From Acidovorax sp. NCPPB 3576 (GTDB lineage Bacteria; Pseudomonadota; Gammaproteobacteria; Burkholderiales; Burkholderiaceae_C), in assembly GCF_028473605.1 (NCBI RefSeq), contig NZ_CP097267.1, forward strand, positions 1,430,501-1,494,500: a DNA stretch of 64,000 bases. The letters run 5' to 3'. Each line of letters starts with the position of its first letter. The first letter of the stretch is position 1. The notes beneath the pieces were generated by a model. That model searched no databases and was not told the origin of the DNA. It was given only the letters and a program-made list of their open reading frames with translations. The position numbers were made by a program, and so were the translations under genes. Shown here in pieces: positions 1-64,000 of this stretch.

Positions 1-1
1 C

Positions 2-1138
2 AACCTGGTGGCGATTCCCTGGATCACGCTGCTGGTCACGCCGCTGGCTTTGGGCGGCACCCTGTGGGCGCCGCTGTGGACCGCCGCCGCGTGGTGCGTG
101 CTGCCCTTTGCCGGCCTGCTGCAGTGGCTGGCCGCGCTGCCATGGGCCGCCGTCTCGCTGCCCGCCGCGCCGGTGTGGGCGGGCGTGGCCGGGGTGGCGG
201 GCGGCACGCTGCTGGCCTTGCGCTGGCCCTGGCCGTTGCGGGCGCTGGGCGTGCCGCTGCTGATTCCCGTGCTGTGGTGGCAGCCGCACCGCCCGCTGCC
301 GGGCCAGTTCGAACTGCTGGCGGCCGATGTGGGCCAAGGGCAGGCCGTCCTCGTGCGGACCGCGCACCACGCCATGCTGTACGACGCGGGCCCGCGCTAT
401 GGGCTGGAGAGCGATGCCGGCGACCGCGTGCTGGTGCCGCTGCTGCGCAGCATGGGCGAGCGCATCGACCTGTTGATGTTGAGCCACCGCGACACCGACC
501 ACACCGGCGGTGCCGCCGCCGTGCTGGCGCAGCAGCCGCAGGCGGGGCTCATGGGCTCGATCGAGAACGAGCATGCCCTGCAGCAGTTGCGCCCCGCCGT
601 GCCTTGCCTGGCGGGCCAGCGCTGGGCGTGGGACGGCGTGCTGTTCGAGCTGCTGCATCCGCTGCAGGCGCAGGCGCACGACGATGCGCCGCAGGCGGCG
701 CCCCGGCCTGCCGTGCGGCCCAACACCCTGAGCTGCGTGCTGCGGATCACGGCGGCCCCATCGCAGGAGGGTGCCCCGCCTTCCGCCCTGCTGGCGGGCG
801 ACATCGAGCAGGCGCAGGAGTCCGCGCTGCTGGCCCGTGGCGCCATCGGGCCGGCCGATGTGCTGCTCGTGCCGCACCATGGCAGCAAGACATCTTCGAC
901 GGCGGCGTTCCTGGATGCGGTCCGCCCCCGCACCGCGCTGGTGCAGGCCGGCTACCGCAACCGCTTCGGCCACCCCGCGCCGGACGTGGTGGCCCGCTAC
1001 CGCGAACGGGGCGCCGTGCTGCTCGACTCGCCGCGCTGCGGCGCGGCCACATGGGCGTCCGAGGCGCCCCGCGAATGGCGCTGCGAACGCGATGCGGGCC
1101 GGCGCTACTGGCACCACGCACCGGCGCCTTTGCCGTAG
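2..1138 (+). CDS. comEC: ComEC/Rec2 DNA-uptake channel, C-terminal part
   Basis: The 5' end lies outside the window; the reading frame is open from base 2. ComEC is the inner-membrane channel that carries single-stranded DNA into the cytoplasm in natural transformation. The visible part begins in the last membrane segments of the Competence domain (N-L-V-A-I-P-W followed by hydrophobic helices to about residue 95). It then enters the metallo-beta-lactamase-like domain: a DVGQGQA motif, SHRDTDHTGG as the metal-binding signature, LLAGDIE, and LVPHHGS near the end. It stops with TAG. The family assignment is firm; whether the whole gene is intact cannot be judged from here. Confidence 0.93.
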   Translation, partial: NLVAIPWITLLVTPLALGGTLWAPLWTAAAWCVLPFAGLLQWLAALPWAAVSLPAAPVWAGVAGVAGGTLLALRWPWPLRALGVPLLIPVLWWQPHRPLPGQFELLAADVGQGQAVLVRTAHHAMLYDAGPRYGLESDAGDRVLVPLLRSMGERIDLLMLSHRDTDHTGGAAAVLAQQPQAGLMGSIENEHALQQLRPAVPCLAGQRWAWDGVLFELLHPLQAQAHDDAPQAAPRPAVRPNTLSCVLRITAAPSQEGAPPSALLAGDIEQAQESALLARGAIGPADVLLVPHHGSKTSSTAAFLDAVRPRTALVQAGYRNRFGHPAPDVVARYRERGAVLLDSPRCGAATWASEAPREWRCERDAGRRYWHHAPAPLP

Positions 1139-1234
1139 CCACCGGTCCCGGGCCCGTGGCGGGGGACGCTGGCCACCCGAAGTCGCCAAAACCCGGCTCA
1201 CAACTTGCTATGCTGGTTGCAGGAGGCACCAGTT

Positions 1235-2695
1235 ATGCAGAAGTTCGATGAGATGTACACGACGCTGCCGTTCGACGGCAGCGATGTGCGCCCCCACTAC
1301 AAGCGCTACGGCCAGTGGTTGTCGGGCCAGCCAGACGAGGCCATGCAGGCGCGCCGCGCCGAGGCCGAGATGATTTTTCGCCGCGTTGGCATCACCTTCG
1401 CGGTGTACGGCGCCAAGGACGAGGAGGGCGCCGGCACCGAGCGGCTCATTCCCTTCGACCTGATTCCCCGCATCATCCCCGCGCACGAGTGGGCCCGCAT
1501 GCAGCAGGGGCTGGTGCAGCGCGTCACCGCCCTCAACCGCTTCATCCACGACGTCTATCACGGCCAGGACATCCTGCATGCCGGCATCGTGCCCTCCGAC
1601 CTGATCCTGAGGAACGCCCAGTACCGGCCCGAGATGGCCGGTGTCGATGTGCCGCGCAACCTCTACGCGCACATCGCCGGCATCGACATCGTGCGCGCCC
1701 CGGATGCGAGCGGCAACGGCATCTACTACGTGCTCGAAGACAACCTGCGCGTGCCCTCGGGCGTGTCGTACATGCTGGAAAACCGCAAGATGATGATGCG
1801 GCTGTTTCCCGAGCTGTTCCGCACCCACCGCGTGGCGCCCGTCGCGCACTATCCCGACCTGCTGCTGGACACCCTGCGCGCGAGCGCCCCGGCCGCCACG
1901 GCGCAGCCTACGGTGGTGGTGCTGACGCCCGGCATGTACAACAGCGCGTACTTCGAGCACGCCTTCCTCGCGCAGCAGATGGGCGTGGAATTGGTCGAGG
2001 GCCAGGACCTCGTGGTCAAGGACAACTTCGTGTACATGCGCACCACGCGCGGCCTGAAGCAGGTGGACGTGATCTACCGCCGCGTGGACGACGATTTTCT
2101 CGACTCCAAGGTGTTCCGCTCCACGTCCACCCTGGGCTGCGCCGGCCTCATGGACGCCTACCGCGCCGGCAACGTGGCCATCTGCAATGCCGTGGGCACG
2201 GGCATCGCCGACGACAAATCGGTGTACCCCTACGTGCCCGACATGATCCGCTTCTACCTGGGCGAGGAACCCATCCTCGCCAACGTGCCCACCTGGGTGT
2301 GCCGCAAGCCCGACGACCTGGCCTATGTGCTCGATCACCTGCACGAACTGGTCGTGAAGGAGGTGCACGGTGCCGGTGGCTACGGCATGCTCATCGGCCC
2401 GGCCGCGACGAAGGCCGAGATCGAGGAGTTTCGCGCCGCCGTGCTGGCCAACCCCTCGGGCTACATCGCCCAGCCCACGCTGTCGCTCTCCAGCTGCCCG
2501 ACCTACGTGGAATCGGGCATCGCACCGCGCCACATCGATCTGCGCCCCTTCGTGCTGAGCGGGCAGAAGGTGCAGATCGCCGCTGGCGGCCTGACCCGCG
2601 TCGCCCTCAAGGAGGGATCGCTCGTCGTGAATTCATCGCAAGGCGGGGGCACCAAGGACACCTGGGTGCTCGGGGAAGAAGGGAGCGTTGCATGA
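1235..2695 (+). CDS. Circularly permuted ATP-grasp protein
   Basis: 486 aa, matching the CP_ATPgrasp (DUF404/DUF407) family in length and in landmarks: an N-terminal RHYKRYG-like stretch (PHYKRYGQWL), VLTPGMYNSAYFEH, and VVKEVHGAGGYGMLIGP, a glycine-rich ATP-grasp loop, near residue 380. I chose ATG 1235 because AGGAGG lies 9 bases upstream (1221-1226); an upstream in-frame ATG at 1205 has no such site. Family members are predicted amide- or peptide-bond-forming ligases of unknown substrate, normally encoded with an alpha-E protein and often a transglutaminase-like protease. Here the alpha-E gene follows almost directly; no transglutaminase gene is adjacent. The reaction is not known. Confidence 0.92.
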   Translation: MQKFDEMYTTLPFDGSDVRPHYKRYGQWLSGQPDEAMQARRAEAEMIFRRVGITFAVYGAKDEEGAGTERLIPFDLIPRIIPAHEWARMQQGLVQRVTALNRFIHDVYHGQDILHAGIVPSDLILRNAQYRPEMAGVDVPRNLYAHIAGIDIVRAPDASGNGIYYVLEDNLRVPSGVSYMLENRKMMMRLFPELFRTHRVAPVAHYPDLLLDTLRASAPAATAQPTVVVLTPGMYNSAYFEHAFLAQQMGVELVEGQDLVVKDNFVYMRTTRGLKQVDVIYRRVDDDFLDSKVFRSTSTLGCAGLMDAYRAGNVAICNAVGTGIADDKSVYPYVPDMIRFYLGEEPILANVPTWVCRKPDDLAYVLDHLHELVVKEVHGAGGYGMLIGPAATKAEIEEFRAAVLANPSGYIAQPTLSLSSCPTYVESGIAPRHIDLRPFVLSGQKVQIAAGGLTRVALKEGSLVVNSSQGGGTKDTWVLGEEGSVA

Positions 2696-2742
2696 AGCCG
2701 CTGGCCCACGATCGTCTTTTGCCCGAGGAGAACGCATGCTGA
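2692..2742 (+). other. Possible 16-codon coupling ORF
   Basis: An ATG at 2692 overlaps the TGA of the ATP-grasp gene (ATGA). The short frame ends at TGA 2740-2742, overlapping the ATG of the alpha-E gene at 2736. It could keep ribosomes moving across the 40-base gap, or be chance. There is no independent evidence of translation. Confidence 0.25.
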
Positions 2743-3710
2743 GCCGCACCGCCGATCACTTGTTCTGGATGTCCAGGTACACCGAAAGAGCGGAGAACAC
2801 CGCCCGCATGCTCAATGTGAGCTACGAGACCTCGCTGCTTCCGCAGTCCGCCGCAGTGGCGCAGGAAAGCTGGCTGGGCCTGCTGTCGATCAGCGAGCTG
2901 ATCCCTGCCTACACCGCGCGGCACGGCGAGGTCACGCGTGAAGGGGTGCTGGAGTTCATGGTGCGCGACGGCAACAACCCGTCATCCATCCTGTCGTGCC
3001 TGCGCGCTGCGCGGGAGAACGCACGGGCCGTGCGCGGCGCGCTCACCACCGAGGTGTGGGAGACGCAGAACCAGACCTGGCTGGAGCTGCATCGCCAGCT
3101 GGAAGGCAGCCTGTTCGAGCGCGATCCGGGCCAGTTCTTCGAATGGGTCAAGTACCGCTCGCACCTGTCGCGCGGCGTGACGCTGGGCACCATGCTGCAG
3201 GACGAGGCCTTCCATTTCCTGCGGCTGGGCACGTTCCTTGAGCGGTCGGACAACACCGCGCGGCTGCTGGACGTGAAGTTCCACGCCGTGCAGAGCGATT
3301 TCCATGGCTCCGGCACGCGCGACCGCAGCCGCGCCGCGCCGCAGGAGTTCGACTTCTACCACTGGAGCGCCATCCTGCGCAGCGTGTCGGCGTTCGAGGT
3401 GTACCGCCGCGTGTACCGCGACGTCATCACGCCCGAGCGCGTGGCCGACCTGCTCATCCTGCGCCGCGACATGCCGCGCTCGCTGCACGCCAGCCTGCAC
3501 GAAGTGGGCGAGAACCTCGCCGTGGTGGCCAACGACCAGTCGTCGGAAACCCTGCGCAAGGCAGGCCGGCTGCTGGCCGACCTGCGCTATGGCCGCATCG
3601 ACGAGATCCTGTCCACCGGGCTGCATGCGTACCTCACGCAGTTCCTGGACCGGGTGAACGAGCTGGGCGCGGGCATCAGCCGCGATTTCCTGGTGCCGGT
3701 GCCGGCCTGA
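2736..3710 (+). CDS. Alpha-E domain protein (DUF403)
   Basis: 324 aa, all-alpha, starting with the hallmark MLSRTADHLFWMSRY and followed by ERAENTARML. Later it carries FLERSDNTARLLD, the second repeat of the same E/R-rich motif, typical of the alpha-E (PF04168) family. ATG 2736 is preceded by GAGGAG (about 2729-2734) at short spacing; a TTG at 2688 in the same frame is less likely. The protein is the usual operon partner of circularly permuted ATP-grasp ligases and is thought to act with them in making or attaching a small peptide; this is inferred from gene neighbourhoods, not from biochemistry. The next gene is convergent, so this looks like a two-gene operon. Confidence 0.93.
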   Translation: MLSRTADHLFWMSRYTERAENTARMLNVSYETSLLPQSAAVAQESWLGLLSISELIPAYTARHGEVTREGVLEFMVRDGNNPSSILSCLRAARENARAVRGALTTEVWETQNQTWLELHRQLEGSLFERDPGQFFEWVKYRSHLSRGVTLGTMLQDEAFHFLRLGTFLERSDNTARLLDVKFHAVQSDFHGSGTRDRSRAAPQEFDFYHWSAILRSVSAFEVYRRVYRDVITPERVADLLILRRDMPRSLHASLHEVGENLAVVANDQSSETLRKAGRLLADLRYGRIDEILSTGLHAYLTQFLDRVNELGAGISRDFLVPVPA

Positions 3711-3738
3711 AAGCGCATCGGGCGCTGCCCGCATTCGC

Positions 3739-4110
3739 TCAAGGGGCTGGCTGTGGCGCCGTGTGGCCAGCCACCGCTGCGCCGCCGGGGGCGCGGCACT
3801 CGGGCACCGCCCGGTTCACGGGTTGGGTGGGCACGCCATAGGCCTGCATCGCCATGGCTTCCATTTCGCCCGAAGCCCGCGCGCACTGCAATTCGGCGAT
3901 CACTTCGGCGCGCGTGCGGCCTGCGGGGGCATCCATGGAAACCACCGAGGGCGAGGGCGTGGCAGCGGCGCTCGAATTCGCCGGGATGTTGCCACTGCTG
4001 CTGGCCTGGGCCAGGGCCAAGGAACAGGCCAGCAGGGCGCAGGCAGCGAGGGCCGTGCGGCCCACGGCGTTGGCGGGCGCCGCTGGGCGGAGATGGAAAA
4101 CGGTGGGCAT
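3739..4110 (-). CDS. DUF4148 secreted small protein
   Basis: 123 aa. The N-terminus has a signal peptide: basic start, hydrophobic stretch AALAACALLACSLALAQA, predicted cut after AQA. The mature part has the DUF4148 core GRTRAEVIAELQCARASGEM near residues 65-85. I chose the ATG at 4110 because GGAGC lies just upstream; a longer frame to 4176 has no better start. Such proteins are common, often in several copies, in Burkholderiales and are periplasmic with unknown function. It is convergent with the alpha-E gene. Confidence 0.8.
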   Translation of the reverse strand: MPTVFHLRPAAPANAVGRTALAACALLACSLALAQASSSGNIPANSSAAATPSPSVVSMDAPAGRTRAEVIAELQCARASGEMEAMAMQAYGVPTQPVNRAVPECRAPGGAAVAGHTAPQPAP

Positions 4111-4273
4111 GAAGGGCTCCTTGGGGCTTGGGTGTTCGGACAGGCCCATGCCTTTCCGTGCCTCCAATGTGCCCACCGGGGCCTGCCGCCGCGAGCCGAT
4201 TGCGACGAATGCACGGCCCGTGCGCCCGAACTGCCATGGCGCAGCGCGAGCGGGCCGCCGAGCCCCGCAGCGT

Positions 4274-4603
4274 TCAGCCCGGACCGCCGCCCTGGCGCTT
4301 TTGTTCGCGCAGCATGAACAAATACAGACTCTCGACCTTCTCGCGTGCCCAGGGCGTCTTGCGCAGGAATTTCAGGCTGGACGCCACGCTGGGATCGCTT
4401 TCAAAGCAGCGCAAGGCCACGCGCTGGGCCAGGCCTTCCCAGCCGTAGTAGCCGTGCAGCGCGACCACGATGGCTTCGAGCGTGAGTCCGTGCAGCGGGT
4501 TGCGCGGCTGCTTGGCCGGTGGCGCAGCCTGCGCTGGGGCCTGGGTCTGAGATGCGGGGGACGAGGGCGTTTCGCCAGGTTCGGGGACTTCGGATTCGGT
4601 CAT
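4274..4603 (-). CDS. VF530 family DNA-binding-like protein (DUF2132)
   Basis: About 109 aa. After a Pro/Ala/Gln-rich N-terminal 40 residues comes the full VF530 domain: [21 protein letters not shown], then [20 protein letters not shown] and [12 protein letters not shown]. The family is named after a Vibrio fischeri protein of known structure; its function is not established, though nucleic-acid binding has been suggested. The start is uncertain: ATG 4603 and ATG 4615 are both possible and neither has a clear Shine-Dalgarno sequence. Confidence 0.85.
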
Positions 4604-4660
4604 GCAAAGGAGCATACGGCCCGCGCGGCCAGCATGGAGCGGTCCGGCGGGGCTGTGCAT

Positions 4661-4717
4661 CAAAAAAGGCTTCAGCGCAATCAATACTAGGGCAGGTAGC
4701 TATGAAAATAATAGCAA
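4661..4717 (-). repeat. Dispersed stem-loop repeat, copy 1
   Basis: Read on the minus strand it has TTGCTATTATTTTCATAGC, then TGCCCTAGT, then TTGCGCTGAAGCC and a T-run. It belongs to the eight-copy family described in the findings and lies between the VF530 gene and the LysR stop codon. Confidence 0.8.
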
Positions 4718-4721
4718 TCGC

Positions 4722-5633
4722 TCAGGTCTGCAAATACCGTTCGTTGGCGAACAGCTCCGCCGCCCAGTCCACGAAGGCCCGCACCTTGGCGCTCAGGTGC
4801 CGGTTGGGCGGGTACACCACGTAGATCGGAATCGGCGGAATGGACCATTCGGGCAGCAGGCGCACGAGGTCGCCGCGCTCCAGTTGCCGCGCTGCCTGGA
4901 ACAGCGTGACCTGTCCCACGCCGCGCCCAGCGATCAGGGCGGCGGCGTAGGCATTGGCTTCGTTCACCGCCAGTTGGGACGGGCCGGTGATCTCGATCAT
5001 TTCGCCGTCGCGCAGAAACTCCAGCGGATAGCGGCGCGTGGACAGCGGCGAGAAATAAATCACGCTCTTGTGGTCGCCCTCCAGATCCAGAGGGTGGCTG
5101 GGCGTGCCGTAGCGCTCCAGGTAGGCCGGCGAGGCCACGGTGACGAAGTCCAGGTTGCCGATGCGCCGCGCCACCAGCGACTGGTCGGTCAGCTCGCCGC
5201 CGCGGATCACGCAATCGACGTTGTCGCCGATCAGGTCCACCGGCCGGTCGCTCACGCCCAGGTCGATCTGGATGTCGGGAAAGCGGGAGTGGAACTCCTC
5301 CAGCCGCGGAATGATGAGCAGCCGCGCCACCGAGGTGCCCACGTCCACGCGCAGCCGGCCGCTGGGCGTGGCGCGCGCGTGCGTCATGCTCGCCTCGATG
5401 TCGTCGAAATCGGCGAGCAGGCGCACGGTGCGGTCGTAGTAGGCCGCGCCGTCGGCCGTGACGGTCACGCGCCGCGTGGTGCGGTTGAGCAGCTTCACGC
5501 GCAGCCGCGCCTCGAGCGCCTGCACGTACTTGGTGATGGTCGCCTTGGGCAATTGGAGCGAATCGGCTGCCCGCGTGAACGTGCCCGCTTCCACTACCCT
5601 TGCAAAAACCCGCATGGCCTGGATCTGGTCCAT
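4722..5633 (-). CDS. LysR-family transcriptional regulator
   Basis: 303 aa. It has an N-terminal winged helix-turn-helix (MDQIQAMRVFARVVEAG, then AADSLQLPKATITKYVQALE) and a LysR substrate-binding domain with RLLIIPRLEEF and LIGDNVDCVIRGGEL, of the CrgA/AphB-like subgroup. ATG 5633 has GGAGGG immediately upstream; the frame is open to 5681 but without a ribosome site there. It is divergent from the hydrolase-fold gene that precedes the RND efflux operon and probably controls it, through a palindrome at 5696-5714. The effector is unknown. Confidence 0.93.
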   Translation of the reverse strand: MDQIQAMRVFARVVEAGTFTRAADSLQLPKATITKYVQALEARLRVKLLNRTTRRVTVTADGAAYYDRTVRLLADFDDIEASMTHARATPSGRLRVDVGTSVARLLIIPRLEEFHSRFPDIQIDLGVSDRPVDLIGDNVDCVIRGGELTDQSLVARRIGNLDFVTVASPAYLERYGTPSHPLDLEGDHKSVIYFSPLSTRRYPLEFLRDGEMIEITGPSQLAVNEANAYAAALIAGRGVGQVTLFQAARQLERGDLVRLLPEWSIPPIPIYVVYPPNRHLSAKVRAFVDWAAELFANERYLQT

Positions 5634-5695
5634 GGGCCCTCCTTCTCTCTCTGGCCCCGGATGGGGCCAGGGAATTCTCACACGGGCCAGCGCCG

Positions 5696-5714
5696 CCGAT
5701 TGTTCGGCAATCGG
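5696..5714. promoter_or_regulatory. Palindromic operator candidate
   Basis: CCGATTG-TTCGG-CAATCGG: perfect 7-base arms with a 5-base centre, in the 166-base divergent gap between the LysR gene and the hydrolase-fold gene. Position and symmetry suit a LysR-type binding site. No binding data. Confidence 0.45.
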
Positions 5715-5799
5715 AAACAGAGCTGTGGCGTTTGCCTGGTTTATCGTCGGCGGCTGCGTCGCTACATTTCACTCACCCGGTCCTTGTCCGGTCAACGCC

Positions 5800-6639
5800 A
5801 TGTCCAGCACCCTCACCACACCGCCGCCGTCTTCCACTTGCACCGACACCACCATTGAGGTGGCCAAGGGGCAGGAAGTGGCCGTGCGCATGTATGGCCG
5901 CAAGAAGCCCAAGGAAACGCTGCCGCTGGTGGTGCATTTTCATGGCGGCGCCTTCGTGGCGGGCGATCTGGACAATGGCTGCACGGTGGCCCGGCTGCTG
6001 GAGCGTGCCGGGGCGCTGGTGGTGTCGGTGGCGTACCCGCTCTCGCCCGACCATCCGTTCCCGCAGCCGGTGGACGCCGGCTATCTGGTGCTCAAGTGGG
6101 TGCACAAGCACCGCACGCGCCTGGCCGGCTCCGGCGCCGCGGTGTACGTGGCGGGCGAGGAGGCCGGCGGCAACCTGGCCGCCGGCGTGGCGCTGATGGC
6201 GCGCGACCAGTCCCATCCCCCGCTGGCGGGGCAGATCCTGCTGTCGCCCATGCTCGACCCCTGCGGTGCCACGCCTTCGGTGCGTGCCGCCATGGGCGAA
6301 TCGACCGCCTGCAAGTGGGCCGATGGCTGGCTGCAGTTCCTGCGCTGCACCCGCGATGCCGAACACCCCTATGCCGTGCCCGCGATGGCGCAGCGGCTGG
6401 CCGGCTTGCCGCACACCTTGGTGCTGGTGGGCGACGACGATCCCATGCGCGACGAAGCCCTGGCCTACGCCACGCGGCTGCAGTCGGCGGGGTTGCAAGT
6501 CACGCAGCACGTGTTCGCCAAGGCCAACCAGTGGCCCGATGCCCTGCTGCAGCCCGGTTCGGGCGAATGTCCCTGTGCGCCCGAGGTTCAGGCGCAGTTC
6601 AGCCGTTTCTTCGAGGCCACCCGATGTCCTGCGCCCTGA
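5800..6639 (+). CDS. Alpha/beta-hydrolase-fold protein lacking catalytic Ser and His
   Basis: 279 aa, alpha/beta hydrolase-3 (hormone-sensitive lipase-like) fold. The oxyanion-hole motif HGGAF is at residues 48-52, followed by SVAYPLSPDHPFPQPVDA. The nucleophile elbow, normally GDSAGG, reads GEEAGG (residues 119-124), so the Ser is Glu121. The acid motif DDDPMRDEALAYATRLQSAG is conserved. The segment where the catalytic His should be (H-G-F) reads KANQWPDAL. The fold is clear, but classical esterase activity looks impossible; it may be a binding or regulatory pseudoenzyme. The ATG at 5800 fits the start of family homology. It is codirectional with the RND genes 235 bases downstream. Confidence 0.85.
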   Translation: MSSTLTTPPPSSTCTDTTIEVAKGQEVAVRMYGRKKPKETLPLVVHFHGGAFVAGDLDNGCTVARLLERAGALVVSVAYPLSPDHPFPQPVDAGYLVLKWVHKHRTRLAGSGAAVYVAGEEAGGNLAAGVALMARDQSHPPLAGQILLSPMLDPCGATPSVRAAMGESTACKWADGWLQFLRCTRDAEHPYAVPAMAQRLAGLPHTLVLVGDDDPMRDEALAYATRLQSAGLQVTQHVFAKANQWPDALLQPGSGECPCAPEVQAQFSRFFEATRCPAP

Positions 6640-6681
6640 CCCTCACCACCACCGACCTGCCGCGCTGACCAGCGGGGTGCA

Positions 6682-6712
6682 TTGACCTCAACCCCGATTG
6701 AGGTTTGATACT
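6682..6712 (+). promoter_or_regulatory. SoxR-type operator and promoter of the RND operon
   Basis: A -35 hexamer TTGACC (6682-6687) runs into the inverted repeat ACCTCAA-N6-TTGAGGT (6685-6704). This is followed by a -10-like GATACT (6707-6712), leaving a 19-base spacer. Long spacers with a central palindrome are the signature of MerR-family promoters, and CCTCAA/TTGAGG are the half-sites known for SoxR boxes, including those of Pseudomonas efflux genes. The site is about 165 bases upstream of the adaptor ATG. No soxR gene is in the window. The match is by eye. Confidence 0.7.
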
Positions 6713-6874
6713 GCGATCCGCTCCGGCGAGCCGCACGACCCGCCTTTCGCCGCCTTTCCGCTGTTGACCGCGTTCCCTTTTGTTTCTGGCCCCCGTGGGC
6801 CGGAAGGGGCAACCCTTGCCCGATCGATTTCGACTTTTTGCCTTTGCCTTGAAAAAACCCGGAGGACTTCCACC

Positions 6875-8122
6875 ATGAACCCGCAACACACCACCCCTTC
6901 CCGTCGCCGCTGGTGGGCCGCCGCTGGCGCCGCGGCCGCCATTGCCGCGGCGGGCGGCACGCTTTTCGGGCTGCCCAGCTCGCACGCCGAATCCCCCGGT
7001 CCCGAGGCCGCGCCGCCGGCCGTGCCCGTCTCCGTGGCCGCCGTGCTGCAGCAGGAGATCGCGCTGTGGGACGAGTTTTCGGGCCGGCTCGAAGCCGTGC
7101 AGCGCGTGGACATCCGCCCGCGCGTGGGCGGCGCCGTGCAGGCCGTGCATTTCCGTGAAGGCTCGCTGGTCAAGCAGGGCGACCTGCTGGTCACGGTGGA
7201 CCCTGCGCCCTACGCCGCTGACGTGGACCGCGCCGAAGCCCAGGTGGTCGCCGCACAGGCCCGCGTGTCCTACACCCGCAGCGAAATGGAGCGCGCCACG
7301 CGCCTGTGGGAAGAGCGTGCCATCGCCCAGCGCGAGCACGACGAACGCATGAACGCCCAGCGCGAGGCCGATGCCAACCTGCGCGCCGCGCAGGCCGCGC
7401 TGCAGACGGCGCGCCTGAACCTGGGCTACACCCAGGTGCGCGCCCCGGTCGCGGGCCGCGTGGGACGCATCGAGGTCACCATGGGCAACCTGGTGGCCGC
7501 GGGCGCTGGCGCGCCGGTGCTGACCACGCTGGTGTCGGTGAGCCCGATCTACGCGAGCTTCGACACCGACGAGCAGATCGTGGCGAAGGCGCTGGAGGGC
7601 CTGCGTTCGGGCAAGAGCGCGCGCACGCTGATCGAGAGCATTCCGGTGCAGATGGGCACGGGCACGGCCGGCGGCACGCCGCACACCGGCCACCTGCAGC
7701 TCATCGACAACCAGGTCGATGCCCGCAGCGGCACGGTGCGCGTGCGCGCCGTGTTCGACAACGCCGACGGCGTGCTCATGCCGGGCCAGTTCGCCCGCAT
7801 CCGCATGGGCCAGGTGAAGAACACCCAGGCCGTGCTGATCAACGAGCGCGCCGTGGGCACGGACCAGAACAAGAAGTACGTGATGGTGGTGGGCGAAGGC
7901 AACAAGGCCGAGTACCGCGAGGTGCAGCTGGGCGCGCCGGTGAACGGCTTGCGCGTCGTCACCTCGGGCCTGAAGGCCGGCGAGCGCATCGTCGTGAACG
8001 GCCTGCAGCGCGTGCGCCCTGGCGCCCAGGTCGCCCCGCAGGACGTGCCCATGACCGCCAAGGCCGGCATGGCCGGCGATGGCGCCGAGGCCCGCACCGC
8101 CGCCAAGCAGCCCGCGGCGTGA
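6875..8122 (+). CDS. RND efflux periplasmic adaptor (MexE/AcrA-like)
   Basis: 415 aa membrane-fusion protein that links the inner-membrane pump to the outer-membrane channel. It has an N-terminal hydrophobic anchor or signal (residues 12-40), the MexE-like WDEFSGRLEAVQRVDIRPRVGG, and a lipoyl half VHFREGSLVKQGDLL. A long helical hairpin covers about residues 105-175, the second lipoyl half is YTQVRAPVAGRVGRI, and beta-barrel and membrane-proximal domains end in GLKAGERIVVNGLQRVRPG. The ATG at 6875 follows GGAGGA (6861-6866). It is the first gene of a three-gene pump operon. MexE is the closest recognisable relative; substrates cannot be inferred. Confidence 0.93.
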   Translation: MNPQHTTPSRRRWWAAAGAAAAIAAAGGTLFGLPSSHAESPGPEAAPPAVPVSVAAVLQQEIALWDEFSGRLEAVQRVDIRPRVGGAVQAVHFREGSLVKQGDLLVTVDPAPYAADVDRAEAQVVAAQARVSYTRSEMERATRLWEERAIAQREHDERMNAQREADANLRAAQAALQTARLNLGYTQVRAPVAGRVGRIEVTMGNLVAAGAGAPVLTTLVSVSPIYASFDTDEQIVAKALEGLRSGKSARTLIESIPVQMGTGTAGGTPHTGHLQLIDNQVDARSGTVRVRAVFDNADGVLMPGQFARIRMGQVKNTQAVLINERAVGTDQNKKYVMVVGEGNKAEYREVQLGAPVNGLRVVTSGLKAGERIVVNGLQRVRPGAQVAPQDVPMTAKAGMAGDGAEARTAAKQPAA

Positions 8123-8147
8123 TCGCGGAGCGCCAAGAAAGAACGCT

Positions 8148-11100
8148 ATGAATCTCTCCCGCTTTTTCATCGACCGCCCCATCTTCGCCGGGGTGCTGTC
8201 GGTGCTCATCTTCCTGTCGGGGCTGATCGCGCTGCGCGCGCTGCCGATCTCGGAATACCCCGAAGTCGCGCCGCCCTCGGTGGTGGTGCGCGCCACCTAT
8301 CCCGGTGCCAACCCCAAGGTGATCGCCGAGACCGTGGCCACGCCGCTGGAGGAATCCATCAACGGCGTGGAAGGCATGCTCTACATGGGCAGCCAGGCCA
8401 CCACCGACGGCGTGATGACCCTGACCGTGACGTTCGCTTTGGGCACCGACCCCGACAAGGCCCAGCAGCTGGTGCAAAACCGCGTCTCGCAGGCCGAGCC
8501 GCGCCTGCCCGAGGAGGTGCGCCGCTTGGGCATCACGACCGTCAAGAGCGCGCCCGACCTGACGATGGTCGTGCACATGGTCTCGCCCAACGGCCGCTAC
8601 GGCATCGACTACCTGCGCAACTACGCCGTGCTGAACGTGAAGGACCGGCTCGCCCGCATCCAGGGCGTGGGCCAGGTGCAGATCTTCGGCGGCGGCGATT
8701 ATTCGATGCGCGCCTGGCTTGACCCGCAGAAGGTCGCGCAGCGCGGCCTGTCGGCGGCTGACGTGGTGGCCGCCATCCGCGGCCAGAACGTGCAGGCCGC
8801 GGCCGGCGTGGTGGGGCAGTCGCCCGGCCTGCCCGGCGTGGACATGCAACTGTCGATCAATGCGCAGGGCCGCCTGCAGACCGAAGAGTAGTTCGGCGAC
8901 ATCATCGTGAAGACCGGCAGCGACGGCGCGGTGACGCGCCTGCGCGACGTGGCCCGGCTGGAGCTGGGCGCGGCCGACTACTCGCTGCGCTCGCTGCTCA
9001 ACAACGACCCGGCCGTGGGCATGGGCGTGTTCCAGGCACCGGGCTCCAACGCGCTCGACATCTCGTCGAACGTGCGCAAGACCATGGCCGAGCTGCAAAA
9101 GAACATGCCCGAAGGCGTGGAGTTCCGCATTGCCTACGACCCGACGCAGTTCGTGCGCGCCTCCATCAAGTCGGTGATCCAGACCCTGCTGGAAGCCGTG
9201 GCGCTGGTGGTGGTCGTGGTGATCCTGTTCCTGCAGACTTGGCGCGCCTCCATCATTCCGCTGCTGGCCGTGCCGGTGTCGGTGGTGGGCACGTTCGCGG
9301 TGCTGCACCTGCTGGGTTTCTCGATCAACGCGCTCTCGCTGTTCGGCCTGGTGCTGGCCATCGGCATCGTGGTGGACGACGCCATCGTGGTGGTGGAGAA
9401 CGTGGAGCGCAACATCGAGGCGGGACTGACCCCGCGCGAGGCCACCTACCGCGCCATGCGCGAAGTGTCCGGCCCCATCATCGCCATCGCGCTGGTGCTG
9501 GTGGCGGTGTTCGTGCCGTTGGCGTTCATCAGCGGGCTCACGGGGCAGTTCTACCGCCAGTTCGCGGTGACCATCGCGATCTCCACGGTGATCTCGGCGA
9601 TCAATTCGCTCACGCTGTCGCCCGCCCTGAGCGCGCTCTTGCTCAAGGGCCACCATGAACCGAAGGATGCGTTGACGCGCGGCATGGACAAGGTGCTGGG
9701 CGGGTTCTTCCGCCGCTTCAACAGCGTGTTCCACCGGGGTTCCGAGGCCTACAGCGGCGGCGTCAAGCGCGTCATCGGCCGCAAGGCGCTGATGCTGGTG
9801 ATCTACGCCGCGCTGGTGGCGGCCACCTGGGGCCTGTTCAAGATCGTGCCGGGCGGCTTCGTGCCGGCGCAGGACAAGCAGTACCTGGTGGGCTTTGCGC
9901 AGTTGCCCGACGGCGCCACGCTGGACCGCACCGAGGACGTGATCCGCCGCATGGGCGAGATCGTCAAGAAGAACCCGAACGTGGAAGACGCCATCGCCTT
10001 CCCGGGCCTGTCGATCAACGGCTTCACCAACAGCTCCAACTCCGGCATCGTGTTCGTCACGCTCAAGCCCTTCGCCGAGCGCGGCCGCGCGGACCAGGGC
10101 GGCGGTGCCGTCGCGGGCCAGTTGAACCAGGCCTTCGGCAGCATCCAGGATGCGTTCATCGCCATGTTCCCGCCGCCCCCGGTGGCCGGCCTGGGCACGA
10201 CGGGCGGCTTCAAGCTGCAGATCGAAGACCGTGCCTCGCTGGGCTACGAGGCCATGGACGCCGCCGTGAAGGCCTTCATGGGCAAGGCGTACCAGACGCC
10301 GGAACTCGCTGGCCTGTTCACGAGCTGGCAGGTCAACGTGCCGCAGCTGTACGCCAACATCGACCGCACCAAGGCGCGGCAACTGGGCGTGCCGGTGACG
10401 GACATCTTCGAGACGCTGCAGATCTACCTGGGCAGCCTGTATGCCAACGACTTCAACCAGTTCGGGCGCACCTACAGCGTGCGCGTGCAGGCCGATGCGG
10501 CCTTCCGGGCGCGGGCCGAGGACGTGGGCCTGCTCAAGGTGCGTTCCACCACGGGCGAGATGGTGCCGCTGTCGGCACTGATGAAGCTCGAGCCCAGCTT
10601 CGGCCCCGAGCGCGCCATGCGCTACAACGGCTTCCTGTCGGCGGACGTGAACGGCGGGCCCGCACCCGGCTTCTCGTCGGGCCAGGCGCAGGCCGCCATC
10701 GAGCGCATCGCCGCCGAGACGCTGCCGCAGGGCATCGGCTTCGAGTGGACCGAGCTGACCTACCAGGAAATCCTGGCCGGCAATTCCGCCGTGCTGGTGT
10801 TCCCCATCGCGATCCTGCTGGTGTTCCTGGTGCTGGCCGCGCAGTACGAAAGCCTCACGCTGCCCATCGCCATCATCCTGATCGTGCCCATGGGCCTGCT
10901 GGCTGCGATGACGGGCGTGTGGCTGTCAGGCGGCGACAACAACGTGTTCACGCAGATCGGGCTCATCGTGCTGGTGGGGCTGTCGGCGAAGAACGCCATC
11001 CTGATCGTGGAGTTCGCCCGCGAGCTGGAGTTTGCCGGCCGCACGCCCGTGCAGGCCGCCATCGAGGCCAGCCGCCTGCGGCTGCGCCCCATCCTGATGA

Positions 11101-11387
11101 CGTCGCTGGCGTTCGTGATGGGTGTGCTGCCGCTGGTGCTGTCCACCGGCGCGGGCGCAGAGATGCGCAGCGCCATGGGCGTGGCGGTGTTCGCCGGAAT
11201 GATCGGGGTGACGGCCTTCGGCCTGTTCCTCACGCCGGTGTTCTACGTGGCGCTGCGCCGCTTGGCCGGCAACCGGCCGCTGCAGCAGCACGGCAGCCAC
11301 ACCGCGCCCTTGACCGATACCTCCGGGACCGGCGCTGGCGCCGTGGCCCACCCCGTGCTGGCGTCGCCGCGCGGGCATAACGAATGA
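8148..11387 (+). pseudogene. RND efflux permease (MexF/AcrB-like) with in-frame amber codon
   Basis: 1079 codons from ATG 8148, full length for the family, but codon 248 (8889-8891) is TAG. The frame is otherwise open on both sides: ...GRLQTEE-stop-FGDIIVKTG, where relatives read TEEEFGDII, so one GAG became TAG. Everything else is intact: MNLSRFFIDRPIFAGVLS start, proton-relay Asp pair in LVLAIGIVVDDAIVV, the TM10 Lys in GLSAKNAILIVEFA, and 12 membrane segments. A second translation start at 8907 could make only a fragment lacking TM1 and part of the porter domain. As written the pump should be non-functional unless the codon is suppressed or the base is wrong. The upstream gap is 25 bases; the downstream gene starts within 20 bases. 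Confidence 0.9.
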
Positions 11388-11404
11388 GCGAAGGAGTTCA
11401 TGCG

Positions 11405-12898
11405 ATGACTGCCCCCTTGAAGTCGATTTTTCTGCCGTCCTGGTCCCGCCTGGCGCCGCTGGCGGCCGCCCTGGTGTTGGCCGGCTGCATGAGCAGCCCG
11501 GTCGCCCCCGTGCCCGAGCATGCCGGCGTGGCCGTGCCGGCCACGTTCAGCGAGGCCGACGGCGCGCGGTCGTGGACCACCGCGCCCCCTGCCGAGGCGC
11601 AGCCGCGTGGCGAGTGGTGGCTGGGATTCCAGGACCCGGTGCTGAACGGCCTGGTGGAGCGCGCCGGCCGCGGCAACACCACCGTGCAGGAGGCCGCGGC
11701 GCGGCTGGCCGAAGCGCGGGCGCTGCTGCGCTCGGCCGATGCCAACCGCGCGCCGCAGGTGGGCGTGTCCACCGGCGTGTCGCGCCAGGCGGGCGCCAAC
11801 ACCGCCACGGGCGGCCCGGTGCCGGCCACGCTGGCCACGGCCGGCCTGAACGTGTCGTATGAGCTGGACCTGTTCGGCCGCCTGTCGCAGGCCAGCGATG
11901 CCGCGCGGCTCGATGCCCAGGCGCGCGATGCGCTGCTGCAAAGCACGCGCCTCATGGTGCAGGCCGACGTGGCGCAGACCTATCTGCAATGGCGCGCGGT
12001 GCAGGCCGAGCGCGTGCTGGTGGACGAAAGCCTGGCCGCCTACCGCGACACGCTGCGCCTCACCCAGCGCCGCTACCAGGCGGGCGACGTGGCCGAGCTG
12101 GACCTGGCGCGCGTGCAGACCGAGGTGGCCGCCACCGAATCGGAGGCTCTCGCGCTGGAGCGCCAGCAGGTGCTGCTGAACAATGCGCTCGCGGTGCTGG
12201 TGGGCGACGTGGCGAGCGGTTTCGCCGTGGCGCCTGCGGGCAGTGCAGGCAGTGCAGGCGCTGCCGGCGAAGCGGTGCTGCCCGTGATCCCGGCGGGCGT
12301 GCCCGGCACGGTGCTGGCGCGCCGGCCCGACGTGTCGGCGGCGCAGGCTTCGGTGATGGCAGCGCAGGCCCGCGTGGGCGTGGCGCAGGCGGCGTGGTTT
12401 CCGGCCGTCACGCTCACGGGCAATGGCGGCTATGCCTCGCCCGAACTGGGCGACCTGTTCAAGTGGTCGGCCCGGTCGTGGGGCATCGGCGCGCTGCTGT
12501 CGCTGCCGATCTTCGACGGCGGCCAGCGCGCCGCGCAGGAAGAGAGCGCCCGCGCCCGCCTGGAAGGCGCCCTGGCCGCGCACCGGGGCCAGGTGCTCAC
12601 CGCGTTCCGCGAGGTCGAGGACCAGCTGGGCGCCTTGCGCCTGCTGGCGGGCCAGGCCGAGGCACAGGGCCGCGCCGTGCAGGCCGCCGCGCGCGCCACG
12701 CAGCTATCGGACTCGCGCTACCGCAACGGCCTGGTGAGCCAGCTCGAACTGCTGGACGCGCGCCGCAGCGAACTGCGCAACCGCCGCCAGGCGCTTCAGG
12801 TGCGCACCGCGCAGTACACCGCGACGGTGGGGCTCATCCGCGCGCTGGGCGGGGGCTGGGGCGACGCGCCCGCACAGGTGGCGGCAGCGCGGCCTTGA
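11405..12898 (+). CDS. RND outer-membrane channel lipoprotein (OprN/OprM family)
   Basis: 497 aa, NodT/OprM family. The signal peptide ends in the lipobox LVLAGC, so the mature protein is N-acylated at Cys. Two OEP repeats follow, with typical LDLFGRLSQASDAARL and LPIFDGGQRAAQEESARARLEGAL segments and long coiled-coil helices. I chose ATG 11405 because AAGGAG (11391-11396) is well placed; an ATG at 11384 overlaps the permease stop (ATGA) and is a possible alternative. A short 9-base tandem repeat codes GSAGSAG near residue 280. It completes the tripartite pump begun at 6875. Confidence 0.93.
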   Translation: MTAPLKSIFLPSWSRLAPLAAALVLAGCMSSPVAPVPEHAGVAVPATFSEADGARSWTTAPPAEAQPRGEWWLGFQDPVLNGLVERAGRGNTTVQEAAARLAEARALLRSADANRAPQVGVSTGVSRQAGANTATGGPVPATLATAGLNVSYELDLFGRLSQASDAARLDAQARDALLQSTRLMVQADVAQTYLQWRAVQAERVLVDESLAAYRDTLRLTQRRYQAGDVAELDLARVQTEVAATESEALALERQQVLLNNALAVLVGDVASGFAVAPAGSAGSAGAAGEAVLPVIPAGVPGTVLARRPDVSAAQASVMAAQARVGVAQAAWFPAVTLTGNGGYASPELGDLFKWSARSWGIGALLSLPIFDGGQRAAQEESARARLEGALAAHRGQVLTAFREVEDQLGALRLLAGQAEAQGRAVQAAARATQLSDSRYRNGLVSQLELLDARRSELRNRRQALQVRTAQYTATVGLIRALGGGWGDAPAQVAAARP

Positions 12899-13082
12899 TC
12901 CGCTGCGTGTCCGCGCGTGGCGCGGCCCCGGCCCCGCGCGCGCTTTGGGGATGTAACCGCGCGGACTGCACGGGCCGGCGAACGGGCCTATAGTTGCCCG
13001 TTGCTGCCGCGCAGCCTAGGCCCCCGCGGCAGGGTTCGCCCCCTTCTTTTCACCCATCCCCGACAGCAGGAGCATTCACACA

Positions 13083-14519
13083 ATGAGTTACCCCAGCACC
13101 CGCCTTTTCATCGCCGGCCAATGGCAGGACGCCGCCGACGGCAAATCCATCGCCGTGCACAACCCTGCCACCGGCAAGGAAATCGGGCGCGTGGCGCATG
13201 CGGGCAAGGCCGACCTGGACCGTGCCTTGGAGGCCGCGCAAAAGGGCTTCGAGGCCTGGCGCGACATTCCCGCGGTGGACCGCGCCAAGACCATGCGCCG
13301 CGCCGCCGCCCTGATGCGCGAGCGCGCCGACGCCATCGCCGCGATCATGGTGCAGGAGCAGGGCAAGCCCCTGGCCGAGGCCCGCATGGAAACCATGGCC
13401 TCCGCCGACATCATCGAGTGGTTCGCCGACGAATCGCAGCGCGTGTATGGCCGCATCGTGCCGTCCCGCAACCTGGCCGCGCGCCAGATGGTCGTGAAGG
13501 ACCCCGTGGGCCCCGTGGCGGCGTTCACGCCCTGGAACTTCCCGATCAACCAGGTGGTGCGCAAGCTGGCCGCGGCCCTGTCGGCCGGCTGCTCCATCCT
13601 CGTGAAGGCGCCGGAAGAAACGCCGGCCAGCCCGGCCGAGCTGATCCGCGCGTTCGCCGATGCCGGCGTGCCCGCGGGCGCCGTGGGGCTGGTCTATGGC
13701 GACCCGGCCGAGATCTCCAACTACCTCATCCCGCACCCGATCATCCGCAAGGTGACCTTCACCGGCTCTACGCCCGTGGGCAAGCAGCTGGCGGCCCTGG
13801 CTGGCAAGCACATGAAGCGCGTGACCATGGAGCTGGGCGGCCACGCCCCGGTGATCGTGGCGGAGGACGCCGACGTCGAGCTGGCCATCAAGGCCGCGGG
13901 CGGTGCCAAGTTCCGCAACGCGGGCCAGGTGTGCATCTCGCCCACGCGGTTCCTGGTGCATGAAAGCATCCGCGCCGAGTTCGTGGCCGCGCTGTCGCGC
14001 CACGCGCAGGGCCTCAAGGTGGGCAACGGCCTGGCCGAAGGCACGCAGATGGGCCCGCTGGCCAATCCGCGCCGCATCACCGCCATGGCCGACCTGATGG
14101 CCGACGCCGTGCAGCAGGGCGCGCAACTGGCCACCGGCGGCGAACGCATCGGCAGCGAAGGCAACTTCTTCCAGCCCACGGTGCTCAACGACGTGCCGCT
14201 GTCGGCCCGCATCTTCAACGAAGAGCCCTTCGGCCCCGTGGCCGCGGTGCGCGGCTTCGAGAAGATCGAGGACGCCATCGCCGAAGCCAACCGCCTGCCG
14301 TTCGGCCTGGCGGGCTATGCCTTCACGCGCTCGCTCAAGAACGCGCACCTGCTGGCCCAGCGGCTGGAGGTCGGCATGCTCTGGATCAACCAGGCCGCCG
14401 CTCCGGCAGCCGAGTTGCCCTTCGGCGGGCTGAAGGACTCGGGCTACGGCTCCGAAGGCGGCTCCGAAGCGGTGGAAGCCCACCTGAACACGCGCCTCGT
14501 GTCGATCATGAACGTGTGA
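13083..14519 (+). CDS. NAD(P)-dependent aldehyde dehydrogenase (SSADH-like)
   Basis: 478 aa, the normal ALDH length. It oxidises an aldehyde to the acid with NAD(P). Visible landmarks are [10 protein letters not shown] (cofactor site), [18 protein letters not shown] with the general base Glu250, [10 protein letters not shown] with catalytic Cys284, and [10 protein letters not shown]. The sequence style is that of succinate-semialdehyde dehydrogenases (GabD family), but substrate cannot be fixed without neighbours: no gabT is adjacent. ATG 13083 follows AGGAG (13069-13073). The gene stands alone, ending in a strong intrinsic terminator. Confidence 0.9.
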
Positions 14520-14550
14520 TCGAACGACCGGCCGATTTGGCCGTTTGAAA

Positions 14551-14579
14551 GGGCCGCGCTGCAAGGCGCGGCCCTTTTT
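14551..14579 (+). terminator. Intrinsic terminator after aldehyde dehydrogenase
   Basis: GGGCCGCGC, loop TGCAAG, GCGCGGCCC, then TTTTT: a perfect 9-bp GC stem with a U-tract, 31 bases after the stop codon. Confidence 0.92.
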
Positions 14580-14670
14580 GCATTTCGGGATGGCTGGTGT
14601 GCCGATGGGCGGTCAAGGCGGTGCCGAGGTGCGCGGGAGGCCGCGCCAAGGGCGGCCGTATCATCGCCCG

Positions 14671-15297
14671 ATGCTGACTCTCGCCCAACTGCTCTCGTCC
14701 CTGTTCGCCGCCGTGCTCATCACCGCCACGCCGGGTCCGGACAACCTCATGGTGCTGGGCGTGGGCATGTCCCGGGGGCGCTGGCAGGGCATCGTCTTCG
14801 GCCTGGGTTGCGCGCTGGGCTGCCTGAGCCACACGGTGCTGGCGGTGGTGGGCGTGAGCGCGCTGATCGCCGCATCGCCCGTCGCCTTCACCGTCTTGAA
14901 ATGGTTGGGCGGCGCGTATCTCGTGTGGCTGGGCATCCAGGCGCTGCGCAGCACGGGCGCGGGCCGCGTGGCGGCCTCGGGCGCACCCGCGCAGTCGCTG
15001 CGCAGCCTGTTCTTCAAGGGCATGGTCGCCAACGCGATCAATCCCAAGGTGGTGCTGTTCTTCCTGTCGTTCCTGCCGCAGTTCGTGGTGCCGGCGCAAG
15101 GCCAGGTGGGCTGGCAGCTCGGCGTGCTGGGGCTGGTGTTCACGGCGCAGGCGGCCGTTCTGTTCGGGCTGCTGGGGTACTTCGCCGGCACCATCGGCGC
15201 CTGGCTGAACCGCCGGCCCCGCGCCGGCCTGTGGCTGGACCGGGTGGCCGGCGCAGTGTTCGTGGGGCTGGGCCTGAAGATGATCGCGGGCCGCTAG
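14671..15297 (+). CDS. LysE/RhtB-family amino-acid exporter
   Basis: 208 aa, six predicted membrane segments. The family signature ITATPGPDNLMVLGVGMSRG is at residues 17-36, followed by GGAYLVWLGIQALR and the second conserved region KGMVANAINPKVVLFFLSFLPQF. Members export amino acids, homoserine lactones or similar metabolites; the substrate here is unknown. I chose ATG 14671 because the homology to LysE proteins begins there; an upstream frame to 14545 overlaps the terminator. It ends in TAG. Confidence 0.92.
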   Translation: MLTLAQLLSSLFAAVLITATPGPDNLMVLGVGMSRGRWQGIVFGLGCALGCLSHTVLAVVGVSALIAASPVAFTVLKWLGGAYLVWLGIQALRSTGAGRVAASGAPAQSLRSLFFKGMVANAINPKVVLFFLSFLPQFVVPAQGQVGWQLGVLGLVFTAQAAVLFGLLGYFAGTIGAWLNRRPRAGLWLDRVAGAVFVGLGLKMIAGR

Positions 15298-15725
15298 CGG
15301 CCCGCCCGGGCCCTTGGGGCCCCATTGTTCAGTCCTCCATTGCAGGCCCGGCGGGCGCTCACCTGACATCCCTTGTCTTGACGATGAATGCGCGGTCCAG
15401 TCAGGCATGGCTTCTGATGCACTTCGCAATGCAATGCGGTGCTTGGCTCGCGTGGCGTTATTCGTGGCGCTCAGAGTGATCGGTGCTTTGCACTAAAACG
15501 GTTTGCAACAAATTGCTTTAAACGGACAAGCCCCAAACCGTTAGAGTTCAACGCGTTAATTGCTTGAGCATTATTTGAAATGCTTATAGGGCCGCAATGG
15601 AAAACTTCAGGGTGTTTTTAATGCCCTGCCCCTGATACGAATGGCCGGTCTGTGGACGAAGTCCAGTGGGTTTTAGATTCCCAGTGTTTTGCCTCGTATT
15701 TTAATAAATTATAGGGAGAATAAAA
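15298..15725. other. Gene-free gap at left edge of low-GC island
   Basis: No convincing gene. Base composition falls from GC-rich to distinctly AT-rich at about 15480. A perfect 9-base inverted repeat, AACGGTTTG (15497-15505) and CAAACCGTT (15534-15542), sits at that transition. It is not a clear integron attC site, because the right core reads GTTAGAG rather than GTTRRRY. Confidence 0.5.
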
Positions 15726-16250
15726 ATGATCAATTTCCTGTCCAGTTGGCGCGCGCGGCGCCGACTCGCTCACGTTCCGAAGATCACCATGGATGTGACA
15801 AGAAATTACTACATGACGTTCACCGCGCCCAATCCAGACGTGAAAGTTGTCATCAGGAATCAAGAGGGCATGACGGTGGGGGAAGCCTGTTATGCAGTCT
15901 CGCCGTTGAACGACCGGGTTTATGTCTATGACGTCGAAATTCTCAGCGCCTATCGAAGGCAGGGCTATGGCACCGCCTTGCTGAGTTTTTTGGCCCAGAA
16001 CTACAAGATTCCAATCACCGTGGTGAGAGAACTCTCCAGTTCCTGTGGGTTTTGGCGATTTGCCAGAAGCCTGGGTAGCGCTGGCATTCACTTCACCCAA
16101 CAACTGTCAGTCTCCGAGATGGCGATCGAGTCGGAGCGTTGGGCGCACCTGCAGCCACAGTCTCCAAAGCTCCATGAAACGGTCAGGCATCGCCTCGCAG
16201 TGGAGAAACAGCCTTGGCGTGATGCCACCACTCGCGGACTCGAAACCTGA
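15726..16250 (+). CDS. GNAT-family N-acetyltransferase-like protein
   Basis: 174 aa. The centre has the acetyl-CoA-binding motif A: VYVYDVEILSAYRRQGYGTA, with the R-x-x-G-x-G/A pattern (RRQGYGTA) after a beta strand, then a helix LLSFLAQNY. The flanking parts are not recognisable; the N-terminus is basic (SSWRARRR) and the last 50 residues look polar and unstructured. ATG 15726 has GGGAG upstream. The acceptor substrate is unknown. It is the first gene of the low-GC island, with AT-richer codon use than its neighbours, suggesting acquisition. Confidence 0.65.
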   Translation: MINFLSSWRARRRLAHVPKITMDVTRNYYMTFTAPNPDVKVVIRNQEGMTVGEACYAVSPLNDRVYVYDVEILSAYRRQGYGTALLSFLAQNYKIPITVVRELSSSCGFWRFARSLGSAGIHFTQQLSVSEMAIESERWAHLQPQSPKLHETVRHRLAVEKQPWRDATTRGLET

Positions 16251-16336
16251 AAGAAGTCGGGCGCGCTAATATGCAATAAAAATTGATGGAAGAAATTAAA
16301 GAACCGGCTGATAGTGCAGAGCTGAGGAATGTTTCA

Positions 16337-17263
16337 ATGAAGAATCATGCAGTTTTCATAATTGGAGGAATATTAATTTCTGGAGGCGTCGTCGCGGTGG
16401 CACATTGGCAAGATGATGCCTTGATAATAAATGAATCCGTCGAAATCGCTCCTTTCGTCAATTCAACTCCTGCACCGTTGGTACGCAGTGCATCCAGCAC
16501 CCTCGATACGGCTGACAAAAGCGCTCTCCCGGCGGCGAGTACCAAAGCGCTTGTCAGCGGTTTGAAAGCACCGGCACGCCCTGTTTGGGAGGGCGTGGTT
16601 GACTACCGCCAAGGTAAAAAAGGGCGGTCGATACAAGAGGAAGTCATTGCAGGACTTTCTTTTTGTGCCTCTGCCGAACTAAAAAGGGAAGCAGCGGTGG
16701 CAGAGAAGAGTCGCACAGGGGTGACAGCCCAAACTGCGGCCCTTGACTCCATGGTGCAGGCCCAAAGCGAGATATGTACTCGCCTCTCAGACGCCGACTA
16801 CGAACTGCGCTCGGAGATTCTGGGCATTTGGGCCAAAGAAGGTGATTTGGAGGCGATGGTCGCTTTCTACACAGCAGGCCCACTCGGCAAATGGGGTGCA
16901 ACCACGGGGCCTCAAACCCTCGAGAACCCGAGAATAAAAGAGTGGCAGTCGCAGGCAGTGTCATGGTTGAACGTGGCCGCACAACAAGGACAGATCGGAG
17001 CCCTGTTGCTCCTTTCGGATGTGTACGACAACCAGCCGGCAGCCGAGCGTCCAAATGCGGTTTTCAGTGATCTTTACGATCCCGTGCGCTCTTACGCCTA
17101 TGCGCACGCATGGCATTACTTGGTGGGTCGTGATGAATCAAAACGCCAAGCCTTGCTCAAGAGTGATTTTCTCAAGGGAGCTGAAGCCGGGCTTTCTAAG
17201 GAGCAGCGCGACCTGGGACGCACCGAGTCAAAACGAATCATCGACTCATTGAACAGAAATTAA
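16337..17263 (+). CDS. Membrane-anchored protein of unknown function
   Basis: 308 aa. A single N-terminal membrane helix (about residues 5-25, VFIIGGILISGGVVAVAHW) is followed by a Ser/Ala/Pro-rich linker to about residue 90. The helical C-terminal domain has a segment resembling Sel1/TPR repeats (EGDLEAMVAFYTAG and WLNVAAQQGQIGALLLLSDVY). I chose ATG 16337, which has TGAGGA upstream; TTG 16283 and ATG 16286 are possible. The topology would put the helical domain in the periplasm. It is followed after 3 bases by the next gene, so the two are co-transcribed. Not recognised by name; low-GC composition. Confidence 0.65.
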   Translation: MKNHAVFIIGGILISGGVVAVAHWQDDALIINESVEIAPFVNSTPAPLVRSASSTLDTADKSALPAASTKALVSGLKAPARPVWEGVVDYRQGKKGRSIQEEVIAGLSFCASAELKREAAVAEKSRTGVTAQTAALDSMVQAQSEICTRLSDADYELRSEILGIWAKEGDLEAMVAFYTAGPLGKWGATTGPQTLENPRIKEWQSQAVSWLNVAAQQGQIGALLLLSDVYDNQPAAERPNAVFSDLYDPVRSYAYAHAWHYLVGRDESKRQALLKSDFLKGAEAGLSKEQRDLGRTESKRIIDSLNRN

Positions 17264-17266
17264 TTC

Positions 17267-17731
17267 ATGAAGAAGATCAAAAAGAAAATAATTGCCGCGA
17301 GCCTCGTTTCTCTGGCGCTTATTGTTGTAGCTGCTGATTATGGTCGTTTTCTTTGTAATAACTGTTCTTCCATGCCTCCGTCTCAGGAAGATATCGTGTT
17401 TTTCGTGCGTACCGTTGTGAACTATGAGGTCAAAGCTTGGGTTAAAGGGGATAGTTTTGCGTTATGCAATGGGTCTGTTTGTCAGCAGCTTATTAATGAA
17501 ACGGCGGATGCCAAAATATTCGCTTATGGAATTCCGTATCCAGATCCTAGAGCGGGATATAAGCGTGAAGGCAGTATCATCGCAGGTGGGGGTGGGAATT
17601 TTTACCCCGGAGAGTCGGTCTATTTTGGTGGTGGACCAAGTCTGGGTGATGGAAATGGGACGGTCATTGTTGGCGCTATTGGCAGGGAATGTACGATTTT
17701 TAATTCCTGGGAGTATGCCCATTGGTGTTGA
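17267..17731 (+). CDS. Cys-rich secreted protein of unknown function
   Basis: 154 aa. A Lys-rich start (MKKIKKKII) and hydrophobic core to about residue 23 form a signal peptide or anchor. The mature part has six cysteines (30, 33, 67, 72, 142, 154), an even number suggesting three disulfides in the periplasm or outside. It also has a glycine-rich stretch near residues 106-130 (AGGGGNFYPGES, FGGGPSLGDGNG) and ends in Trp-Cys. ATG 17267 directly follows the stop of the upstream gene, so translation is probably coupled. AT-rich and codon-atypical. No family recognised. Confidence 0.6.
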   Translation: MKKIKKKIIAASLVSLALIVVAADYGRFLCNNCSSMPPSQEDIVFFVRTVVNYEVKAWVKGDSFALCNGSVCQQLINETADAKIFAYGIPYPDPRAGYKREGSIIAGGGGNFYPGESVYFGGGPSLGDGNGTVIVGAIGRECTIFNSWEYAHWC

Positions 17732-17818
17732 CTGAAGATTATCCAGTTCAAAATTCGATCACCGCATGCCTATATTCGATAAATGACCGAGGAAGTCAAT
17801 TCGTCGTGGTGGATGAAC

Positions 17819-17850
17819 GCGGCTCGCCATCGATAGCGAAGGCGAGCCGC
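17819..17850. terminator. Hairpin between convergent genes
   Basis: GCGGCTCGCC, 12-base loop, GGCGAGCCGC: a perfect 10-bp stem, 23 bases beyond the TonB-receptor stop (minus strand). There is no U-tract on either side, so it may be a weak or Rho-assisted bidirectional terminator. Confidence 0.5.
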
Positions 17851-17873
17851 GCGCTGCGATCCAGGCCTTTCGG

Positions 17874-20090
17874 TCAGAACCGATACGTGCCCGTCATCGT
17901 GTAGGTGCGCCGCTGGCCGTAGAAGCAATCGCCGCGCGCCAGGCACTGGGTGATCTGCACCTTGTCGGCCAGGTTGACCACGTTGAAGGCCAGGCGCCAG
18001 CTGCCGGCGTCGTAGGCCGCCATGGCATCGGCGATGAGCGCCGATGGCGTGGTGATGGCGGTGGTGCCGGTCCATTGCGAGCCGGTGTAGCGCACGCCGG
18101 CGCCCACCGTCCAGCCGCCTCGCCCTTCGGCCGCGAAGCGGTGCATGAGCCAGCTCGATGCCGTGTGCTTGGGCACGCTGGCCACGGGCAGGCCCTGGTC
18201 GCCGGCGTTGCTGCGCGAGATGACGGCGTCGGTGTAGGCGTAGCCCACCGTCCAGTCCCAGCTGCGGGCCAGGCTGGCGGTCATCTCGGCCTCGAAGCCC
18301 TTGGTCTTCACCTCGCCGATCTGCAGGCTGTTGAGCGGGTTGGAGGGGTCGTTGGTCTTGCGGTTCTTCTCGCGCAACTGGTACACGGCGGCATAGGCGC
18401 TGATGCCCCGGTCCTGCGGCTGCCACTTCACGCCGGCTTCCCACTGCTCGCCGCGCTGGGGCTTGAACGGGGTGCCGAAGAAGTCCACGCCGCCCAGCGG
18501 CTGGAACGATTCGGAGTAGCCCACGTACGGTGCCCAGCCGCCATCGGCCTGGTAGGTGGCGCCCACGCGCTTGGTCCAGGCGGTGTCGTCCACGGCGGCG
18601 GCGGGGCGGCCGACCGTCTCGGTCTTGGCGCTGTCGTGGCGCAGGCCGAGCGTGGCCGTCCAGCGGCCCCAGCGGATCTGGTCCTGGGCGTAAAAGCCCA
18701 ACTGGCGCTGGGTGACGTTGGGCTGGCGCACCAGCGCGGAGGCCGAGGGCGCGGTGAAGTTGCCATACACCGGCGCGTACGCATCGATGCCCGAGATGGT
18801 CTGGAACCACGAGGACTGGCTGGTTTCGTTGCGCTGCGCGTCCATGCCGGCGAGCAGCGTGTGCTCGGTGGCGCCAGCCTGCACCTTGCCTTCGATCTGC
18901 GTATCCGCCAGCAGCAGGCGGCTGGAGTTGACCTGCCAGGAGGCGTCGCGCAGCAGCGTGCGGTTGTCCGCTTCGAACACCGGGCGCGCCGGCCGGCCGG
19001 TGGCGCGGTTGGCGGAGAAGCTGGTGTAGATGCTGCGGTAGTCCACCTCGCTCACGGTGCGGCGCAGGTTCTGGCGCACGGTCCAGTTATCGTTCAGGCG
19101 GTGGCTGAACAGGTAGCCCCAGGAGTTGTTCTCGGTGTCGAAGGCGTCCCAGCCCGGTTCGCTGATGAAGGTCGAGGTCGGGATCTGGCCGTAGGGGCTG
19201 GACAGCCGCGTGCCCTGCCAGGGGAAGAAGCCGATCAGCGAGCCGCTCTGGTCCTTCTGGTGCGTGAACTGCAGCGTGAGCGAGGTGGCCGCGTTGGGCT
19301 TCCAGGTGAGCGACGGGGCGAGGATGAGGCGGTCGTCGCTCACGTGGTTGACCTGCGAGTCGCTGTCGCGGCCTACGGCCACGAGCCGGTAGAGCCACTC
19401 GCCGTCCTGCGTGAGCGGGCCCGTCATGTCGGCGGCGATCTGCTTGCGCGCGTAGTTGCCCAGCTGCACCTGCACTTCGCGCAGCGGCTCGGCCTGCGGG
19501 CGCTTGCTGGTGAGGTTGAGCACACCGCCCACGCTGCCCTGGCCGTACAGCACGGACGAGGGGCCGCGCAAAAATTCGACGCGCTCCAGCAGGTAGGGTT
19601 CGGCCTTGGTGTTGTTGTAGGTGCCGTAGGTGCGCATCAGGCCGTCCTGGTACTGTGTCACGCTGCCGCCGCGCGCCGTGAAGCTGTCCACCCGGCTGTC
19701 GAAGTAGTTGGACACCATGCCGGCGGTGTAGGCCGTGGTCTGGCGCAGGGTCAGCGCGCCTTGCGCCTCCATCTGGTCGCGCGTGACGACGCTGATGGCC
19801 TGCGGGGTTTCGATGAGCGGCGTGTCGGTCTTGGTGGCCGACAGCGCCCGCTTGGCGACGAAGCCGCTGACGGGCGCGGTGGGGCTTTCCTGCTCGGTGC
19901 CGGCCTTGACGGTCACGGGGGCCAGGGTGGTTTCGGCCACGGGCGCGGCGGTCTGCGCATGGGTTGCTGAGGTACCCATGCCGCACAGCAGCGCGATCGC
20001 GGTGTGCAAGGCGGCAGCCAGGGGCAGGGGGCGGCAGGGCGTGCCATGGGAGCGCGGGGTGCGCGGGGTGCGCGGAGTGTGTGAAGGCAT
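17874..20090 (-). CDS. TonB-dependent siderophore receptor (second of locus)
   Basis: 738 aa outer-membrane receptor for a ferric siderophore. It has a signal peptide ending THAQ and a plug domain with IETPQAISVVTRDQM, FLRGPSSVLYGQGSVGGVLNLTSKRP and a DGL loop. A 22-strand barrel follows, ending in the aromatic terminal residue F (GTYRF) after FNVVNLADK. It belongs to the FhuA/FoxA/FhuE-type group; the siderophore cannot be named. The N-terminus has a repeated PRT tract from a 9-base tandem repeat (20051-20079). The ATG at 20090 is separated from its only AGGAG by a 17-base stem-loop belonging to a dispersed repeat, see findings. It is the last gene of the iron locus. Confidence 0.93.
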   Translation of the reverse strand: MPSHTPRTPRTPRSHGTPCRPLPLAAALHTAIALLCGMGTSATHAQTAAPVAETTLAPVTVKAGTEQESPTAPVSGFVAKRALSATKTDTPLIETPQAISVVTRDQMEAQGALTLRQTTAYTAGMVSNYFDSRVDSFTARGGSVTQYQDGLMRTYGTYNNTKAEPYLLERVEFLRGPSSVLYGQGSVGGVLNLTSKRPQAEPLREVQVQLGNYARKQIAADMTGPLTQDGEWLYRLVAVGRDSDSQVNHVSDDRLILAPSLTWKPNAATSLTLQFTHQKDQSGSLIGFFPWQGTRLSSPYGQIPTSTFISEPGWDAFDTENNSWGYLFSHRLNDNWTVRQNLRRTVSEVDYRSIYTSFSANRATGRPARPVFEADNRTLLRDASWQVNSSRLLLADTQIEGKVQAGATEHTLLAGMDAQRNETSQSSWFQTISGIDAYAPVYGNFTAPSASALVRQPNVTQRQLGFYAQDQIRWGRWTATLGLRHDSAKTETVGRPAAAVDDTAWTKRVGATYQADGGWAPYVGYSESFQPLGGVDFFGTPFKPQRGEQWEAGVKWQPQDRGISAYAAVYQLREKNRKTNDPSNPLNSLQIGEVKTKGFEAEMTASLARSWDWTVGYAYTDAVISRSNAGDQGLPVASVPKHTASSWLMHRFAAEGRGGWTVGAGVRYTGSQWTGTTAITTPSALIADAMAAYDAGSWRLAFNVVNLADKVQITQCLARGDCFYGQRRTYTMTGTYRF

Positions 20091-20150
20091 TTTGCTATTG
20101 AATTAATAGCGCTCCTGGCAATGAATCCGCTGGCAGGAGGGCTGGTTGAT
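20091..20150 (+). repeat. Dispersed stem-loop repeat, copy 2
   Basis: TTTGCTATTGAATTAATAGC with a diverged right half (CCGCTGGCAGGAGG). It abuts the TonB-receptor start codon. On the minus strand AGGAGC is followed by GCTATT-AATTC-AATAGC, AAA and ATG. Confidence 0.75.
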
Positions 20151-20251
20151 TGGAAAATGCAGCGCGCAGGGCGCCGCAGCGTTCACTGCGCGGTGGCAGT
20201 GAACGGTCTTCGGTGGGGAAGTGGCCCGTCAGCGCGGGCCGGGTGCAGCGG

Positions 20252-20971
20252 TCAGTGCGCGGCTGGGGCGGGCAGCGGGGGCGATTCCATGCCGGCCGCC
20301 TGCACGAAGGTCAGCGTGGTGAGGTAGCTGGCTTCGCCGTACTTCTCGCCTGCGTGTTCGCCGGGCTGCTTGTCGCTGTGCTTGACCTCGGCCACGTACT
20401 GGCCCTTCCAGGGCAGATCGAAGTGCACGGTGCCTTCGGCATTCGTGGCGGCCTCGCGTGCCCAGCCCGAGGGCGAGACCAGGGTCACCTGGGCCTTGGG
20501 CAGCGGCTTGCCGTTGAACACCACGCGCAGTTCGCCCGCCTTGCCGGTGGGCACCACGTCCAGCGGCGCGGTGGCTGCCACGGGCTGCGCAAGGCTCGCC
20601 ACCCAGCGCGCGGCGGGGCGCCACAGCAGCGGCGGCAGGCCGGCCTTGGTGCGTTCGATGAGCGGGTACGGCGCCTCGGCGAACAGCGTGTCGGCCGGCG
20701 CCGGCAGGGCGTAGGTGAACGCGGTGGCGGTGCGCTGGCCTTCGATGCGCCGGGCCTCGCCGCCGCGTGGGTGCTGCTGCTCCAGCACGGGCACGCCCTT
20801 GAACTTGTCGAGCGCGCCGGGCGATTTTTCCAGCAGGCCGTCGGCATATTCGCCGAACTGCACGCGGGCCTGGGCGCCGCTGGCCTCGATCCACACCTGG
20901 TGGGCCTGGGCGGCGGTGGCCGCCAGCGTGGACAGCAAGGCGGCGGTGATGGGCTTGAGCAAGGGGGACAT
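20252..20971 (-). CDS. DUF4198 periplasmic protein
   Basis: 239 aa. The signal peptide ends TAAQAH; mature protein starts HQVWIEA, the standard beginning of DUF4198 proteins. A C-terminal part with PLPKAQVTLVSPSGW and NAEGTVHFDLPWKGQYVAEVKH resembles the Ig-like carboxypeptidase-regulatory fold, which recurs in this family. DUF4198 proteins are periplasmic and occur beside TonB receptors and metal-uptake genes (NikK-like in nickel systems); a metal- or siderophore-handling role is inferred. ATG 20971 follows AGGAGC. It sits between the two TonB receptors, same strand. Confidence 0.88.
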   Translation of the reverse strand: MSPLLKPITAALLSTLAATAAQAHQVWIEASGAQARVQFGEYADGLLEKSPGALDKFKGVPVLEQQHPRGGEARRIEGQRTATAFTYALPAPADTLFAEAPYPLIERTKAGLPPLLWRPAARWVASLAQPVAATAPLDVVPTGKAGELRVVFNGKPLPKAQVTLVSPSGWAREAATNAEGTVHFDLPWKGQYVAEVKHSDKQPGEHAGEKYGEASYLTTLTFVQAAGMESPPLPAPAAH

Positions 20972-21008
20972 CGAAAAGCTCCTGTGAAGACAGAGGTTGG
21001 GAAAACGG

Positions 21009-21068
21009 TTTGCTATTAAATTAATAGCTATATCCCCTAGGGGAATATGCGGTAGAGGCCTTTTTGAT
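21009..21068 (+). repeat. Dispersed stem-loop repeat, copy 3
   Basis: TTTGCTATTAAATTAATAGC, then CCCCTAGGGGAATATGCGG and AGGCCTTTTTGATG. This is one of the most complete copies, in the gap between TonB receptor 1 and the DUF4198 gene. Confidence 0.85.
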
Positions 21069-21112
21069 GCGGACGGCCTTGGGCGCCGGCCGCCGGCATC
21101 CGGCCCCCCCGC

Positions 21113-23236
21113 TCAGTAGCGCGCCTTGAGCGCCACCGTCACGCGGCGCGGCTCGCCGTAGAAGTTCTGGCGGCCCAGGCTGGAGACCTTCTCGTAGTAG
21201 GTCTTGTCGAACAGGTTGTCCACGTTCAGGCTCACCGAGACCTTGTCGTTGATCTGGTAGGCCACCTGGGCGTTGAACAGCGCGTAGTCGCCCGAGGTCA
21301 GGCGCACCGTGCCGCTTTGCGCGAAGAACTCGCTGCGGTAGCTCATGCCGCCGCCCACGCTCAGTCCCTGCAGCACTGGGCCCTTGAAGGCATAGCGCGT
21401 GGACAGGTTCACGCTGTGGCGCGGCGTGATGGGGCTGAACACCTGGCCCTGCTGCGACACGGGGGCCTGCAGGTACTTGGTGGCTGTGAAGGCGTAGCCG
21501 GCCAGCACGTCCCAGCCGGGCGCGACCTGGCCGCTGACCTCGGTCTCGAAGCCCTGCGCGCGCACCTTGCCGCCGGCCAGGGACGCGGTGGGAACGTCCG
21601 GGTCGGCGATGGCACGGTCCTTGTCCAGGATGCGGAAGAGGGCGAAGTGCGTCTGCAGGCGCTTGTTCAAAAACTCGCCCTTCACGCCCGCCTCGATCTG
21701 CGAGCCCGAACGCGGCGCGAGCAGTTGCCCTGCGCGGTCCAGGCTGGACTGCACCACGAAGGTTTCGGCGTAGCTCGTGTAGGCCGACAGGTTCTCGTTC
21801 AGCTCGTAGATCGCCGCCACCGAGGGGATGAACTGCCGCCCCGGGTCGGCCGTGGCTGTGGTCTGGCCCGTGCTGAGCGTGCGCGTTTCGGCCTTGGCCC
21901 AGGACAGGCGCCCGCCCGCCAGCACTTTCAGGCGCTCGGCCACGCTGATCTGCGCCTGGCCGTACAGCGCATTCTCGGTGCGCCGCGTGGCGCTTTGAAA
22001 GCCCGGCAGCGTGATGTTCGGGTAGGGCAGGTCGTACTGCGGATTGAAGATGTTGGCCGTGCGGCTGAGCCCGAAGGCGGAGTTGCCGTCCAGGCTCTCG
22101 CTGGTCGTGTGGCTCACGCCCAGCAGCACGCGGTGCGTGCGGCCAGCCAGCGACAGCGGCGAGGCGATGTACAGGTCGTAGTTGCGGTCCTGCACGTCCT
22201 GCTGGAAGTCCACCGACTGCAACTGGTAGGTGCCGTTGGCCGCCACCGCGGAGTTGGCGCGCACCGAGCGGTACAGCGATTCGCGGTGCACGTCGCGCGC
22301 CGCGAACTTGACCAGCCCGCCGTTGGGCAGGCGGTGCTCCAGCTCGGCGAAGGTGTCGGTGCTGTCCAGGTCCTGCCGGTTGGCGGCGATGCCGGCGAAG
22401 GTGGAGCGCGGCACGTCCAGCAGCCGGCCGTCGGCATAGGCGGGCAGGCCCTGGTCCACCGTGGCGCGCACCTTCTGGCGCGTGTGTCCGATCGACAGCG
22501 TGGTGGCGGAGGTGATGTCCAGCTCCAGCGTGCCGTAGCCCAGCGTCTTGTCGTTCTTCAGCGTGGCGACGTGGCTTTCGCGGTCGTCCTTCACCGCCAC
22601 CACGCGGCCGCGCAGCGTGCCAGCGGCGTTGAGCGCGCCGGTCAGGTCCACGTCGGCGCGGCGCATGTTCCACGAACCCGCGGACACGTTGGCGTTCAGC
22701 CCCAGGGCGGATTGAGCGCGCTTGCGCACCAGGTTGATGGTGCCGCCCGGCTCGCTGGCGCCCTGCAGCAGGCCGGACGGGCCGCGCAGCACTTCGATGC
22801 GGTCGTAGATGGCGGTGTCCATCGCGGTGGCGAAGTTGGCGCCCTGCGGAATGGGCACGCCGTCCAGCAGCACCGCGCCGATGTCGAAACCGCGCGACTG
22901 GATGGTGTTGTAGTTGCCCGCGCCATCCAGGCGCGTCACGTTCACGCCGGTGGTCTGCTTGACGGCATCCTCCAGCTTGGTGAGGTTCATGTCATCGAGC
23001 CGCTGGCGCGTGATCACGCTCACCGACTGCGGCGTCTCGCGCGGCGACTGAACCAGCTTGCCCACGCTGATCTCGCGGGCGATGTACTGGCCCGAGCCTT
23101 CGGTGGCCTCGCCCTGCGGGGCGTCGGTCACCTTCACCTCGGGCAGGGCGGCGGTGGGCACTGCCGTCTGGGCGTGCGCGGTGGCTGCGGCGAGCAACGC
23201 AGCCGCGGTGAGGGCGTTCAGGGGAGGCAATCGCAT
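21113..23236 (-). CDS. TonB-dependent siderophore receptor (first of locus)
   Basis: 707 aa. Signal peptide to ATAHAQ; plug with RETPQSVSVITRQRLDDM, IQSRGFDIGAVLLDGVPI and VLRGPSGLLQGASEPGGTIN; barrel ending in DNLFDKTYYEKVSS, FYGEPRRVTVALKARY. The plug motifs match the FhuE/FpvA-like receptors for coprogen- or pyoverdine-type ferric siderophores. The ligand is not determined. It lies 141 bases downstream of the DUF3325 gene and probably belongs to the same Fur-controlled unit, although a separate promoter in that gap cannot be excluded. Confidence 0.94.
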   Translation of the reverse strand: MRLPPLNALTAAALLAAATAHAQTAVPTAALPEVKVTDAPQGEATEGSGQYIAREISVGKLVQSPRETPQSVSVITRQRLDDMNLTKLEDAVKQTTGVNVTRLDGAGNYNTIQSRGFDIGAVLLDGVPIPQGANFATAMDTAIYDRIEVLRGPSGLLQGASEPGGTINLVRKRAQSALGLNANVSAGSWNMRRADVDLTGALNAAGTLRGRVVAVKDDRESHVATLKNDKTLGYGTLELDITSATTLSIGHTRQKVRATVDQGLPAYADGRLLDVPRSTFAGIAANRQDLDSTDTFAELEHRLPNGGLVKFAARDVHRESLYRSVRANSAVAANGTYQLQSVDFQQDVQDRNYDLYIASPLSLAGRTHRVLLGVSHTTSESLDGNSAFGLSRTANIFNPQYDLPYPNITLPGFQSATRRTENALYGQAQISVAERLKVLAGGRLSWAKAETRTLSTGQTTATADPGRQFIPSVAAIYELNENLSAYTSYAETFVVQSSLDRAGQLLAPRSGSQIEAGVKGEFLNKRLQTHFALFRILDKDRAIADPDVPTASLAGGKVRAQGFETEVSGQVAPGWDVLAGYAFTATKYLQAPVSQQGQVFSPITPRHSVNLSTRYAFKGPVLQGLSVGGGMSYRSEFFAQSGTVRLTSGDYALFNAQVAYQINDKVSVSLNVDNLFDKTYYEKVSSLGRQNFYGEPRRVTVALKARY

Positions 23237-23377
23237 GAAAGGCTTTCCGTCGATGAAAGAAACGACACGGCGTGGATGAATTGGCTTCCCGCGCGCCAGA
23301 GGCTGGTGTGCGGGTGGCTGAAAAAAGAAATCGATAGCCAGGCGGGGAGCGGGCCCTCGCCCGCGCTGCCGCGCGGC

Positions 23378-23704
23378 CTAGAGCGCCAGGGCCAGCAAGG
23401 CCGCGGCGGCCGCCACCAGGCCCAGAACGGGCAGTCGGCGCGGCTGCCAGGTGGCCACGGCGGTGGCGCACACGGCGGCCAGCGAAAGGGCCATGGTCCA
23501 CCACGTCACGCTGAGCGCGGCGGTGCTGTCGCCCGGCCAGCCGGCGGCATGCGCGAGCGACAGCGCCAGCAGCGCCCAGCCCACGCGGCGCAGCGTGCGC
23601 AGCTGGCGTTCGCCGCCTTCGCGGTTCCAGGCATCCTGGTGGTGGCGGTCCATGCCCAGCGCAAGGCCCGACCAGCCGGCAAAGCAGAGAAAGAATTCGA
23701 ACAT
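23378..23704 (-). CDS. DUF3325 iron-uptake membrane protein
   Basis: 108 aa, about three hydrophobic segments (FFLCFAGWSGLALGMDRHHQ at the start, LLALSLAHAAGW, then the C-terminal [15 protein letters not shown]). The start with an early G-M-D-R-H pattern is typical of DUF3325, a small inner-membrane protein found with PepSY and DUF3649 genes in proteobacterial iron loci. It starts 5 bases after the PepSY stop, so it is co-translated. Precise function unknown. Confidence 0.82.
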   Translation of the reverse strand: MFEFFLCFAGWSGLALGMDRHHQDAWNREGGERQLRTLRRVGWALLALSLAHAAGWPGDSTAALSVTWWTMALSLAAVCATAVATWQPRRLPVLGLVAAAAALLALAL

Positions 23705-23709
23705 GGCGG

Positions 23710-25398
23710 TCAGGCTCCTGCGGCAGGGGTGGAAGGGGTGGAGGGCGTGGAAGGGGACGCAGTGCTGCCGGTGTCCTTGGCCGAACGGCCGTGGGCTGCC
23801 GCGGCGGCTTGCAGGCCCCGCGCCGGGCGCAGGCGCCAGGCCATCCAGCCCAGCAGCGCGCCGGTGAACAGGAACGACAGGTCCATGCCCGCCCACATCC
23901 ATTCGCCGGCCGGCAGCGTCACGCCCAGGTGCGTGTGCGTGGTGAAGGCGTTCAACACGGGCAGCGCGGCGAACACCGCGCCCGCCAGGCCCAGCAGCAC
24001 GCTCCAGCCCCAGCGGTCCGGTCGAACGATGCCGATCAGCAGGGCCAGGCCCCAGGCGCCGAAGAAGCACGCCAGCTCGGCATCGGCGCGGCCTTCCAGG
24101 TCCAGCGGCAGCAGCCGGTTGGAGGCCAGGAACACGCCCGTGGCCAGCGGCAGGCCGCCCAGCAGGGCCACGTTGAGGCTGGCCACCAGGCGCTCGCCGC
24201 GTTTGAGCGGCGGCGCGGCGGCGCCCTTGCGCTGCGCCTGCTGGCGGCGCTTGACGCTCCACAGCACCATGCCGGTGGCGATCATCAGGCTCCCCAGCAC
24301 GCCGAAGCCGAACAGGCCCCAGCGCATGCCGGGCCCGGCGAAGCGCGCCAGGTGCAGGCCGTAGATCACGCGGTAGGTGCGCAGGGCGGGGGAGTCGGGG
24401 TCCATCCGCGCGAGCGTCTCGCCAGTGGCGGCATCGAAGCGCATGCGGGCGGGGCCGTACTGCAGGCGGTCGCCGTCGTGGCGGGTGACCTCGATCACCG
24501 CCCGGTCGCCGTCGCGGCGGGCGCTGAGCCCGCCGATGCGTGCATCGCCCCAGGTGCGGTGTGCGCTGGCCAGCAGGGGCGCCAGATCGGTCAGGGGCAG
24601 CGCCGGGGCGGCCTCGCCCGGCGCGCGGCGCGCGCTGCGCCCCGAGGCCGTGTCGCCCTGCATCTCGGCGAAGTACGTCTGTGAATCCGTGCCCTTGGGG
24701 CCGGGGTAGGCGGCGGCAATCCCTGAGGGCATGTACATCGAGTGGAAGATCATCAGCCCGCTGAAGGTGATCATCAGATAGAACGGCAGCACCAGCACGC
24801 CCGAGACGTTGTGCGCGTCCAGCCACGCCCGCTGCCCGCCCTTGGTGGGCCGGAAGGTGAAGAAGTCCTTGAAGATGCGCCGGTGCGTGACCACGCCGGT
24901 CAGCAGCGCGATGAACATCAGCATCGTCGCCACGCCCACCACCCAGCGGCCCTCCAGCGTCCAGCGGCCCTTCTGCGCGGTGCGCAGCTCGAAGTGGAAG
25001 CGGTAGAAGAACTCGCCGCCCATGGTGTCGCGCGTCTCGATGGCCTCGCCAGTCTGCGGGTTCATCAGCAGGGTCTTGAAGCGCCCGCCCTCCTTGCCGC
25101 GCCACAGGATGGTCACGCCGGGCTGGCGCTCGTCGGGCAGGCGCATGAACCACTGCGTCACGTCCGGCGACTTGCGGTGCAGCGCCTGCTGCGCGCGCTC
25201 GGCCACGTCGGCGCTGGCGGGCGGCAGGGCATGCAGCTCGGGCCGCATCCACAGGTTGAATTCGGTCTTGAAAAAGCTCAGCGTGCCGGTGAAGAAAATG
25301 GCGAACAGCAGCCAGCCCAGGATCAGGCCTGACCAGGTGTGCAGCCAGGCCATGGCCTGGCGGAAGCCTTCGCGCTCGGGTGCGGCCTGAGGCTTCAT
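23710..25398 (-). CDS. PepSY-associated membrane protein, putative ferric-siderophore reductase
   Basis: 562 aa. Membrane helices lie at about residues 17-40 (WLHTWSGLILGWLLFAIFF), 150-170, 205-225 and 345-365, plus four near the C-terminus, with a large periplasmic loop holding PepSY-like repeats. Conserved histidines in or next to helices (HTWSG, FYRFHFEL, DAHNVSG, YGLHLARF) fit heme-binding sites, as proposed for the FoxB/FsrB group that reduces ferric siderophores. A C-terminal PST-repeat tail is low-complexity. It starts at ATG 25398, overlapping the upstream stop (ATGA), which shows translational coupling with DUF3649. The reductase role is inferred from family and context. Confidence 0.9.
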   Translation of the reverse strand: MKPQAAPEREGFRQAMAWLHTWSGLILGWLLFAIFFTGTLSFFKTEFNLWMRPELHALPPASADVAERAQQALHRKSPDVTQWFMRLPDERQPGVTILWRGKEGGRFKTLLMNPQTGEAIETRDTMGGEFFYRFHFELRTAQKGRWTLEGRWVVGVATMLMFIALLTGVVTHRRIFKDFFTFRPTKGGQRAWLDAHNVSGVLVLPFYLMITFSGLMIFHSMYMPSGIAAAYPGPKGTDSQTYFAEMQGDTASGRSARRAPGEAAPALPLTDLAPLLASAHRTWGDARIGGLSARRDGDRAVIEVTRHDGDRLQYGPARMRFDAATGETLARMDPDSPALRTYRVIYGLHLARFAGPGMRWGLFGFGVLGSLMIATGMVLWSVKRRQQAQRKGAAAPPLKRGERLVASLNVALLGGLPLATGVFLASNRLLPLDLEGRADAELACFFGAWGLALLIGIVRPDRWGWSVLLGLAGAVFAALPVLNAFTTHTHLGVTLPAGEWMWAGMDLSFLFTGALLGWMAWRLRPARGLQAAAAAHGRSAKDTGSTASPSTPSTPSTPAAGA

Positions 25399-25700
25399 GC
25401 GCCCTCCAGCCAGCGCGGCGCCATCGCCAGCGCGCCCAGGGCGAGCGCCGGCAGCCCGAGCGCGCCCCACGCGCCCCAGGCCGTGCGCGCATAGAAGGCC
25501 CAGGCCACCGCGCAGGCATAGACCAGCCACGACAGCAGCGTGGCCGTGAGCACTGCCTCCACGCGCGCCATGAACGGCATCAGACCGAGGGTGAGGGCGG
25601 CGGTGAAGGCCGCCGCCAGCGCGTAGCCGCCGAGCCCACCCGCCAGTGCGCGGGAGGTGATCGCCAGGCGGTAGCGCCAGTCGAGCCGGGCCGCCTTCAT
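25395..25700 (-). CDS. DUF3649 iron-uptake membrane protein
   Basis: 101 aa with three predicted membrane helices: RALAGGLGGYALAAAFTAAL, VLTATLLSWLVYACAVAWAF and LGLPALALGALAMAP. The sequence begins RYRLAITSRALAGGLGGY, characteristic of DUF3649 proteins that precede PepSY-type reductases in iron loci. The stop codon overlaps the PepSY start. It is the first gene of the minus-strand iron unit, about 200 bases downstream of a Fur-like box. Confidence 0.85.
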   Translation of the reverse strand: MKAARLDWRYRLAITSRALAGGLGGYALAAAFTAALTLGLMPFMARVEAVLTATLLSWLVYACAVAWAFYARTAWGAWGALGLPALALGALAMAPRWLEGA

Positions 25701-25903
25701 GGCCGGACGGCGCCCGCCGAAGCGATGGCGCCCACGTGGGGGCAGGGGGCGGACGAAAAGGGATTGGCTGGGGTGGCGAAACAGGCGCGCGCAGGACAGT
25801 GCAGCATCGAAGGCTCCATGCAGGTTGGGGCGCTGGCTGCAGGCGGGGCACGAAGGGCCCTGGGCGAACTGACTGGCTGGCTAGGCCGGTATTCTAGGTT
25901 TCA

Positions 25904-25918
25904 TGAGAATCGTTCGCA
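25904..25918 (-). promoter_or_regulatory. Fur-box-like operator of iron locus
   Basis: TGAGAAT-C-GTTCGCA matches the 7-1-7 pattern TGAGAAT-N-ATTCTCA at 12 of 14 arm positions. It is upstream of the DUF3649 gene and just downstream of bfr. It is compared with the perfect copy at 33194-33208 in this window. Confidence 0.6.
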
Positions 25919-26090
25919 TTCCGTTGTGTGCAATCGCAACAAACAGTGGGAACTTGAGCGCCATGGGCACGCCACCTGATGCGTGCGCGCCACACTTCGG
26001 GCGGCGTGGCCGGGCCAGAAACGACAAACCGGCCCGAAGGCCGGCTGGAGCGCGGGGCGCCCGGGGGGCGGGCGCCGGGCGGGCGGGGCG

Positions 26091-26567
26091 TTATTCGATC
26101 TCGCCCATCTGCGACTGCAGGTAATTCTGCAGTCCGACCTTGGCCACCAGGTCGATCTGCGTTTCGAGAAAGTCGATGTGCTCTTCGGTGTCGTCCAGGA
26201 TGCCCTGGAGCAGATCGCGCGAGACATAGTCGCGCACCGTTTCGCAATGGGCGATGCCGTCCTTGATGGTGGCCTGGGCGCCGCGCTCGGAGCGCAGGTC
26301 GCATTCGAGGATCTCGGGCACGTCCTCGCCGACTTGCAGCTTGGCCAGGTCCTGCAGGTTGGGCAGGCCGTCCAGCATGAAGATGCGGTCCATGAGCTTG
26401 TCGGCATGCTTCATCTCGCCGATCGACTCTTCGTATTCCTTCTTCGCCAGCTTGTCGAAGCCCCAGTGCTTGAGCATCCGGTAGTGCAGGAAATACTGGT
26501 TGATGGCCGTCAGTTCGTTCTTGAGCTGGGCCTGCAGATGCGAAATGACCTGTGCGTCGCCTTGCAT
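26091..26567 (-). CDS. bfr: Bacterioferritin
   Basis: 158 aa, the standard size. It stores iron in a 24-subunit shell. Ferroxidase ligands Glu18, Glu51 and His54 and the heme ligand Met52 are all in place (LKNELTAINQYFLHYRML; ESIGEMKHADKLMDR), with the second half carrying ECDLRSERGAQATIKDGI and DDTEEHIDFLETQI. ATG 26567 has AAGGAG upstream. It stands alone on the minus strand beside the iron locus and divergent from ahpC, which fits joint control of iron and peroxide. Confidence 0.96.
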   Translation of the reverse strand: MQGDAQVISHLQAQLKNELTAINQYFLHYRMLKHWGFDKLAKKEYEESIGEMKHADKLMDRIFMLDGLPNLQDLAKLQVGEDVPEILECDLRSERGAQATIKDGIAHCETVRDYVSRDLLQGILDDTEEHIDFLETQIDLVAKVGLQNYLQSQMGEIE

Positions 26568-26743
26568 GGAGATTCTCCTTGTGTGGGTTTGGGGTGCGAT
26601 TGTCATGACGCGGGCCATGCGGCGCAAGGCAATCTCCCTGCCAGGCCGGTATGGCTGCGTTTGATGCTGAGTTGTGTTCGCGTTGACCGTCCTCAGATAC
26701 AGTCATTCGCCCCCGGCCCGTGCCCCGCAGTCCCTCGCTTGAT

Positions 26744-26780
26744 ATAGCCTGTGGCAATTGACTTGATGAAGTCAATTAAT
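26744..26780 (+). promoter_or_regulatory. Possible OxyR site and inverted repeat upstream of ahpC
   Basis: A perfect 9-bp inverted repeat AATTGACTT-GATG-AAGTCAATT (26756-26777) lies about 75 bases before the ahpC ATG. In the four-quartet OxyR spacing, the quartets read ATAG, CAAT, ATGA, TAAT, which is 11 of 16 matches to the consensus. Suggestive only. Confidence 0.35.
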
Positions 26781-26849
26781 TGGATTGATGGGTTGGGAGC
26801 GCCTAAACTTCAGTTTTTCGTGTTCAGCCATCAACCTAGGAAACAGCAA

Positions 26850-27425
26850 ATGTCCCTGATCAATACGCAAGTCCAGCCCTTCAAGACCACCGCTTTCGTG
26901 AACCGCGACGGCAAGGGCGACTTCATTGAAGTGACCGAGGCCAACCTGAAGGGCAAGTGGTCCGTCCTGATTTTCATGCCTGCGGCGTTCACCTTCAACT
27001 GCCCCACCGAAATCGAAGACGCGGCCGACAACTATGCCGAGTTCCAGAAGGCCGGTGCCGAGGTCTACATCGTGACGACCGACACGCACTTCTCGCACAA
27101 GGTGTGGCACGAAACCTCCGACGCCGTCGGCAAGGCCAAGTTCCCGCTGGTGGGCGACCCCACGCACCAGCTGACCAACGCGTTCGGCGTGCACATTCCT
27201 GAAGAAGGCCTGGCACTGCGCGGCACGTTCGTGATCAACCCCGATGGCGTGATCAAGACCCAGGAAATCCATTCCAACGAAATCGCCCGCGACGTGTCGG
27301 AAACCCTGCGCAAGCTCAAAGCTGCCCAGTTCACCGCCGCCAACCCAGGCCAGGTCTGCCCCGCCAAGTGGAAGGAAGGCGCCAAGACGCTGACGCCTTC
27401 CCTGGATCTGGTCGGCAAGATCTAA
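26850..27425 (+). CDS. ahpC: Alkyl hydroperoxide reductase subunit C (typical 2-Cys peroxiredoxin)
   Basis: 191 aa. It reduces hydrogen peroxide, organic peroxides and peroxynitrite. Peroxidatic Cys51 is in PAAFTFNCPTE (P-x3-T-x2-C kept) and resolving Cys170 in GQVCPAKW. The start MSLINTQVQPFK and end SLDLVGKI match E. coli AhpC. The ATG at 26850 has AGGAAA upstream. It is followed by a terminator and then ahpF, so ahpF may be expressed partly from read-through or its own promoter. Confidence 0.97.
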   Translation: MSLINTQVQPFKTTAFVNRDGKGDFIEVTEANLKGKWSVLIFMPAAFTFNCPTEIEDAADNYAEFQKAGAEVYIVTTDTHFSHKVWHETSDAVGKAKFPLVGDPTHQLTNAFGVHIPEEGLALRGTFVINPDGVIKTQEIHSNEIARDVSETLRKLKAAQFTAANPGQVCPAKWKEGAKTLTPSLDLVGKI

Positions 27426-27467
27426 GCCCCTCGGCCTTCCAGGAGCGGGGCGCCCCGGGCGCCCCTG

Positions 27468-27513
27468 GCCGGACAGCAGCATGGCGTGCGCGCCATGCCG
27501 TCCGGCTTTTTTT
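27468..27513 (+). terminator. Intrinsic terminator between ahpC and ahpF
   Basis: GCCGGAC (27468-27474) pairs with GTCCGGC (27500-27506), inner ATGGCG pairs with CGCCAT, followed by seven T. It would reduce ahpF transcription relative to ahpC. Confidence 0.85.
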
Positions 27514-27601
27514 CGCCCGCTGACACCCGTTTTCTCCGCTCCGTGCCCGGCCGCCTGCCGCGCCGCGCAAAGACATAACTCGAATCGCAAAGGACACCAC
27601 C

Positions 27602-29170
27602 ATGCTCGACGACCAACTCAAAACCCAACTTTCGGCTTACCTGGAGCGCGTGACGCAACCGTTCGAGATCGTGGCGTCCCTGGACGGCAGCGAGGTCTCC
27701 ACCCAGACCCGCGAACTGCTGGAAACCATCCATAGCCTGCGCAGCGACAAGATCACCCTGCGCACCGACGGCAACGACGCGCGCAAGCCCTCGTTCACGC
27801 TGCAGCGCGCCGGCACGCAGACCCACCTGCGCTTTGCCGGCCTGCCGCTGGGCCATGAATTCACGTCGCTCGTGCTGGCCCTGCTGTGGACCGGCGGCCA
27901 TCCCCCGAAGGTGGAGCAGGACGTGATCGAGCAGATCCAGGCGATCGATGGCGACTTCGAGTTCGACGTCTATATGAGCCTGACCTGCCACAACTGCCCG
28001 GACGTGGTGCAGGCGCTGTCGCTGATGGCCATCTTCAACCCGCGCATCCAGACCACGGTGATCGAGGGCGGCGCCTTCCAGCAGGAAGTGACCGACCGCG
28101 AAATCATGGCCGTGCCCATGGTGTTCATGAACGGCCAGGTGTTCGGCTCGGGCCGCATGACCGTGGAGGAGATCGTGGGCAAGCTGGACACCGGCGCGGC
28201 GGCGCGCGATGCGGCCAAGCTCTCGGCCAAGGAAGCCTTCGACGTGCTGGTGGTGGGCGGTGGCCCCGCTGGTGCCGCAGCCGCCGTATATGCCGCCCGC
28301 AAGGGCATCCGCACCGGCGTGGCCGCGGAACGCTTCGGCGGCCAGGTCAACGACACGCTCGATATCGAGAACTACATCTCGGTCAGCAAGACGGATGGCC
28401 CCCAATTCGCCGCGGCGCTGGAGCAGCACGTGCGCGACTACGAGGTGGACCTGATGAACCTGCAGCGTGCCAAGGGCTTGAAGCCCGCCACAACGGAAGG
28501 CGGCCTGATCGAGGTGGAGCTGGAAAACGGCGGCACGCTGCGGTCGCGCTCGGTCATCATCACGACCGGCGCGCGGTGGCGCAACATGAACGTGCCCGGC
28601 GAAGACCAATACCGCACCAAGGGCGTGACCTACTGCCCCCACTGCGACGGCCCGCTGTTCAAGGGCAAGCGCGTGGCGGTGATCGGCGGCGGCAACTCCG
28701 GCGTGGAAGCGGCCATCGACCTGTCCGGCGTGGTGGCGCACGTCACGCTGCTGGAGTTCGCAGCCGAGTTGAAGGCCGACGCCGTGCTGCAGCGCAAGCT
28801 GCGCAGCCTGGCCAACGTGACGGTGATCACCCAGGCGCAGACGACCGAGGTGCTGGGCGACGGCAACCGCGTGACCGGCCTGGCCTACCAGGACCGCGAG
28901 AGCGGCGAAGCGAAGCAACTGGCGCTGGAAGGCATCTTCGTGCAGATCGGCCTGCTGCCCAACACCCAGTGGCTGCAGGGCACGGTGGAGTTGTCGAAGT
29001 TCGGCGAAATCGTGGTGGACTCGCATGGCCGAACCAACGTGCCGGGCGTATTCGCCGCGGGCGACGTGACCACGGTGCCGTACAAGCAGATCATCATCGC
29101 GGCGGGCGAGGGCGCCAAGGCGGCCCTGGGCGCATTCGACCACCTGATCCGCACGTCCGCCCCTGCCTGA
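27602..29170 (+). CDS. ahpF: Alkyl hydroperoxide reductase subunit F
   Basis: 522 aa flavoprotein that passes electrons from NADH to AhpC. An N-terminal double thioredoxin-fold domain has the redox pair Cys129-His-Asn-Cys132. The FAD domain starts [14 protein letters not shown], the thioredoxin-reductase-like redox pair is Cys345-Pro-His-Cys348, the NADH-binding loop is [14 protein letters not shown], and the C-terminal FAD motif is [12 protein letters not shown] 27602 follows AAAGGA. Complete with normal length. Confidence 0.97.
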
Positions 29171-29629
29171 CGGAGTAGTCACCGGGCGGCTTGTGCTGGC
29201 CGCCTGGCTTGATCCGCTTTTTTGGCAGAGGCCGGCGCAGGTGTGGCCGGCCATGCGTTTTCCCGTCGAACGCTTCGTTTCGCGCGCCCCGTTGGGTGGC
29301 ATCCTGTTGCGGGTGCGGCTGTCCCCCCCCGAACTGGCGTGAGGCATCTGCCCCGACTGCGGGGCCGCGTACCGTGAGCCGTCGGGTGGCTCATCTCAGG
29401 CCTGGTGCGCGGCAGGTTCCCCGCCGACCTTGGCAGAGGCGCCAGCAATCGTTCCTGCACGGATCGCACCCTGGCGCGAGAACGACTGGCTGTCTTGAGG
29501 TGTGATTGAGCAGCGGTGAGCTGCTTCGGTTTGATTGCTATATTTTGAATAGCAAAAGACCGTTTTCCTTATTGCGCTGGAGGCCAATTGGCCCCTCAGC
29601 TTTTGACGAAACGCAATGCCGGGCCGGTT
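29171..29629. repeat. 459-base gap with dispersed repeat copy 4
   Basis: I see no credible gene. A repeat copy is at about 29534-29594: TTGCTATATTTTGAATAGC, then TTGCGCTGGAGGCC. The preceding 300 bases are GC-rich with no recognisable domain; they may be decayed sequence. Confidence 0.7.
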
Positions 29630-30511
29630 TTAGTTGTGCTTCAGCGAGGGGGCTGTTGCAGGCTCCATGCCGGTGCTTCGCACAATGGTGGCGGCAGCCG
29701 GTGCAGCCAGGAAGCGGATCAGATGGCTTGCAGCTTCGGGGTGCTGCGCGCCCACGGCCACGCCCGCCGAGAAGAACACGCGCTGCTGCACCTCGTCGGG
29801 CAAGGGCCCCACGAATTCCAGCTCCTTGAACGGCAGCAATTCGCTGACCTGCTGGAACCCCAGTTCGGCATCGCCCCGCAGCACCACCGCGCCGACGCGT
29901 TCGCTGTAGATCTTGGTGGCCTTGGTCTTCATCGCATCGGCCACGCCCAGGCGCGGGAACAGTTCGTTGACCAGGTAGGTGCCGCTGGCGCTGGCGGAAT
30001 AGGCGACCGATTTGGCCTGGAGCAGCGTCTGCCTGAGGGCCTCCGGGCTGCTGATGTCCGGCTTGGGCGTGCCTTTGCGCACGCTCATGCCGATCATGGA
30101 GCGGGCCAGGTCCACGCGGCTGCCCGGCTGCACCTTGCCCTGCGCCGTCAATTCGTCCAGCCCCGAATCGGCCAGGATCACGATGTCGAACTGCTCGCCC
30201 CGCGCCATGCGGCTGGGAATGGAGTCGGGCGCGTTGCCCAGCGACGCGCCGCGCGCCGTGACGACCGTGTGGCCGGTGGCCTGCTCGTACAGCGGCACCA
30301 GCTGGTCGTAGGCGGCCGAGAAGCCGCCGGAGGTGACCACGCGGATCTCCGCAGCCTGGGCGGCGGGCGGCGCGGCGCCCCCCAGGGCCAGCCCCAGGCC
30401 CAGCGCGGTGCCCAGCAGGGCGCGCAGCACGCGGCGCCGGGCGACGGTGGACCTGGTGGGCTTGGTGGGCCTGGCGATGGAAGGCGTTGCGAACGGGAGG
30501 TTGAGCGGCAT
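29630..30511 (-). CDS. ModA-like periplasmic substrate-binding protein
   Basis: 293 aa. A long n-region with RRR before the hydrophobic core (ARRRVLRALLGTALGLGLAL) ends near AAQAAEI, a Sec or possibly Tat signal. The mature protein begins IRVVTSGGFSAAYDQLVPLYE and has RMARGEQFDIVILADSGLDEL and GVAVGAQHPEAASHLIRFL, features of the molybdate/sulfate-type binding protein (extracellular solute-binding class II). Many such relatives in Burkholderiales are not true molybdate proteins, and no modBC genes are adjacent. It follows the Bug gene by 47 bases on the same strand. Confidence 0.82.
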   Translation of the reverse strand: MPLNLPFATPSIARPTKPTRSTVARRRVLRALLGTALGLGLALGGAAPPAAQAAEIRVVTSGGFSAAYDQLVPLYEQATGHTVVTARGASLGNAPDSIPSRMARGEQFDIVILADSGLDELTAQGKVQPGSRVDLARSMIGMSVRKGTPKPDISSPEALRQTLLQAKSVAYSASASGTYLVNELFPRLGVADAMKTKATKIYSERVGAVVLRGDAELGFQQVSELLPFKELEFVGPLPDEVQQRVFFSAGVAVGAQHPEAASHLIRFLAAPAAATIVRSTGMEPATAPSLKHN

Positions 30512-30558
30512 GTTCCTTGTCTCCTGCTTTTTGGGATGGGAATGTCCGGCCTGCCGTC

Positions 30559-31530
30559 TCAGTCGGCGGTGATCTTGCGTTCGCGGATGATGCGGCCCCA
30601 CTTGGCGTGCTCCGCCGCGATGAATTGGCCGAGTTCTTCGCGGCTGGTGGGGCTGGCGGTCTGCCCGTGCTTGAGCAGGTTGTCGCGCACTTCCGGCGTG
30701 TTGAGCACCTTGACGATCTCGGTGTTCCAGCGGTCCAGCAGGGGCTTGGGCGTCTTGGCCGAGGTCACGAACGCATACCAGTTGGTGGCGTTGAAGCCCG
30801 GGTAGGTCTCCGCCACGGTGGGCACGTTGGGCAGGTAGGCCGGGCGGGTCAGGCCGGTGGTCGCCAGGGGAATGAGCTTGCCCGATTCGATGTGGGGCAG
30901 GGCCGAGGGCGGTGCGGCGTAGAACGCGGTGACCCGACCGCCCAGCACGTCCTGCAGGGCCGGGGCGCCCCCTTTGTAGGGAACGTGCAGCGTGTCGATC
31001 TTCGCCACGTCGTTGAGCAGTTCTCCCGCCAGATGCGCGGCCGAGCCCGGGCCGGTCGAGGCGTAGTCCAGCTTGCCGGGCTCGCGCTTGGCTTTGGCCA
31101 CGAAATCGCCGAGCGTCTTGATGCCGGTGCTCGCGGGCACCACCAGCACATTCGGGAAGGCCACGCCCATCGAGATGGGCGCCAGGTCCTTGAGCGGATC
31201 GTAGGCCACCTTCATGAAATGGGGCGCGATGCTCAGCGGCCCGATGGAGCCGAACAGCAGCATGGATCCGTCCGACGGGCCGTTGGCCACCTGGGCATGG
31301 GCCAGGTTGCCGCCGGCCCCCGGCTTGTTGTCCACCACCACGCTCTGGCCGATGTTCTCGCCCAGCTTCTTGGCGATGATGCGGGCGGCGATGTCGGCCG
31401 AGCCACCCGCGGCGAAGCCGACCACGAGGGTCGCCGGCTTCTTAGGCGGAAAGTCCTGCGCCTGGGCGGTGCTGGCGAGGGGGAAGCTGGCGGCCAGGAA
31501 GGCTGCCGCGATGAGGGGGCGTCGTTGCAT
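30559..31530 (-). CDS. Bug-family (TctC-like) substrate-binding protein
   Basis: 323 aa. The signal peptide ends STAQAQ. Bug hallmarks are LVVGFAAGGSADIAARIIA near the N-terminus, VVVDNKPGAGGNLA, LHVPYKGGAPALQDVLGG and LPNVPTVAETYPGF. These proteins bind carboxylated compounds in the periplasm and usually feed a tripartite tricarboxylate transporter; no tctA or tctB is nearby, which is common for orphan Bug genes. It is divergent from a LysR gene across a palindromic operator and is probably induced by its own ligand. Confidence 0.92.
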   Translation of the reverse strand: MQRRPLIAAAFLAASFPLASTAQAQDFPPKKPATLVVGFAAGGSADIAARIIAKKLGENIGQSVVVDNKPGAGGNLAHAQVANGPSDGSMLLFGSIGPLSIAPHFMKVAYDPLKDLAPISMGVAFPNVLVVPASTGIKTLGDFVAKAKREPGKLDYASTGPGSAAHLAGELLNDVAKIDTLHVPYKGGAPALQDVLGGRVTAFYAAPPSALPHIESGKLIPLATTGLTRPAYLPNVPTVAETYPGFNATNWYAFVTSAKTPKPLLDRWNTEIVKVLNTPEVRDNLLKHGQTASPTSREELGQFIAAEHAKWGRIIRERKITAD

Positions 31531-31608
31531 GGGGTATGTCTCCGGGAAAGCGCCGCCGGGTCGTTGGCCCGGCGATCAAGGGCGCATCGTAGGAGGGGCA
31601 CAATGATC

Positions 31609-31626
31609 CGTAAATTGCAATTTACG
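31609..31626. promoter_or_regulatory. Perfect 18-bp palindrome, LysR operator candidate
   Basis: CGTAAATTGCAATTTACG is fully self-complementary and lies 13 bases before the LysR ATG and 79 bases before the divergent Bug gene. This is a typical place for an autoregulatory LysR site. Confidence 0.65.
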
Positions 31627-31639
31627 AAACGACTGTTGC

Positions 31640-32536
31640 ATGCGAAGCATCAAATTCGACCTCAAGGAACTGCAGGCCTTCGTAGTCACTGCGGACCAGT
31701 CCAGCTTCCGCGTGGCGGCCGAGATCCTGTGCCTGTCCGCCCCGGCCTTGAGCCGGCGGGTGGAACGGCTGGAATCCGCGCTCGGTGCCCGGCTGCTGGA
31801 GCGGACCACCCGCACGGTGGAGCTGACCGCGATGGGGCAGGAGTTCCTGCACGAGGCGCGCATGGCGTTGGCCGGGCTGGACGAGGCCGTCCAGCGCTTC
31901 GGCGACCAGGTGCAGTTGCGCCGGGGCCGCGTGACCATCGCCTGCGTGCCGTCCGTGGCCAACCACCTGCTTCCGCGGGCGCTGCAGGCCTTCGCGCAGG
32001 CGCTGCCGGACGTGCAGGTGCACGTGATCGACGAGAACGCCCAGCAGGTGCTGGAAGCCGTGGCCCGAGGCGAGGCGGATTTCGGCCTGAGCTTCACCGG
32101 CACCCAGGAGTCGGCGCTGCTCTTTCAGCCGCTGCTGCGCGAACGCTACGTGCTGGCCATGCCGCGCAGCCACGCCTGGGCCCAGCGCACCGAGGTGCGT
32201 TGGGAGGAACTGGCCGGCCAGCGGCTGGTGTCGGTCTCCAGCCGCAGCAGCAACCGCCTGCTGCTGGATCAAGCCATGGCGGAACTGCCGAATCCTCCCG
32301 TCGCCTGGTATGAATGCAACCATGTGACCGGCGCGCTGGCCCTGGTGGAGGCGGGGTTGGGGCTGGCGGCCTTGCCGCAACTGGCGCTGCCCGCGCATTC
32401 CCAGGTATGCGGCGTGCCGCTGACCGGGCCCGACCTGTGGCGCACCCTGGGACTGCTGCAGCGGCGCTCGCGCGAACTCAGCCCGGTGGCCGAGGCCCTG
32501 CGGCAGCGCCTGCTGCAGATGCATGCCGCGGTCTGA
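31640..32536 (+). CDS. LysR-family transcriptional regulator
   Basis: 298 aa. The N-terminal helix-turn-helix reads LKELQAFVVTADQSSFRVAAE, then LSAPALSRRVERLESALGARL. The substrate-binding domain has RGRVTIACVPSVANHLLPRAL and ARGEADFGLSF. It is divergent from the Bug/ModA-like pair and almost certainly regulates it. The ligand is unknown. The start at 31640 gives a full-length DNA-binding domain. Confidence 0.93.
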   Translation: MRSIKFDLKELQAFVVTADQSSFRVAAEILCLSAPALSRRVERLESALGARLLERTTRTVELTAMGQEFLHEARMALAGLDEAVQRFGDQVQLRRGRVTIACVPSVANHLLPRALQAFAQALPDVQVHVIDENAQQVLEAVARGEADFGLSFTGTQESALLFQPLLRERYVLAMPRSHAWAQRTEVRWEELAGQRLVSVSSRSSNRLLLDQAMAELPNPPVAWYECNHVTGALALVEAGLGLAALPQLALPAHSQVCGVPLTGPDLWRTLGLLQRRSRELSPVAEALRQRLLQMHAAV

Positions 32537-32616
32537 CGCGCCCGATCGAACTCAAAGGGAGGGGCGTTGACGGCCGGCGCGCATCCGCTGCGCCGATGGC
32601 ACGGCGCCAGGCCTGC

Positions 32617-33129
32617 TCAAGCCCCTGCCGAACCCGGCGCCAGCCGCGCGGCCAGCAGGTTGGCCGTGTAACGCAGCCGGTCGATGTCCGCATCGGCGCG
32701 AACACCGCGGCTGAAGCAGCACAACGTGCCATACACCGCCCCTCCGGACAGGCGCACCGGCGTGCTCAGATGGGTGCCGACGGGAAACCCCGGGTCCGGC
32801 GCCTTGCCGGACGCGATGTACGGCGCGGCATCTTCCATCCGTTCCGGAAACCGTCCTTCGACCACCCGCTGGCACCAGCTTTCTTCGACCGGGTCGGAGA
32901 GACCGGCTTGAATCGGCGCGAAATCCGGCGCGCTGTCCACGGCCATGATGGTGCGGTGGTCTTCCGTGAGCTGGGACACGAACGCGACGTCCATGCCCAG
33001 CCGCGTGCGCAGCAGTTTCAGCACCTCCGGGACGGCGGCAGGAAGTTCAGGGTCGGCGGAGTCGCTGGTGGCGACCAGCAGCTCCGAAATCTTGACGTCG
33101 AGATCGTCGGGGTCATAGTCCAAAAGCAT
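32617..33129 (-). CDS. GAF-domain protein
   Basis: 170 aa. Most of the protein is a single GAF domain: VAFVSQLTEDHRTIMAVDSA, EESWCQRVVEGRFPERMEDA and GAVYGTLCCFSRGVRAD are the standard segments. Such stand-alone GAF proteins sense small molecules or redox state; the Cys in ESWCQR and the CC pair in GTLCCFS could be redox-active or bind a cofactor. No output domain is attached. The ATG at 33129 begins MLLDYDPDDLDV. It is divergent from a Fur-box-linked gene. Confidence 0.82.
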   Translation of the reverse strand: MLLDYDPDDLDVKISELLVATSDSADPELPAAVPEVLKLLRTRLGMDVAFVSQLTEDHRTIMAVDSAPDFAPIQAGLSDPVEESWCQRVVEGRFPERMEDAAPYIASGKAPDPGFPVGTHLSTPVRLSGGAVYGTLCCFSRGVRADADIDRLRYTANLLAARLAPGSAGA

Positions 33130-33193
33130 GCCTGCCAGTCTAAGCCAGAGCCTGCGTTCGGCGGAGCACCGGGCCGAATGATCATCATCGGCT

Positions 33194-33208
33194 TGAGAAT
33201 TATTCTCA
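33194..33208. promoter_or_regulatory. Perfect Fur box
   Basis: TGAGAAT-T-ATTCTCA is a perfect 7-1-7 inverted repeat, the form seen for Fur sites. It lies 65 bases from the GAF gene start and about 215 bases from the small gene at 33423. Confidence 0.8.
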
Positions 33209-33422
33209 TATACTGTGTGCAGCCAGCCAGGCGCCAACCCGTGGGGTGCGGCGCTCCGAGCCAGCGCCTTTCGTTCCCTGAATGATCCAGGTCTGCGCCT
33301 GTTCGCGTGGCGCACCCGCTGTCCGGCCCGTGGGTCATGGACTCCGCTTGCGGTGCCGCAAGCTGCCAGCGGTGCGGCCGATGGCTGGCCTGGTCTGTTG
33401 CAATCCCGAAGGAGGCTTGACC

Positions 33423-33764
33423 ATGGCTGCCGATGCACCGCGCCCGGACACTGAAAACCCCACCGACGAGGAATACCGCCTGCCCTGCACCGAGGCGCTG
33501 CTGGCCAGCACGATGGCACTCATGACTGGCCACGCGCACACCGCCGAGGCGCCGTTTCGCGATGCCATGGCGCGCAAGATCATCGTGAACCTGCAGGCCC
33601 TGTCGCAGATGCCCGGGCTGACGTCGCACTTTCGCACCATGCTGCGCAGCCTGCAGACCCACTGGACCCCGGGGCCCGAGCGCCGTGCGGCAGCGCAAGA
33701 AAACCGTGACCCCGAGCCCCGCCCCCAGGCCCTGTGGCACGCGGCGCCAGAGGCGGTGCAGTAG
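33423..33764 (+). CDS. Small protein downstream of Fur box, function unknown
   Basis: 113 aa, cytoplasmic, no signal or membrane segment. After an acidic start it has a helical core: RLPCTEALLASTMALMTGHA, then MARKIIVNLQALSQMPGL and HFRTMLRSLQTHW. The tail is charged and Pro-rich. ATG 33423 is well supported by AAGGAGG (33409-33414). Position downstream of a perfect Fur box suggests iron repression. I recognise no named domain. It ends in TAG. Confidence 0.7.
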   Translation: MAADAPRPDTENPTDEEYRLPCTEALLASTMALMTGHAHTAEAPFRDAMARKIIVNLQALSQMPGLTSHFRTMLRSLQTHWTPGPERRAAAQENRDPEPRPQALWHAAPEAVQ

Positions 33765-33821
33765 GCCGGAGGCCCTGGGGCACTTGCGTAGAAAGTGGGC
33801 CTGGCCGCAGGCCGCTTCGAC

Positions 33822-34133
33822 TCAACCGGCCATCTTGGTCGCCAGGATCGCCAGGCCGAAAAGAACGAGTGCCACGGGCAGAACGCGGGCCCGGGGCCGG
33901 GAGGCTTTCACCGCGATGGCGATCTGCACCAGGACCACGATGGCAAAAATCGCACTGGCGGCCACGATGGCGTTGCCGGACCCATTTTCGATGGCGTTGG
34001 CAGGGATGGACGGGTCCATCTCGTGCATGAAGTCGTATGGATTCCCTGGCAGCAGCGCCATGACCAGCAGGCCGAGGATGGACGCTACATGCAGGGTGAT
34101 CCGCAAGAACTTGTTCATGGGTTTGCTGGTCAT
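33822..34133 (-). CDS. Small three-helix membrane protein
   Basis: About 103 aa with three hydrophobic segments: ITLHVASILGLLVMALLP, IVAASAIFAIVVLVQIAIAV and VLPVALVLFGLAILATKMAG. No family recognised. The start is unsure: ATG 34133, ATG 34118 and TTG 34181 are all in frame and none has a strong ribosome site. Confidence 0.6.
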   Translation of the reverse strand: MTSKPMNKFLRITLHVASILGLLVMALLPGNPYDFMHEMDPSIPANAIENGSGNAIVAASAIFAIVVLVQIAIAVKASRPRARVLPVALVLFGLAILATKMAG

Positions 34134-34229
34134 TGGCGATGAGTTTCCGCCGGCCCTATCGTTGATCCTCTCCCGAGACAAACCTGCATTCCTTCCCTCG
34201 ATCCTGGTGCGATACCGCTGAGCCAGGGC

Positions 34230-35051
34230 TCAATACACCAGCCGCTCCGGACGCACTTCCTGCAGGATGGTCGTGGCGATTTCCTCGATGCTCTTGGTGG
34301 TGGTGGACAGCCAGCGGATGCCCGAGCGCCGCATCATCGCCTCGGCCTCGGATACCTCGTTGCGGCAGTTCTCCAGTGCTGCGTATTTGGAGTTGGGGCG
34401 CCGCTCGTTGCGGATCTGCGAAAGCCGCTCGGGCTGGATGGTCAGCCCGAAGATCTTCTTGCGGTGCGGCTCCAGCGCCGGGGGCAACTGGCGCCGCTCG
34501 AAGTCCTCGGGGATCAGCGGGTAGTTGGCCACTTTCAGGCCGCACTGCATGGCAAGGTACAGGCTGGTGGGGGTCTTGCCGCTGCGCGAGACGCCGACGA
34601 GGATCACATCGGCGCCGGCCAGGTCGCGGTGGCTCTGGCCGTCGTCGTGGTCCAGGCTGAAGTTGATCGCCTCGATGCGGTCGGTGTATTCCTTGCTCAG
34701 GCTCACGTCCGAAAAGCGCCCCACGCGGTGGTGCGACTTGGTGCCCAGTTCGGTCTCCAGCGGCCGGATGAAGGTGCCGAACATGTCCAGCAGCATGCCC
34801 TTGCAGCCTTCCTGAATCACGCGCAGCACGCCCATGTTGACCAGGGTGGTGAAGACGATGGGCTTCTTGCCTTCGACGTCTGCCGTGTGGTTGATCTGCC
34901 GCACGGCCTGGTGGGCCTTGTCCTCGGTGTCGATGAAGGGCAGTCGGACGTGGCGCGGCTTCATGTCGAACTGGGCCAGAATGGCGTTGCCGAAGGTTTC
35001 GGCGGTGATGCCGGTGCCGTCGGAGATGAAGAAAACGGTGCGCGTATGCAT
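34230..35051 (-). CDS. ppsR: PEP synthase regulatory protein (bifunctional kinase/pyrophosphorylase)
   Basis: 273 aa, DUF299 family. It inactivates PEP synthase by ADP-dependent phosphorylation of a Thr next to the catalytic His and reactivates it by phosphate-dependent dephosphorylation. The N-terminus [18 protein letters not shown] and the P-loop [15 protein letters not shown] (about residue 150) are diagnostic. ATG 35051 is preferred; TTG 35057 is in frame. It is divergent from its target ppsA, the usual arrangement. Confidence 0.95.
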
Positions 35052-35269
35052 GGGCAAAATTTCGAAGGAGGGTGGGATGGGCCGTCAGCCCGCCGCCAGC
35101 GCGGCCGCGCAGGGCAAGCCTACAATGCGCCCATTATCCGAATTCTCACCATGCACTCCGGCGGCCTACAACCACAACACCAAAGCCAAACGCCGTGCAT
35201 GGGCGCTCGCCCGCGATTGCTCCCCGGGAGCGCAGGCGCAGACCCAGTTTCAACTTCTGGAGCTTTCCC

Positions 35270-37660
<2,391 letters not shown>

Positions 37661-37679
37661 CTGCCCCGGTCCGGCCACC

Positions 37680-38036
37680 ATGCCCACGCGCCCAACGGCG
37701 GTCGAGGAGCCCGGGGCCGGACATCCCTTTCCGCCCGACCTGCACGATGCCCGCCACCTCTGGCTGAAGGCGGGCCTGCTGCTGGTGTGGGCGGCGGTGT
37801 CCTTCGGGGCTTGCTATTTCGCCCGCGACCTGCAGGTCATGGTGGGCGACTGGCCGCTGGGCTACTGGATCGCGTCGCAGGGCGCGGTGCTGGTGTTCAT
37901 CGGCATCGTGGCGGCCTACTGCGCTGCGATGAACCATTTCGAGCGGCAGGACGCGAACGCGGCGGCCGATGCGGGCGCCGGGTCGCCCGCACCCGACGCG
38001 CCGCGCGCCAGTGCCCCTGGCAGCCCGCATGGCTGA
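37680..38036 (+). CDS. Sodium/solute symporter small subunit (DUF4212)
   Basis: 118 aa with two membrane helices (LWLKAGLLLVWAAVSFGACYF and IASQGAVLVFIGIVAAYCAAM). The second runs into MNHFER, the family signature. A charged Ala/Pro-rich tail follows. It belongs to TIGR03647-type small subunits that pair with VC_2705-type SSS permeases. Its stop overlaps the permease start by 8 bases, so translation is coupled. The start lies 20 bases after ppsA, possibly in the same transcript. Confidence 0.9.
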   Translation: MPTRPTAVEEPGAGHPFPPDLHDARHLWLKAGLLLVWAAVSFGACYFARDLQVMVGDWPLGYWIASQGAVLVFIGIVAAYCAAMNHFERQDANAAADAGAGSPAPDAPRASAPGSPHG

Positions 38037-40119
38037 CGCGCACCAGGCCGCTTACGGCCGGCGGCTGCGCCGCATCCTCGCGCTCTACGTGGCCGGGGTG
38101 ATCGCCTTCCTGGCCATCATGGCCTGGGCCGAGCAGCGCGGCCTGTCGCGCCACTGGATCGGCCCCATCTTCCTGTTCCTGTCCGTCATGGTCTATGCGG
38201 CCATCGGCGTGTATGGGCGCACGACCGATGCCGACGAGTACTACGTCGCCGGACGCCGCATTCCACCCGTGTACAACGGCATGGCGGCGGCGGCCGACTG
38301 GATGAGCGCGGCCTCGTTCATCAGCCTGTCGGGCGCGCTGTACCTGCAGGGGTTCTCGGGCGTGCCGGGGCAGGCCGGCGGGCTGGCCTACCTGTTGGGC
38401 TGGACGGGCGGGTTCTGCCTCGTGGCGCTGCTCATCGCCCCGCATTTGCGGGCCATGAACCTCTACACCATCCCGGAGTTTTTCCAGGTGCGCTTCGGCG
38501 GGCGCTGGCCCCGCGTGATCGCGGCGCTCGCGGCGGTGCTGTGTTCGTTCACCTACGTGGTGGCGCAGATCTACGGCGTGGGCCTGATCGCCTCGCGCCT
38601 GACGGGCGTGCAGTTCGAGATCGGCATCATGCTGGGCCTGGGCGGCGTGCTGCTGTGCTCCTTCCTGGGCGGCATGCGCGCCATCACCTGGACGCAGGTG
38701 GCGCAATACGTGATGCTGCTGCTCGCGTTCCTCATCCCCGTTTCCTGGCTGGCGTACAAACAACTGGGCAATCCCCTGGCGCCCCTGGTGTACGGCACGC
38801 AGATCGGCAAGATCGCCGAGATGGAGGCCCGACTGCTCGCCGACCCCGCGGAACAGCAGGTGGTGGCGGCCTACCAGGCGCGGGCCCAGGAGCTGCAGGC
38901 CCGGCTGCAGGACGTGGGCGCGGCGCTGGAGCGAGAGCGCGAAGCGGCCCGCCAGCGCATTCGCCAGTTGCGCGACCAGAACGCGGACGTCGGCCTCATC
39001 GTGGCGGCCAGCCGGGAGCTGGCGACCATGCCGCGCGACGAAGACGCGGCCCGCGAGCGCTGGGCCCGCGAGATGCGCGACAGCGAAGAGCGCGCCCGCC
39101 CCCTGGGCGGCCTGCCGCCGCACAGCCAGCCCTACGTGGGCGACCCGGACGGCCCGCCCGAAGCGCAGCGGGCGTATGAGGACACGCGGCGCAATTTCCT
39201 CGCGCTGATGTTCTGCCTCATGGTGGGCACGGCCGGGCTGCCGCACCTGCTCACGCGCTACTACACGGTGCCGTCGGTGGCGGCCGCGCGCTCTTCGGTG
39301 GCCTGGTCGCTGTTCTTCATCGCGCTGCTGTACCTCAGCGCGCCGGCGCTGGCGGTGCTGGTGAAGTTCGAGGTCATGAGCAACCTGGTCGGCAGCCCGT
39401 TCGATGCGCTGCCCAACTGGATCGGGCAGTGGGCGCGGGTGGATGCGGCGCTGCTGTCGGTGGAGGACGTCAATGGCGACGGCATCGTGCAGTTCGGCGA
39501 GATCCGCTTCGGCGCCGACCTGATCATGCTGGCCACACCGGAAATAGGCGGGCTGCCCTACGTCATCTCCGGGCTGGTGGCGGCCGGCGGCTTGGCGGCG
39601 GCGCTGTCCACGGCCGATGGCCTGCTGCTCACCATCAGCAATGCGCTGGTGCGCGATCTGTACTTTCACCAAACGGGTCGAAAGGCATCTCCCGAGCAGC
39701 GCGTGATCCTGACCAAGTTCACGCTGCTGGCGGTGGCGCTGTCCGCCGCATTCGTGGCGGCGCTCAAGCGCTCCGAAATTTTGCCCATGGTGTCGGCCTC
39801 GTTCTCGCTCGCCGCCTCGGCCTTCGTGCCGGCGATGGTGCTGGGCATCTTCTGGCGCGGCGCCACGCGGCAGGGCGCGGTGGCGGGCATGCTGTGCGGG
39901 CTGGGCGTGACGGTGTACTACCTGCTCTCGCATGTGGATGCCGTTCGCGCCGTGGTGCCTGCCGTGCTGCTGGCGGACGGCCTGTGGTTCGGCATCCAGC
40001 CGATCTCGGCCGGCGTGTTCGGCGTGCCGGTGGGGCTGTTGGCCACCTGGCTGGTGAGCCTGTTCAATCGGGCACCGGGGGCCGGTCCGTCGGTCCATTC
40101 GCGCCTTCCCGGGATGTGA
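38029..40119 (+). CDS. VC_2705-type sodium/solute symporter
   Basis: 696 aa, SSS family, longer than most (about 500-590). The first five helices include DADEYYVAGRRIPPVYNGMAA. A roughly 120-residue soluble insertion (about residues 265-386) is highly charged and helical (EREREAARQRIRQLRDQ), probably a coiled coil. At residues 480-491 there is an EF-hand-like loop, DVNGDGIVQFGE, with acidic or polar groups at positions 1, 3, 5, 9 and 12. The later helices carry GGLAAALSTADGLLLTISNAL. The relatives move acetate or similar carboxylates, but substrate is unproven. The ATG at 38029 overlaps the small-subunit gene. Confidence 0.92.
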   Translation: MADAHQAAYGRRLRRILALYVAGVIAFLAIMAWAEQRGLSRHWIGPIFLFLSVMVYAAIGVYGRTTDADEYYVAGRRIPPVYNGMAAAADWMSAASFISLSGALYLQGFSGVPGQAGGLAYLLGWTGGFCLVALLIAPHLRAMNLYTIPEFFQVRFGGRWPRVIAALAAVLCSFTYVVAQIYGVGLIASRLTGVQFEIGIMLGLGGVLLCSFLGGMRAITWTQVAQYVMLLLAFLIPVSWLAYKQLGNPLAPLVYGTQIGKIAEMEARLLADPAEQQVVAAYQARAQELQARLQDVGAALEREREAARQRIRQLRDQNADVGLIVAASRELATMPRDEDAARERWAREMRDSEERARPLGGLPPHSQPYVGDPDGPPEAQRAYEDTRRNFLALMFCLMVGTAGLPHLLTRYYTVPSVAAARSSVAWSLFFIALLYLSAPALAVLVKFEVMSNLVGSPFDALPNWIGQWARVDAALLSVEDVNGDGIVQFGEIRFGADLIMLATPEIGGLPYVISGLVAAGGLAAALSTADGLLLTISNALVRDLYFHQTGRKASPEQRVILTKFTLLAVALSAAFVAALKRSEILPMVSASFSLAASAFVPAMVLGIFWRGATRQGAVAGMLCGLGVTVYYLLSHVDAVRAVVPAVLLADGLWFGIQPISAGVFGVPVGLLATWLVSLFNRAPGAGPSVHSRLPGM

Positions 40120-40265
40120 GTGGCGCGGTGGTCCGGCGGTGCGCTGTGCCGGATGCCGGTTATGGATAAACCCGGATTCACAAAGCCCCGCCTGCGTGCG
40201 ACGCTGCGCCCACCATCGGCACGGGCGCATGCCCCCACCGCCGCCGACAACACCAGGGGGGAACC

Positions 40266-40757
40266 GTGCTACTCGTCAAGACATCTGCAGGCCATCTGGC
40301 CTTGAAGGACCGCCACGGGGCGCTCACGTCCCGGCAGCGTTCGGCGTTCATCCTGTTCGATGGCAAGCGCACGCTGGCACAGGTGCTGGCAGCCACTGCC
40401 ACCATGGGAATCGGCATCGACGATGTGCTGGCGATGGTCGGGCAAGGATTGCTTTCATTGCCGGACGGCAGCGTGCCGGATCTGCCGAACGCCTTGCCCG
40501 AGAGCGCACTGGCCGTGGCAGGCGAGCCCGGTGCGGCAACGCCTGCGGGCCCGGCTTCATCGCCCATGCAGCGCTACCAGGCCGCCTATCCGATCGCGAC
40601 GGAAATCACGTCCAGCCTGGGGCTGCGCGGCTTTCGGCTGAACCTGGCGGTGGAGGGCGCGCAGAGTTTCGACGACCTCGCGGCGCTGGCGCCGAAGATC
40701 CGTGAACTGGTGGGGGACGAAAAATACCGGCGCCTGGAGCGGGCGCTGTTCGGCTGA
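40266..40757 (+). CDS. Two-lobed conserved protein of unknown function
   Basis: 163 aa, cytoplasmic. N-terminal lobe (1-65): LVKTSAGHLALKDRHGALTSRQRSAF-like start and FDGKRTLAQVLAA, resembling a winged-helix or PqqD-like fold. An Ala/Pro linker follows, then a C-terminal lobe (98-163) with QRYQAAYPIATEITSSLGLR and LAALAPKIRELVGDEKYRRL. The start is GTG at 40266, supported by AGGGGGGAA upstream. No family name recognised; the pattern DGKRTL followed by GLLSL suggests a small sensor or regulator. Confidence 0.7.
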   Translation: MLLVKTSAGHLALKDRHGALTSRQRSAFILFDGKRTLAQVLAATATMGIGIDDVLAMVGQGLLSLPDGSVPDLPNALPESALAVAGEPGAATPAGPASSPMQRYQAAYPIATEITSSLGLRGFRLNLAVEGAQSFDDLAALAPKIRELVGDEKYRRLERALFG

Positions 40758-40820
40758 CCGGCCCCGCGCAGTGAGCCGGTCCTGCCGCAGCGCCGTGGCG
40801 TCGCGGCAGGAATGCCCGGA

Positions 40821-41900
40821 TCAGGGCTGCACGTCCACGCGGCCGTAGGCGCCGTTCACGCCCTTGTTCGGACCCGCCACGTAGAACAGCGTGTTCAGCG
40901 GCTGCTGGTTCAAGCCGTTGCCGAACGCGATGCCGCGCACGCCGTCCAGCTGCAGGGTCGTTCCGTCCTTTTGCGCCAGGGCACCGTTCCATTCGCCCGT
41001 TGCAGGGTCGAACGCCTGCAGCGTGCCGTCGCCTTCATTGGCGACGATCAGGCGGCTGCTGGCCCCGGCGAAATTGCCCGGCGCCTGGGCGATGCCCCAG
41101 GGCGCGTTGAGCGTGGCGCCGGGCGTGACGATGCGCTGCGCCAGCGTGCCATCGGTGTTGAAGGCGTTCAGCGCGCCCAGGCCGGCGCCGGAAACGGCGT
41201 TGCGGCGGTTGGCGTCCTGCTGCGCATAGGTCACGTAGATGCGCGTGCCGATGGTCTGGATGCCGTAGGGCGCATAGTTGGCGGGCAGCTGCGGATCAGC
41301 GAAGCTGCCCGCCAGCTGCACCTTCTGGAAGCTGGTGTCGAACACATCGACCTTGTTGTTGCGGAAGTCGGTGGCATACAGGAAGTCCGCGCCGCTGCGG
41401 GTGGCCACGGCCAGGCCCTTGTACACCGCGCCGCCGCTGTCCCGGTAGGTCACGATGGAATTGGCCAGGTCGGCCGCGGGGCTCCAGCCCGAGAGGCTGC
41501 CGTCTTCGCTGGAAAACACGAAGCGGCTGGGGCCGGTCACGCCGTTCTTGGTGACCGGGAAGCTGCTGGTGCCGCTGAAGATGATGCCGGTGGGATTGGC
41601 CGGGGCGCTGCCGGCCGGGGGCACGGTCACCACCAGGGTCTGGGGCACGCCGTTGCCGTCATACAGCGTGGACTTTTGCGTGGCGGTGGCGGTGATCCAG
41701 ACGAAGCCGTTCGGGTTGAAGGCGATGCCCCAGCCGTTCTTCAGGTTGGCATCGGTTTGCGTGCCGGCAATGCTGCCGTCGGACACCACGGCCTTGGCGG
41801 TGAACGAGGTGACGGTCGGCGGGGAATCGCTACCGCCGCAGCCGGCCAACACCAACGCCGTCGCCGGCACCGCACCCCACAAGATTTTGGATATTTTCAA
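40821..41900 (-). CDS. TIGR03118-family beta-propeller-like lipoprotein
   Basis: 359 aa. Lipobox ALVLAGC at residues 15-21 marks it as a lipoprotein. The body has repeated blades: NGWGIAFNPNGFVWITATATQKSTLYDG, PTGIIFSGTSSF, YKGLAVATRSGADFLYATDFRNNKVDVFD, APWGIAQAP and LDGVRGIAFGNG, as in TIGR03118 (six-bladed propeller relatives). Function unknown; surface or periplasmic. Single gene. Upstream, an FKBP terminator separates it from the next gene. Confidence 0.85.
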   Translation of the reverse strand: MKISKILWGAVPATALVLAGCGGSDSPPTVTSFTAKAVVSDGSIAGTQTDANLKNGWGIAFNPNGFVWITATATQKSTLYDGNGVPQTLVVTVPPAGSAPANPTGIIFSGTSSFPVTKNGVTGPSRFVFSSEDGSLSGWSPAADLANSIVTYRDSGGAVYKGLAVATRSGADFLYATDFRNNKVDVFDTSFQKVQLAGSFADPQLPANYAPYGIQTIGTRIYVTYAQQDANRRNAVSGAGLGALNAFNTDGTLAQRIVTPGATLNAPWGIAQAPGNFAGASSRLIVANEGDGTLQAFDPATGEWNGALAQKDGTTLQLDGVRGIAFGNGLNQQPLNTLFYVAGPNKGVNGAYGRVDVQP

Positions 41901-42025
41901 GATTGCTCCGTTGGAAGATCGCAGTCATTTTTCTGCCGTCGTGAGTGCAGGCTGCGTTGCCAAAGGTTGTCGGTGCGGTGAAAAGAAAGCGGCAGGGCGC
42001 GCCCAGGCGTGAGCCGATCGCCATG

Positions 42026-42064
42026 GAAAAAAGGGCCGTGCCTCTTTCGAAGCACAGCCCTTTG
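42026..42064 (-). terminator. Intrinsic terminator after FKBP gene
   Basis: On the minus strand AAAGGGCTGTGC pairs with GCACGGCCCTTT (one mismatch), followed by a T-run. It is about 52 bases past the FKBP stop. Confidence 0.8.
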
Positions 42065-42116
42065 GGGGAGCCGGCGCCCATGGGGCGACCGTCTCGGTGG
42101 CGCTCGGTCGCGCCGA

Positions 42117-42476
42117 TCAGCGGCCGACGCCGAGCAGTTCCACGTCGAACTTCAAGGTGGCGTTCGGCGGGATCACGCCACCGGCGCCGCGGGCCCCGTA
42201 GCCGAGAGCGGCCGGGATGATCAGCGTGCGCTGGCCGCCCACCTTCATGCCCTGCACGCCTTCGTCCCAGCCCTTGATCACCATGCCGGCACCCAGGCCG
42301 AACTCGAACGGATCGTTGCGGTCGCGGCTGGAGTCGAACTTGGCGCCTTGCTCTTCGTTGTTGTAGAGCCAGCCGGTGTAATGCACGCTGACATGGTTGC
42401 CGCGCGTGGCCTCGGCGCCTTCGCCCACGACGGTGTCTTCGTATTGCAGGCCGGAGGGGGTGGTGGTGAATGCCAT
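42117..42476 (-). CDS. FKBP-type peptidyl-prolyl isomerase
   Basis: 119 aa single-domain FKBP, cytoplasmic. It speeds cis/trans isomerisation of Xaa-Pro bonds. The binding-pocket residues are visible: VHYTGWLYN, FDSSRDRNDPFEFGLG, VIKGWDEGVQGM, TLIIPAALGYGARG and IPPNATLKFDVELL. ATG 42476 follows AAAGGAAC; a longer frame to 42491 adds five residues. A dispersed repeat copy lies just upstream. Confidence 0.95.
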   Translation of the reverse strand: MAFTTTPSGLQYEDTVVGEGAEATRGNHVSVHYTGWLYNNEEQGAKFDSSRDRNDPFEFGLGAGMVIKGWDEGVQGMKVGGQRTLIIPAALGYGARGAGGVIPPNATLKFDVELLGVGR

Positions 42477-42489
42477 GGGTGTTCCTTTC

Positions 42490-42549
42490 AAAATGCTACT
42501 GAAATGATAGCGATATGCCCTAGTGCTGATTGCGCTGGAGCCCTAAAAT
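42490..42549 (+). repeat. Dispersed stem-loop repeat, copy 5
   Basis: ATGCTACTGAAATGATAGC, then TGCCCTAGTGCTGATTGCG and CTGGAGCCC. It lies between FKBP and HxlR genes. Confidence 0.85.
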
Positions 42550-42621
42550 ACCAAACCCGCGCAGCGCGCGGGTCGGGCGGGGTGGCGGATGCTGGAGGGG
42601 CCTCGCGCCGGCTTGGCTGGC

Positions 42622-42927
42622 TTACTTCTTGACCCGCGCTGCGACCCAGCGGGTGGCGAAGGCCTGCACATCGGACAGCCGCTTGAGCAGATCCACGCCC
42701 GAGGGAGTGACCGTGTAGCCGTCGTTGCCGTGGTCCAGCAGGCCGGCTTCGCGCAGTTCCTTGATGCGGGTGTTCAGCGTGTTGGGCGTGATGCCGCCCA
42801 CGCTGTCCTGCAGCAACCGGAAGGTTTGGGGGTGGCCGTCGCGCAGGGCCCAGAGCACGCGCAACGCATAGCGGCATTCGAGCTTTTCGAACAGCTGATT
42901 GATGGCGGCGTTTTCCTTGGAGCTCAT
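42622..42927 (-). CDS. HxlR-family transcriptional regulator
   Basis: 101 aa winged helix-turn-helix: FEKLECRYALRVLWALRDG, then TPNTLNTRIKELREAGLLDH and TPSGVDLLKRL. It lacks the usual N-terminal redox Cys of HypR/QorR types; there is one Cys, in LECRY. AAGGAG precedes ATG 42927. Target genes are unknown; no divergent partner within 200 bases. Confidence 0.88.
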   Translation of the reverse strand: MSSKENAAINQLFEKLECRYALRVLWALRDGHPQTFRLLQDSVGGITPNTLNTRIKELREAGLLDHGNDGYTVTPSGVDLLKRLSDVQAFATRWVAARVKK

Positions 42928-43017
42928 GAAAGCTTCTCCTTGCGCGATAGAGAGATAGAAATCCGGCAGCGGTAAAAACCCGGGCCGCCGGAACGCTGTG
43001 AATATAGCGTGGAAACC

Positions 43018-43080
43018 ATTTTGCTACAAGTTTAATAGCTCCAGAGCTGCACCCCACCTGCGCTGCGGGGTAAAAATACT
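43018..43080 (+). repeat. Dispersed stem-loop repeat, copy 6 (degenerate)
   Basis: TTTTGCTACAAGTTTAATAGC, then TGCGCTGCGG; the middle CCCTAG block is missing. Confidence 0.6.
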
Positions 43081-43129
43081 CAGGTGTTACAGGATTGTTG
43101 CACTCCCGCCACGGCCCCCGTGCAAGGGG

Positions 43130-44041
43130 CTATCGGGCCGCCAATGTGCCGGCCGATACCAGATGGTCCACCAGCAATTGGGCGGCGGGTGCCAACCCCG
43201 GCACCGGCCGAAAACACAGCGCGAACCGCCGCCGCGCCCAGGCGTCGCTCAGCGGCACGATGCGGACCCCCGTGGCCGCGGCGAACGGCGCCGCCACCTC
43301 GGCCGGCACCACGCTGATGGCGAGGTTGGCACGCACCACGCGCAGTGCGGCATCGAAGTTGGACACCAGCACCCGGTGCACCAGCGTCTTGCCCTCCACG
43401 GCCGCGGCGCGCGCCAGCAGCACGTGCACGGCGCTGAGGGCCGGCATGCTCACGAATTCGTAGCCCAGCACGTCGGCGAACCGCACGCTGTCCTGGCGCG
43501 CCACCGGGTGCGAGGGGTGGGCGACGATGGCCAGGTGGTCGTGCCGGTAGCTGCGCGTTTCCAGGCCCTGCAGATCGGCCGCGTCCCAGCAGATGCCGAT
43601 GGAGGCGCTGCCTTCGCGGATGCCGCGGACCACCTCGGGGCTCACCCGTTCTTCCATGCTCACCTGGATGTCGCGGTGCGCCGGGTTCTGGAGGAAGGCC
43701 GCCACGTCGTCCGCCAGCGATTCGGCCATGACGGAGGCCGTGACCAGCATGCGCACATGCCCGCGGATGCCGGTGGCGAAAGCCGCCATGTCGCGCTCGA
43801 TGCGGTCCACGCTGGCCAGCATGGCCCGGGCGTGTTCCAGCAGGGTTTCGCCGGCCGGGGTGGGCACCACGCCATGGCGCTTGCGCACCAGCAAGGGAGT
43901 GCCCAGCGTGTCCTCCAGTTGCGCCAGCCGCTTGCTCACCGCCGAGCCGACGATGGATTCCTGCTCCGCCGCGCGGGCGATGTTGCGGTGCTCGCACACG
44001 GCCACGAAGAGCTTGAGGGTTTGCAGGTCGGGCAGGCGCAT
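43130..44041 (-). CDS. LysR-family transcriptional regulator
   Basis: 303 aa. DNA-binding domain: LQTLKLFVAVCEHRNIARAA, then VGSAVSKRLAQLEDTLGTPL. The effector domain has RGHVRMLVTASVMAESLADD and REGSASIGICWDA. The ATG at 44041 gives a full helix-turn-helix; the frame extends to 44272 into the divergent gene's region and is not used. It is divergent from the HMG-CoA-lyase operon, which it probably controls. Confidence 0.93.
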   Translation of the reverse strand: MRLPDLQTLKLFVAVCEHRNIARAAEQESIVGSAVSKRLAQLEDTLGTPLLVRKRHGVVPTPAGETLLEHARAMLASVDRIERDMAAFATGIRGHVRMLVTASVMAESLADDVAAFLQNPAHRDIQVSMEERVSPEVVRGIREGSASIGICWDAADLQGLETRSYRHDHLAIVAHPSHPVARQDSVRFADVLGYEFVSMPALSAVHVLLARAAAVEGKTLVHRVLVSNFDAALRVVRANLAISVVPAEVAAPFAAATGVRIVPLSDAWARRRFALCFRPVPGLAPAAQLLVDHLVSAGTLAAR

Positions 44042-44112
44042 GGAACCGGGCTGGAGAGGTTGAGGTTTTCCTGGGTGGAATCTTAAGCGTTCCAAAATTG
44101 GCATGAATTGAT

Positions 44113-44138
44113 GAAAGGGAATTTCTAGAATGCCTTTC
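44113..44138. promoter_or_regulatory. Imperfect palindrome in LysR/lyase gap
   Basis: GAAAGG-N14-CCTTTC, with a roughly symmetric AT-rich centre (GAATTTCTAGAATG). It is in the 124-base divergent gap and is a candidate LysR site. Weak evidence. Confidence 0.35.
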
Positions 44139-44165
44139 AAGAACACTGAGCCAGGAGACCCGAAC

Positions 44166-45131
44166 GTGACTGCCACCCCGCCCGCCCATCCACCCGCCCG
44201 CGCCATCGTGAGAGAAGTGGGCCTGCGCGACGGGCTGCAGAGCATCGCCACCGTGGTGCCCACCGCCCGCAAGATCGAATGGGTCGATGCCGCCTATGCG
44301 GCCGGCCAGCGGGAGATCGAGGTCGGCTCGTTCGTGCCGGCCCGCCTGCTGCCGCAACTGGCCGACACCGCCGAGGTGCTCGCGCACGCCAAATCCCTGC
44401 CGGGCCTGGTCGCCTCGGTGCTGGTGCCCAACCTGCGCGGGGCGGAGCGGGCCATCGAATGCATGGCCGACCTGATGGTCGTGCCGCTGTCCGCCAGCCA
44501 CGCGCACAGCCTGGCCAATCTGCGCAAGACGCCGGACGAGGTGGTGGCCGAGGTGGCGCGCATCCGTGCGGCGCGCGATGCGGCGGGCAGCCGCACCCTG
44601 ATCGAAGGCGGGGTGGGCACGGCCTTCGGCTGCACGCTCCAGGGCGAGGTGGCCGAAAGCGAAGTGCTGCGCCTGATGCAGGCCCTGCTCGATGCCGGGG
44701 CCGACCGCGTGAGCCTGGCCGACACCGTGGGCCATGCCGATCCGTCGGGTGTGCAGCGCCTGTTCGAAAAAGCCCGCGGCCTGGTCGGAGAACGGCTGGC
44801 CTGCGCGCATTTCCACGACACGCGCGGCATGGGCCTGGCCAATGCCTATGCCGCGTGGCAGACCGGCATCACCCGCTTCGATGCCTGCCTGGCCGGCATC
44901 GGCGGCTGTCCCCATGCCCCCGGCGCGAGCGGCAACGTCGCCACCGAAGACCTCGCCTTCATGCTGGAGCGCATGGGTGTCTTCACCGGCCTGGACGTGG
45001 CCGCGCTGCTGGCGCTGCGCGAGCGCGTGGCCGGCTGGCTGGCGGGCGAGACGCTGCACGGCACGCTCTGGCAGGCCGGGCTGCCCAAGACCGCTGCACC
45101 CCTTTCCGCGGCGGCTCCCGCTGCGGCCTGA
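44166..45131 (+). CDS. HMG-CoA lyase family aldolase
   Basis: 321 aa. The HMGL-like TIM barrel cleaves 3-hydroxy-3-methylglutaryl-CoA or similar beta-hydroxyacyl-CoA. The metal and active-site segments are REVGLRDGLQS, FVPARLLPQLAD, AHFHDTRGMGLAN and the catalytic Cys loop GGCPHAPGASGNVATED. I chose GTG 44166 because AGGAG (44153-44157) is 8 bases upstream; ATG 44130 in the same frame has no ribosome site. It is the first gene of an operon with a CoA transferase and a Bug protein, so the physiological substrate may be an imported methyl-branched dicarboxylate. Confidence 0.92.
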   Translation: MTATPPAHPPARAIVREVGLRDGLQSIATVVPTARKIEWVDAAYAAGQREIEVGSFVPARLLPQLADTAEVLAHAKSLPGLVASVLVPNLRGAERAIECMADLMVVPLSASHAHSLANLRKTPDEVVAEVARIRAARDAAGSRTLIEGGVGTAFGCTLQGEVAESEVLRLMQALLDAGADRVSLADTVGHADPSGVQRLFEKARGLVGERLACAHFHDTRGMGLANAYAAWQTGITRFDACLAGIGGCPHAPGASGNVATEDLAFMLERMGVFTGLDVAALLALRERVAGWLAGETLHGTLWQAGLPKTAAPLSAAAPAAA

Positions 45132-45149
45132 CCCCTTATCGTTGCGCCC

Positions 45150-46379
45150 ATGAACGCTCCCCAGAATCCTTCTTCCGCCCCATCCGCCGAACGCCCGCGC
45201 CTGCCCCTGGAGGGCCTGCGCGTGGTGGAGTTCACCCACATGGTCATGGGCCCCACGTGCGGCATGGTGCTGGCCGACCTCGGCGCCGAGGTCATCAAGG
45301 TCGAGCCGGTGGAAGGCGACCGCACGCGCCACCTGCTGGGCGCGGGCGCCGGGTTCTTTCCCATGTTCAACCGCAACAAGAAGAGCATCGCCCTGGACCT
45401 TCGCAAGCCCGAGGGGCTGGAGGTGGCGATCCGCCTGGCCTCGTCGGCCGACGTGGTGGCGCAGAACTTCAAGCCGGGGGTGATGGCCAAGTACGGCCTC
45501 GATTACGCCGCGCTGTCCCGCCTGAACGAGCGGCTGGTCTATGTGAACCACACGGGCTTCCTGCCCGGCCCCTACGAGCATCGCACCGCGCTCGACGAGG
45601 TCGTGCAGATGATGGGCGGGCTGGCCTACATGACCGGCCGCCCGGGCGATCCGCTGCGCGCGGGCACCAGCGTGAACGACATCATGGGCGGCATGTTCGG
45701 CGCCATCGGCGCCATGGCGGCGCTGATGCAGCGCGCCCGGACGGGCCGGGGGCAGGAGGTGGATTCCGCCCTGTTCGAGAACAACGTGTTCCTCGTCGGC
45801 CAGCACATGATGCAGTACGCCGTGACGGGCCAGCCCGCCGCGCCCATGCCCGACCGCATCTCGTCGTGGGCGGTGTACGACGTGTTCAGCGTGAAGGATG
45901 GCGGGCAGATCTTCCTGGCCGCCGTGAGCGATGCGCAGTGGGCCACCTTCTGCGACGCCATGGGCTATGCCGATCTCAAGGCCGACCCGGCCCTGGCACT
46001 CAACAACGACCGCGTGCGCGCCCGCGCCACGCTGCTGCCCGAACTGCGCCGACGCCTGGCCGAGCACACGGCCGAGGCGCTGTCGGCCATCTTCGAGCGG
46101 CACGGCCTGCCGTTCGCGCCCATCCTGCGCCCCGAGCAGCTGTTCGACGATCCGCACCTGAACGCCACCGGCGGCCTGGCCGACGTCACGCTGCCCGACG
46201 GCGAGCGCGCCGGCAGCACCGCGCGGGTCACGCTGCTGCCGCTGCGGATGGACGGCCAGCGCATGGGCGTGCGGCTGGACCCGCCGCAACGGGGCCAGCA
46301 CACGCAGGAGTTGCTCGCCAGCCTGGGCTATACGGCCGAGGCCATCGCCTCACTGCACGGGGCCGCTGCCGTGGCCTGA
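45150..46379 (+). CDS. CaiB/BaiF (family III) CoA-transferase
   Basis: 409 aa. It transfers CoA between carboxylates. N-terminal GLRVVEFTHMVMGPTCGMVLADLGAEVIKVE and later NRNKKSIALDLRKPEG are diagnostic. At the catalytic region the sequence reads QEVDSALFENNVF; where formyl-CoA transferase has its catalytic Asp (SMQDAV) there is Glu210, although an alignment shifted to the VD pair is also possible. It starts 18 bases after the lyase stop. It probably activates the acid that the lyase then cleaves. Confidence 0.93.
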   Translation: MNAPQNPSSAPSAERPRLPLEGLRVVEFTHMVMGPTCGMVLADLGAEVIKVEPVEGDRTRHLLGAGAGFFPMFNRNKKSIALDLRKPEGLEVAIRLASSADVVAQNFKPGVMAKYGLDYAALSRLNERLVYVNHTGFLPGPYEHRTALDEVVQMMGGLAYMTGRPGDPLRAGTSVNDIMGGMFGAIGAMAALMQRARTGRGQEVDSALFENNVFLVGQHMMQYAVTGQPAAPMPDRISSWAVYDVFSVKDGGQIFLAAVSDAQWATFCDAMGYADLKADPALALNNDRVRARATLLPELRRRLAEHTAEALSAIFERHGLPFAPILRPEQLFDDPHLNATGGLADVTLPDGERAGSTARVTLLPLRMDGQRMGVRLDPPQRGQHTQELLASLGYTAEAIASLHGAAAVA

Positions 46380-46457
46380 CACCCGAGGCCAGGCCCATCG
46401 AGCGCGGCAAAGACCGCGCCGCCCTTTCTTTCAAAAAACGATCACGGAGACAAAACC

Positions 46458-47468
46458 ATGGCATCGCTTTCCACCCCCCACGCACGGGCCCCGCGCCCCA
46501 ACGTCCTCACCCGCCGCCGCGCATTGGCCTGGAGCGCCGCCGCCCTGGCGGTGCCGGCACTGGCCGGCGCGCAGCCGGGCGACAAGCCGCTGCGCGTGAT
46601 CCTGCCGCTGTCCGCCGGCTCGGGCGCGGACGGCGCCATCCGCGCCATCAGCAACAGCCTGTCCAAGGCCCTGGGCCACCCCGTCGTGATCGAGAACCTG
46701 CCCGGCGCGGGCGGTATCACCGGCACCACGCAGCTGGTGCGCGCGCCCAAGGATGGCTCGGTGATCGGGGTCGTGTCCAACAACCATGTGGTCAACCCCA
46801 GCGTGTACAAGAACATCCCGTTCGATTCGATCCAGGACATCACGCCCATCACCGTGATCGGCGCCACGCCCTTCGTGCTGGTGGCCCATCCCTCCGTGGA
46901 GGCCAAGAACGTCAAGGAGCTGATCGCGCTCGCCAAGGCCCGGCCCGGCCTGCTGAACTACGGCTCGTCCGGCAACGGCACCATCCTGCACCTGGGCGCG
47001 GCGATGTTCGTGGACCAGGCGAAGCTGGACATCAAGCACATCCCCTACCGCGGCATGGGGCCGCTCATGAACGACATCCTGGGCGGGCAGGTGCAGCTGG
47101 GCGTGGTGGCGGTGGCGCCGGCGGCGCCGCACATCAAGGCCGGCGCGCTGCGTGCCATCGGCGTCACCACCGCGGGGCGGGTGGCGGCGTTGCCGGGCGT
47201 TCCCACGCTGGCCGAGCAAGGCTTGCCGGCCTACGAGCTGGAGGGCTGGATCGCCGCCGTGGCGCCCGCAGGCTTGCCCAAGGCCGAGGTGGACCGCCTG
47301 TACCAGGGCTTCAAGGCCGCGCTCGACATGCCCGAGGCGCGCGATGCGCTGCTGGCGCAGGGCTACGAAATCAAGCTCACGCCGCCCGACGCCTCGGCGG
47401 CGTTCTTTCGCAGCGAACTGGCGCGCATGGCGCAGGTGGTCAAGAGCGCGAAGGTGACGATGGATTGA
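46458..47468 (+). CDS. Bug-family (TctC-like) substrate-binding protein
   Basis: 336 aa. N-terminal RRRALAWSAAALAVPALAGAQ is a signal peptide, possibly Tat because of the RR. Bug core: LRVILPLSAGSGADGAIRAI, VVIENLPGAGGITGTT, IKHIPYRGMGPLMNDILGGQ and LPGVPTLAEQGLPAY. It is third in the lyase/CoA-transferase operon and should deliver the substrate of those enzymes; no membrane transporter subunits are present. CACGGAGA precedes the ATG. Confidence 0.92.
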   Translation: MASLSTPHARAPRPNVLTRRRALAWSAAALAVPALAGAQPGDKPLRVILPLSAGSGADGAIRAISNSLSKALGHPVVIENLPGAGGITGTTQLVRAPKDGSVIGVVSNNHVVNPSVYKNIPFDSIQDITPITVIGATPFVLVAHPSVEAKNVKELIALAKARPGLLNYGSSGNGTILHLGAAMFVDQAKLDIKHIPYRGMGPLMNDILGGQVQLGVVAVAPAAPHIKAGALRAIGVTTAGRVAALPGVPTLAEQGLPAYELEGWIAAVAPAGLPKAEVDRLYQGFKAALDMPEARDALLAQGYEIKLTPPDASAAFFRSELARMAQVVKSAKVTMD

Positions 47469-47493
47469 GGCCGAGGCGCTCCGTCCTGACGCA

Positions 47494-47531
47494 CCGCAGC
47501 GCGGGGCCGGCATGCCGGCCCCGCGCTGCGG
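47494..47531. terminator. 38-bp perfect palindrome between convergent genes
   Basis: Nineteen-base arms centred on GCATGC with no mismatch (left arm starts CCGCAGCGCGGGGCC). There is no U-tract. It is between the Bug stop and the SgcJ-like stop, so probably a bidirectional termination or mRNA-end hairpin. Confidence 0.6.
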
Positions 47532-47553
47532 GAGGGTGAAGAATCTGACTCGT

Positions 47554-48036
47554 TTACTTGGCCGCGACCGTCTCGGGCATGGCCGACGAGTGGTGGTGGG
47601 CGATCAGCCACTGGCCGTTCACACGCTCGTACACATAGGTGTAGCGGGCCTGTACGGTCTTGCCGTCCTTGAAGCGGAACGTGTAGGTGCCCACGTCCTG
47701 CGCCACGTTGCAGCCGATGCGGATCGTGCGGCTGTCGATCTTGCCTTGCGGCTCGCTCTTGAGGAACTTCACGAAGTAGTCGCGGATTTCCAGCGGCGTC
47801 GTGCGGGGCTGGTTGGACACGGTGGGCAGCAGCACGCCGTCCAGCGCGTAGTTCGCGGTGACCTTGTCCGGGTCCAGCGTGCGCAGCGAATCGTTCCAGC
47901 GGTCGAACAGCGCGGCGATCTGCTTTGCGTCGGTGGGCATGCAGACCGGCTCACTCTGGCCCTGCGCGAAGGCCGGGGCAGAAACGGAGAACAGAGCCAG
48001 GGCAGCGGCGGAGAGGGCGGTGTGAATCGTCTTCAT
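47554..48036 (-). CDS. SgcJ/EcaC-like secreted NTF2-fold protein
   Basis: 160 aa. Signal peptide ends APAFAQ. The mature domain has the SnoaL/NTF2-like pattern IAALFDRWNDSLRTLDPDKVTANYALDGVLLP-type start and ARYTYVYERVNGQWLIAHHHSS end, as in the SgcJ/EcaC or CaMKII-association-like family. No enzymatic function is established for these proteins. Two cysteines (VCMPTD and RIGCNV) could form a disulfide in the periplasm. Confidence 0.82.
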   Translation of the reverse strand: MKTIHTALSAAALALFSVSAPAFAQGQSEPVCMPTDAKQIAALFDRWNDSLRTLDPDKVTANYALDGVLLPTVSNQPRTTPLEIRDYFVKFLKSEPQGKIDSRTIRIGCNVAQDVGTYTFRFKDGKTVQARYTYVYERVNGQWLIAHHHSSAMPETVAAK

Positions 48037-48204
48037 GGGGTCCTTTGAAAAAAGTGGGTCAGGCGCCGGCTTTCACCGGCACTGCATCGCTCACTGCGAT
48101 ACAGGACCTATTCTTCAAGGCGCGCATGAATACGGCCGTTGCAGCCCGATGAAGGGCAGATGACGCAAAAATGAACCGCGGATGAACAGGCTTTCGCCCT
48201 GGTG

Positions 48205-48888
48205 TCAGTCCTTGGCGGCGTCCAGCCGATACCCGAAGCCGCGCACCGTTTTCAGAAGCGCGATGGCATGGCCTTCGTCGATTTTTGCGCGCAGCCGGCG
48301 CACATAGACATCGACCACATTCGTCAGCGGGTCCTCGTTGGTGCCCCACACATTCGAGAGGATGCGCTCGCGGCTGTACACCCGGCCGGGCGCGCTCATG
48401 AGCAGCTCCAGGAAGGCCAGCTCTTTCGCGGTCAGCGCGATGGGCTGGCCGGCGCGGGTGGCCTGCATGCGCTCCAGATCGAGCACCAGATCGGCCACCT
48501 GCAGCGTGCTGGCGCGCTGGCGCTGCTCGCGCCCCCGGCGCATCAGCGCCTCGATGCGGGCCAGCAGTTCCTCGAACGCGAAGGGCTTGGTGAGGTAGTC
48601 GTCGGCGCCCAGCCGCAGGCCGTTGACCTTGTCCTCGGTGTTGCTGAGTGCGCTGAGCATCAGCACCGGCACATGGCGGCCTTCGGAGCGCAGCGTCTGG
48701 CAAAGCTCCAGGCCGCTCAGGCCCGGCAGCATGAGATCGAGCAGCAGCAGGCCGGGATCGCCGGTGCGCGCCAGGGCCAGGCCGTCCGGGCCGTTGCGCG
48801 CCAGCTCCACGCTGTAGCCTTCGGCCTTGAGGCCACGCAGCAGGAAGTCCGCCACGCGCGGATCGTCTTCGACCACCAGGATGTTCAT
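48205..48888 (-). CDS. OmpR-family response regulator
   Basis: 227 aa. Receiver domain with the acidic pair Asp8/Asp9 (VVEDDPRVADF), phosphorylation site Asp51 (LLLLDLMLPGLSG), and Lys101 (YLTKPFAFEEL). The winged-helix output domain ends LLKTVRGFGYRL. It overlaps the sensor kinase stop by 4 bases, kinase gene first. The class (OmpR/PhoB, similar to QseB/CusR-type regulators) is clear; the signal is not. Confidence 0.94.
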   Translation of the reverse strand: MNILVVEDDPRVADFLLRGLKAEGYSVELARNGPDGLALARTGDPGLLLLDLMLPGLSGLELCQTLRSEGRHVPVLMLSALSNTEDKVNGLRLGADDYLTKPFAFEELLARIEALMRRGREQRQRASTLQVADLVLDLERMQATRAGQPIALTAKELAFLELLMSAPGRVYSRERILSNVWGTNEDPLTNVVDVYVRRLRAKIDEGHAIALLKTVRGFGYRLDAAKD

Positions 48889-50552
48889 GCGGTTTCCTCA
48901 GGGGGCAGGGTTTCGGGGTGGGTGGCCAGGGGCACGGCGATCAGGACCACCGTGCCCACGCCGGGCTGGCTGTCGATGTCGATGCGGCCGTGGTGCGCCT
49001 GCACGATGGATTGCGCGATCGACAGGCCGATGCCGGTGCCATCCGCGCGATGCGCCCGCGCGCGCTGGCCGCGCACAAAACGCTGGAACACCGCGGGCAA
49101 CTCTTCGGCCGAGATGCCGATGCCTTCGTCGCGCACCAGCACCTGGGCTTCTCCATCGGGGCCCCATTGGCAGCCGACGCGCACCGTGCCGCCCCGCTGC
49201 GAATAGCGCACGGCGTTGTCCAGCACGATCATCAGGGCCTGGCGCAGGCGATCTGCATCGGCATTCACGGCCAGCGGGCCACCGGGGGCGGGCGGCAAGG
49301 GCTCCACCGTCACGCCATGCAGCCCGCCCAGCGCGGCCGCCTGTTCGGCCGCATCGGTGACCAGGGCCTGCAAATCCAGGCGGCGCGGGCGGATCACCAG
49401 CTGGTCCGCCTCGGTCTTGGCGATCAGCAGCAGGTCGTGGATCACCTTGGTGAGCTGATCGACGCCGCCCACGATGCGCTCCAGCGTCTGGCGGTATTCC
49501 TGCGCCGGCCGGTCGCCGCCGCGCAGCGCGATCTCGGCCTCGCCCCGGATGGCCGTGGCGGGCGTGCGCAGTTCGTGGCCCAGGTCGGCGAACAACTGGC
49601 GCCGGCGCTGGTCCACGCGCTGCAGGGTTTCGTGTGCCACGCTCAGTTCGTGCGTGCGGGCCTGCACCGCGTCCTCCAGTTCGCGGCGCGCCGCATCGGC
49701 ATGGGCGCGGTGCTGCTGCAACTCGGCCGCCATGGCATTGAAGTGCTGGGCCACGCGGTCGAATTCGTCCTTGGACCCGGTGGCCACGCGGTGGTCCAGC
49801 TCGCCCGCCTGCAGGGCCCGCGTGCCGGCCAGCAGGCGGTCCAGCGGGCGCTGCAGCCGGCGGTTCAGGTGCAGCGCGAGCAGGGCCGCCACGGCGAGCG
49901 TGACGATCACCAGCGTGATCGCCTGCTGGCGCAGCACGTCCAGCCCGCGCTCGGTGGCGGCGCGCGCCACCGGGACGGCGCTGCGCTGGCGCTCGATGGC
50001 GCCGTTGATCAGCTCGCGCAGGTCCAGGCCCCGCGCCATGTCGAACGTGGCGTTCAGCTCTTCCCAAACCGCGGGGAAGTCGGCGCCGGGCTCCAGCGGC
50101 TGCAATTGCGTCAGGCGGGACTCCACGGCCCGGATGTTGTCCTCCAGCAGCTCCGTCACGCGCACGAGCTGCGGCACCTCCTTGGGCATGGACATGCCTT
50201 CGCGGTGGGCCATTTCGTTCCACAGGGCCAGGTCGCGGTGGGCCAGTTCCGTCAGGGCGGCGGCGCTGGCATGCATGCGTTCGAGCAGGCGTTCCTGAAC
50301 TTCGGGCACGGCGTTGGCGTTCATCAGGCGCTGGGTGGCCCACACGCGCAGCCGCTGCTTGTTGGCCGACAGGTCCAGCAACTCCGAGAGGATGTCGCTG
50401 GCCAGCCGGCTGTGCTGGGCGTAGTCGTTGACGCGATGGGTGCCCCAGTACACGAACGCGGCCTGGATGCACACCAGGGCCACGAGGGCGGCGAATGCCA
50501 GGGAAAGTCTTGCGCGGTACATGGGGGCCGTCGGAGTACGAAGGGCCTGCAT
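48885..50552 (-). CDS. Sensor histidine kinase
   Basis: 555 aa. TM1 is at about residues 15-33, a periplasmic helical sensor spans about 35-205, and TM2 about 208-228. A HAMP segment follows (RPLDRLLAGTRALQAGELDHR), then a coiled coil. The H-box LFADLGHELRTPATAI has phospho-acceptor His326. The ATPase has an N-box LDNAVRYS, G1 RDEGIGIS, F-box FQRFVRG and G2 GTGIGLSIAQ. ATG 50552 is preferred; ATG 50522 is in frame. It overlaps the response regulator, forming a two-gene operon. The input signal is unknown. Confidence 0.94.
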   Translation of the reverse strand: MQALRTPTAPMYRARLSLAFAALVALVCIQAAFVYWGTHRVNDYAQHSRLASDILSELLDLSANKQRLRVWATQRLMNANAVPEVQERLLERMHASAAALTELAHRDLALWNEMAHREGMSMPKEVPQLVRVTELLEDNIRAVESRLTQLQPLEPGADFPAVWEELNATFDMARGLDLRELINGAIERQRSAVPVARAATERGLDVLRQQAITLVIVTLAVAALLALHLNRRLQRPLDRLLAGTRALQAGELDHRVATGSKDEFDRVAQHFNAMAAELQQHRAHADAARRELEDAVQARTHELSVAHETLQRVDQRRRQLFADLGHELRTPATAIRGEAEIALRGGDRPAQEYRQTLERIVGGVDQLTKVIHDLLLIAKTEADQLVIRPRRLDLQALVTDAAEQAAALGGLHGVTVEPLPPAPGGPLAVNADADRLRQALMIVLDNAVRYSQRGGTVRVGCQWGPDGEAQVLVRDEGIGISAEELPAVFQRFVRGQRARAHRADGTGIGLSIAQSIVQAHHGRIDIDSQPGVGTVVLIAVPLATHPETLPPEETA

Positions 50553-50623
50553 TATGTTCCGGGCCGCAGAGCCCCCCGGCTGCTGGCGGGGCTCAGGCCA
50601 GGTGCAATCGCAGGCATGATCCT

Positions 50624-50680
50624 GTTGCTATAAAAATAGTAGCAAAAAGGGCAATGAATACTAAGGCGCAGAGGCTATCG
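50624..50680 (+). repeat. Dispersed stem-loop repeat, copy 7
   Basis: GTTGCTATAAAAATAGTAGC, then AGGGCAATGAATACTAAGGC and GCAGAGGC. It overlaps the LysR stop codon. Confidence 0.75.
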
Positions 50681-51628
50681 GGCTGGAATGGCATCGGCCA
50701 TGGCCAATGCCCAGAGCGACTCGGCCACGGGCGACATTTCGGCGCGCTGGCGGTACAGGCGGATCTCCACCGGCACGTTCCAGGCCTCATCGCCGGCGGC
50801 CACCAGCGTGCCGGCCCGCAGTTCGTCGGCGATGAGGCTGCGCGGCAGCCAGGCCACGCCGCGCCCCTCCAGCGCCATGGTCTTGAGCAGCACCGCGTGG
50901 TGCGCGGTGAACACCACCGCCACACCGCCCGGCACGGCCGACTCCACACCATCGCCGTACACGCCGCGCATCCGCGCCCGCATGATGCGGCCCAGGCCCG
51001 AGGCGTCGCTGTACGCCAGCAGGGGCAGCGGCGCGCCGTCCCGGCCGATGGCGTGCAGCGGACCGCCGGCGGGGCCCGCCGCGCTCACCGGCTGCAGCAC
51101 GTCGTCCGACAGCCGCTGCATGGGGTATTGCGCGTCGTCCAGGCGGCCTGGCGCTTCGGCGTGTCCGTGGCACAGCACGAACTGCACGCGCCGCTGCAGC
51201 GCCAGGTCTTCGCACGCGCGGGAGCTGTCCGACATGGTCTGTATCGGCCCCAGGCGCAGTTGCGCCTCCAGGTGGCCCAGCCAGCGCGGAAAGAACGTGA
51301 GCGACAGCACGTGCGTGGCCGCGAAGCGCAGGCTGGCGGCCGCCGTATCGTGCGCGGCGCGCGCCTTGATGCGCGCGGCCTCCAGGTTGGCCAGCAGGGT
51401 TTCCATCAGCGGCAGAAAGCGCTGCCCCGCCGGCGTGAGCGCGGCCGGGTGGGCGCTGCGGTCGAACAGCTCCACGCCCACCCATTCCTCCAGCGCGCGG
51501 ATGTGGCGGCTGAACGCGGGCTGGGCGATGGCCCGGGCCTCGGCCGCGCGCGAGAAATTGCCGCACTCGGCCAGCGCCAGGAAGTCTTCCAGCCATTCCA
51601 GATCGAGGGGGCGGTTGCCAGGTCCCAT
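50675..51628 (-). CDS. LysR-family transcriptional regulator
   Basis: 317 aa. Helix-turn-helix: LEWLEDFLALAECGNFSRAA, then IAQPAFSRHIRALEEWVGVEL. The effector-binding domain includes HVLSLTFFPRWLGHLEAQLRL and VVFTAHHAVLLKTMALEGRG. The ATG at 51628 is the family-like start (MGPGNRPLDLEWLE). It is divergent from the DHDPS-like/Bug/SDR/TarD operon and probably its activator. Its 3' end is overlapped by repeat copy 7. Confidence 0.92.
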   Translation of the reverse strand: MGPGNRPLDLEWLEDFLALAECGNFSRAAEARAIAQPAFSRHIRALEEWVGVELFDRSAHPAALTPAGQRFLPLMETLLANLEAARIKARAAHDTAAASLRFAATHVLSLTFFPRWLGHLEAQLRLGPIQTMSDSSRACEDLALQRRVQFVLCHGHAEAPGRLDDAQYPMQRLSDDVLQPVSAAGPAGGPLHAIGRDGAPLPLLAYSDASGLGRIMRARMRGVYGDGVESAVPGGVAVVFTAHHAVLLKTMALEGRGVAWLPRSLIADELRAGTLVAAGDEAWNVPVEIRLYRQRAEMSPVAESLWALAMADAIPAR

Positions 51629-51743
51629 GGGCGTCGTGTTCCGTGCAGATAGATGTATGCGATTCGGGTATTGGACGGTGCGGGGCCGTCGCCGGAAGAT
51701 CCGCTGCGTTGTCGTTCCCCTGCACCCATCACGGAGACCTTGA

Positions 51744-52682
51744 ATGCCTTCCATCGCGAATTATCGCGGGATCATCCCCGCCATCTCGTGCCCCTTCACC
51801 CCCGACCACCGCATCGACGAGCCCGCCCTGCGCAAGCTCGCCGCCTGGCTGGCCGGCCACGAGGGCGTGGTGGCCATCATGACCAACGGGCACACCGGCG
51901 AGGTGTTTTCCCTCACACCCGCCGAGCGCGCCGAGGTCACCCGCATCGTGGCCGACGAGCTGAAGGGCCGCACGCCCGTCATCTCCTCCATCGTCTGCGA
52001 GGGCCTGGCCGAAGCCGCCGAACATGCCCGCGCCGCCCAGGCCGCCGGCGCCGTGGCGCTGGATGTCATGCCCCCCCACCACTGGCTGCGCTTCGGCTTC
52101 ACGCCGGGCCATGCGCTGCAGTATTTCGAGGCCATCCACCGGGCCGCGCCGGGCCTGGATCTGGTGTGCCACGTGTACCCGGCCTGGACGCGTGCTTCGT
52201 ACTCGTCGCAGTTGCTGGCCGAACTGGCCCGGCTGCCCTACCTGCAGGCCTTCAAGGTGGGCCAGCGCGACATGAACAAGTACGCCCGCGACATCCAGGC
52301 GATCCGCGAGGCCGATGCCTCCAAGGCCATCCTGACCTGCCACGACGAATACCTGCTGGCCTCGATGGTGCAGGGCGTCGATGGCGCGCTGGTGGGCTTT
52401 GCCACCTTCATTCCGCAACTCATCATCGACCTGTGGAACGCCGTGAAGGCCGGCGACCTGAAGAAAGCCATGGCCGTGCAGGCGGTCATCACGCCGCTCA
52501 AGGACGCGGTGTACGGCGGCGGCGAGCCCACGGGCGAGGCCCATGCGCGCATGAAGGGCGGCATGTACCTGGCCGGCGTGATCGACGACGCCACCGTGCG
52601 CCCGCCCACCGAGGCGCCCAACGCACAGGAGGTCGAGGCTCTGCGCGCCGCCGTGCGGCAGGCGGGCCTGCTCCAGCGCTGA
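51744..52682 (+). CDS. Dihydrodipicolinate-synthase-family aldolase
   Basis: 312 aa TIM-barrel class I aldolase. Schiff-base Lys171 (LQAFKVGQRD) and catalytic Tyr145 (CHVYPAW) are present. The GTTGE motif of true DapA is GHTGE here, so the first Thr is replaced by His and the protein is unlikely to make lysine. The sub-family includes enzymes acting on keto-acids such as dehydro-deoxy-sugar acids. GGAGA precedes ATG 51744. First gene of the tartrate cluster. Confidence 0.9.
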   Translation: MPSIANYRGIIPAISCPFTPDHRIDEPALRKLAAWLAGHEGVVAIMTNGHTGEVFSLTPAERAEVTRIVADELKGRTPVISSIVCEGLAEAAEHARAAQAAGAVALDVMPPHHWLRFGFTPGHALQYFEAIHRAAPGLDLVCHVYPAWTRASYSSQLLAELARLPYLQAFKVGQRDMNKYARDIQAIREADASKAILTCHDEYLLASMVQGVDGALVGFATFIPQLIIDLWNAVKAGDLKKAMAVQAVITPLKDAVYGGGEPTGEAHARMKGGMYLAGVIDDATVRPPTEAPNAQEVEALRAAVRQAGLLQR

Positions 52683-52767
52683 CTTGGGCGGACGCCATGA
52701 CAAGACGGGCCGCACCGCACGGCCCGCACCGGACATTCGCAACCCCCATAAAGACAGGAGACAAGCC

Positions 52768-53736
52768 ATGCAACGCAAGCCATTCCTCCGCGCCGTGCTC
52801 GGCGCCCTGGCGCTCGCCGCGGCCACCACCAGCGTTTTCGCGCAGACCTATCCGGCCAAGCCGGTGCGCGTGGTGATCCCCTTCCCGCCGGGCGGAACGC
52901 TCGATGCCGTGGGCCGCATGCTGGCGCAAAAGCTGGGTGAGCAGACGGGTCAGACGTTCATCATCGACAACAAGCCCGGCGGCAGCGGCGTGATCGGCGG
53001 CGACACGGTCGCCAAGGCCCCGGCGCACGGCTACACGCTGCTGTTCAGCGCCTCCACCTTCACGACCGCGCCGATGACGCTCAAGTCGGTCCCGTTCAGC
53101 GTCACGCGGGACTTCGCGCCCGTGGCGCTGGTGGCCAAGGCGCCCTTGTCGGTGGCGGTCAACAAGGACCTGCCGGTGACCGACATCCAATCCCTGCTGG
53201 GCTACGCCAGGAGCCACCCCGGCAAGATGACCTTCGCCGTGGGCTCCATCGGGTCGGCGGGGCATCTCTCGACCGAGCTGCTGAAACGGGCCGGCAAGAT
53301 CGACTACCTCATCGTGCCCTACAAGGGCACGGCCCCGGCCTTCCAGGACCTGATCGGCGGGCAGATCGACGGCTTCATCGACCCCATCCTCGGCTCGCTC
53401 CAGTACCACAAGAGCGGCATGCTGAAAGTGGTGGCCGTGACCTCCGCCCAGCGCGTGCCTAACCTGCCCGACGTGCCCACGGTGGCCGAGACCCTTCCCG
53501 GCTTCGAGTTCTACAGCTGGTACGGCCTGTGGGCCCCGGCCAAGACGCCGCCCGCGCTGGTGCAGCGCCTGAACGCCGAGGTGAACAAGGCCCTGGCCGG
53601 CGACATGGCCCAGAAGCTCAAGGACCAGGGCCTGCTCGTCACGCCGGGCAGCGTGGACGACTTCGCCAGGTTCCAGCGCGCCGACATGGAGCGCTCCCAG
53701 AAGATCGTGACCGAGGGCAATATCCGTGCGGAATGA
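52768..53736 (+). CDS. Bug-family (TctC-like) substrate-binding protein
   Basis: 322 aa. Signal peptide ends TTSVFAQ; core YPAKPVRVVIPFPPGGTLDAVGRML, FIIDNKPGGSGVIGG, LIVPYKGTAPAFQDLIGGQ and LPDVPTVAETLPGF. ATG 52768 follows CAGGAG. Its gene overlaps the SDR start by 11 bases. By context it captures the sugar acid or tartrate-like substrate. Confidence 0.93.
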   Translation: MQRKPFLRAVLGALALAAATTSVFAQTYPAKPVRVVIPFPPGGTLDAVGRMLAQKLGEQTGQTFIIDNKPGGSGVIGGDTVAKAPAHGYTLLFSASTFTTAPMTLKSVPFSVTRDFAPVALVAKAPLSVAVNKDLPVTDIQSLLGYARSHPGKMTFAVGSIGSAGHLSTELLKRAGKIDYLIVPYKGTAPAFQDLIGGQIDGFIDPILGSLQYHKSGMLKVVAVTSAQRVPNLPDVPTVAETLPGFEFYSWYGLWAPAKTPPALVQRLNAEVNKALAGDMAQKLKDQGLLVTPGSVDDFARFQRADMERSQKIVTEGNIRAE

Positions 53737-54439
53737 CGGCACGCCGCCACCCGGCGCCCATGCCGCCGTCACCGGCAGCAGCAGCGGCATCGGCCGCGCC
53801 ATCGCCGAATCGCTGCTGGCGGCGGGCTGGCACGTGAGCGGGCTGGACGTGGCCGCGCCGACCATCGAACACGCCGCGTTCACGCCCGTGGCCGTGGATC
53901 TGGCCGATGGCGAAGACATCGCCCGTGCCGCCGCGGGGCTGCCGGCCGTCCAGGCCCTGGTGCATGCCGCCGGCGTGCTGCGCGTGGGCCCGCTGGGCCG
54001 GCTGGACCACGCGGGCGGCGAGCTGATGTGGCGCCTGCACGTCGATGCCGCCACGCGCCTGGCCGATGCCATCGTGCCCGCCATGGCCGCGCGCGGGCAG
54101 GGCCGGGTGGTGTTCATCGGCAGCCGCGTGGCGCAGGGCATGCCCGGGCGCGGCCAGTACGCGGCCACCAAGGCGGCGCTGGTCGCGCTGGCGCGCAGCT
54201 GGGCGGCCGAAGTGGCGGGGCAGGGCGTGACGGTGAACGTCGTCTCGCCCGCCGCCACGGCCACCGGCATGCTGAACGACCCGGCCCGCGCCGGCAGCGC
54301 ACCGCGCCTGCCGCCCATCGGCCGCCTCATCGAGCCCGGCGAGATCGCCGCGCTCGTGGGCTACCTGTTGTCGCCACCGGCGGCGGCCATCACGGGGCAG
54401 GACATCGCCATCTGCGGGGGCTCTTCGCTCGCCCGCTGA
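53726..54439 (+). CDS. Short-chain dehydrogenase/reductase
   Basis: 237 aa. Rossmann start AAVTGSSSGIGRAIAESLL; HAAGV replaces the usual NAAG; active site Ser in FIGSRVAQG and the YxxxK pair in QYAATKAALV; PGEIAALVGYLLSP and ITGQDIAICGGSS at the end. The start is GTG 53726 inside the Bug gene, so translation is coupled. It probably oxidises or reduces a hydroxy or keto acid in the tartrate-linked pathway. Confidence 0.9.
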   Translation: MRNDGTPPPGAHAAVTGSSSGIGRAIAESLLAAGWHVSGLDVAAPTIEHAAFTPVAVDLADGEDIARAAAGLPAVQALVHAAGVLRVGPLGRLDHAGGELMWRLHVDAATRLADAIVPAMAARGQGRVVFIGSRVAQGMPGRGQYAATKAALVALARSWAAEVAGQGVTVNVVSPAATATGMLNDPARAGSAPRLPPIGRLIEPGEIAALVGYLLSPPAAAITGQDIAICGGSSLAR

Positions 54440-54467
54440 TCCTTCTTTTCTCAACCACCCGACCACC

Positions 54468-55634
54468 ATGAAAATCGTCGATATCGTCGAATCCACCCGC
54501 CCGATCCAATCGGACATCCGCAACGCCTACATCGATTTTTCGAAGATGACCCTGAGCCTGGTGGCCGTCGTCACCGACGTGGTCCGCGACGGCAAGCCGG
54601 TGATCGGCTACGGCTTCAATTCCAACGGCCGCTACGGCCAGGGCGCGCTGATGCGCGACCGCTTCATCCCGCGCGTGCTCGAAGCCGACCCCGCCACGCT
54701 GGTGGATGCGACGGGCGAGAACCTCGACCCGCACAAGGTCTGGGCCCGCATGATGATCAACGAAAAGCCCGGCGGCCACGGCGAGCGCTCGGTGGCCGTG
54801 GGCACCATCGACATGGCCGTGTGGGACGCGGTGGCCAAGATCGCCGGCCAGCCGCTCTATCAGTTGCTGGCCGAACGCTACGGCAACGGCACGCCCGACC
54901 CGCGCGTCTTCGTGTATGCCGCCGGCGGCTACTACTACCCCGGCAAGGGGCTGGACGGCCTCAAGAAGGAAATGGAGAGCTACCTGGCGCGCGGCTATTC
55001 GGTGGTCAAGATGAAGATCGGCGGCGCCTCGCTGGCCGACGATTGCGAGCGCATCGAGTCGGTGCTCAAGATCCTCGGCCCGGGCCAGCAACTGGCGGTG
55101 GATGCCAACGGCCGGTTCGACCTGCCGACCGCCATCGACTACGGCCGCGCCCTGTCCCAGTACCCGCTGTTCTGGTACGAAGAGGCGGGCGACCCGCTCG
55201 ACTACGAACTGCAGGCCAAGCTGGGAGAGGTGTACCAGGGCCCCATGGCCACGGGCGAGAACCTGTTTTCGATGCAGGACGCGCGCAACCTCATCCGCCA
55301 CGGCGGCATGCACAAGGACCGCGACTGGCTGCAGTTCGACTGCGCCCTGAGCTACGGCCTGGTCGAATACCTGCGCACGCTGGACATGCTCAAGGACCAT
55401 GGCTGGTCCCCCAGCCGCTGCATCCCCCACGGCGGCCACCAGATGTCGCTGGCCATCGCGGCGGGCCTGGGCCTGGGCGGCAACGAGAGCTATCCCGACC
55501 TGTTCCAGCCCTACGGCGGCTTTCCGGACGGCGTGAAGGTGGAGAGCGGCTACGTCACGCTGCCGCCGTTGCCGGGCATCGGGTTCGAGGGCAAATCCGA
55601 CCTGATCGCGGAGATGCGTGCGCTGGCTTCCTGA
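54468..55634 (+). CDS. tarD: D(-)-tartrate dehydratase (enolase superfamily)
   Basis: 388 aa. It converts D-tartrate to oxaloacetate. The sequence follows the characterised Bradyrhizobium TarD closely as I remember it: IRNAYIDFSKMT, GYGFNSNGRYGQG, MMINEKPGGHGERSVAVGTI, VKMKIGG with Lys181/Lys183, PHGGHQMSL with His321, and NESYPDLFQPYGGFPDG. The metal ligands sit in VDANGRF, WYEEAGDP and ATGENLFS. The start at 54468 gives MKIVDIVEST. It is the last enzyme of the cluster. Confidence 0.9.
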   Translation: MKIVDIVESTRPIQSDIRNAYIDFSKMTLSLVAVVTDVVRDGKPVIGYGFNSNGRYGQGALMRDRFIPRVLEADPATLVDATGENLDPHKVWARMMINEKPGGHGERSVAVGTIDMAVWDAVAKIAGQPLYQLLAERYGNGTPDPRVFVYAAGGYYYPGKGLDGLKKEMESYLARGYSVVKMKIGGASLADDCERIESVLKILGPGQQLAVDANGRFDLPTAIDYGRALSQYPLFWYEEAGDPLDYELQAKLGEVYQGPMATGENLFSMQDARNLIRHGGMHKDRDWLQFDCALSYGLVEYLRTLDMLKDHGWSPSRCIPHGGHQMSLAIAAGLGLGGNESYPDLFQPYGGFPDGVKVESGYVTLPPLPGIGFEGKSDLIAEMRALAS

Positions 55635-55649
55635 AAAAGGTTTGGGGAG

Positions 55650-55710
55650 GTTTGCTATTAAAAAGTGAGCAATATGCCCTAGTGGAATATGCGCTGATGG
55701 CCTTTTTGAT
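55650..55710 (+). repeat. Dispersed stem-loop repeat, copy 8
   Basis: TTTGCTATTAAAAAGTGAGC, then TGCCCTAGTGGAATATGCGC and GATGGCCTTTTTGAT. Nearly the same as copy 3 in its right half. Confidence 0.85.
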
Positions 55711-55890
55711 CATGATCGGTGCCCCGGTGGCATCGCCCTGCTGCCCGGCTTCGCCATGCGATGCCGGGCGTTTGACATTGGGGGTGGCGCGGGGCATGCG
55801 CGTGCCTTTATGCTGGCCGAGGCGCAGTGAAGGGGCGGTATTTGCTTGTATGGTCGTTGTTCTCGTGTCCTTTCGCGCCCACCCATCCCC

Positions 55891-56790
55891 ATGGACATCA
55901 AGACCCTTCGCCTTTTCGTGGAAATCGCCAAACACGGCAGCTTCGCCGAAGCGGCCAAGGTGGTGTGTGCCACGCAGTCGGCGGTCAGCAAGGCGATGAA
56001 GGGCCTCGAATCCGAAATGGGCGTGCAACTGCTCGCGCGCTCGGGCCGGGGCAAGGGCCTGACCGCCGCGGGCGACCTGCTGCTTCGCCGCGCGGTGAAC
56101 ATCCTGCAAGAGGTGCGCGGGCTGGAGGGCGAGCTGGCGGAAATGCAGCAGGTGCAGCGCGGCAGCCTGCGCATCGGCTTTCCCCGCATGGGCACCAGCG
56201 CGTACTACGCGGGGCTGTTCACCGAGTTCCGGCGGCGCTTTCCGGCCATCGATGTCACCATGGTGGTCGAGCCGCTCGACCGGCTGGAATCGCAAATGCG
56301 TGCGGGCGAGGTGGAACTGGCGGCGCTGTTGGCGCCGGCCGCCCATGACTTCGAATGGCAGCATGTGCGCACCGAGCCCGTGGTCGCCATGGTGCCGCAG
56401 GCCTTCGTGCCCAGCGGCACCACGCGCATTTCGCTCGCTGCCCTGGCGCAATGGCCGCTCATCCTGTTCGAAGAGGGCACGACCGTGAACCAGGCCATCC
56501 TGCAGGCCTGTGCCCGGCAAGGCGTGCGGCCCAGCGTGTCGGTGATGGGCACCGGCCAGGTCGATTTCATGATGCAACTGGTGGCGCAGCAACTCGGGGT
56601 GATCCTGCTGCCGCGCGTCATCACGCGCTGGAACAAGCACCCCGGCGTGTGCTACCTCGACGTGGACGATCTGCCCTCCATCTGGCACTTCACGCTGGCG
56701 TGGCGCCGCGGCGTGCCCCACACGCCCGCGGCGCGCGCCTGGCTGGACCTCGCCCAGGACTACTTCCAGGTGCGCCAGCTGGGCTGCTGA
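55891..56790 (+). CDS. LysR-family transcriptional regulator
   Basis: 299 aa. Helix-turn-helix MDIKTLRLFVEIAKHGSFAEAAK, then QSAVSKAMKGLESEMGVQL. The effector domain has RGSLRIGFPRMGTSAYYAGL and AGEVELAALLAPA. The start at ATG 55891 is the normal LysR position. It lies in the same direction as, and 256 bases after, tarD; it may be a second regulator of the tartrate cluster or act elsewhere. Confidence 0.92.
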   Translation: MDIKTLRLFVEIAKHGSFAEAAKVVCATQSAVSKAMKGLESEMGVQLLARSGRGKGLTAAGDLLLRRAVNILQEVRGLEGELAEMQQVQRGSLRIGFPRMGTSAYYAGLFTEFRRRFPAIDVTMVVEPLDRLESQMRAGEVELAALLAPAAHDFEWQHVRTEPVVAMVPQAFVPSGTTRISLAALAQWPLILFEEGTTVNQAILQACARQGVRPSVSVMGTGQVDFMMQLVAQQLGVILLPRVITRWNKHPGVCYLDVDDLPSIWHFTLAWRRGVPHTPAARAWLDLAQDYFQVRQLGC

Positions 56791-56814
56791 ACCCGCCGGG
56801 CGGTGCCGTTGGCT

Positions 56815-58482
56815 TCAGTAGGCGCCTGACGAGCCGATCAGCCGCTGCGAGGGTGCCGGCAACGCGCCAGGGCGGCTGGCACTGCGGGCGGTGGCGGCCG
56901 CAGGGGCGGCCGTGCCGGTATCGGTGTCGCCCGGCAGGCGGAACTGGGCCACCATGCGCGAGAGCGATTCGGCCTGGAACTTCAGGCTGTCCGCCGCTGC
57001 CGCGCTTTCCTCCACCAGTGCGGCGTTCTGCTGCGTGACCTGGTCGAGTTGCTGCACCGCATCGCCCACCTGGTTGATCCCGCTCGACTGCTCGGCGCTG
57101 GCCGCGCTGATCTCCGACAGCAGCGTGGACACCTGCGTGACCTGCGACACCACCTCGTCCATGGTGCGGCCTGCCTGGGCGACCAGATCGCTGCCGGAGC
57201 TCACGCGCGAAACGCTGGCTTCGATCATCGCCTTGATCTCCTTGGCGGCCTCCGCCGAGCGGCCCGCGAGCGAGCGCACCTCGCTGGCCACCACCGCGAA
57301 GCCGCGGCCTTGCTCGCCCGCACGGGCCGCCTCCACCGCCGCGTTCAGCGCGAGGATGTTGGTCTGGAAGGCAATGCCATCGATCACGCCGATGATCTCC
57401 GCCATGCGGCTGGAGCTTTGCTGGATGTCCTGCATGGTGGACACCACGTTGCTCACCACCGAGCCGCCCTGCGTGGCCACGGCCGAAGCGCCGGCGGCCA
57501 GCTGGTGCGCGCGGCGGGCGGAGTCCGCGTTCTGCTGCACGGTGGAGGTCAGCTCCTCCATCGACGCTGCGGTCTCCTCGAGGTTGCTGGCCTGTTCCTC
57601 GGTGCGCTGGCTCAGGTCGGCATTGCCATTGGCGATCTGCACCGAGCCCGTCGCGATGGAGTCGGCACTCGTACGCACGTTGCCCACGATCTGCACCAGG
57701 CTTGCGTTCATGCGCTGCAGCGCATTGAGCAACTGGCCCACTTCGTCCTTGCTGTTCACCTAGATGTGCGACGTCAAGTCGCCCGCGGCCACGGTTTCGG
57801 CGATCAGCACGGCGCGGCCGATGGGGCGGGTGATGGAGCGCGTGATGAGCCAGCCCAGCACGAAGGACACGGCCACTGCCGCGCAAGCGATGCCGATGAT
57901 GAGCTGAAAGCCCGTCTTCACCTCGCGGTCCGCGCCGTCGCTGGCCTTGTCCATCTGCTGCTGCTGGTGATCGGACATCTTGTCGAGGGTTGCCATGTAG
58001 GCCAACTGGTTGCGCCGCAGCGTGTTGGCCAGCAGGCCCTTGGCTTCCTCGGTCTGGCTTGCGCGGATCAGCGAAAGGAAGGCGTCCACGTCCTTCGAAT
58101 AGGCGGCACGCTGCTCCAGCGTATCTGCGAGCAGCCGCTTGCCCGTGTCGCTTTGCACTGTGGGCGTGAGTTTGGCGTACATGCCGGTGATGAGTTCGCG
58201 GCTGCCTTCGATGCCCTTGATCTCCTGCGCCCGCTGGGCCGCGTCATCGAAGATCACCAGGTTGCGCACGTAGCGGGCCTGCTGATCGACCTCGTCGGAA
58301 ATGTCGGTTAGCAGCCGGACCTTCACGTAATAGTCCTTGGTCACCAGCGTGAGTGCCTGGTTCACGTTGCCCAGTGCCGACATGGAGATGCCCGCCACCA
58401 GGATCAGCAATGCGATCGTCGAAAGAAACGCCAGCGTGATGCGGGGGCCGATGCGAAGGTTTCCGAAAAATCGGTGGTTCAT
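56815..58482 (-). pseudogene. Methyl-accepting chemotaxis protein with in-frame amber codon
   Basis: 556 codons from ATG 58482. TM1 is at about residues 11-33, a four-helix ligand domain follows, and TM2 lies at about 188-212. The HAMP segment reads ITRPIGRAVLIAETVAAGDLTSHI, then codon 241 is TAG (57760-57762), and the frame continues [17 protein letters not shown]. The usual HAMP sequence has Glu there, so one GAG became TAG. The full signalling hairpin follows ([38 protein letters not shown]). As read, only the sensor half would be made. No CheR-binding pentapeptide at the end. Confidence 0.9.
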
Positions 58483-58844
58483 GGGAAGTGGTTCTTTCTT
58501 GGTGGGCCAGAAAAAAATGCGCCACCCGCATGTTCTTTGACGGAGTTGCGGATGGCGCGCACTTCACTTCCTCGATTGCGGCGCGCGTTTCGCCCCATGG
58601 GCCAGCCGCTTCGGCTTCCCTCCTCTCTCCCTCTCCATCTGCGTGGAAACTTGCTGGCAGTGCAATGTCTTTCGTAAGTCTATGTTTCAGATTTTCAAAC
58701 CAAAAGCGAATTTTTGGAAAGCAACACGTGCCAATTTCGCATGTCTGGCCCAGCGCCGCATGTGGCGTCCGGCCATTTTTCGGAGGGTGGTGGGGCTCTT
58801 TCCTGCAAGGCCCAAAGGGTGCTTTCGGGAAAACATCCAGCCAT
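58483..58844. other. Gap between chemoreceptor and rpoD terminator
   Basis: No gene found in about 360 bases. It holds the upstream region of the chemoreceptor gene; no clear promoter or operator stands out by eye. Confidence 0.5.
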
Positions 58845-58880
58845 GAAAAAAGCCTGTCCCCGCAAGGCGGGGACAGGCTT
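58845..58880 (-). terminator. Intrinsic terminator of rpoD
   Basis: AAGCCTGTCCCC pairs with GGGGACAGGCTT around a 7-base loop; on the minus strand the stem is followed by a T-run. It is 48 bases past the rpoD stop. Confidence 0.93.
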
Positions 58881-58927
58881 TGGATCGCGCAGGCCGAGGT
58901 GAGTCGGCTTTTTGCGGATGCTGCCGC

Positions 58928-61294
58928 TTACAGCGAGTCGATGAAGCTGCGCAGCTTGTCGGAACGGCTGGGGTGCTTGAGCTTGCGCAGCGCCTTGGCT
59001 TCTATCTGGCGGATGCGCTCGCGCGTCACGTCGAACTGCTTGCCCACTTCTTCCAGCGTGTGGTCGGTGGACATTTCGATCCCGAAGCGCATGCGCAGCA
59101 CCTTGGCTTCGCGCGGCGTGAGGCCGTCCAGGATGTCCTTGACCACGTCGCGCAGGCCAGCCTGCATGGCGGCGTCGATCGGGGCGGTGTTGGCACCGTC
59201 CTCGATGAAGTCGCCCAGGTGGCTGTCGTCGTCGTCGCCGATCGGCGTTTCCATGGAGATCGGCTCTTTGGCGATCTTCATGATCTTGCGGATCTTGTCT
59301 TCCGGAATCTCCATCTTCGCGGCCAGGATGGATGCATCGGGCTCGAAGCCGAACTCCTGCAGATGCTGGCGCGAGATGCGGTTCATCTTGTTGATCGTCT
59401 CGATCATGTGCACCGGAATGCGGATGGTGCGGGCCTGATCGGCGATCGAGCGCGTGATGGCCTGGCGGATCCACCACGTGGCGTAGGTCGAGAATTTGTA
59501 GCCGCGGCGGTATTCGAACTTGTCCACCGCCTTCATCAGGCCGATGTTGCCTTCCTGGATCAAATCGAGGAACTGCAGGCCGCGGTTCGTGTACTTCTTG
59601 GCGATGGAGATCACGAGGCGCAGGTTGGCCTCGATCATTTCCTTCTTGGCATCGCGCGAGGACGATTCGCCCTCGTTCATGCGCTTGTTGATGTCCTTGA
59701 GCTGGGGCAGCGGCACCACGACGCGCGCCTGCAGGTCCATCAGGCGCTGCTGCAGTTCCTGCACGGGCGGAATATTGCGCTGCAGCACGGTGCTCCAGGG
59801 CTTGCCGGACGCGGCCTGCTTTTCCACCCACTTGAGGTTCAGCAGGTTGGGCGGAAATTCCTTGATGAAGGTTTCCTGCGGCATGCCGCACTTGTCCACG
59901 ATGATGCGGCGCAGCTCGCGCTCTTTCTTGCGCACGTCGTCCACCTGGCCACGCACCATGTCGCACAGCTTCTCGATGGTCTTGGCGGTGAAGCGGATGG
60001 TCATCAGCTCCGCCGACAGGGCCTGCTGTGCCTTCATGTACGCGGGCGTGCCGTAGCCTTCCTTGTCGTAGATCTTGTGGACCTTCTCGAACAGCGAACG
60101 CATGGTGTCGAAGCGGGAAAGGGCTTCGCGCTTCAATTCCTCGAGCTTCTTGGTCAGCGCCTTGGAGCCGCCCTTGCCGTCGTCGTCGTCCTCTTCGTCG
60201 AATTCGTCGAAGTCTTCTTCGGCCACGTAATCGTCGGCTTCATTGGGGTTGGAGAAGCCGTCCACGATGGTGGAGATGACGACCTTGCCCTCGCGAATCT
60301 CTTCGCCCATGTTCAGGATCTCGGCGATGGTGGCGGGCGATGCGCTGATCGCCTCCATCATGGCCTGCAGGCCGCCTTCGATGCGCTTGGCGATTTCGAT
60401 TTCGCCTTCGCGGGTGAGCAGCTCCACCGTGCCCATTTCGCGCATGTACATGCGCACGGGGTCGGTGGTTCGGCCGAATTCGCTGTCCACGGTGGACAGG
60501 GCCGCTTCGGCTTCCTCTTCCGCTTCTTCGACGGTCGCCGCGGTGGGCGTCACGTTGTTCTGGAACAGAGTCTCGGCATCGGGCGTCTGCTCGTACACGG
60601 CCACACCCATGTCGTTGAGCATCGTGACCACGACTTCCATCGTCTCGGCATCGACCAGCTTGTCGGGCAAGTGGTCGGAGATTTCGACCTGCGTCAGGTA
60701 GCCGCGCGTCTTGCCCAGGGTGATCAGGGTCTTCAGGCGAGAGCGGCGCTTGGCCAGGTCTTCCTCGGACAGGACCGTCTCGTCCAGGCCGAATTCCTTC
60801 ATCAAGGCGCGTTCCTTCGCCTTGCTGATCTTCATGCGAAGGGGCTTGACCTTCTCGACCGTGGCCGTGGGGGTGGCTTCGGCTTCGGGCTCGCCTTCGA
60901 GGTCGGCTTCGATGTCCGACAGGTCGGCATCGTCGCCCACGGCATCATCGTCTGCGCCGGCCTTGGGCTTGCGGCCCCGCTTGGCGGGCGCCTTGTCGGC
61001 AGCGGCGGCGCCGGCGGCCTTGGCCGGGCGGCCAGGGCGCTTCTTGGGCGTTTCGTCGTCAGCGGAGGCCGCAGCGGCTTTGGCGCGGGCGGGCTTCTTG
61101 AGTTCTTCGGAGGCTTCGGCCTTGTCAGAGGACTTGTTCACGGGCACGGTATGGACTTTCTTGGCGGCTGGAGCAGCGGCGGCCAGGGCCTTCTTGGGCT
61201 CGGTCGTTGCGGCTTTGGCAGCAGGTTTGGAAGCGGCCTTCGCGGCGGAGCCTGGGGCGGACTTGGGCGACTTCGCGGACTTTTGAGCGGGCAT
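58928..61294 (-). CDS. rpoD: RNA polymerase primary sigma factor (sigma-70)
   Basis: 788 aa; longer than E. coli RpoD (613) because of a Lys/Ala/Pro-rich N-terminal extension of roughly 130-150 residues ([16 protein letters not shown] and on), usual in Burkholderiales. Region 1.2 is [16 protein letters not shown], and an acidic non-conserved insert contains [18 protein letters not shown]. Regions 2-3 follow ([35 protein letters not shown]), and region 4 ends [23 protein letters not shown] 61294 follows TGAGGTG. It is downstream of dnaG on the same strand. Confidence 0.98.
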
Positions 61295-61526
61295 GGACAC
61301 CTCAGGATCAAAAACGGACACAAAGAAAACGCAAGCGCCATGGATCCCGGCGCGGGTGGCACGGCAAAGGCCGGAGCCTTCGCGGTTCGAGGGAGCGACC
61401 CTCAGGGGCAAGATGTGTGGGCGAACATTTGGTGTGCAGTCCTTGCGGTGTGAAGGGCGGTCGTGCGTGTGTGTCACGGTTGCCCGGCCCGGAGGTGCTG
61501 CTGTCGCTCTTGCCGATGAACCCTAC

Positions 61527-61532
61527 ATTATA
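61527..61532 (-). promoter_or_regulatory. -10 element upstream of rpoD
   Basis: The minus strand reads TATAAT in the gap after dnaG, about 235 bases before the rpoD start. A good -35 is not seen at 17 bases; TTGAAA (61547-61552) is only 14 bases away. Confidence 0.4.
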
Positions 61533-61548
61533 GCGGCCAAGGGGAATT

Positions 61549-63543
61549 TCAAGCCGGTTTGAGCGAAATTCCGCGCAATGCCTTGAGCCGCTGCTCCAGC
61601 GCCTGGTATTGGGCCAGCGCCGCAGGGTCGCGCGCGGCCAAAAGGATGAGCTCGTTTTGCTGGCGCTTGAGTTCCTCGATGAGCATGCGGTTGAGCAGGT
61701 CGCGCAGCTCGGCCCGCAACTCCTGCACGTCGCCCTCGGTCTGGGCGTGCGAGCCGGTCATCACCCGCTCCGCCAGCCCTTCGCATTCGTGCCCGCGCAG
61801 GCTCTCGCGCAGCACGGCCCAGGCGAGCGGGCCGTGTTCGTGCAGTTGGCCCTCCAGCCAGGTGAACAGCGGCCCATGCGGCGCCGGCTGGGCGCACAGC
61901 ACCGCATGGTCTTCATGGGCCAGGTCTTCCAGGAACTCCATGTGCGACAGCAAAAGCCGCACCGCGTGGTCCGTGCGGCTCGCGGCCGGGGTGCGCGGCA
62001 GGCGTGGCTGGACGGGGCGCTCGTCTTCCTTGCTAAAGCGGCCCTTGCCCTTCCAGTCCCCGTTGTTTTTGCGAAACGGCTTGGCGGAATAGCCGTAACC
62101 GCCGCCGGACGGTTCGCCGGCCGGCGCCCAGCCGGCGTCCTGGGCCGAGGCGCCCCAGGGCGGTTCGTCGGCATAGGCGGGAGGCGGTGTGCCGCCGAAG
62201 GCCGCGCGGTGCGCGCCGCCGCCCTGGCGGCTGGCGTCCTGCGCTGCGGCCTGGTTCCACAGGTCGGACAGGTCGCGCGCGTCGAGCTGGCCCAGTTCGG
62301 CCAATTCGGTCAGCAACTGCCGCTTGAGCGAGCCGTCGGGCAGGGCGGACCACAGCGGGCGCGCGTTGCTCACCATGTGGGCCCGGCCTTCGGCGGTGCC
62401 CAGGTCGCAGTTCTCGCGGGCTGCTTCCAGCAGGAAGCGGCTGAGCGGCAGCGCCTCGCCCACATGGCGGGCGAAAGCCTCGGTGCCGTGTTCGCGGATG
62501 AAGCTGTCAGGGTCGTGCTCGGCCGGCAGGAACAAAAATTTCACGCTGCGCGTGTCGGTGGCGTAGGGCAGGGCGCCGTCGAGCGCCTTGCGCGCCGCGC
62601 GCCGGCCGGCCGCGTCGCCGTCGAAGCTGAACACCACGGTGTCGGTGAAGCGGAACAGCTTGTGCACGTGGTCGGGTGTGCAGGCGGTGCCCAGCGTGGC
62701 CACGGCGTTCGGAAACCCGAGCTGCGCCAGTGCCACCACGTCCATGTAGCCCTCGGTGACCAGCACGTAGCCGTGTTCGCGGATGGCGGTGCGCGCCTCG
62801 AACAGGCCGTAGAGTTCTCGCCCCTTGTGGAACACGGGCGTCTCCGGCGAGTTGAGGTACTTGGGCTTGTCGTCGCCCAGCACGCGCCCGCCAAAGCCGA
62901 TGAATTCGCCTTTCACGTTGCGGATCGGGAACATGACGCGGTCGCGAAAGCGGTCGTAGCGCTTGTCGTCCTCCTCGTTCACGATCACCAGGCCGCTTTC
63001 GGCCAGCAGGGGGCTGTCGTACTCGGGGAACACGCTGGCCAGGTTGCGCCAGCCCTCGGGCGCGTAGCCCAGCCCGTAGCGCTTGGCCACCGTGCCCGAG
63101 ACGCCGCGCCCCTTGAAGTAGCCCACCGCGCGCGGCGAATCCTTGAGGTGCTTGCGAAAGGATTCGCCCGCCTTTTCGAGCACATCGGTCAGCGTGGCCT
63201 GCTTTTGCCGCTGGGCGGCGGCGCGCTCGCGCTCCTGGGGCGAGACATCGTCCTGCGGCACCTGCAGGCCCACTTGCTGGGCCAGGTCCTGCACGGCCTC
63301 CAGGAAGCCCATGCCGGCATGCTCCATGAGAAAACTGATGGCGTTGCCGTTCTTGCCGCAGCCGAAGCAGTGATAGAACTGCTTGGAGGGGCTGACGCTG
63401 AACGAGGGCGATTTTTCCCCGTGGAAGGGGCACAGCCCCATGAAGTTGGCGCCGCCCTTCTTGAGCTGCACATAGCGGCCGACGATATCGACCACATCGA
63501 CGCGGGCGAGCAATTCCTGGATGAACGACTGGGGGATGGACAC
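61549..63543 (-). CDS. dnaG: DNA primase
   Basis: 664 aa. The zinc-binding domain has Cys38, His41, Cys59, Cys62 (LCPFHGEKSPSF, YHCFGCG). The catalytic core has the TOPRIM motifs VLVTEGYMDVVAL and VVFSFDGDAAG. A Gly/Pro/Ala-rich linker of about 100 residues (FGGTPPPAYADEPPWG) precedes the C-terminal helicase-binding helical bundle. I chose GTG 63543 (M-S-I-P-Q-S-F start) over TTG 63561, because primases begin there. The ribosome site is GGGGGAC. It is upstream of rpoD as in the macromolecular-synthesis operon. Confidence 0.97.
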   Translation of the reverse strand: MSIPQSFIQELLARVDVVDIVGRYVQLKKGGANFMGLCPFHGEKSPSFSVSPSKQFYHCFGCGKNGNAISFLMEHAGMGFLEAVQDLAQQVGLQVPQDDVSPQERERAAAQRQKQATLTDVLEKAGESFRKHLKDSPRAVGYFKGRGVSGTVAKRYGLGYAPEGWRNLASVFPEYDSPLLAESGLVIVNEEDDKRYDRFRDRVMFPIRNVKGEFIGFGGRVLGDDKPKYLNSPETPVFHKGRELYGLFEARTAIREHGYVLVTEGYMDVVALAQLGFPNAVATLGTACTPDHVHKLFRFTDTVVFSFDGDAAGRRAARKALDGALPYATDTRSVKFLFLPAEHDPDSFIREHGTEAFARHVGEALPLSRFLLEAARENCDLGTAEGRAHMVSNARPLWSALPDGSLKRQLLTELAELGQLDARDLSDLWNQAAAQDASRQGGGAHRAAFGGTPPPAYADEPPWGASAQDAGWAPAGEPSGGGYGYSAKPFRKNNGDWKGKGRFSKEDERPVQPRLPRTPAASRTDHAVRLLLSHMEFLEDLAHEDHAVLCAQPAPHGPLFTWLEGQLHEHGPLAWAVLRESLRGHECEGLAERVMTGSHAQTEGDVQELRAELRDLLNRMLIEELKRQQNELILLAARDPAALAQYQALEQRLKALRGISLKPA

Positions 63544-63597
63544 CCGGCGATTGTCCCCCAACGCGCCGGTGCCGGCACCCGCCGGTCGGCCCGCAGG

Positions 63598-64000
63598 TCA
63601 GTTCGCCGGGTGGCGCGCCTCGCGCGGGCTCGTGCCGAAGCGGCGCTTGAACATGCGCTGGAAGGTGGAGGGGTCAGAAAACCCGCACCGTAGGGCGATC
63701 TCCGAGAGGCTGGGCCGCTCGGTGCCGGCCCCTGCGGTCGCGGTGATCTGCTGCCAGGCCGCCTCCAGCCGGGCGCTCCAGATGGCCGCAGCCACGCCTT
63801 CGCCATGGCGTGCGAACAACCGGTACAGCGAAGCGCGGGAGCATTCCAGCAGCACCGCCAGCCGCTCGGCGCCGAAGGCCGGGTCGCCGCAGTGGCGCCG
63901 CACCAGGCCCCAGGCGGCCCGGTACAGGCTGTCGTCAAAGCGGCCCGCATCGGCCTGCAGGCCGGCTTTCTGCGATGTCTGCAGCAGGGCCAGGGCCATG
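63598..64000 (-). CDS. AraC-family regulator, C-terminal part
   Basis: At least 133 aa are visible; the 5' end is beyond the window. The two helix-turn-helix motifs of AraC/XylS proteins are present: FGAERLAVLLECSRASLYRLFARHG-type first motif, and SLSEIALRCGFSDPSTFQRMFKRRFG, the standard second motif, near the end. An ATG at 63999 is in frame but probably internal, because AraC members have an N-terminal sensing domain. It lies 54 bases from dnaG, same strand, which is an unusual neighbour. Confidence 0.9.
   Translation of the reverse strand, partial: MALALLQTSQKAGLQADAGRFDDSLYRAAWGLVRRHCGDPAFGAERLAVLLECSRASLYRLFARHGEGVAAAIWSARLEAAWQQITATAGAGTERPSLSEIALRCGFSDPSTFQRMFKRRFGTSPREARHPAN

Follow-up and report, generated by a model that had tools for sequence, protein, structure and literature searches.

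A REP/BIME-like intergenic element of Acidovorax sp. NCPPB 3576, possibly maintained as a cis-site behind genes

Repeat copies in the window

The window, a 64,000-nt stretch of the genome of Acidovorax sp. NCPPB 3576 (contig NZ_CP097267.1, positions 1,430,501 to 1,494,500), contains eight sites of a repeat built from a left palindrome (H), a middle block (M) and an A/T tract. H is present at all eight sites, with one letter altered at 55650. According to a home-made gene caller, whose calls are unchecked against annotation, these sites lie between genes, as had been claimed, save for an overlap of ~6 nt between the copy at 50624 and a gene 3' end.

Five of the eight are full members of the family, reaching 48.7-68.7 bits with a covariance model whose training alignment also included them. 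All five belong to type A, M being found in either orientation among copies of the family and inverted relative to H in those of type B. The copy at 4655..4719 (minus strand, 63.3 bits), which has an ortholog in the sister species G159, starts 3 nt beyond the stop codon of a gene encoding a LysR-type regulator (4722-5633, minus strand; Pfam). The copy at 21008..21072 (plus strand, 68.7 bits) has orthologs in G159 and G163, the G163 site being occupied by a GCGC-type element, and that at 42491..42555 (plus strand, 58.8 bits) has orthologs in G159, G160 and G163, every one with GCCCTAG. The copy at 55650..55714 (plus strand, 61.8 bits), also with an ortholog in G159, is located 16 nt downstream of the stop codon of gene 54468-55634. 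The fifth, at 29533..29597 (plus strand, 48.7 bits), lies between convergent genes and has an altered GCCCTAG block; no hairpin motif was found in the corresponding G159 gap, which is 2.4 kb longer.

The remaining three sites depart from the common eight-copy build that was originally predicted. Those at 20090..20154 (plus strand, 22.5 bits; orthologs in G159 and G163) and 50623..50687 (plus strand, 15.9 bits; palindrome at the site in G159, G160 and G163) are type B copies, with H followed by an inverted M. At 43018..43080 (plus strand) H is joined to an unrelated right half; this copy gives no match with the covariance model and is conserved at its site, with orthologs in G159, G160 and G163. 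With the exact GCCCTAG motif in only three of the eight copies, two inverted middle blocks and one different right half, the family is less uniform than originally described.

Architecture and abundance

The element is ~65 nt long and, with 42% G+C, AT-rich within a GC-rich genome. H is a 17-nt palindrome, GCTA-N9-TAGC, followed by M, GCCCTAGTNNNNATTGCGCTGGAGGCC, and by the A/T tract. M is itself palindromic in its GCGCTTG form, while the GCCCTAG form makes no clean palindrome; in the classification of inverted M only positive classes were used. Among 127 copies of this genome, a T tract is present in 79 and an A tract takes its place in 12, the full A/T run at positions 51-54 being absent from 21. 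The termini are TTTG...CAAA-like only. An IHF site in the A/T tail was considered, by eye only, as a candidate. A promoter reading of the palindrome, in which TGCTAT would be an extended -10 element, was abandoned, as other genera have a degenerate left arm.

The family is genuine and exceeds chance expectation. A 31-letter consensus with up to 3 mismatches has 162 matches in the 5.41-Mb genome, and a strict pattern has 21, against none for either in a reversed control. An exact shorter pattern has 175 matches. The expectation that the genome might hold hundreds of copies was borne out. All 150 candidates scored with the covariance model passed (E <= 6.5e-8), setting the family total at no fewer than 150. 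The element has no Rfam match at E <= 1. Nor was it found among plasmids, phages, viral contigs and Rfam, in a search with no positive control and in collections that may omit this or near genomes. The literature searched, which reached few subscription journals, contained no description or formal name for it.

Position relative to genes and strand polarity

Elements are found in both orientations behind stop codons, at median distances of 18 and 25 nt downstream. Of 116 intergenic type A copies, 41 lie between convergent genes, 40 and 30 between tandem genes in the same and the opposite sense, respectively, and 5 between divergent genes. Divergent gaps are avoided in comparison with convergent ones (P = 3e-13), and the two senses in tandem gaps do not differ significantly (P = 0.28).

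With respect to replication, the element shows a leading-strand bias of varying strength. This bias is weak here (95/150 copies, P = 0.0014; 25/42 in the convergent subset, P = 0.28). In G157, a more distant congener, the ratios for the two arcs are 36:8 and 27:15, counted among 94 listed of 147 copies and after exclusion of six entries corresponding to three palindromic double matches. In G004 all 26 copies listed, of 142, have the leading-strand orientation and are located in the positive-skew half; among the copies listed for G142, which belongs to the same genus, both strands occur within single contigs, and polarity is mixed in G003. From this polarity, copying of the element as a single strand might be supposed.

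Inheritance and constraint in related species

The same sites can be followed from one species to another. In G159, all 30 gaps that are comparable in length contain the element, without internal gaps, and no clean empty site appeared among 33 colinear gaps. Along positions -2 to 56, the 27 pairs aligned with G159 have no alignment gap, compared with 7% of gap columns in the intergenic flanks. Fourteen of the 31 core positions are unchanged in these pairs, where 2.0 would be expected (P = 2e-9); G24, C25 and positions 27-29 are invariant, positions 41-44 vary, and the flanks and the variable positions of the element diverge freely. The overall change in the core (73/837) is about half of the flank rate, a reduction that could come from the consensus-based choice of the copies of this genome alone. 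The case for constraint is based on the uneven distribution of core changes and the missing internal gaps, and not on the overall rate.

Conservation extends further. The copy at 50624 is retained in G160 and G163 although the adjoining intergenic sequence is no longer alignable, and in G157 the element occupies 10 of 11 intervals, in the same orientation, with a flank identity of 75-89%. The original prediction had regarded the copies as REP- or MITE-type elements with graded decay. A mobile family in decay is not supported as their present state, since the comparable G159 gaps are all filled and part of the letters are constrained; from these comparisons the element is probably not recently mobile.

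Taking into account that the G157 sites are occupied in the same orientation by elements with an M of the GCGCTT...AAGCGC type, M was altered at inherited sites in a four-species clade (G000, G159, G160 and G163). In these species, new and old forms of M are counted at 175:3, 129:5, 63:8 and 38:11, old-form counts of up to ~5 being near the control level. Despite the change in M, orthologous sites have locus-specific letters in common (P = 0.0008). It is conceivable, although we would put it at somewhat below an even chance, that a genome-wide cis-code switched its dialect in this clade, from GCGCTTG...AAGCGC to GCCCTAG...ATTGCGC at many orthologous sites, each keeping its own loop and tail. 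Such a switch would need an unknown reader whose shifted specificity pulled the sites along or, alternatively, an unknown short-tract conversion copying M alone between sites.

Comparison with known repeats and a putative transposase link

REP palindromes of 20-40 bp, with an unpaired GTAG or CGTC head according to the super-family, and BIMEs are high-copy repeats that occupy the gaps of convergent or tandem gene pairs, in many cases no more than 20 bp away from a stop codon, as described in the available part of PMC3733652. The element resembles them in its many dispersed palindromic copies near stops and in its modules in both orientations; it differs in having no GTAG/CGTC head, in being longer (~65 nt) and AT-rich, and in the clade-specific forms of M at inherited sites. 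In each zone adjoining either palindrome, no more than 3 of 127 copies have GTAG, GTGG, CGTC or GGAG. That part of PMC3733652 contains none of the six beta-proteobacterial names for which it was searched.

An association with a RAYT was not supported. One Y1 transposase gene is present in 112 of 150 family genomes, regardless of element abundance, and in 16 of 18 copy-rich genomes, with no match in G141 (87 copies) and G095 (57 copies). At 19 loci, the element lies upstream of the Y1 gene in three (in this genome, G159 and G157), which falls short of a gene flanked by two inverted copies. By eye only, a decayed copy can be recognised downstream of the Y1 gene of this genome. Within the accessible text of PMC2817692, where RAYTs meeting its criteria are reported from gammaproteobacteria only, RAYT-associated REPs and REPINs are similar in that the genome has a Y1 gene, and the strand polarity would suit single-strand copying; they differ in that here the Y1 gene is usually without a flanking element and two copy-rich genomes are without the gene. 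Present RAYT-driven mobility was rejected on the missing link between gene and copy number, the filled G159 gaps and the few flanked loci. Of the REP/MITE assignment, copy number, size, palindromes and position 3' of genes stand, while present mobility and the RAYT link do not.

The Beta-proteobacterial repeat element (BRE), reported from Acidovorax, Polaromonas, Delftia and others in the accessible part of PMC3110155, is also intergenic. However, it is ~90 bp long, with 69% G+C, often in tandem and in up to 29 copies, against ~65 nt, 42% G+C and >160 dispersed copies here, the two being set apart by description and not by letters.

Interpretation

REP-type repeats have been debated as selfish debris or as working sites, and site-by-site comparative evidence is scarce. 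In this case, the sites that could be compared are kept in relatives with their key letters and M differs between species groups, and the elements therefore have the look of functional sites more than of repeats in decay. Judged on sequence comparison, the element is most suitably classed with the REP/BIME-like repeats, as a variant that at present is retained as a putative sequence-recognised 3'-end site. The explanation that we favour, with a confidence only just short of even, is that a REP/BIME-like set of Comamonadaceae was turned into a maintained cis-site. The insertions that survived would be mainly those behind genes, and a host factor reading the sequence, as DNA or nascent RNA, would now use the element at gene 3' ends, by analogy with REP/BIME sites, which are bound by host proteins or shield the 3' ends of mRNAs. 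In the four-species clade recognition would have changed, and M would have moved site by site to its new form.

Alternatively, the element could act through transcript pairing, as an intrinsic terminator or as a double hairpin protecting mRNA 3' ends. Its position at gene 3' ends, the frequent T tract and the predicted folding (right part, -9.1 vs -5.3 kcal/mol when shuffled; left part, -4.2 vs -0.3) point in this direction, as does the GCGCTTG form, whose right arm is pairable, G-U included, in 98 of 107 copies, the selection pattern having fixed GCGC on both arms. However, the T tract is independent of an upstream sense gene (64/81 vs 26/35, P = 0.63), some copies have an A tract instead, and the two tandem orientations do not differ significantly (40:30, P = 0.28). 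In a 15.1-kb test scan, none of 13 terminator-like matches was the forward stem of the element followed by a T tract. Compensatory changes, proposed as the proof of an RNA stem, were sought in the 127 own copies and none was found; at the position pair 5 x 13 (24 CA, 2 CG) sequence is kept, not pairing. The T-tract independence, the A-tract copies and the scan weaken the intrinsic terminator as a full explanation, and we consider a role through pairing of the transcript rather unlikely.

Neutral relics of an old REP/MITE expansion, retained because intergenic DNA behind genes is seldom deleted, would also be numerous, dispersed, intergenic and in both orientations, with freely diverging flanks and variable positions. 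This is unlikely in view of the 27 pairs without internal gaps, the 14 invariant core positions, the survival of the copy at 50624 beyond its alignable neighbourhood in G160 and G163, and the retention in G157. A polar chromosome signal, similar to FtsK-guiding or Chi-like sites and read in replication, segregation or repair, would account for the leading-strand excess in G004, G157 and this genome, but in this genome the polarity is not strong enough, in G142 and G003 it is mixed, and the element is long, has palindromes and shuns genes, which makes this reading very improbable. Hardly any weight can be given to a DNA uptake signal that serves natural transformation and has a dialect in each clade, suggested by analogy with the DUS in the available part of PMC3630211, which are genome-wide, dispersed, clade-specific sites, often inverted repeats behind genes: DUS are shorter and far more numerous (1,543-3,603, vs 175 copies here), and the element is ~65 nt long, with strand polarity.

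The element offers a system for the study of concerted change of many bacterial cis-sites, trackable between species, in which sites persist, letters are partly constrained and one block has changed clade-wide; its two dialects make the reader of such repeats directly testable. Between genera, a difference of stems, GCGC versus GGGC/GCCC, was seen by eye.

Identification and Anatomy of the Element

The window (G000:C1:1430501-1494500, 64 kb, 67.7% G+C) belongs to a one-contig genome of 5,414,205 bp, probably of the genus Paracidovorax, as suggested by its stretch L148, which matches Paracidovorax valerianellae DNA (L187) at 96.6% across 2.3 kb and at 94.9% across 2.2 kb. The repeat family is real and REP/BIME-like. 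All eight places where the original prediction put a copy have the palindrome GCTA-N9-TAGC, intact or with one letter changed. A genome scan, in which chance-level matches alone would have spoken against the family, gave 21 matches to a strict pattern (0 in the reversed control), 162 to 31 fixed letters with at most three mismatches (91 plus, 71 minus; 0 in the control) and 175 to exact TAGC-N5-GCCCTAG-N7-TGC (0 in the control). A covariance model built from 25 copies accepted all 150 candidates scored in this genome (E <= 6.5e-8). In the window, it gave 48.7-68.7 bits to five copies that form part of its own training set, 22.5 bits at 20090 and 15.9 bits at 50623, with no match at 43018. Two copies at G000:C1:683725 and 686529, 2.8 kb apart, are identical over the 50-nt pattern, perhaps through local duplication.

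As built from 124 seed copies, the element (42% G+C) comprises a left palindrome (TTGCTAT-N7-ATAGC), about 4 nt, a middle block (TGCCCTAGTNNNNATTGCGCTGGAGGCC), an A/T tract and GACTCAAA. This standard arrangement is type A; in type B, represented in the window at 20091 and 50624, the middle block is inverted, with left palindrome and tail unchanged. Scanned mechanically, 1.2 Mb of the sister species' genome (G159) yielded 34 CCCTAG, 5 GCGC and 9 inverted copies; copies in which the middle block precedes the left palindrome also occur. Elements of other genera often have a degenerate left palindrome; their middle takes a palindromic form, GCGCTTGATGGATAAGCGC, after which comes the same TGGAGGCC. 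Window 43018-43080 carries the palindrome with an unrelated right half; the sequence of this half has hardly changed in G159 and is well preserved in G160 and G163, of the same clade, and the site may be a regulatory one.

Position and Strand

Gene neighbourhoods rest on a home-made caller based on codon usage, applied to the window and to 100 stretches that surround copies. Called neighbours are available for 124 type A copies. Eight of these run more than 30 nt into a called gene, and the other 116 lie between convergent (41), tandem same-sense (40), tandem opposite (30) or divergent genes (5), their left end a median of 18 nt (n=81) and their right end 25 nt (n=71) past a stop codon. Because the stretches were picked for having copies, the occupancy of gaps of 70-800 nt (34/54 convergent, 65/212 tandem, 5/84 divergent) is informative solely as a contrast between gap types: P = 3e-13 for convergent and P = 2e-6 for tandem against divergent gaps. 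According to PMC3733652, REPs have the same 3' distribution; Beta-proteobacterial repeat elements, as described in PMC3110155, differ from this element in size, composition and copy number.

GC skew in the sampled stretches switches near 0 and near 2.57 Mb, and 95 of 150 copies are forward on the leading strand (P = 0.0014); called genes number 352 leading vs 330 lagging. By context, the leading-strand share is 25/40 for same-sense, 20/30 for opposite and 24/41 for convergent copies, the convergent subset not being significant with gene-overlapping copies included (25/42, P = 0.28). In the more distant congener G157 (94 usable of 147 counted copies), 36 minus vs 8 plus copies lie at 0-1.4 Mb, a region of mostly negative sampled skew, as against 27 plus vs 15 minus at 1.4-2.82 Mb; its best split was reached by 26 of 20,000 permutations. 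In G004, all 26 copies listed (of 142), at 0.05-1.70 Mb, are plus, and cumulative skew climbs to 1.62 Mb and then declines. Evidence against a uniform polarity rule comes from G003 (strands mixed, best split 19/26 copies), from G128 (21/26 plus, counted by strand and not by skew) and from G142, of the same genus as G004, with both strands inside single contigs.

RNA Level and Transposase

Shuffled letters fold less well than either half of the element. With the middle block in its GCGCTTG form, the right arm is pairable, counting G-U, in 98 of 107 copies. The compensatory stem changes envisaged in the original prediction were sought, and no covariation was found; the T tract is not associated with gene sense (P = 0.63) and tandem orientation is unbiased (40:30). 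An Rfam tfoR match at window 42146-42248 (-), with 24.1 bits vs a gathering score of 70, is probably due to chance.

RAYTs, the REP-associated tyrosine transposases, are treated in PMC2817692, and lagging-strand targeting by Y1 transposases is described in PMC6006769. The genome has one Y1_Tnp match, a 238-aa protein (L053:1450-2163; G000:C1, ~1.026 Mb) above the Pfam cut-off and below that of the NCBIfam REP-transposase model. A reversed type B element lies upstream and directly follows the preceding gene, as is usual for elements there. A link with a RAYT is not supported: among this locus and 18 others at >=40% identity, an upstream element was seen in three (own genome, G159, G157), and Y1 matches are found in 112/150 family genomes and in 16 of the 18 copy-rich ones, copy-rich G141 and G095 having none. 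In genome G015, 420 GCGCTTG-form elements coexist with 20 Y1_Tnp matches, of which several are split or disrupted.

Inheritance and Constraint

For 130 own elements, of which 127 are type A and 3 other, the flanking sequences were looked for in other genomes. In G159 (1.0-2.2 Mb), 33 were colinear, 96 lacked both flanks and one was not colinear. The element is present in each of the 30 colinear gaps whose length is similar. Among the three long gaps, hairpin motifs occur in one and are absent from two, 1125367 and 1460036 (window 29534). Across 27 type A pairs, alignment gaps are absent from positions -2 to 56, with some at -3 and 57-61, and make up 7% of columns in intergenic flanks. Mismatches amount to 303/1573 in intergenic and 79/1335 in coding flanks, and within the element to 73/837 at the 31 core positions, 124/486 at variable positions and 59/343 in the tail. 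Since own copies were selected by consensus, the core should be compared with half the flank rate as its fair neutral expectation, against which its overall change (8.7%) is not low; under this expectation, however, 14 of 31 core positions are unchanged vs 2.0 expected (P = 2e-9). The CGC at positions 39-41 changed in 23/81 cells. Positions 39-40 (CG), although nearly fixed among own copies, which were selected for these letters, changed in 8 and 9 of the 27 pairs, in what looks like CG-to-TG/CA change.

The constraint is base-specific. Pairing is not the conserved property: palindrome position 5x13 has 24 CA and 2 CG, and the left arm of the middle block is invariant while its facing partners vary. 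The 'graded decay' attributed to the copies is not supported as simple decay, given the 30/30 gaps and 14/31 positions: the family is inherited and partly constrained.

Dialects of the Middle Block

The surprising part of the family is that, at sites that were inherited, the form of the middle block is specific to the clade. The GCCCTAG form (exact pattern) occurs 175 times in the own genome, 129 in G159, 63 in G160 and 38 in G163, with none in the other 13 genus genomes. The GCGCTTG form numbers 3, 5, 8 and 11 in these four, 147 in G157, 57 in G164, 37 in G088, 22 in G161 and 0-2 in the other genus genomes (controls 0-4). In the family sample, it has at least one match in 51/150 genomes and at least 14 in 18 (controls at most 6), among them G015 (420), G136 (351) and G010 (232). 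Dialects are also described for DNA uptake sequences (PMC3630211).

In 0.4 Mb of G157, the flanks of 12 of the 130 elements were colinear (11 distinct intervals), 16 were one-sided or not colinear and 102 were not found. An element in the same orientation, always GCGCTT, lies in ten of the 11 intervals; interval 1043165 has none in G157, and one interval has two own elements vs one in G157. The own sequence at nine of those ten reads GCCCTAG in seven, GCCATAG at 4303106 and GCGCCAC at 4160505. Over the nine pairs, locus-specific palindrome and tail letters are common to both genomes at 0.699 vs 0.570 when permuted (P = 0.0008; tail P = 0.001, palindrome P = 0.04), and on this likeness of letters the elements are orthologous with middle blocks that differ, not insertions that arose independently. 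Comparison with further loci, from congeners and other genera and selected because they hold an element, gave 20/20 colinear gaps with an element, 18 of them in the same orientation.

In nine of the 17 genus genomes (G150-G156, G158, G162) either dialect gives 0-2 exact matches; the element there may have been lost or may take a form beyond these two dialects. In the window, the copy at 21009 is GCGC-type in G163 and CCCTAG in the own genome and G159, and that at 42490 is GCCCTAG in all four genomes (own, G159, G160, G163).
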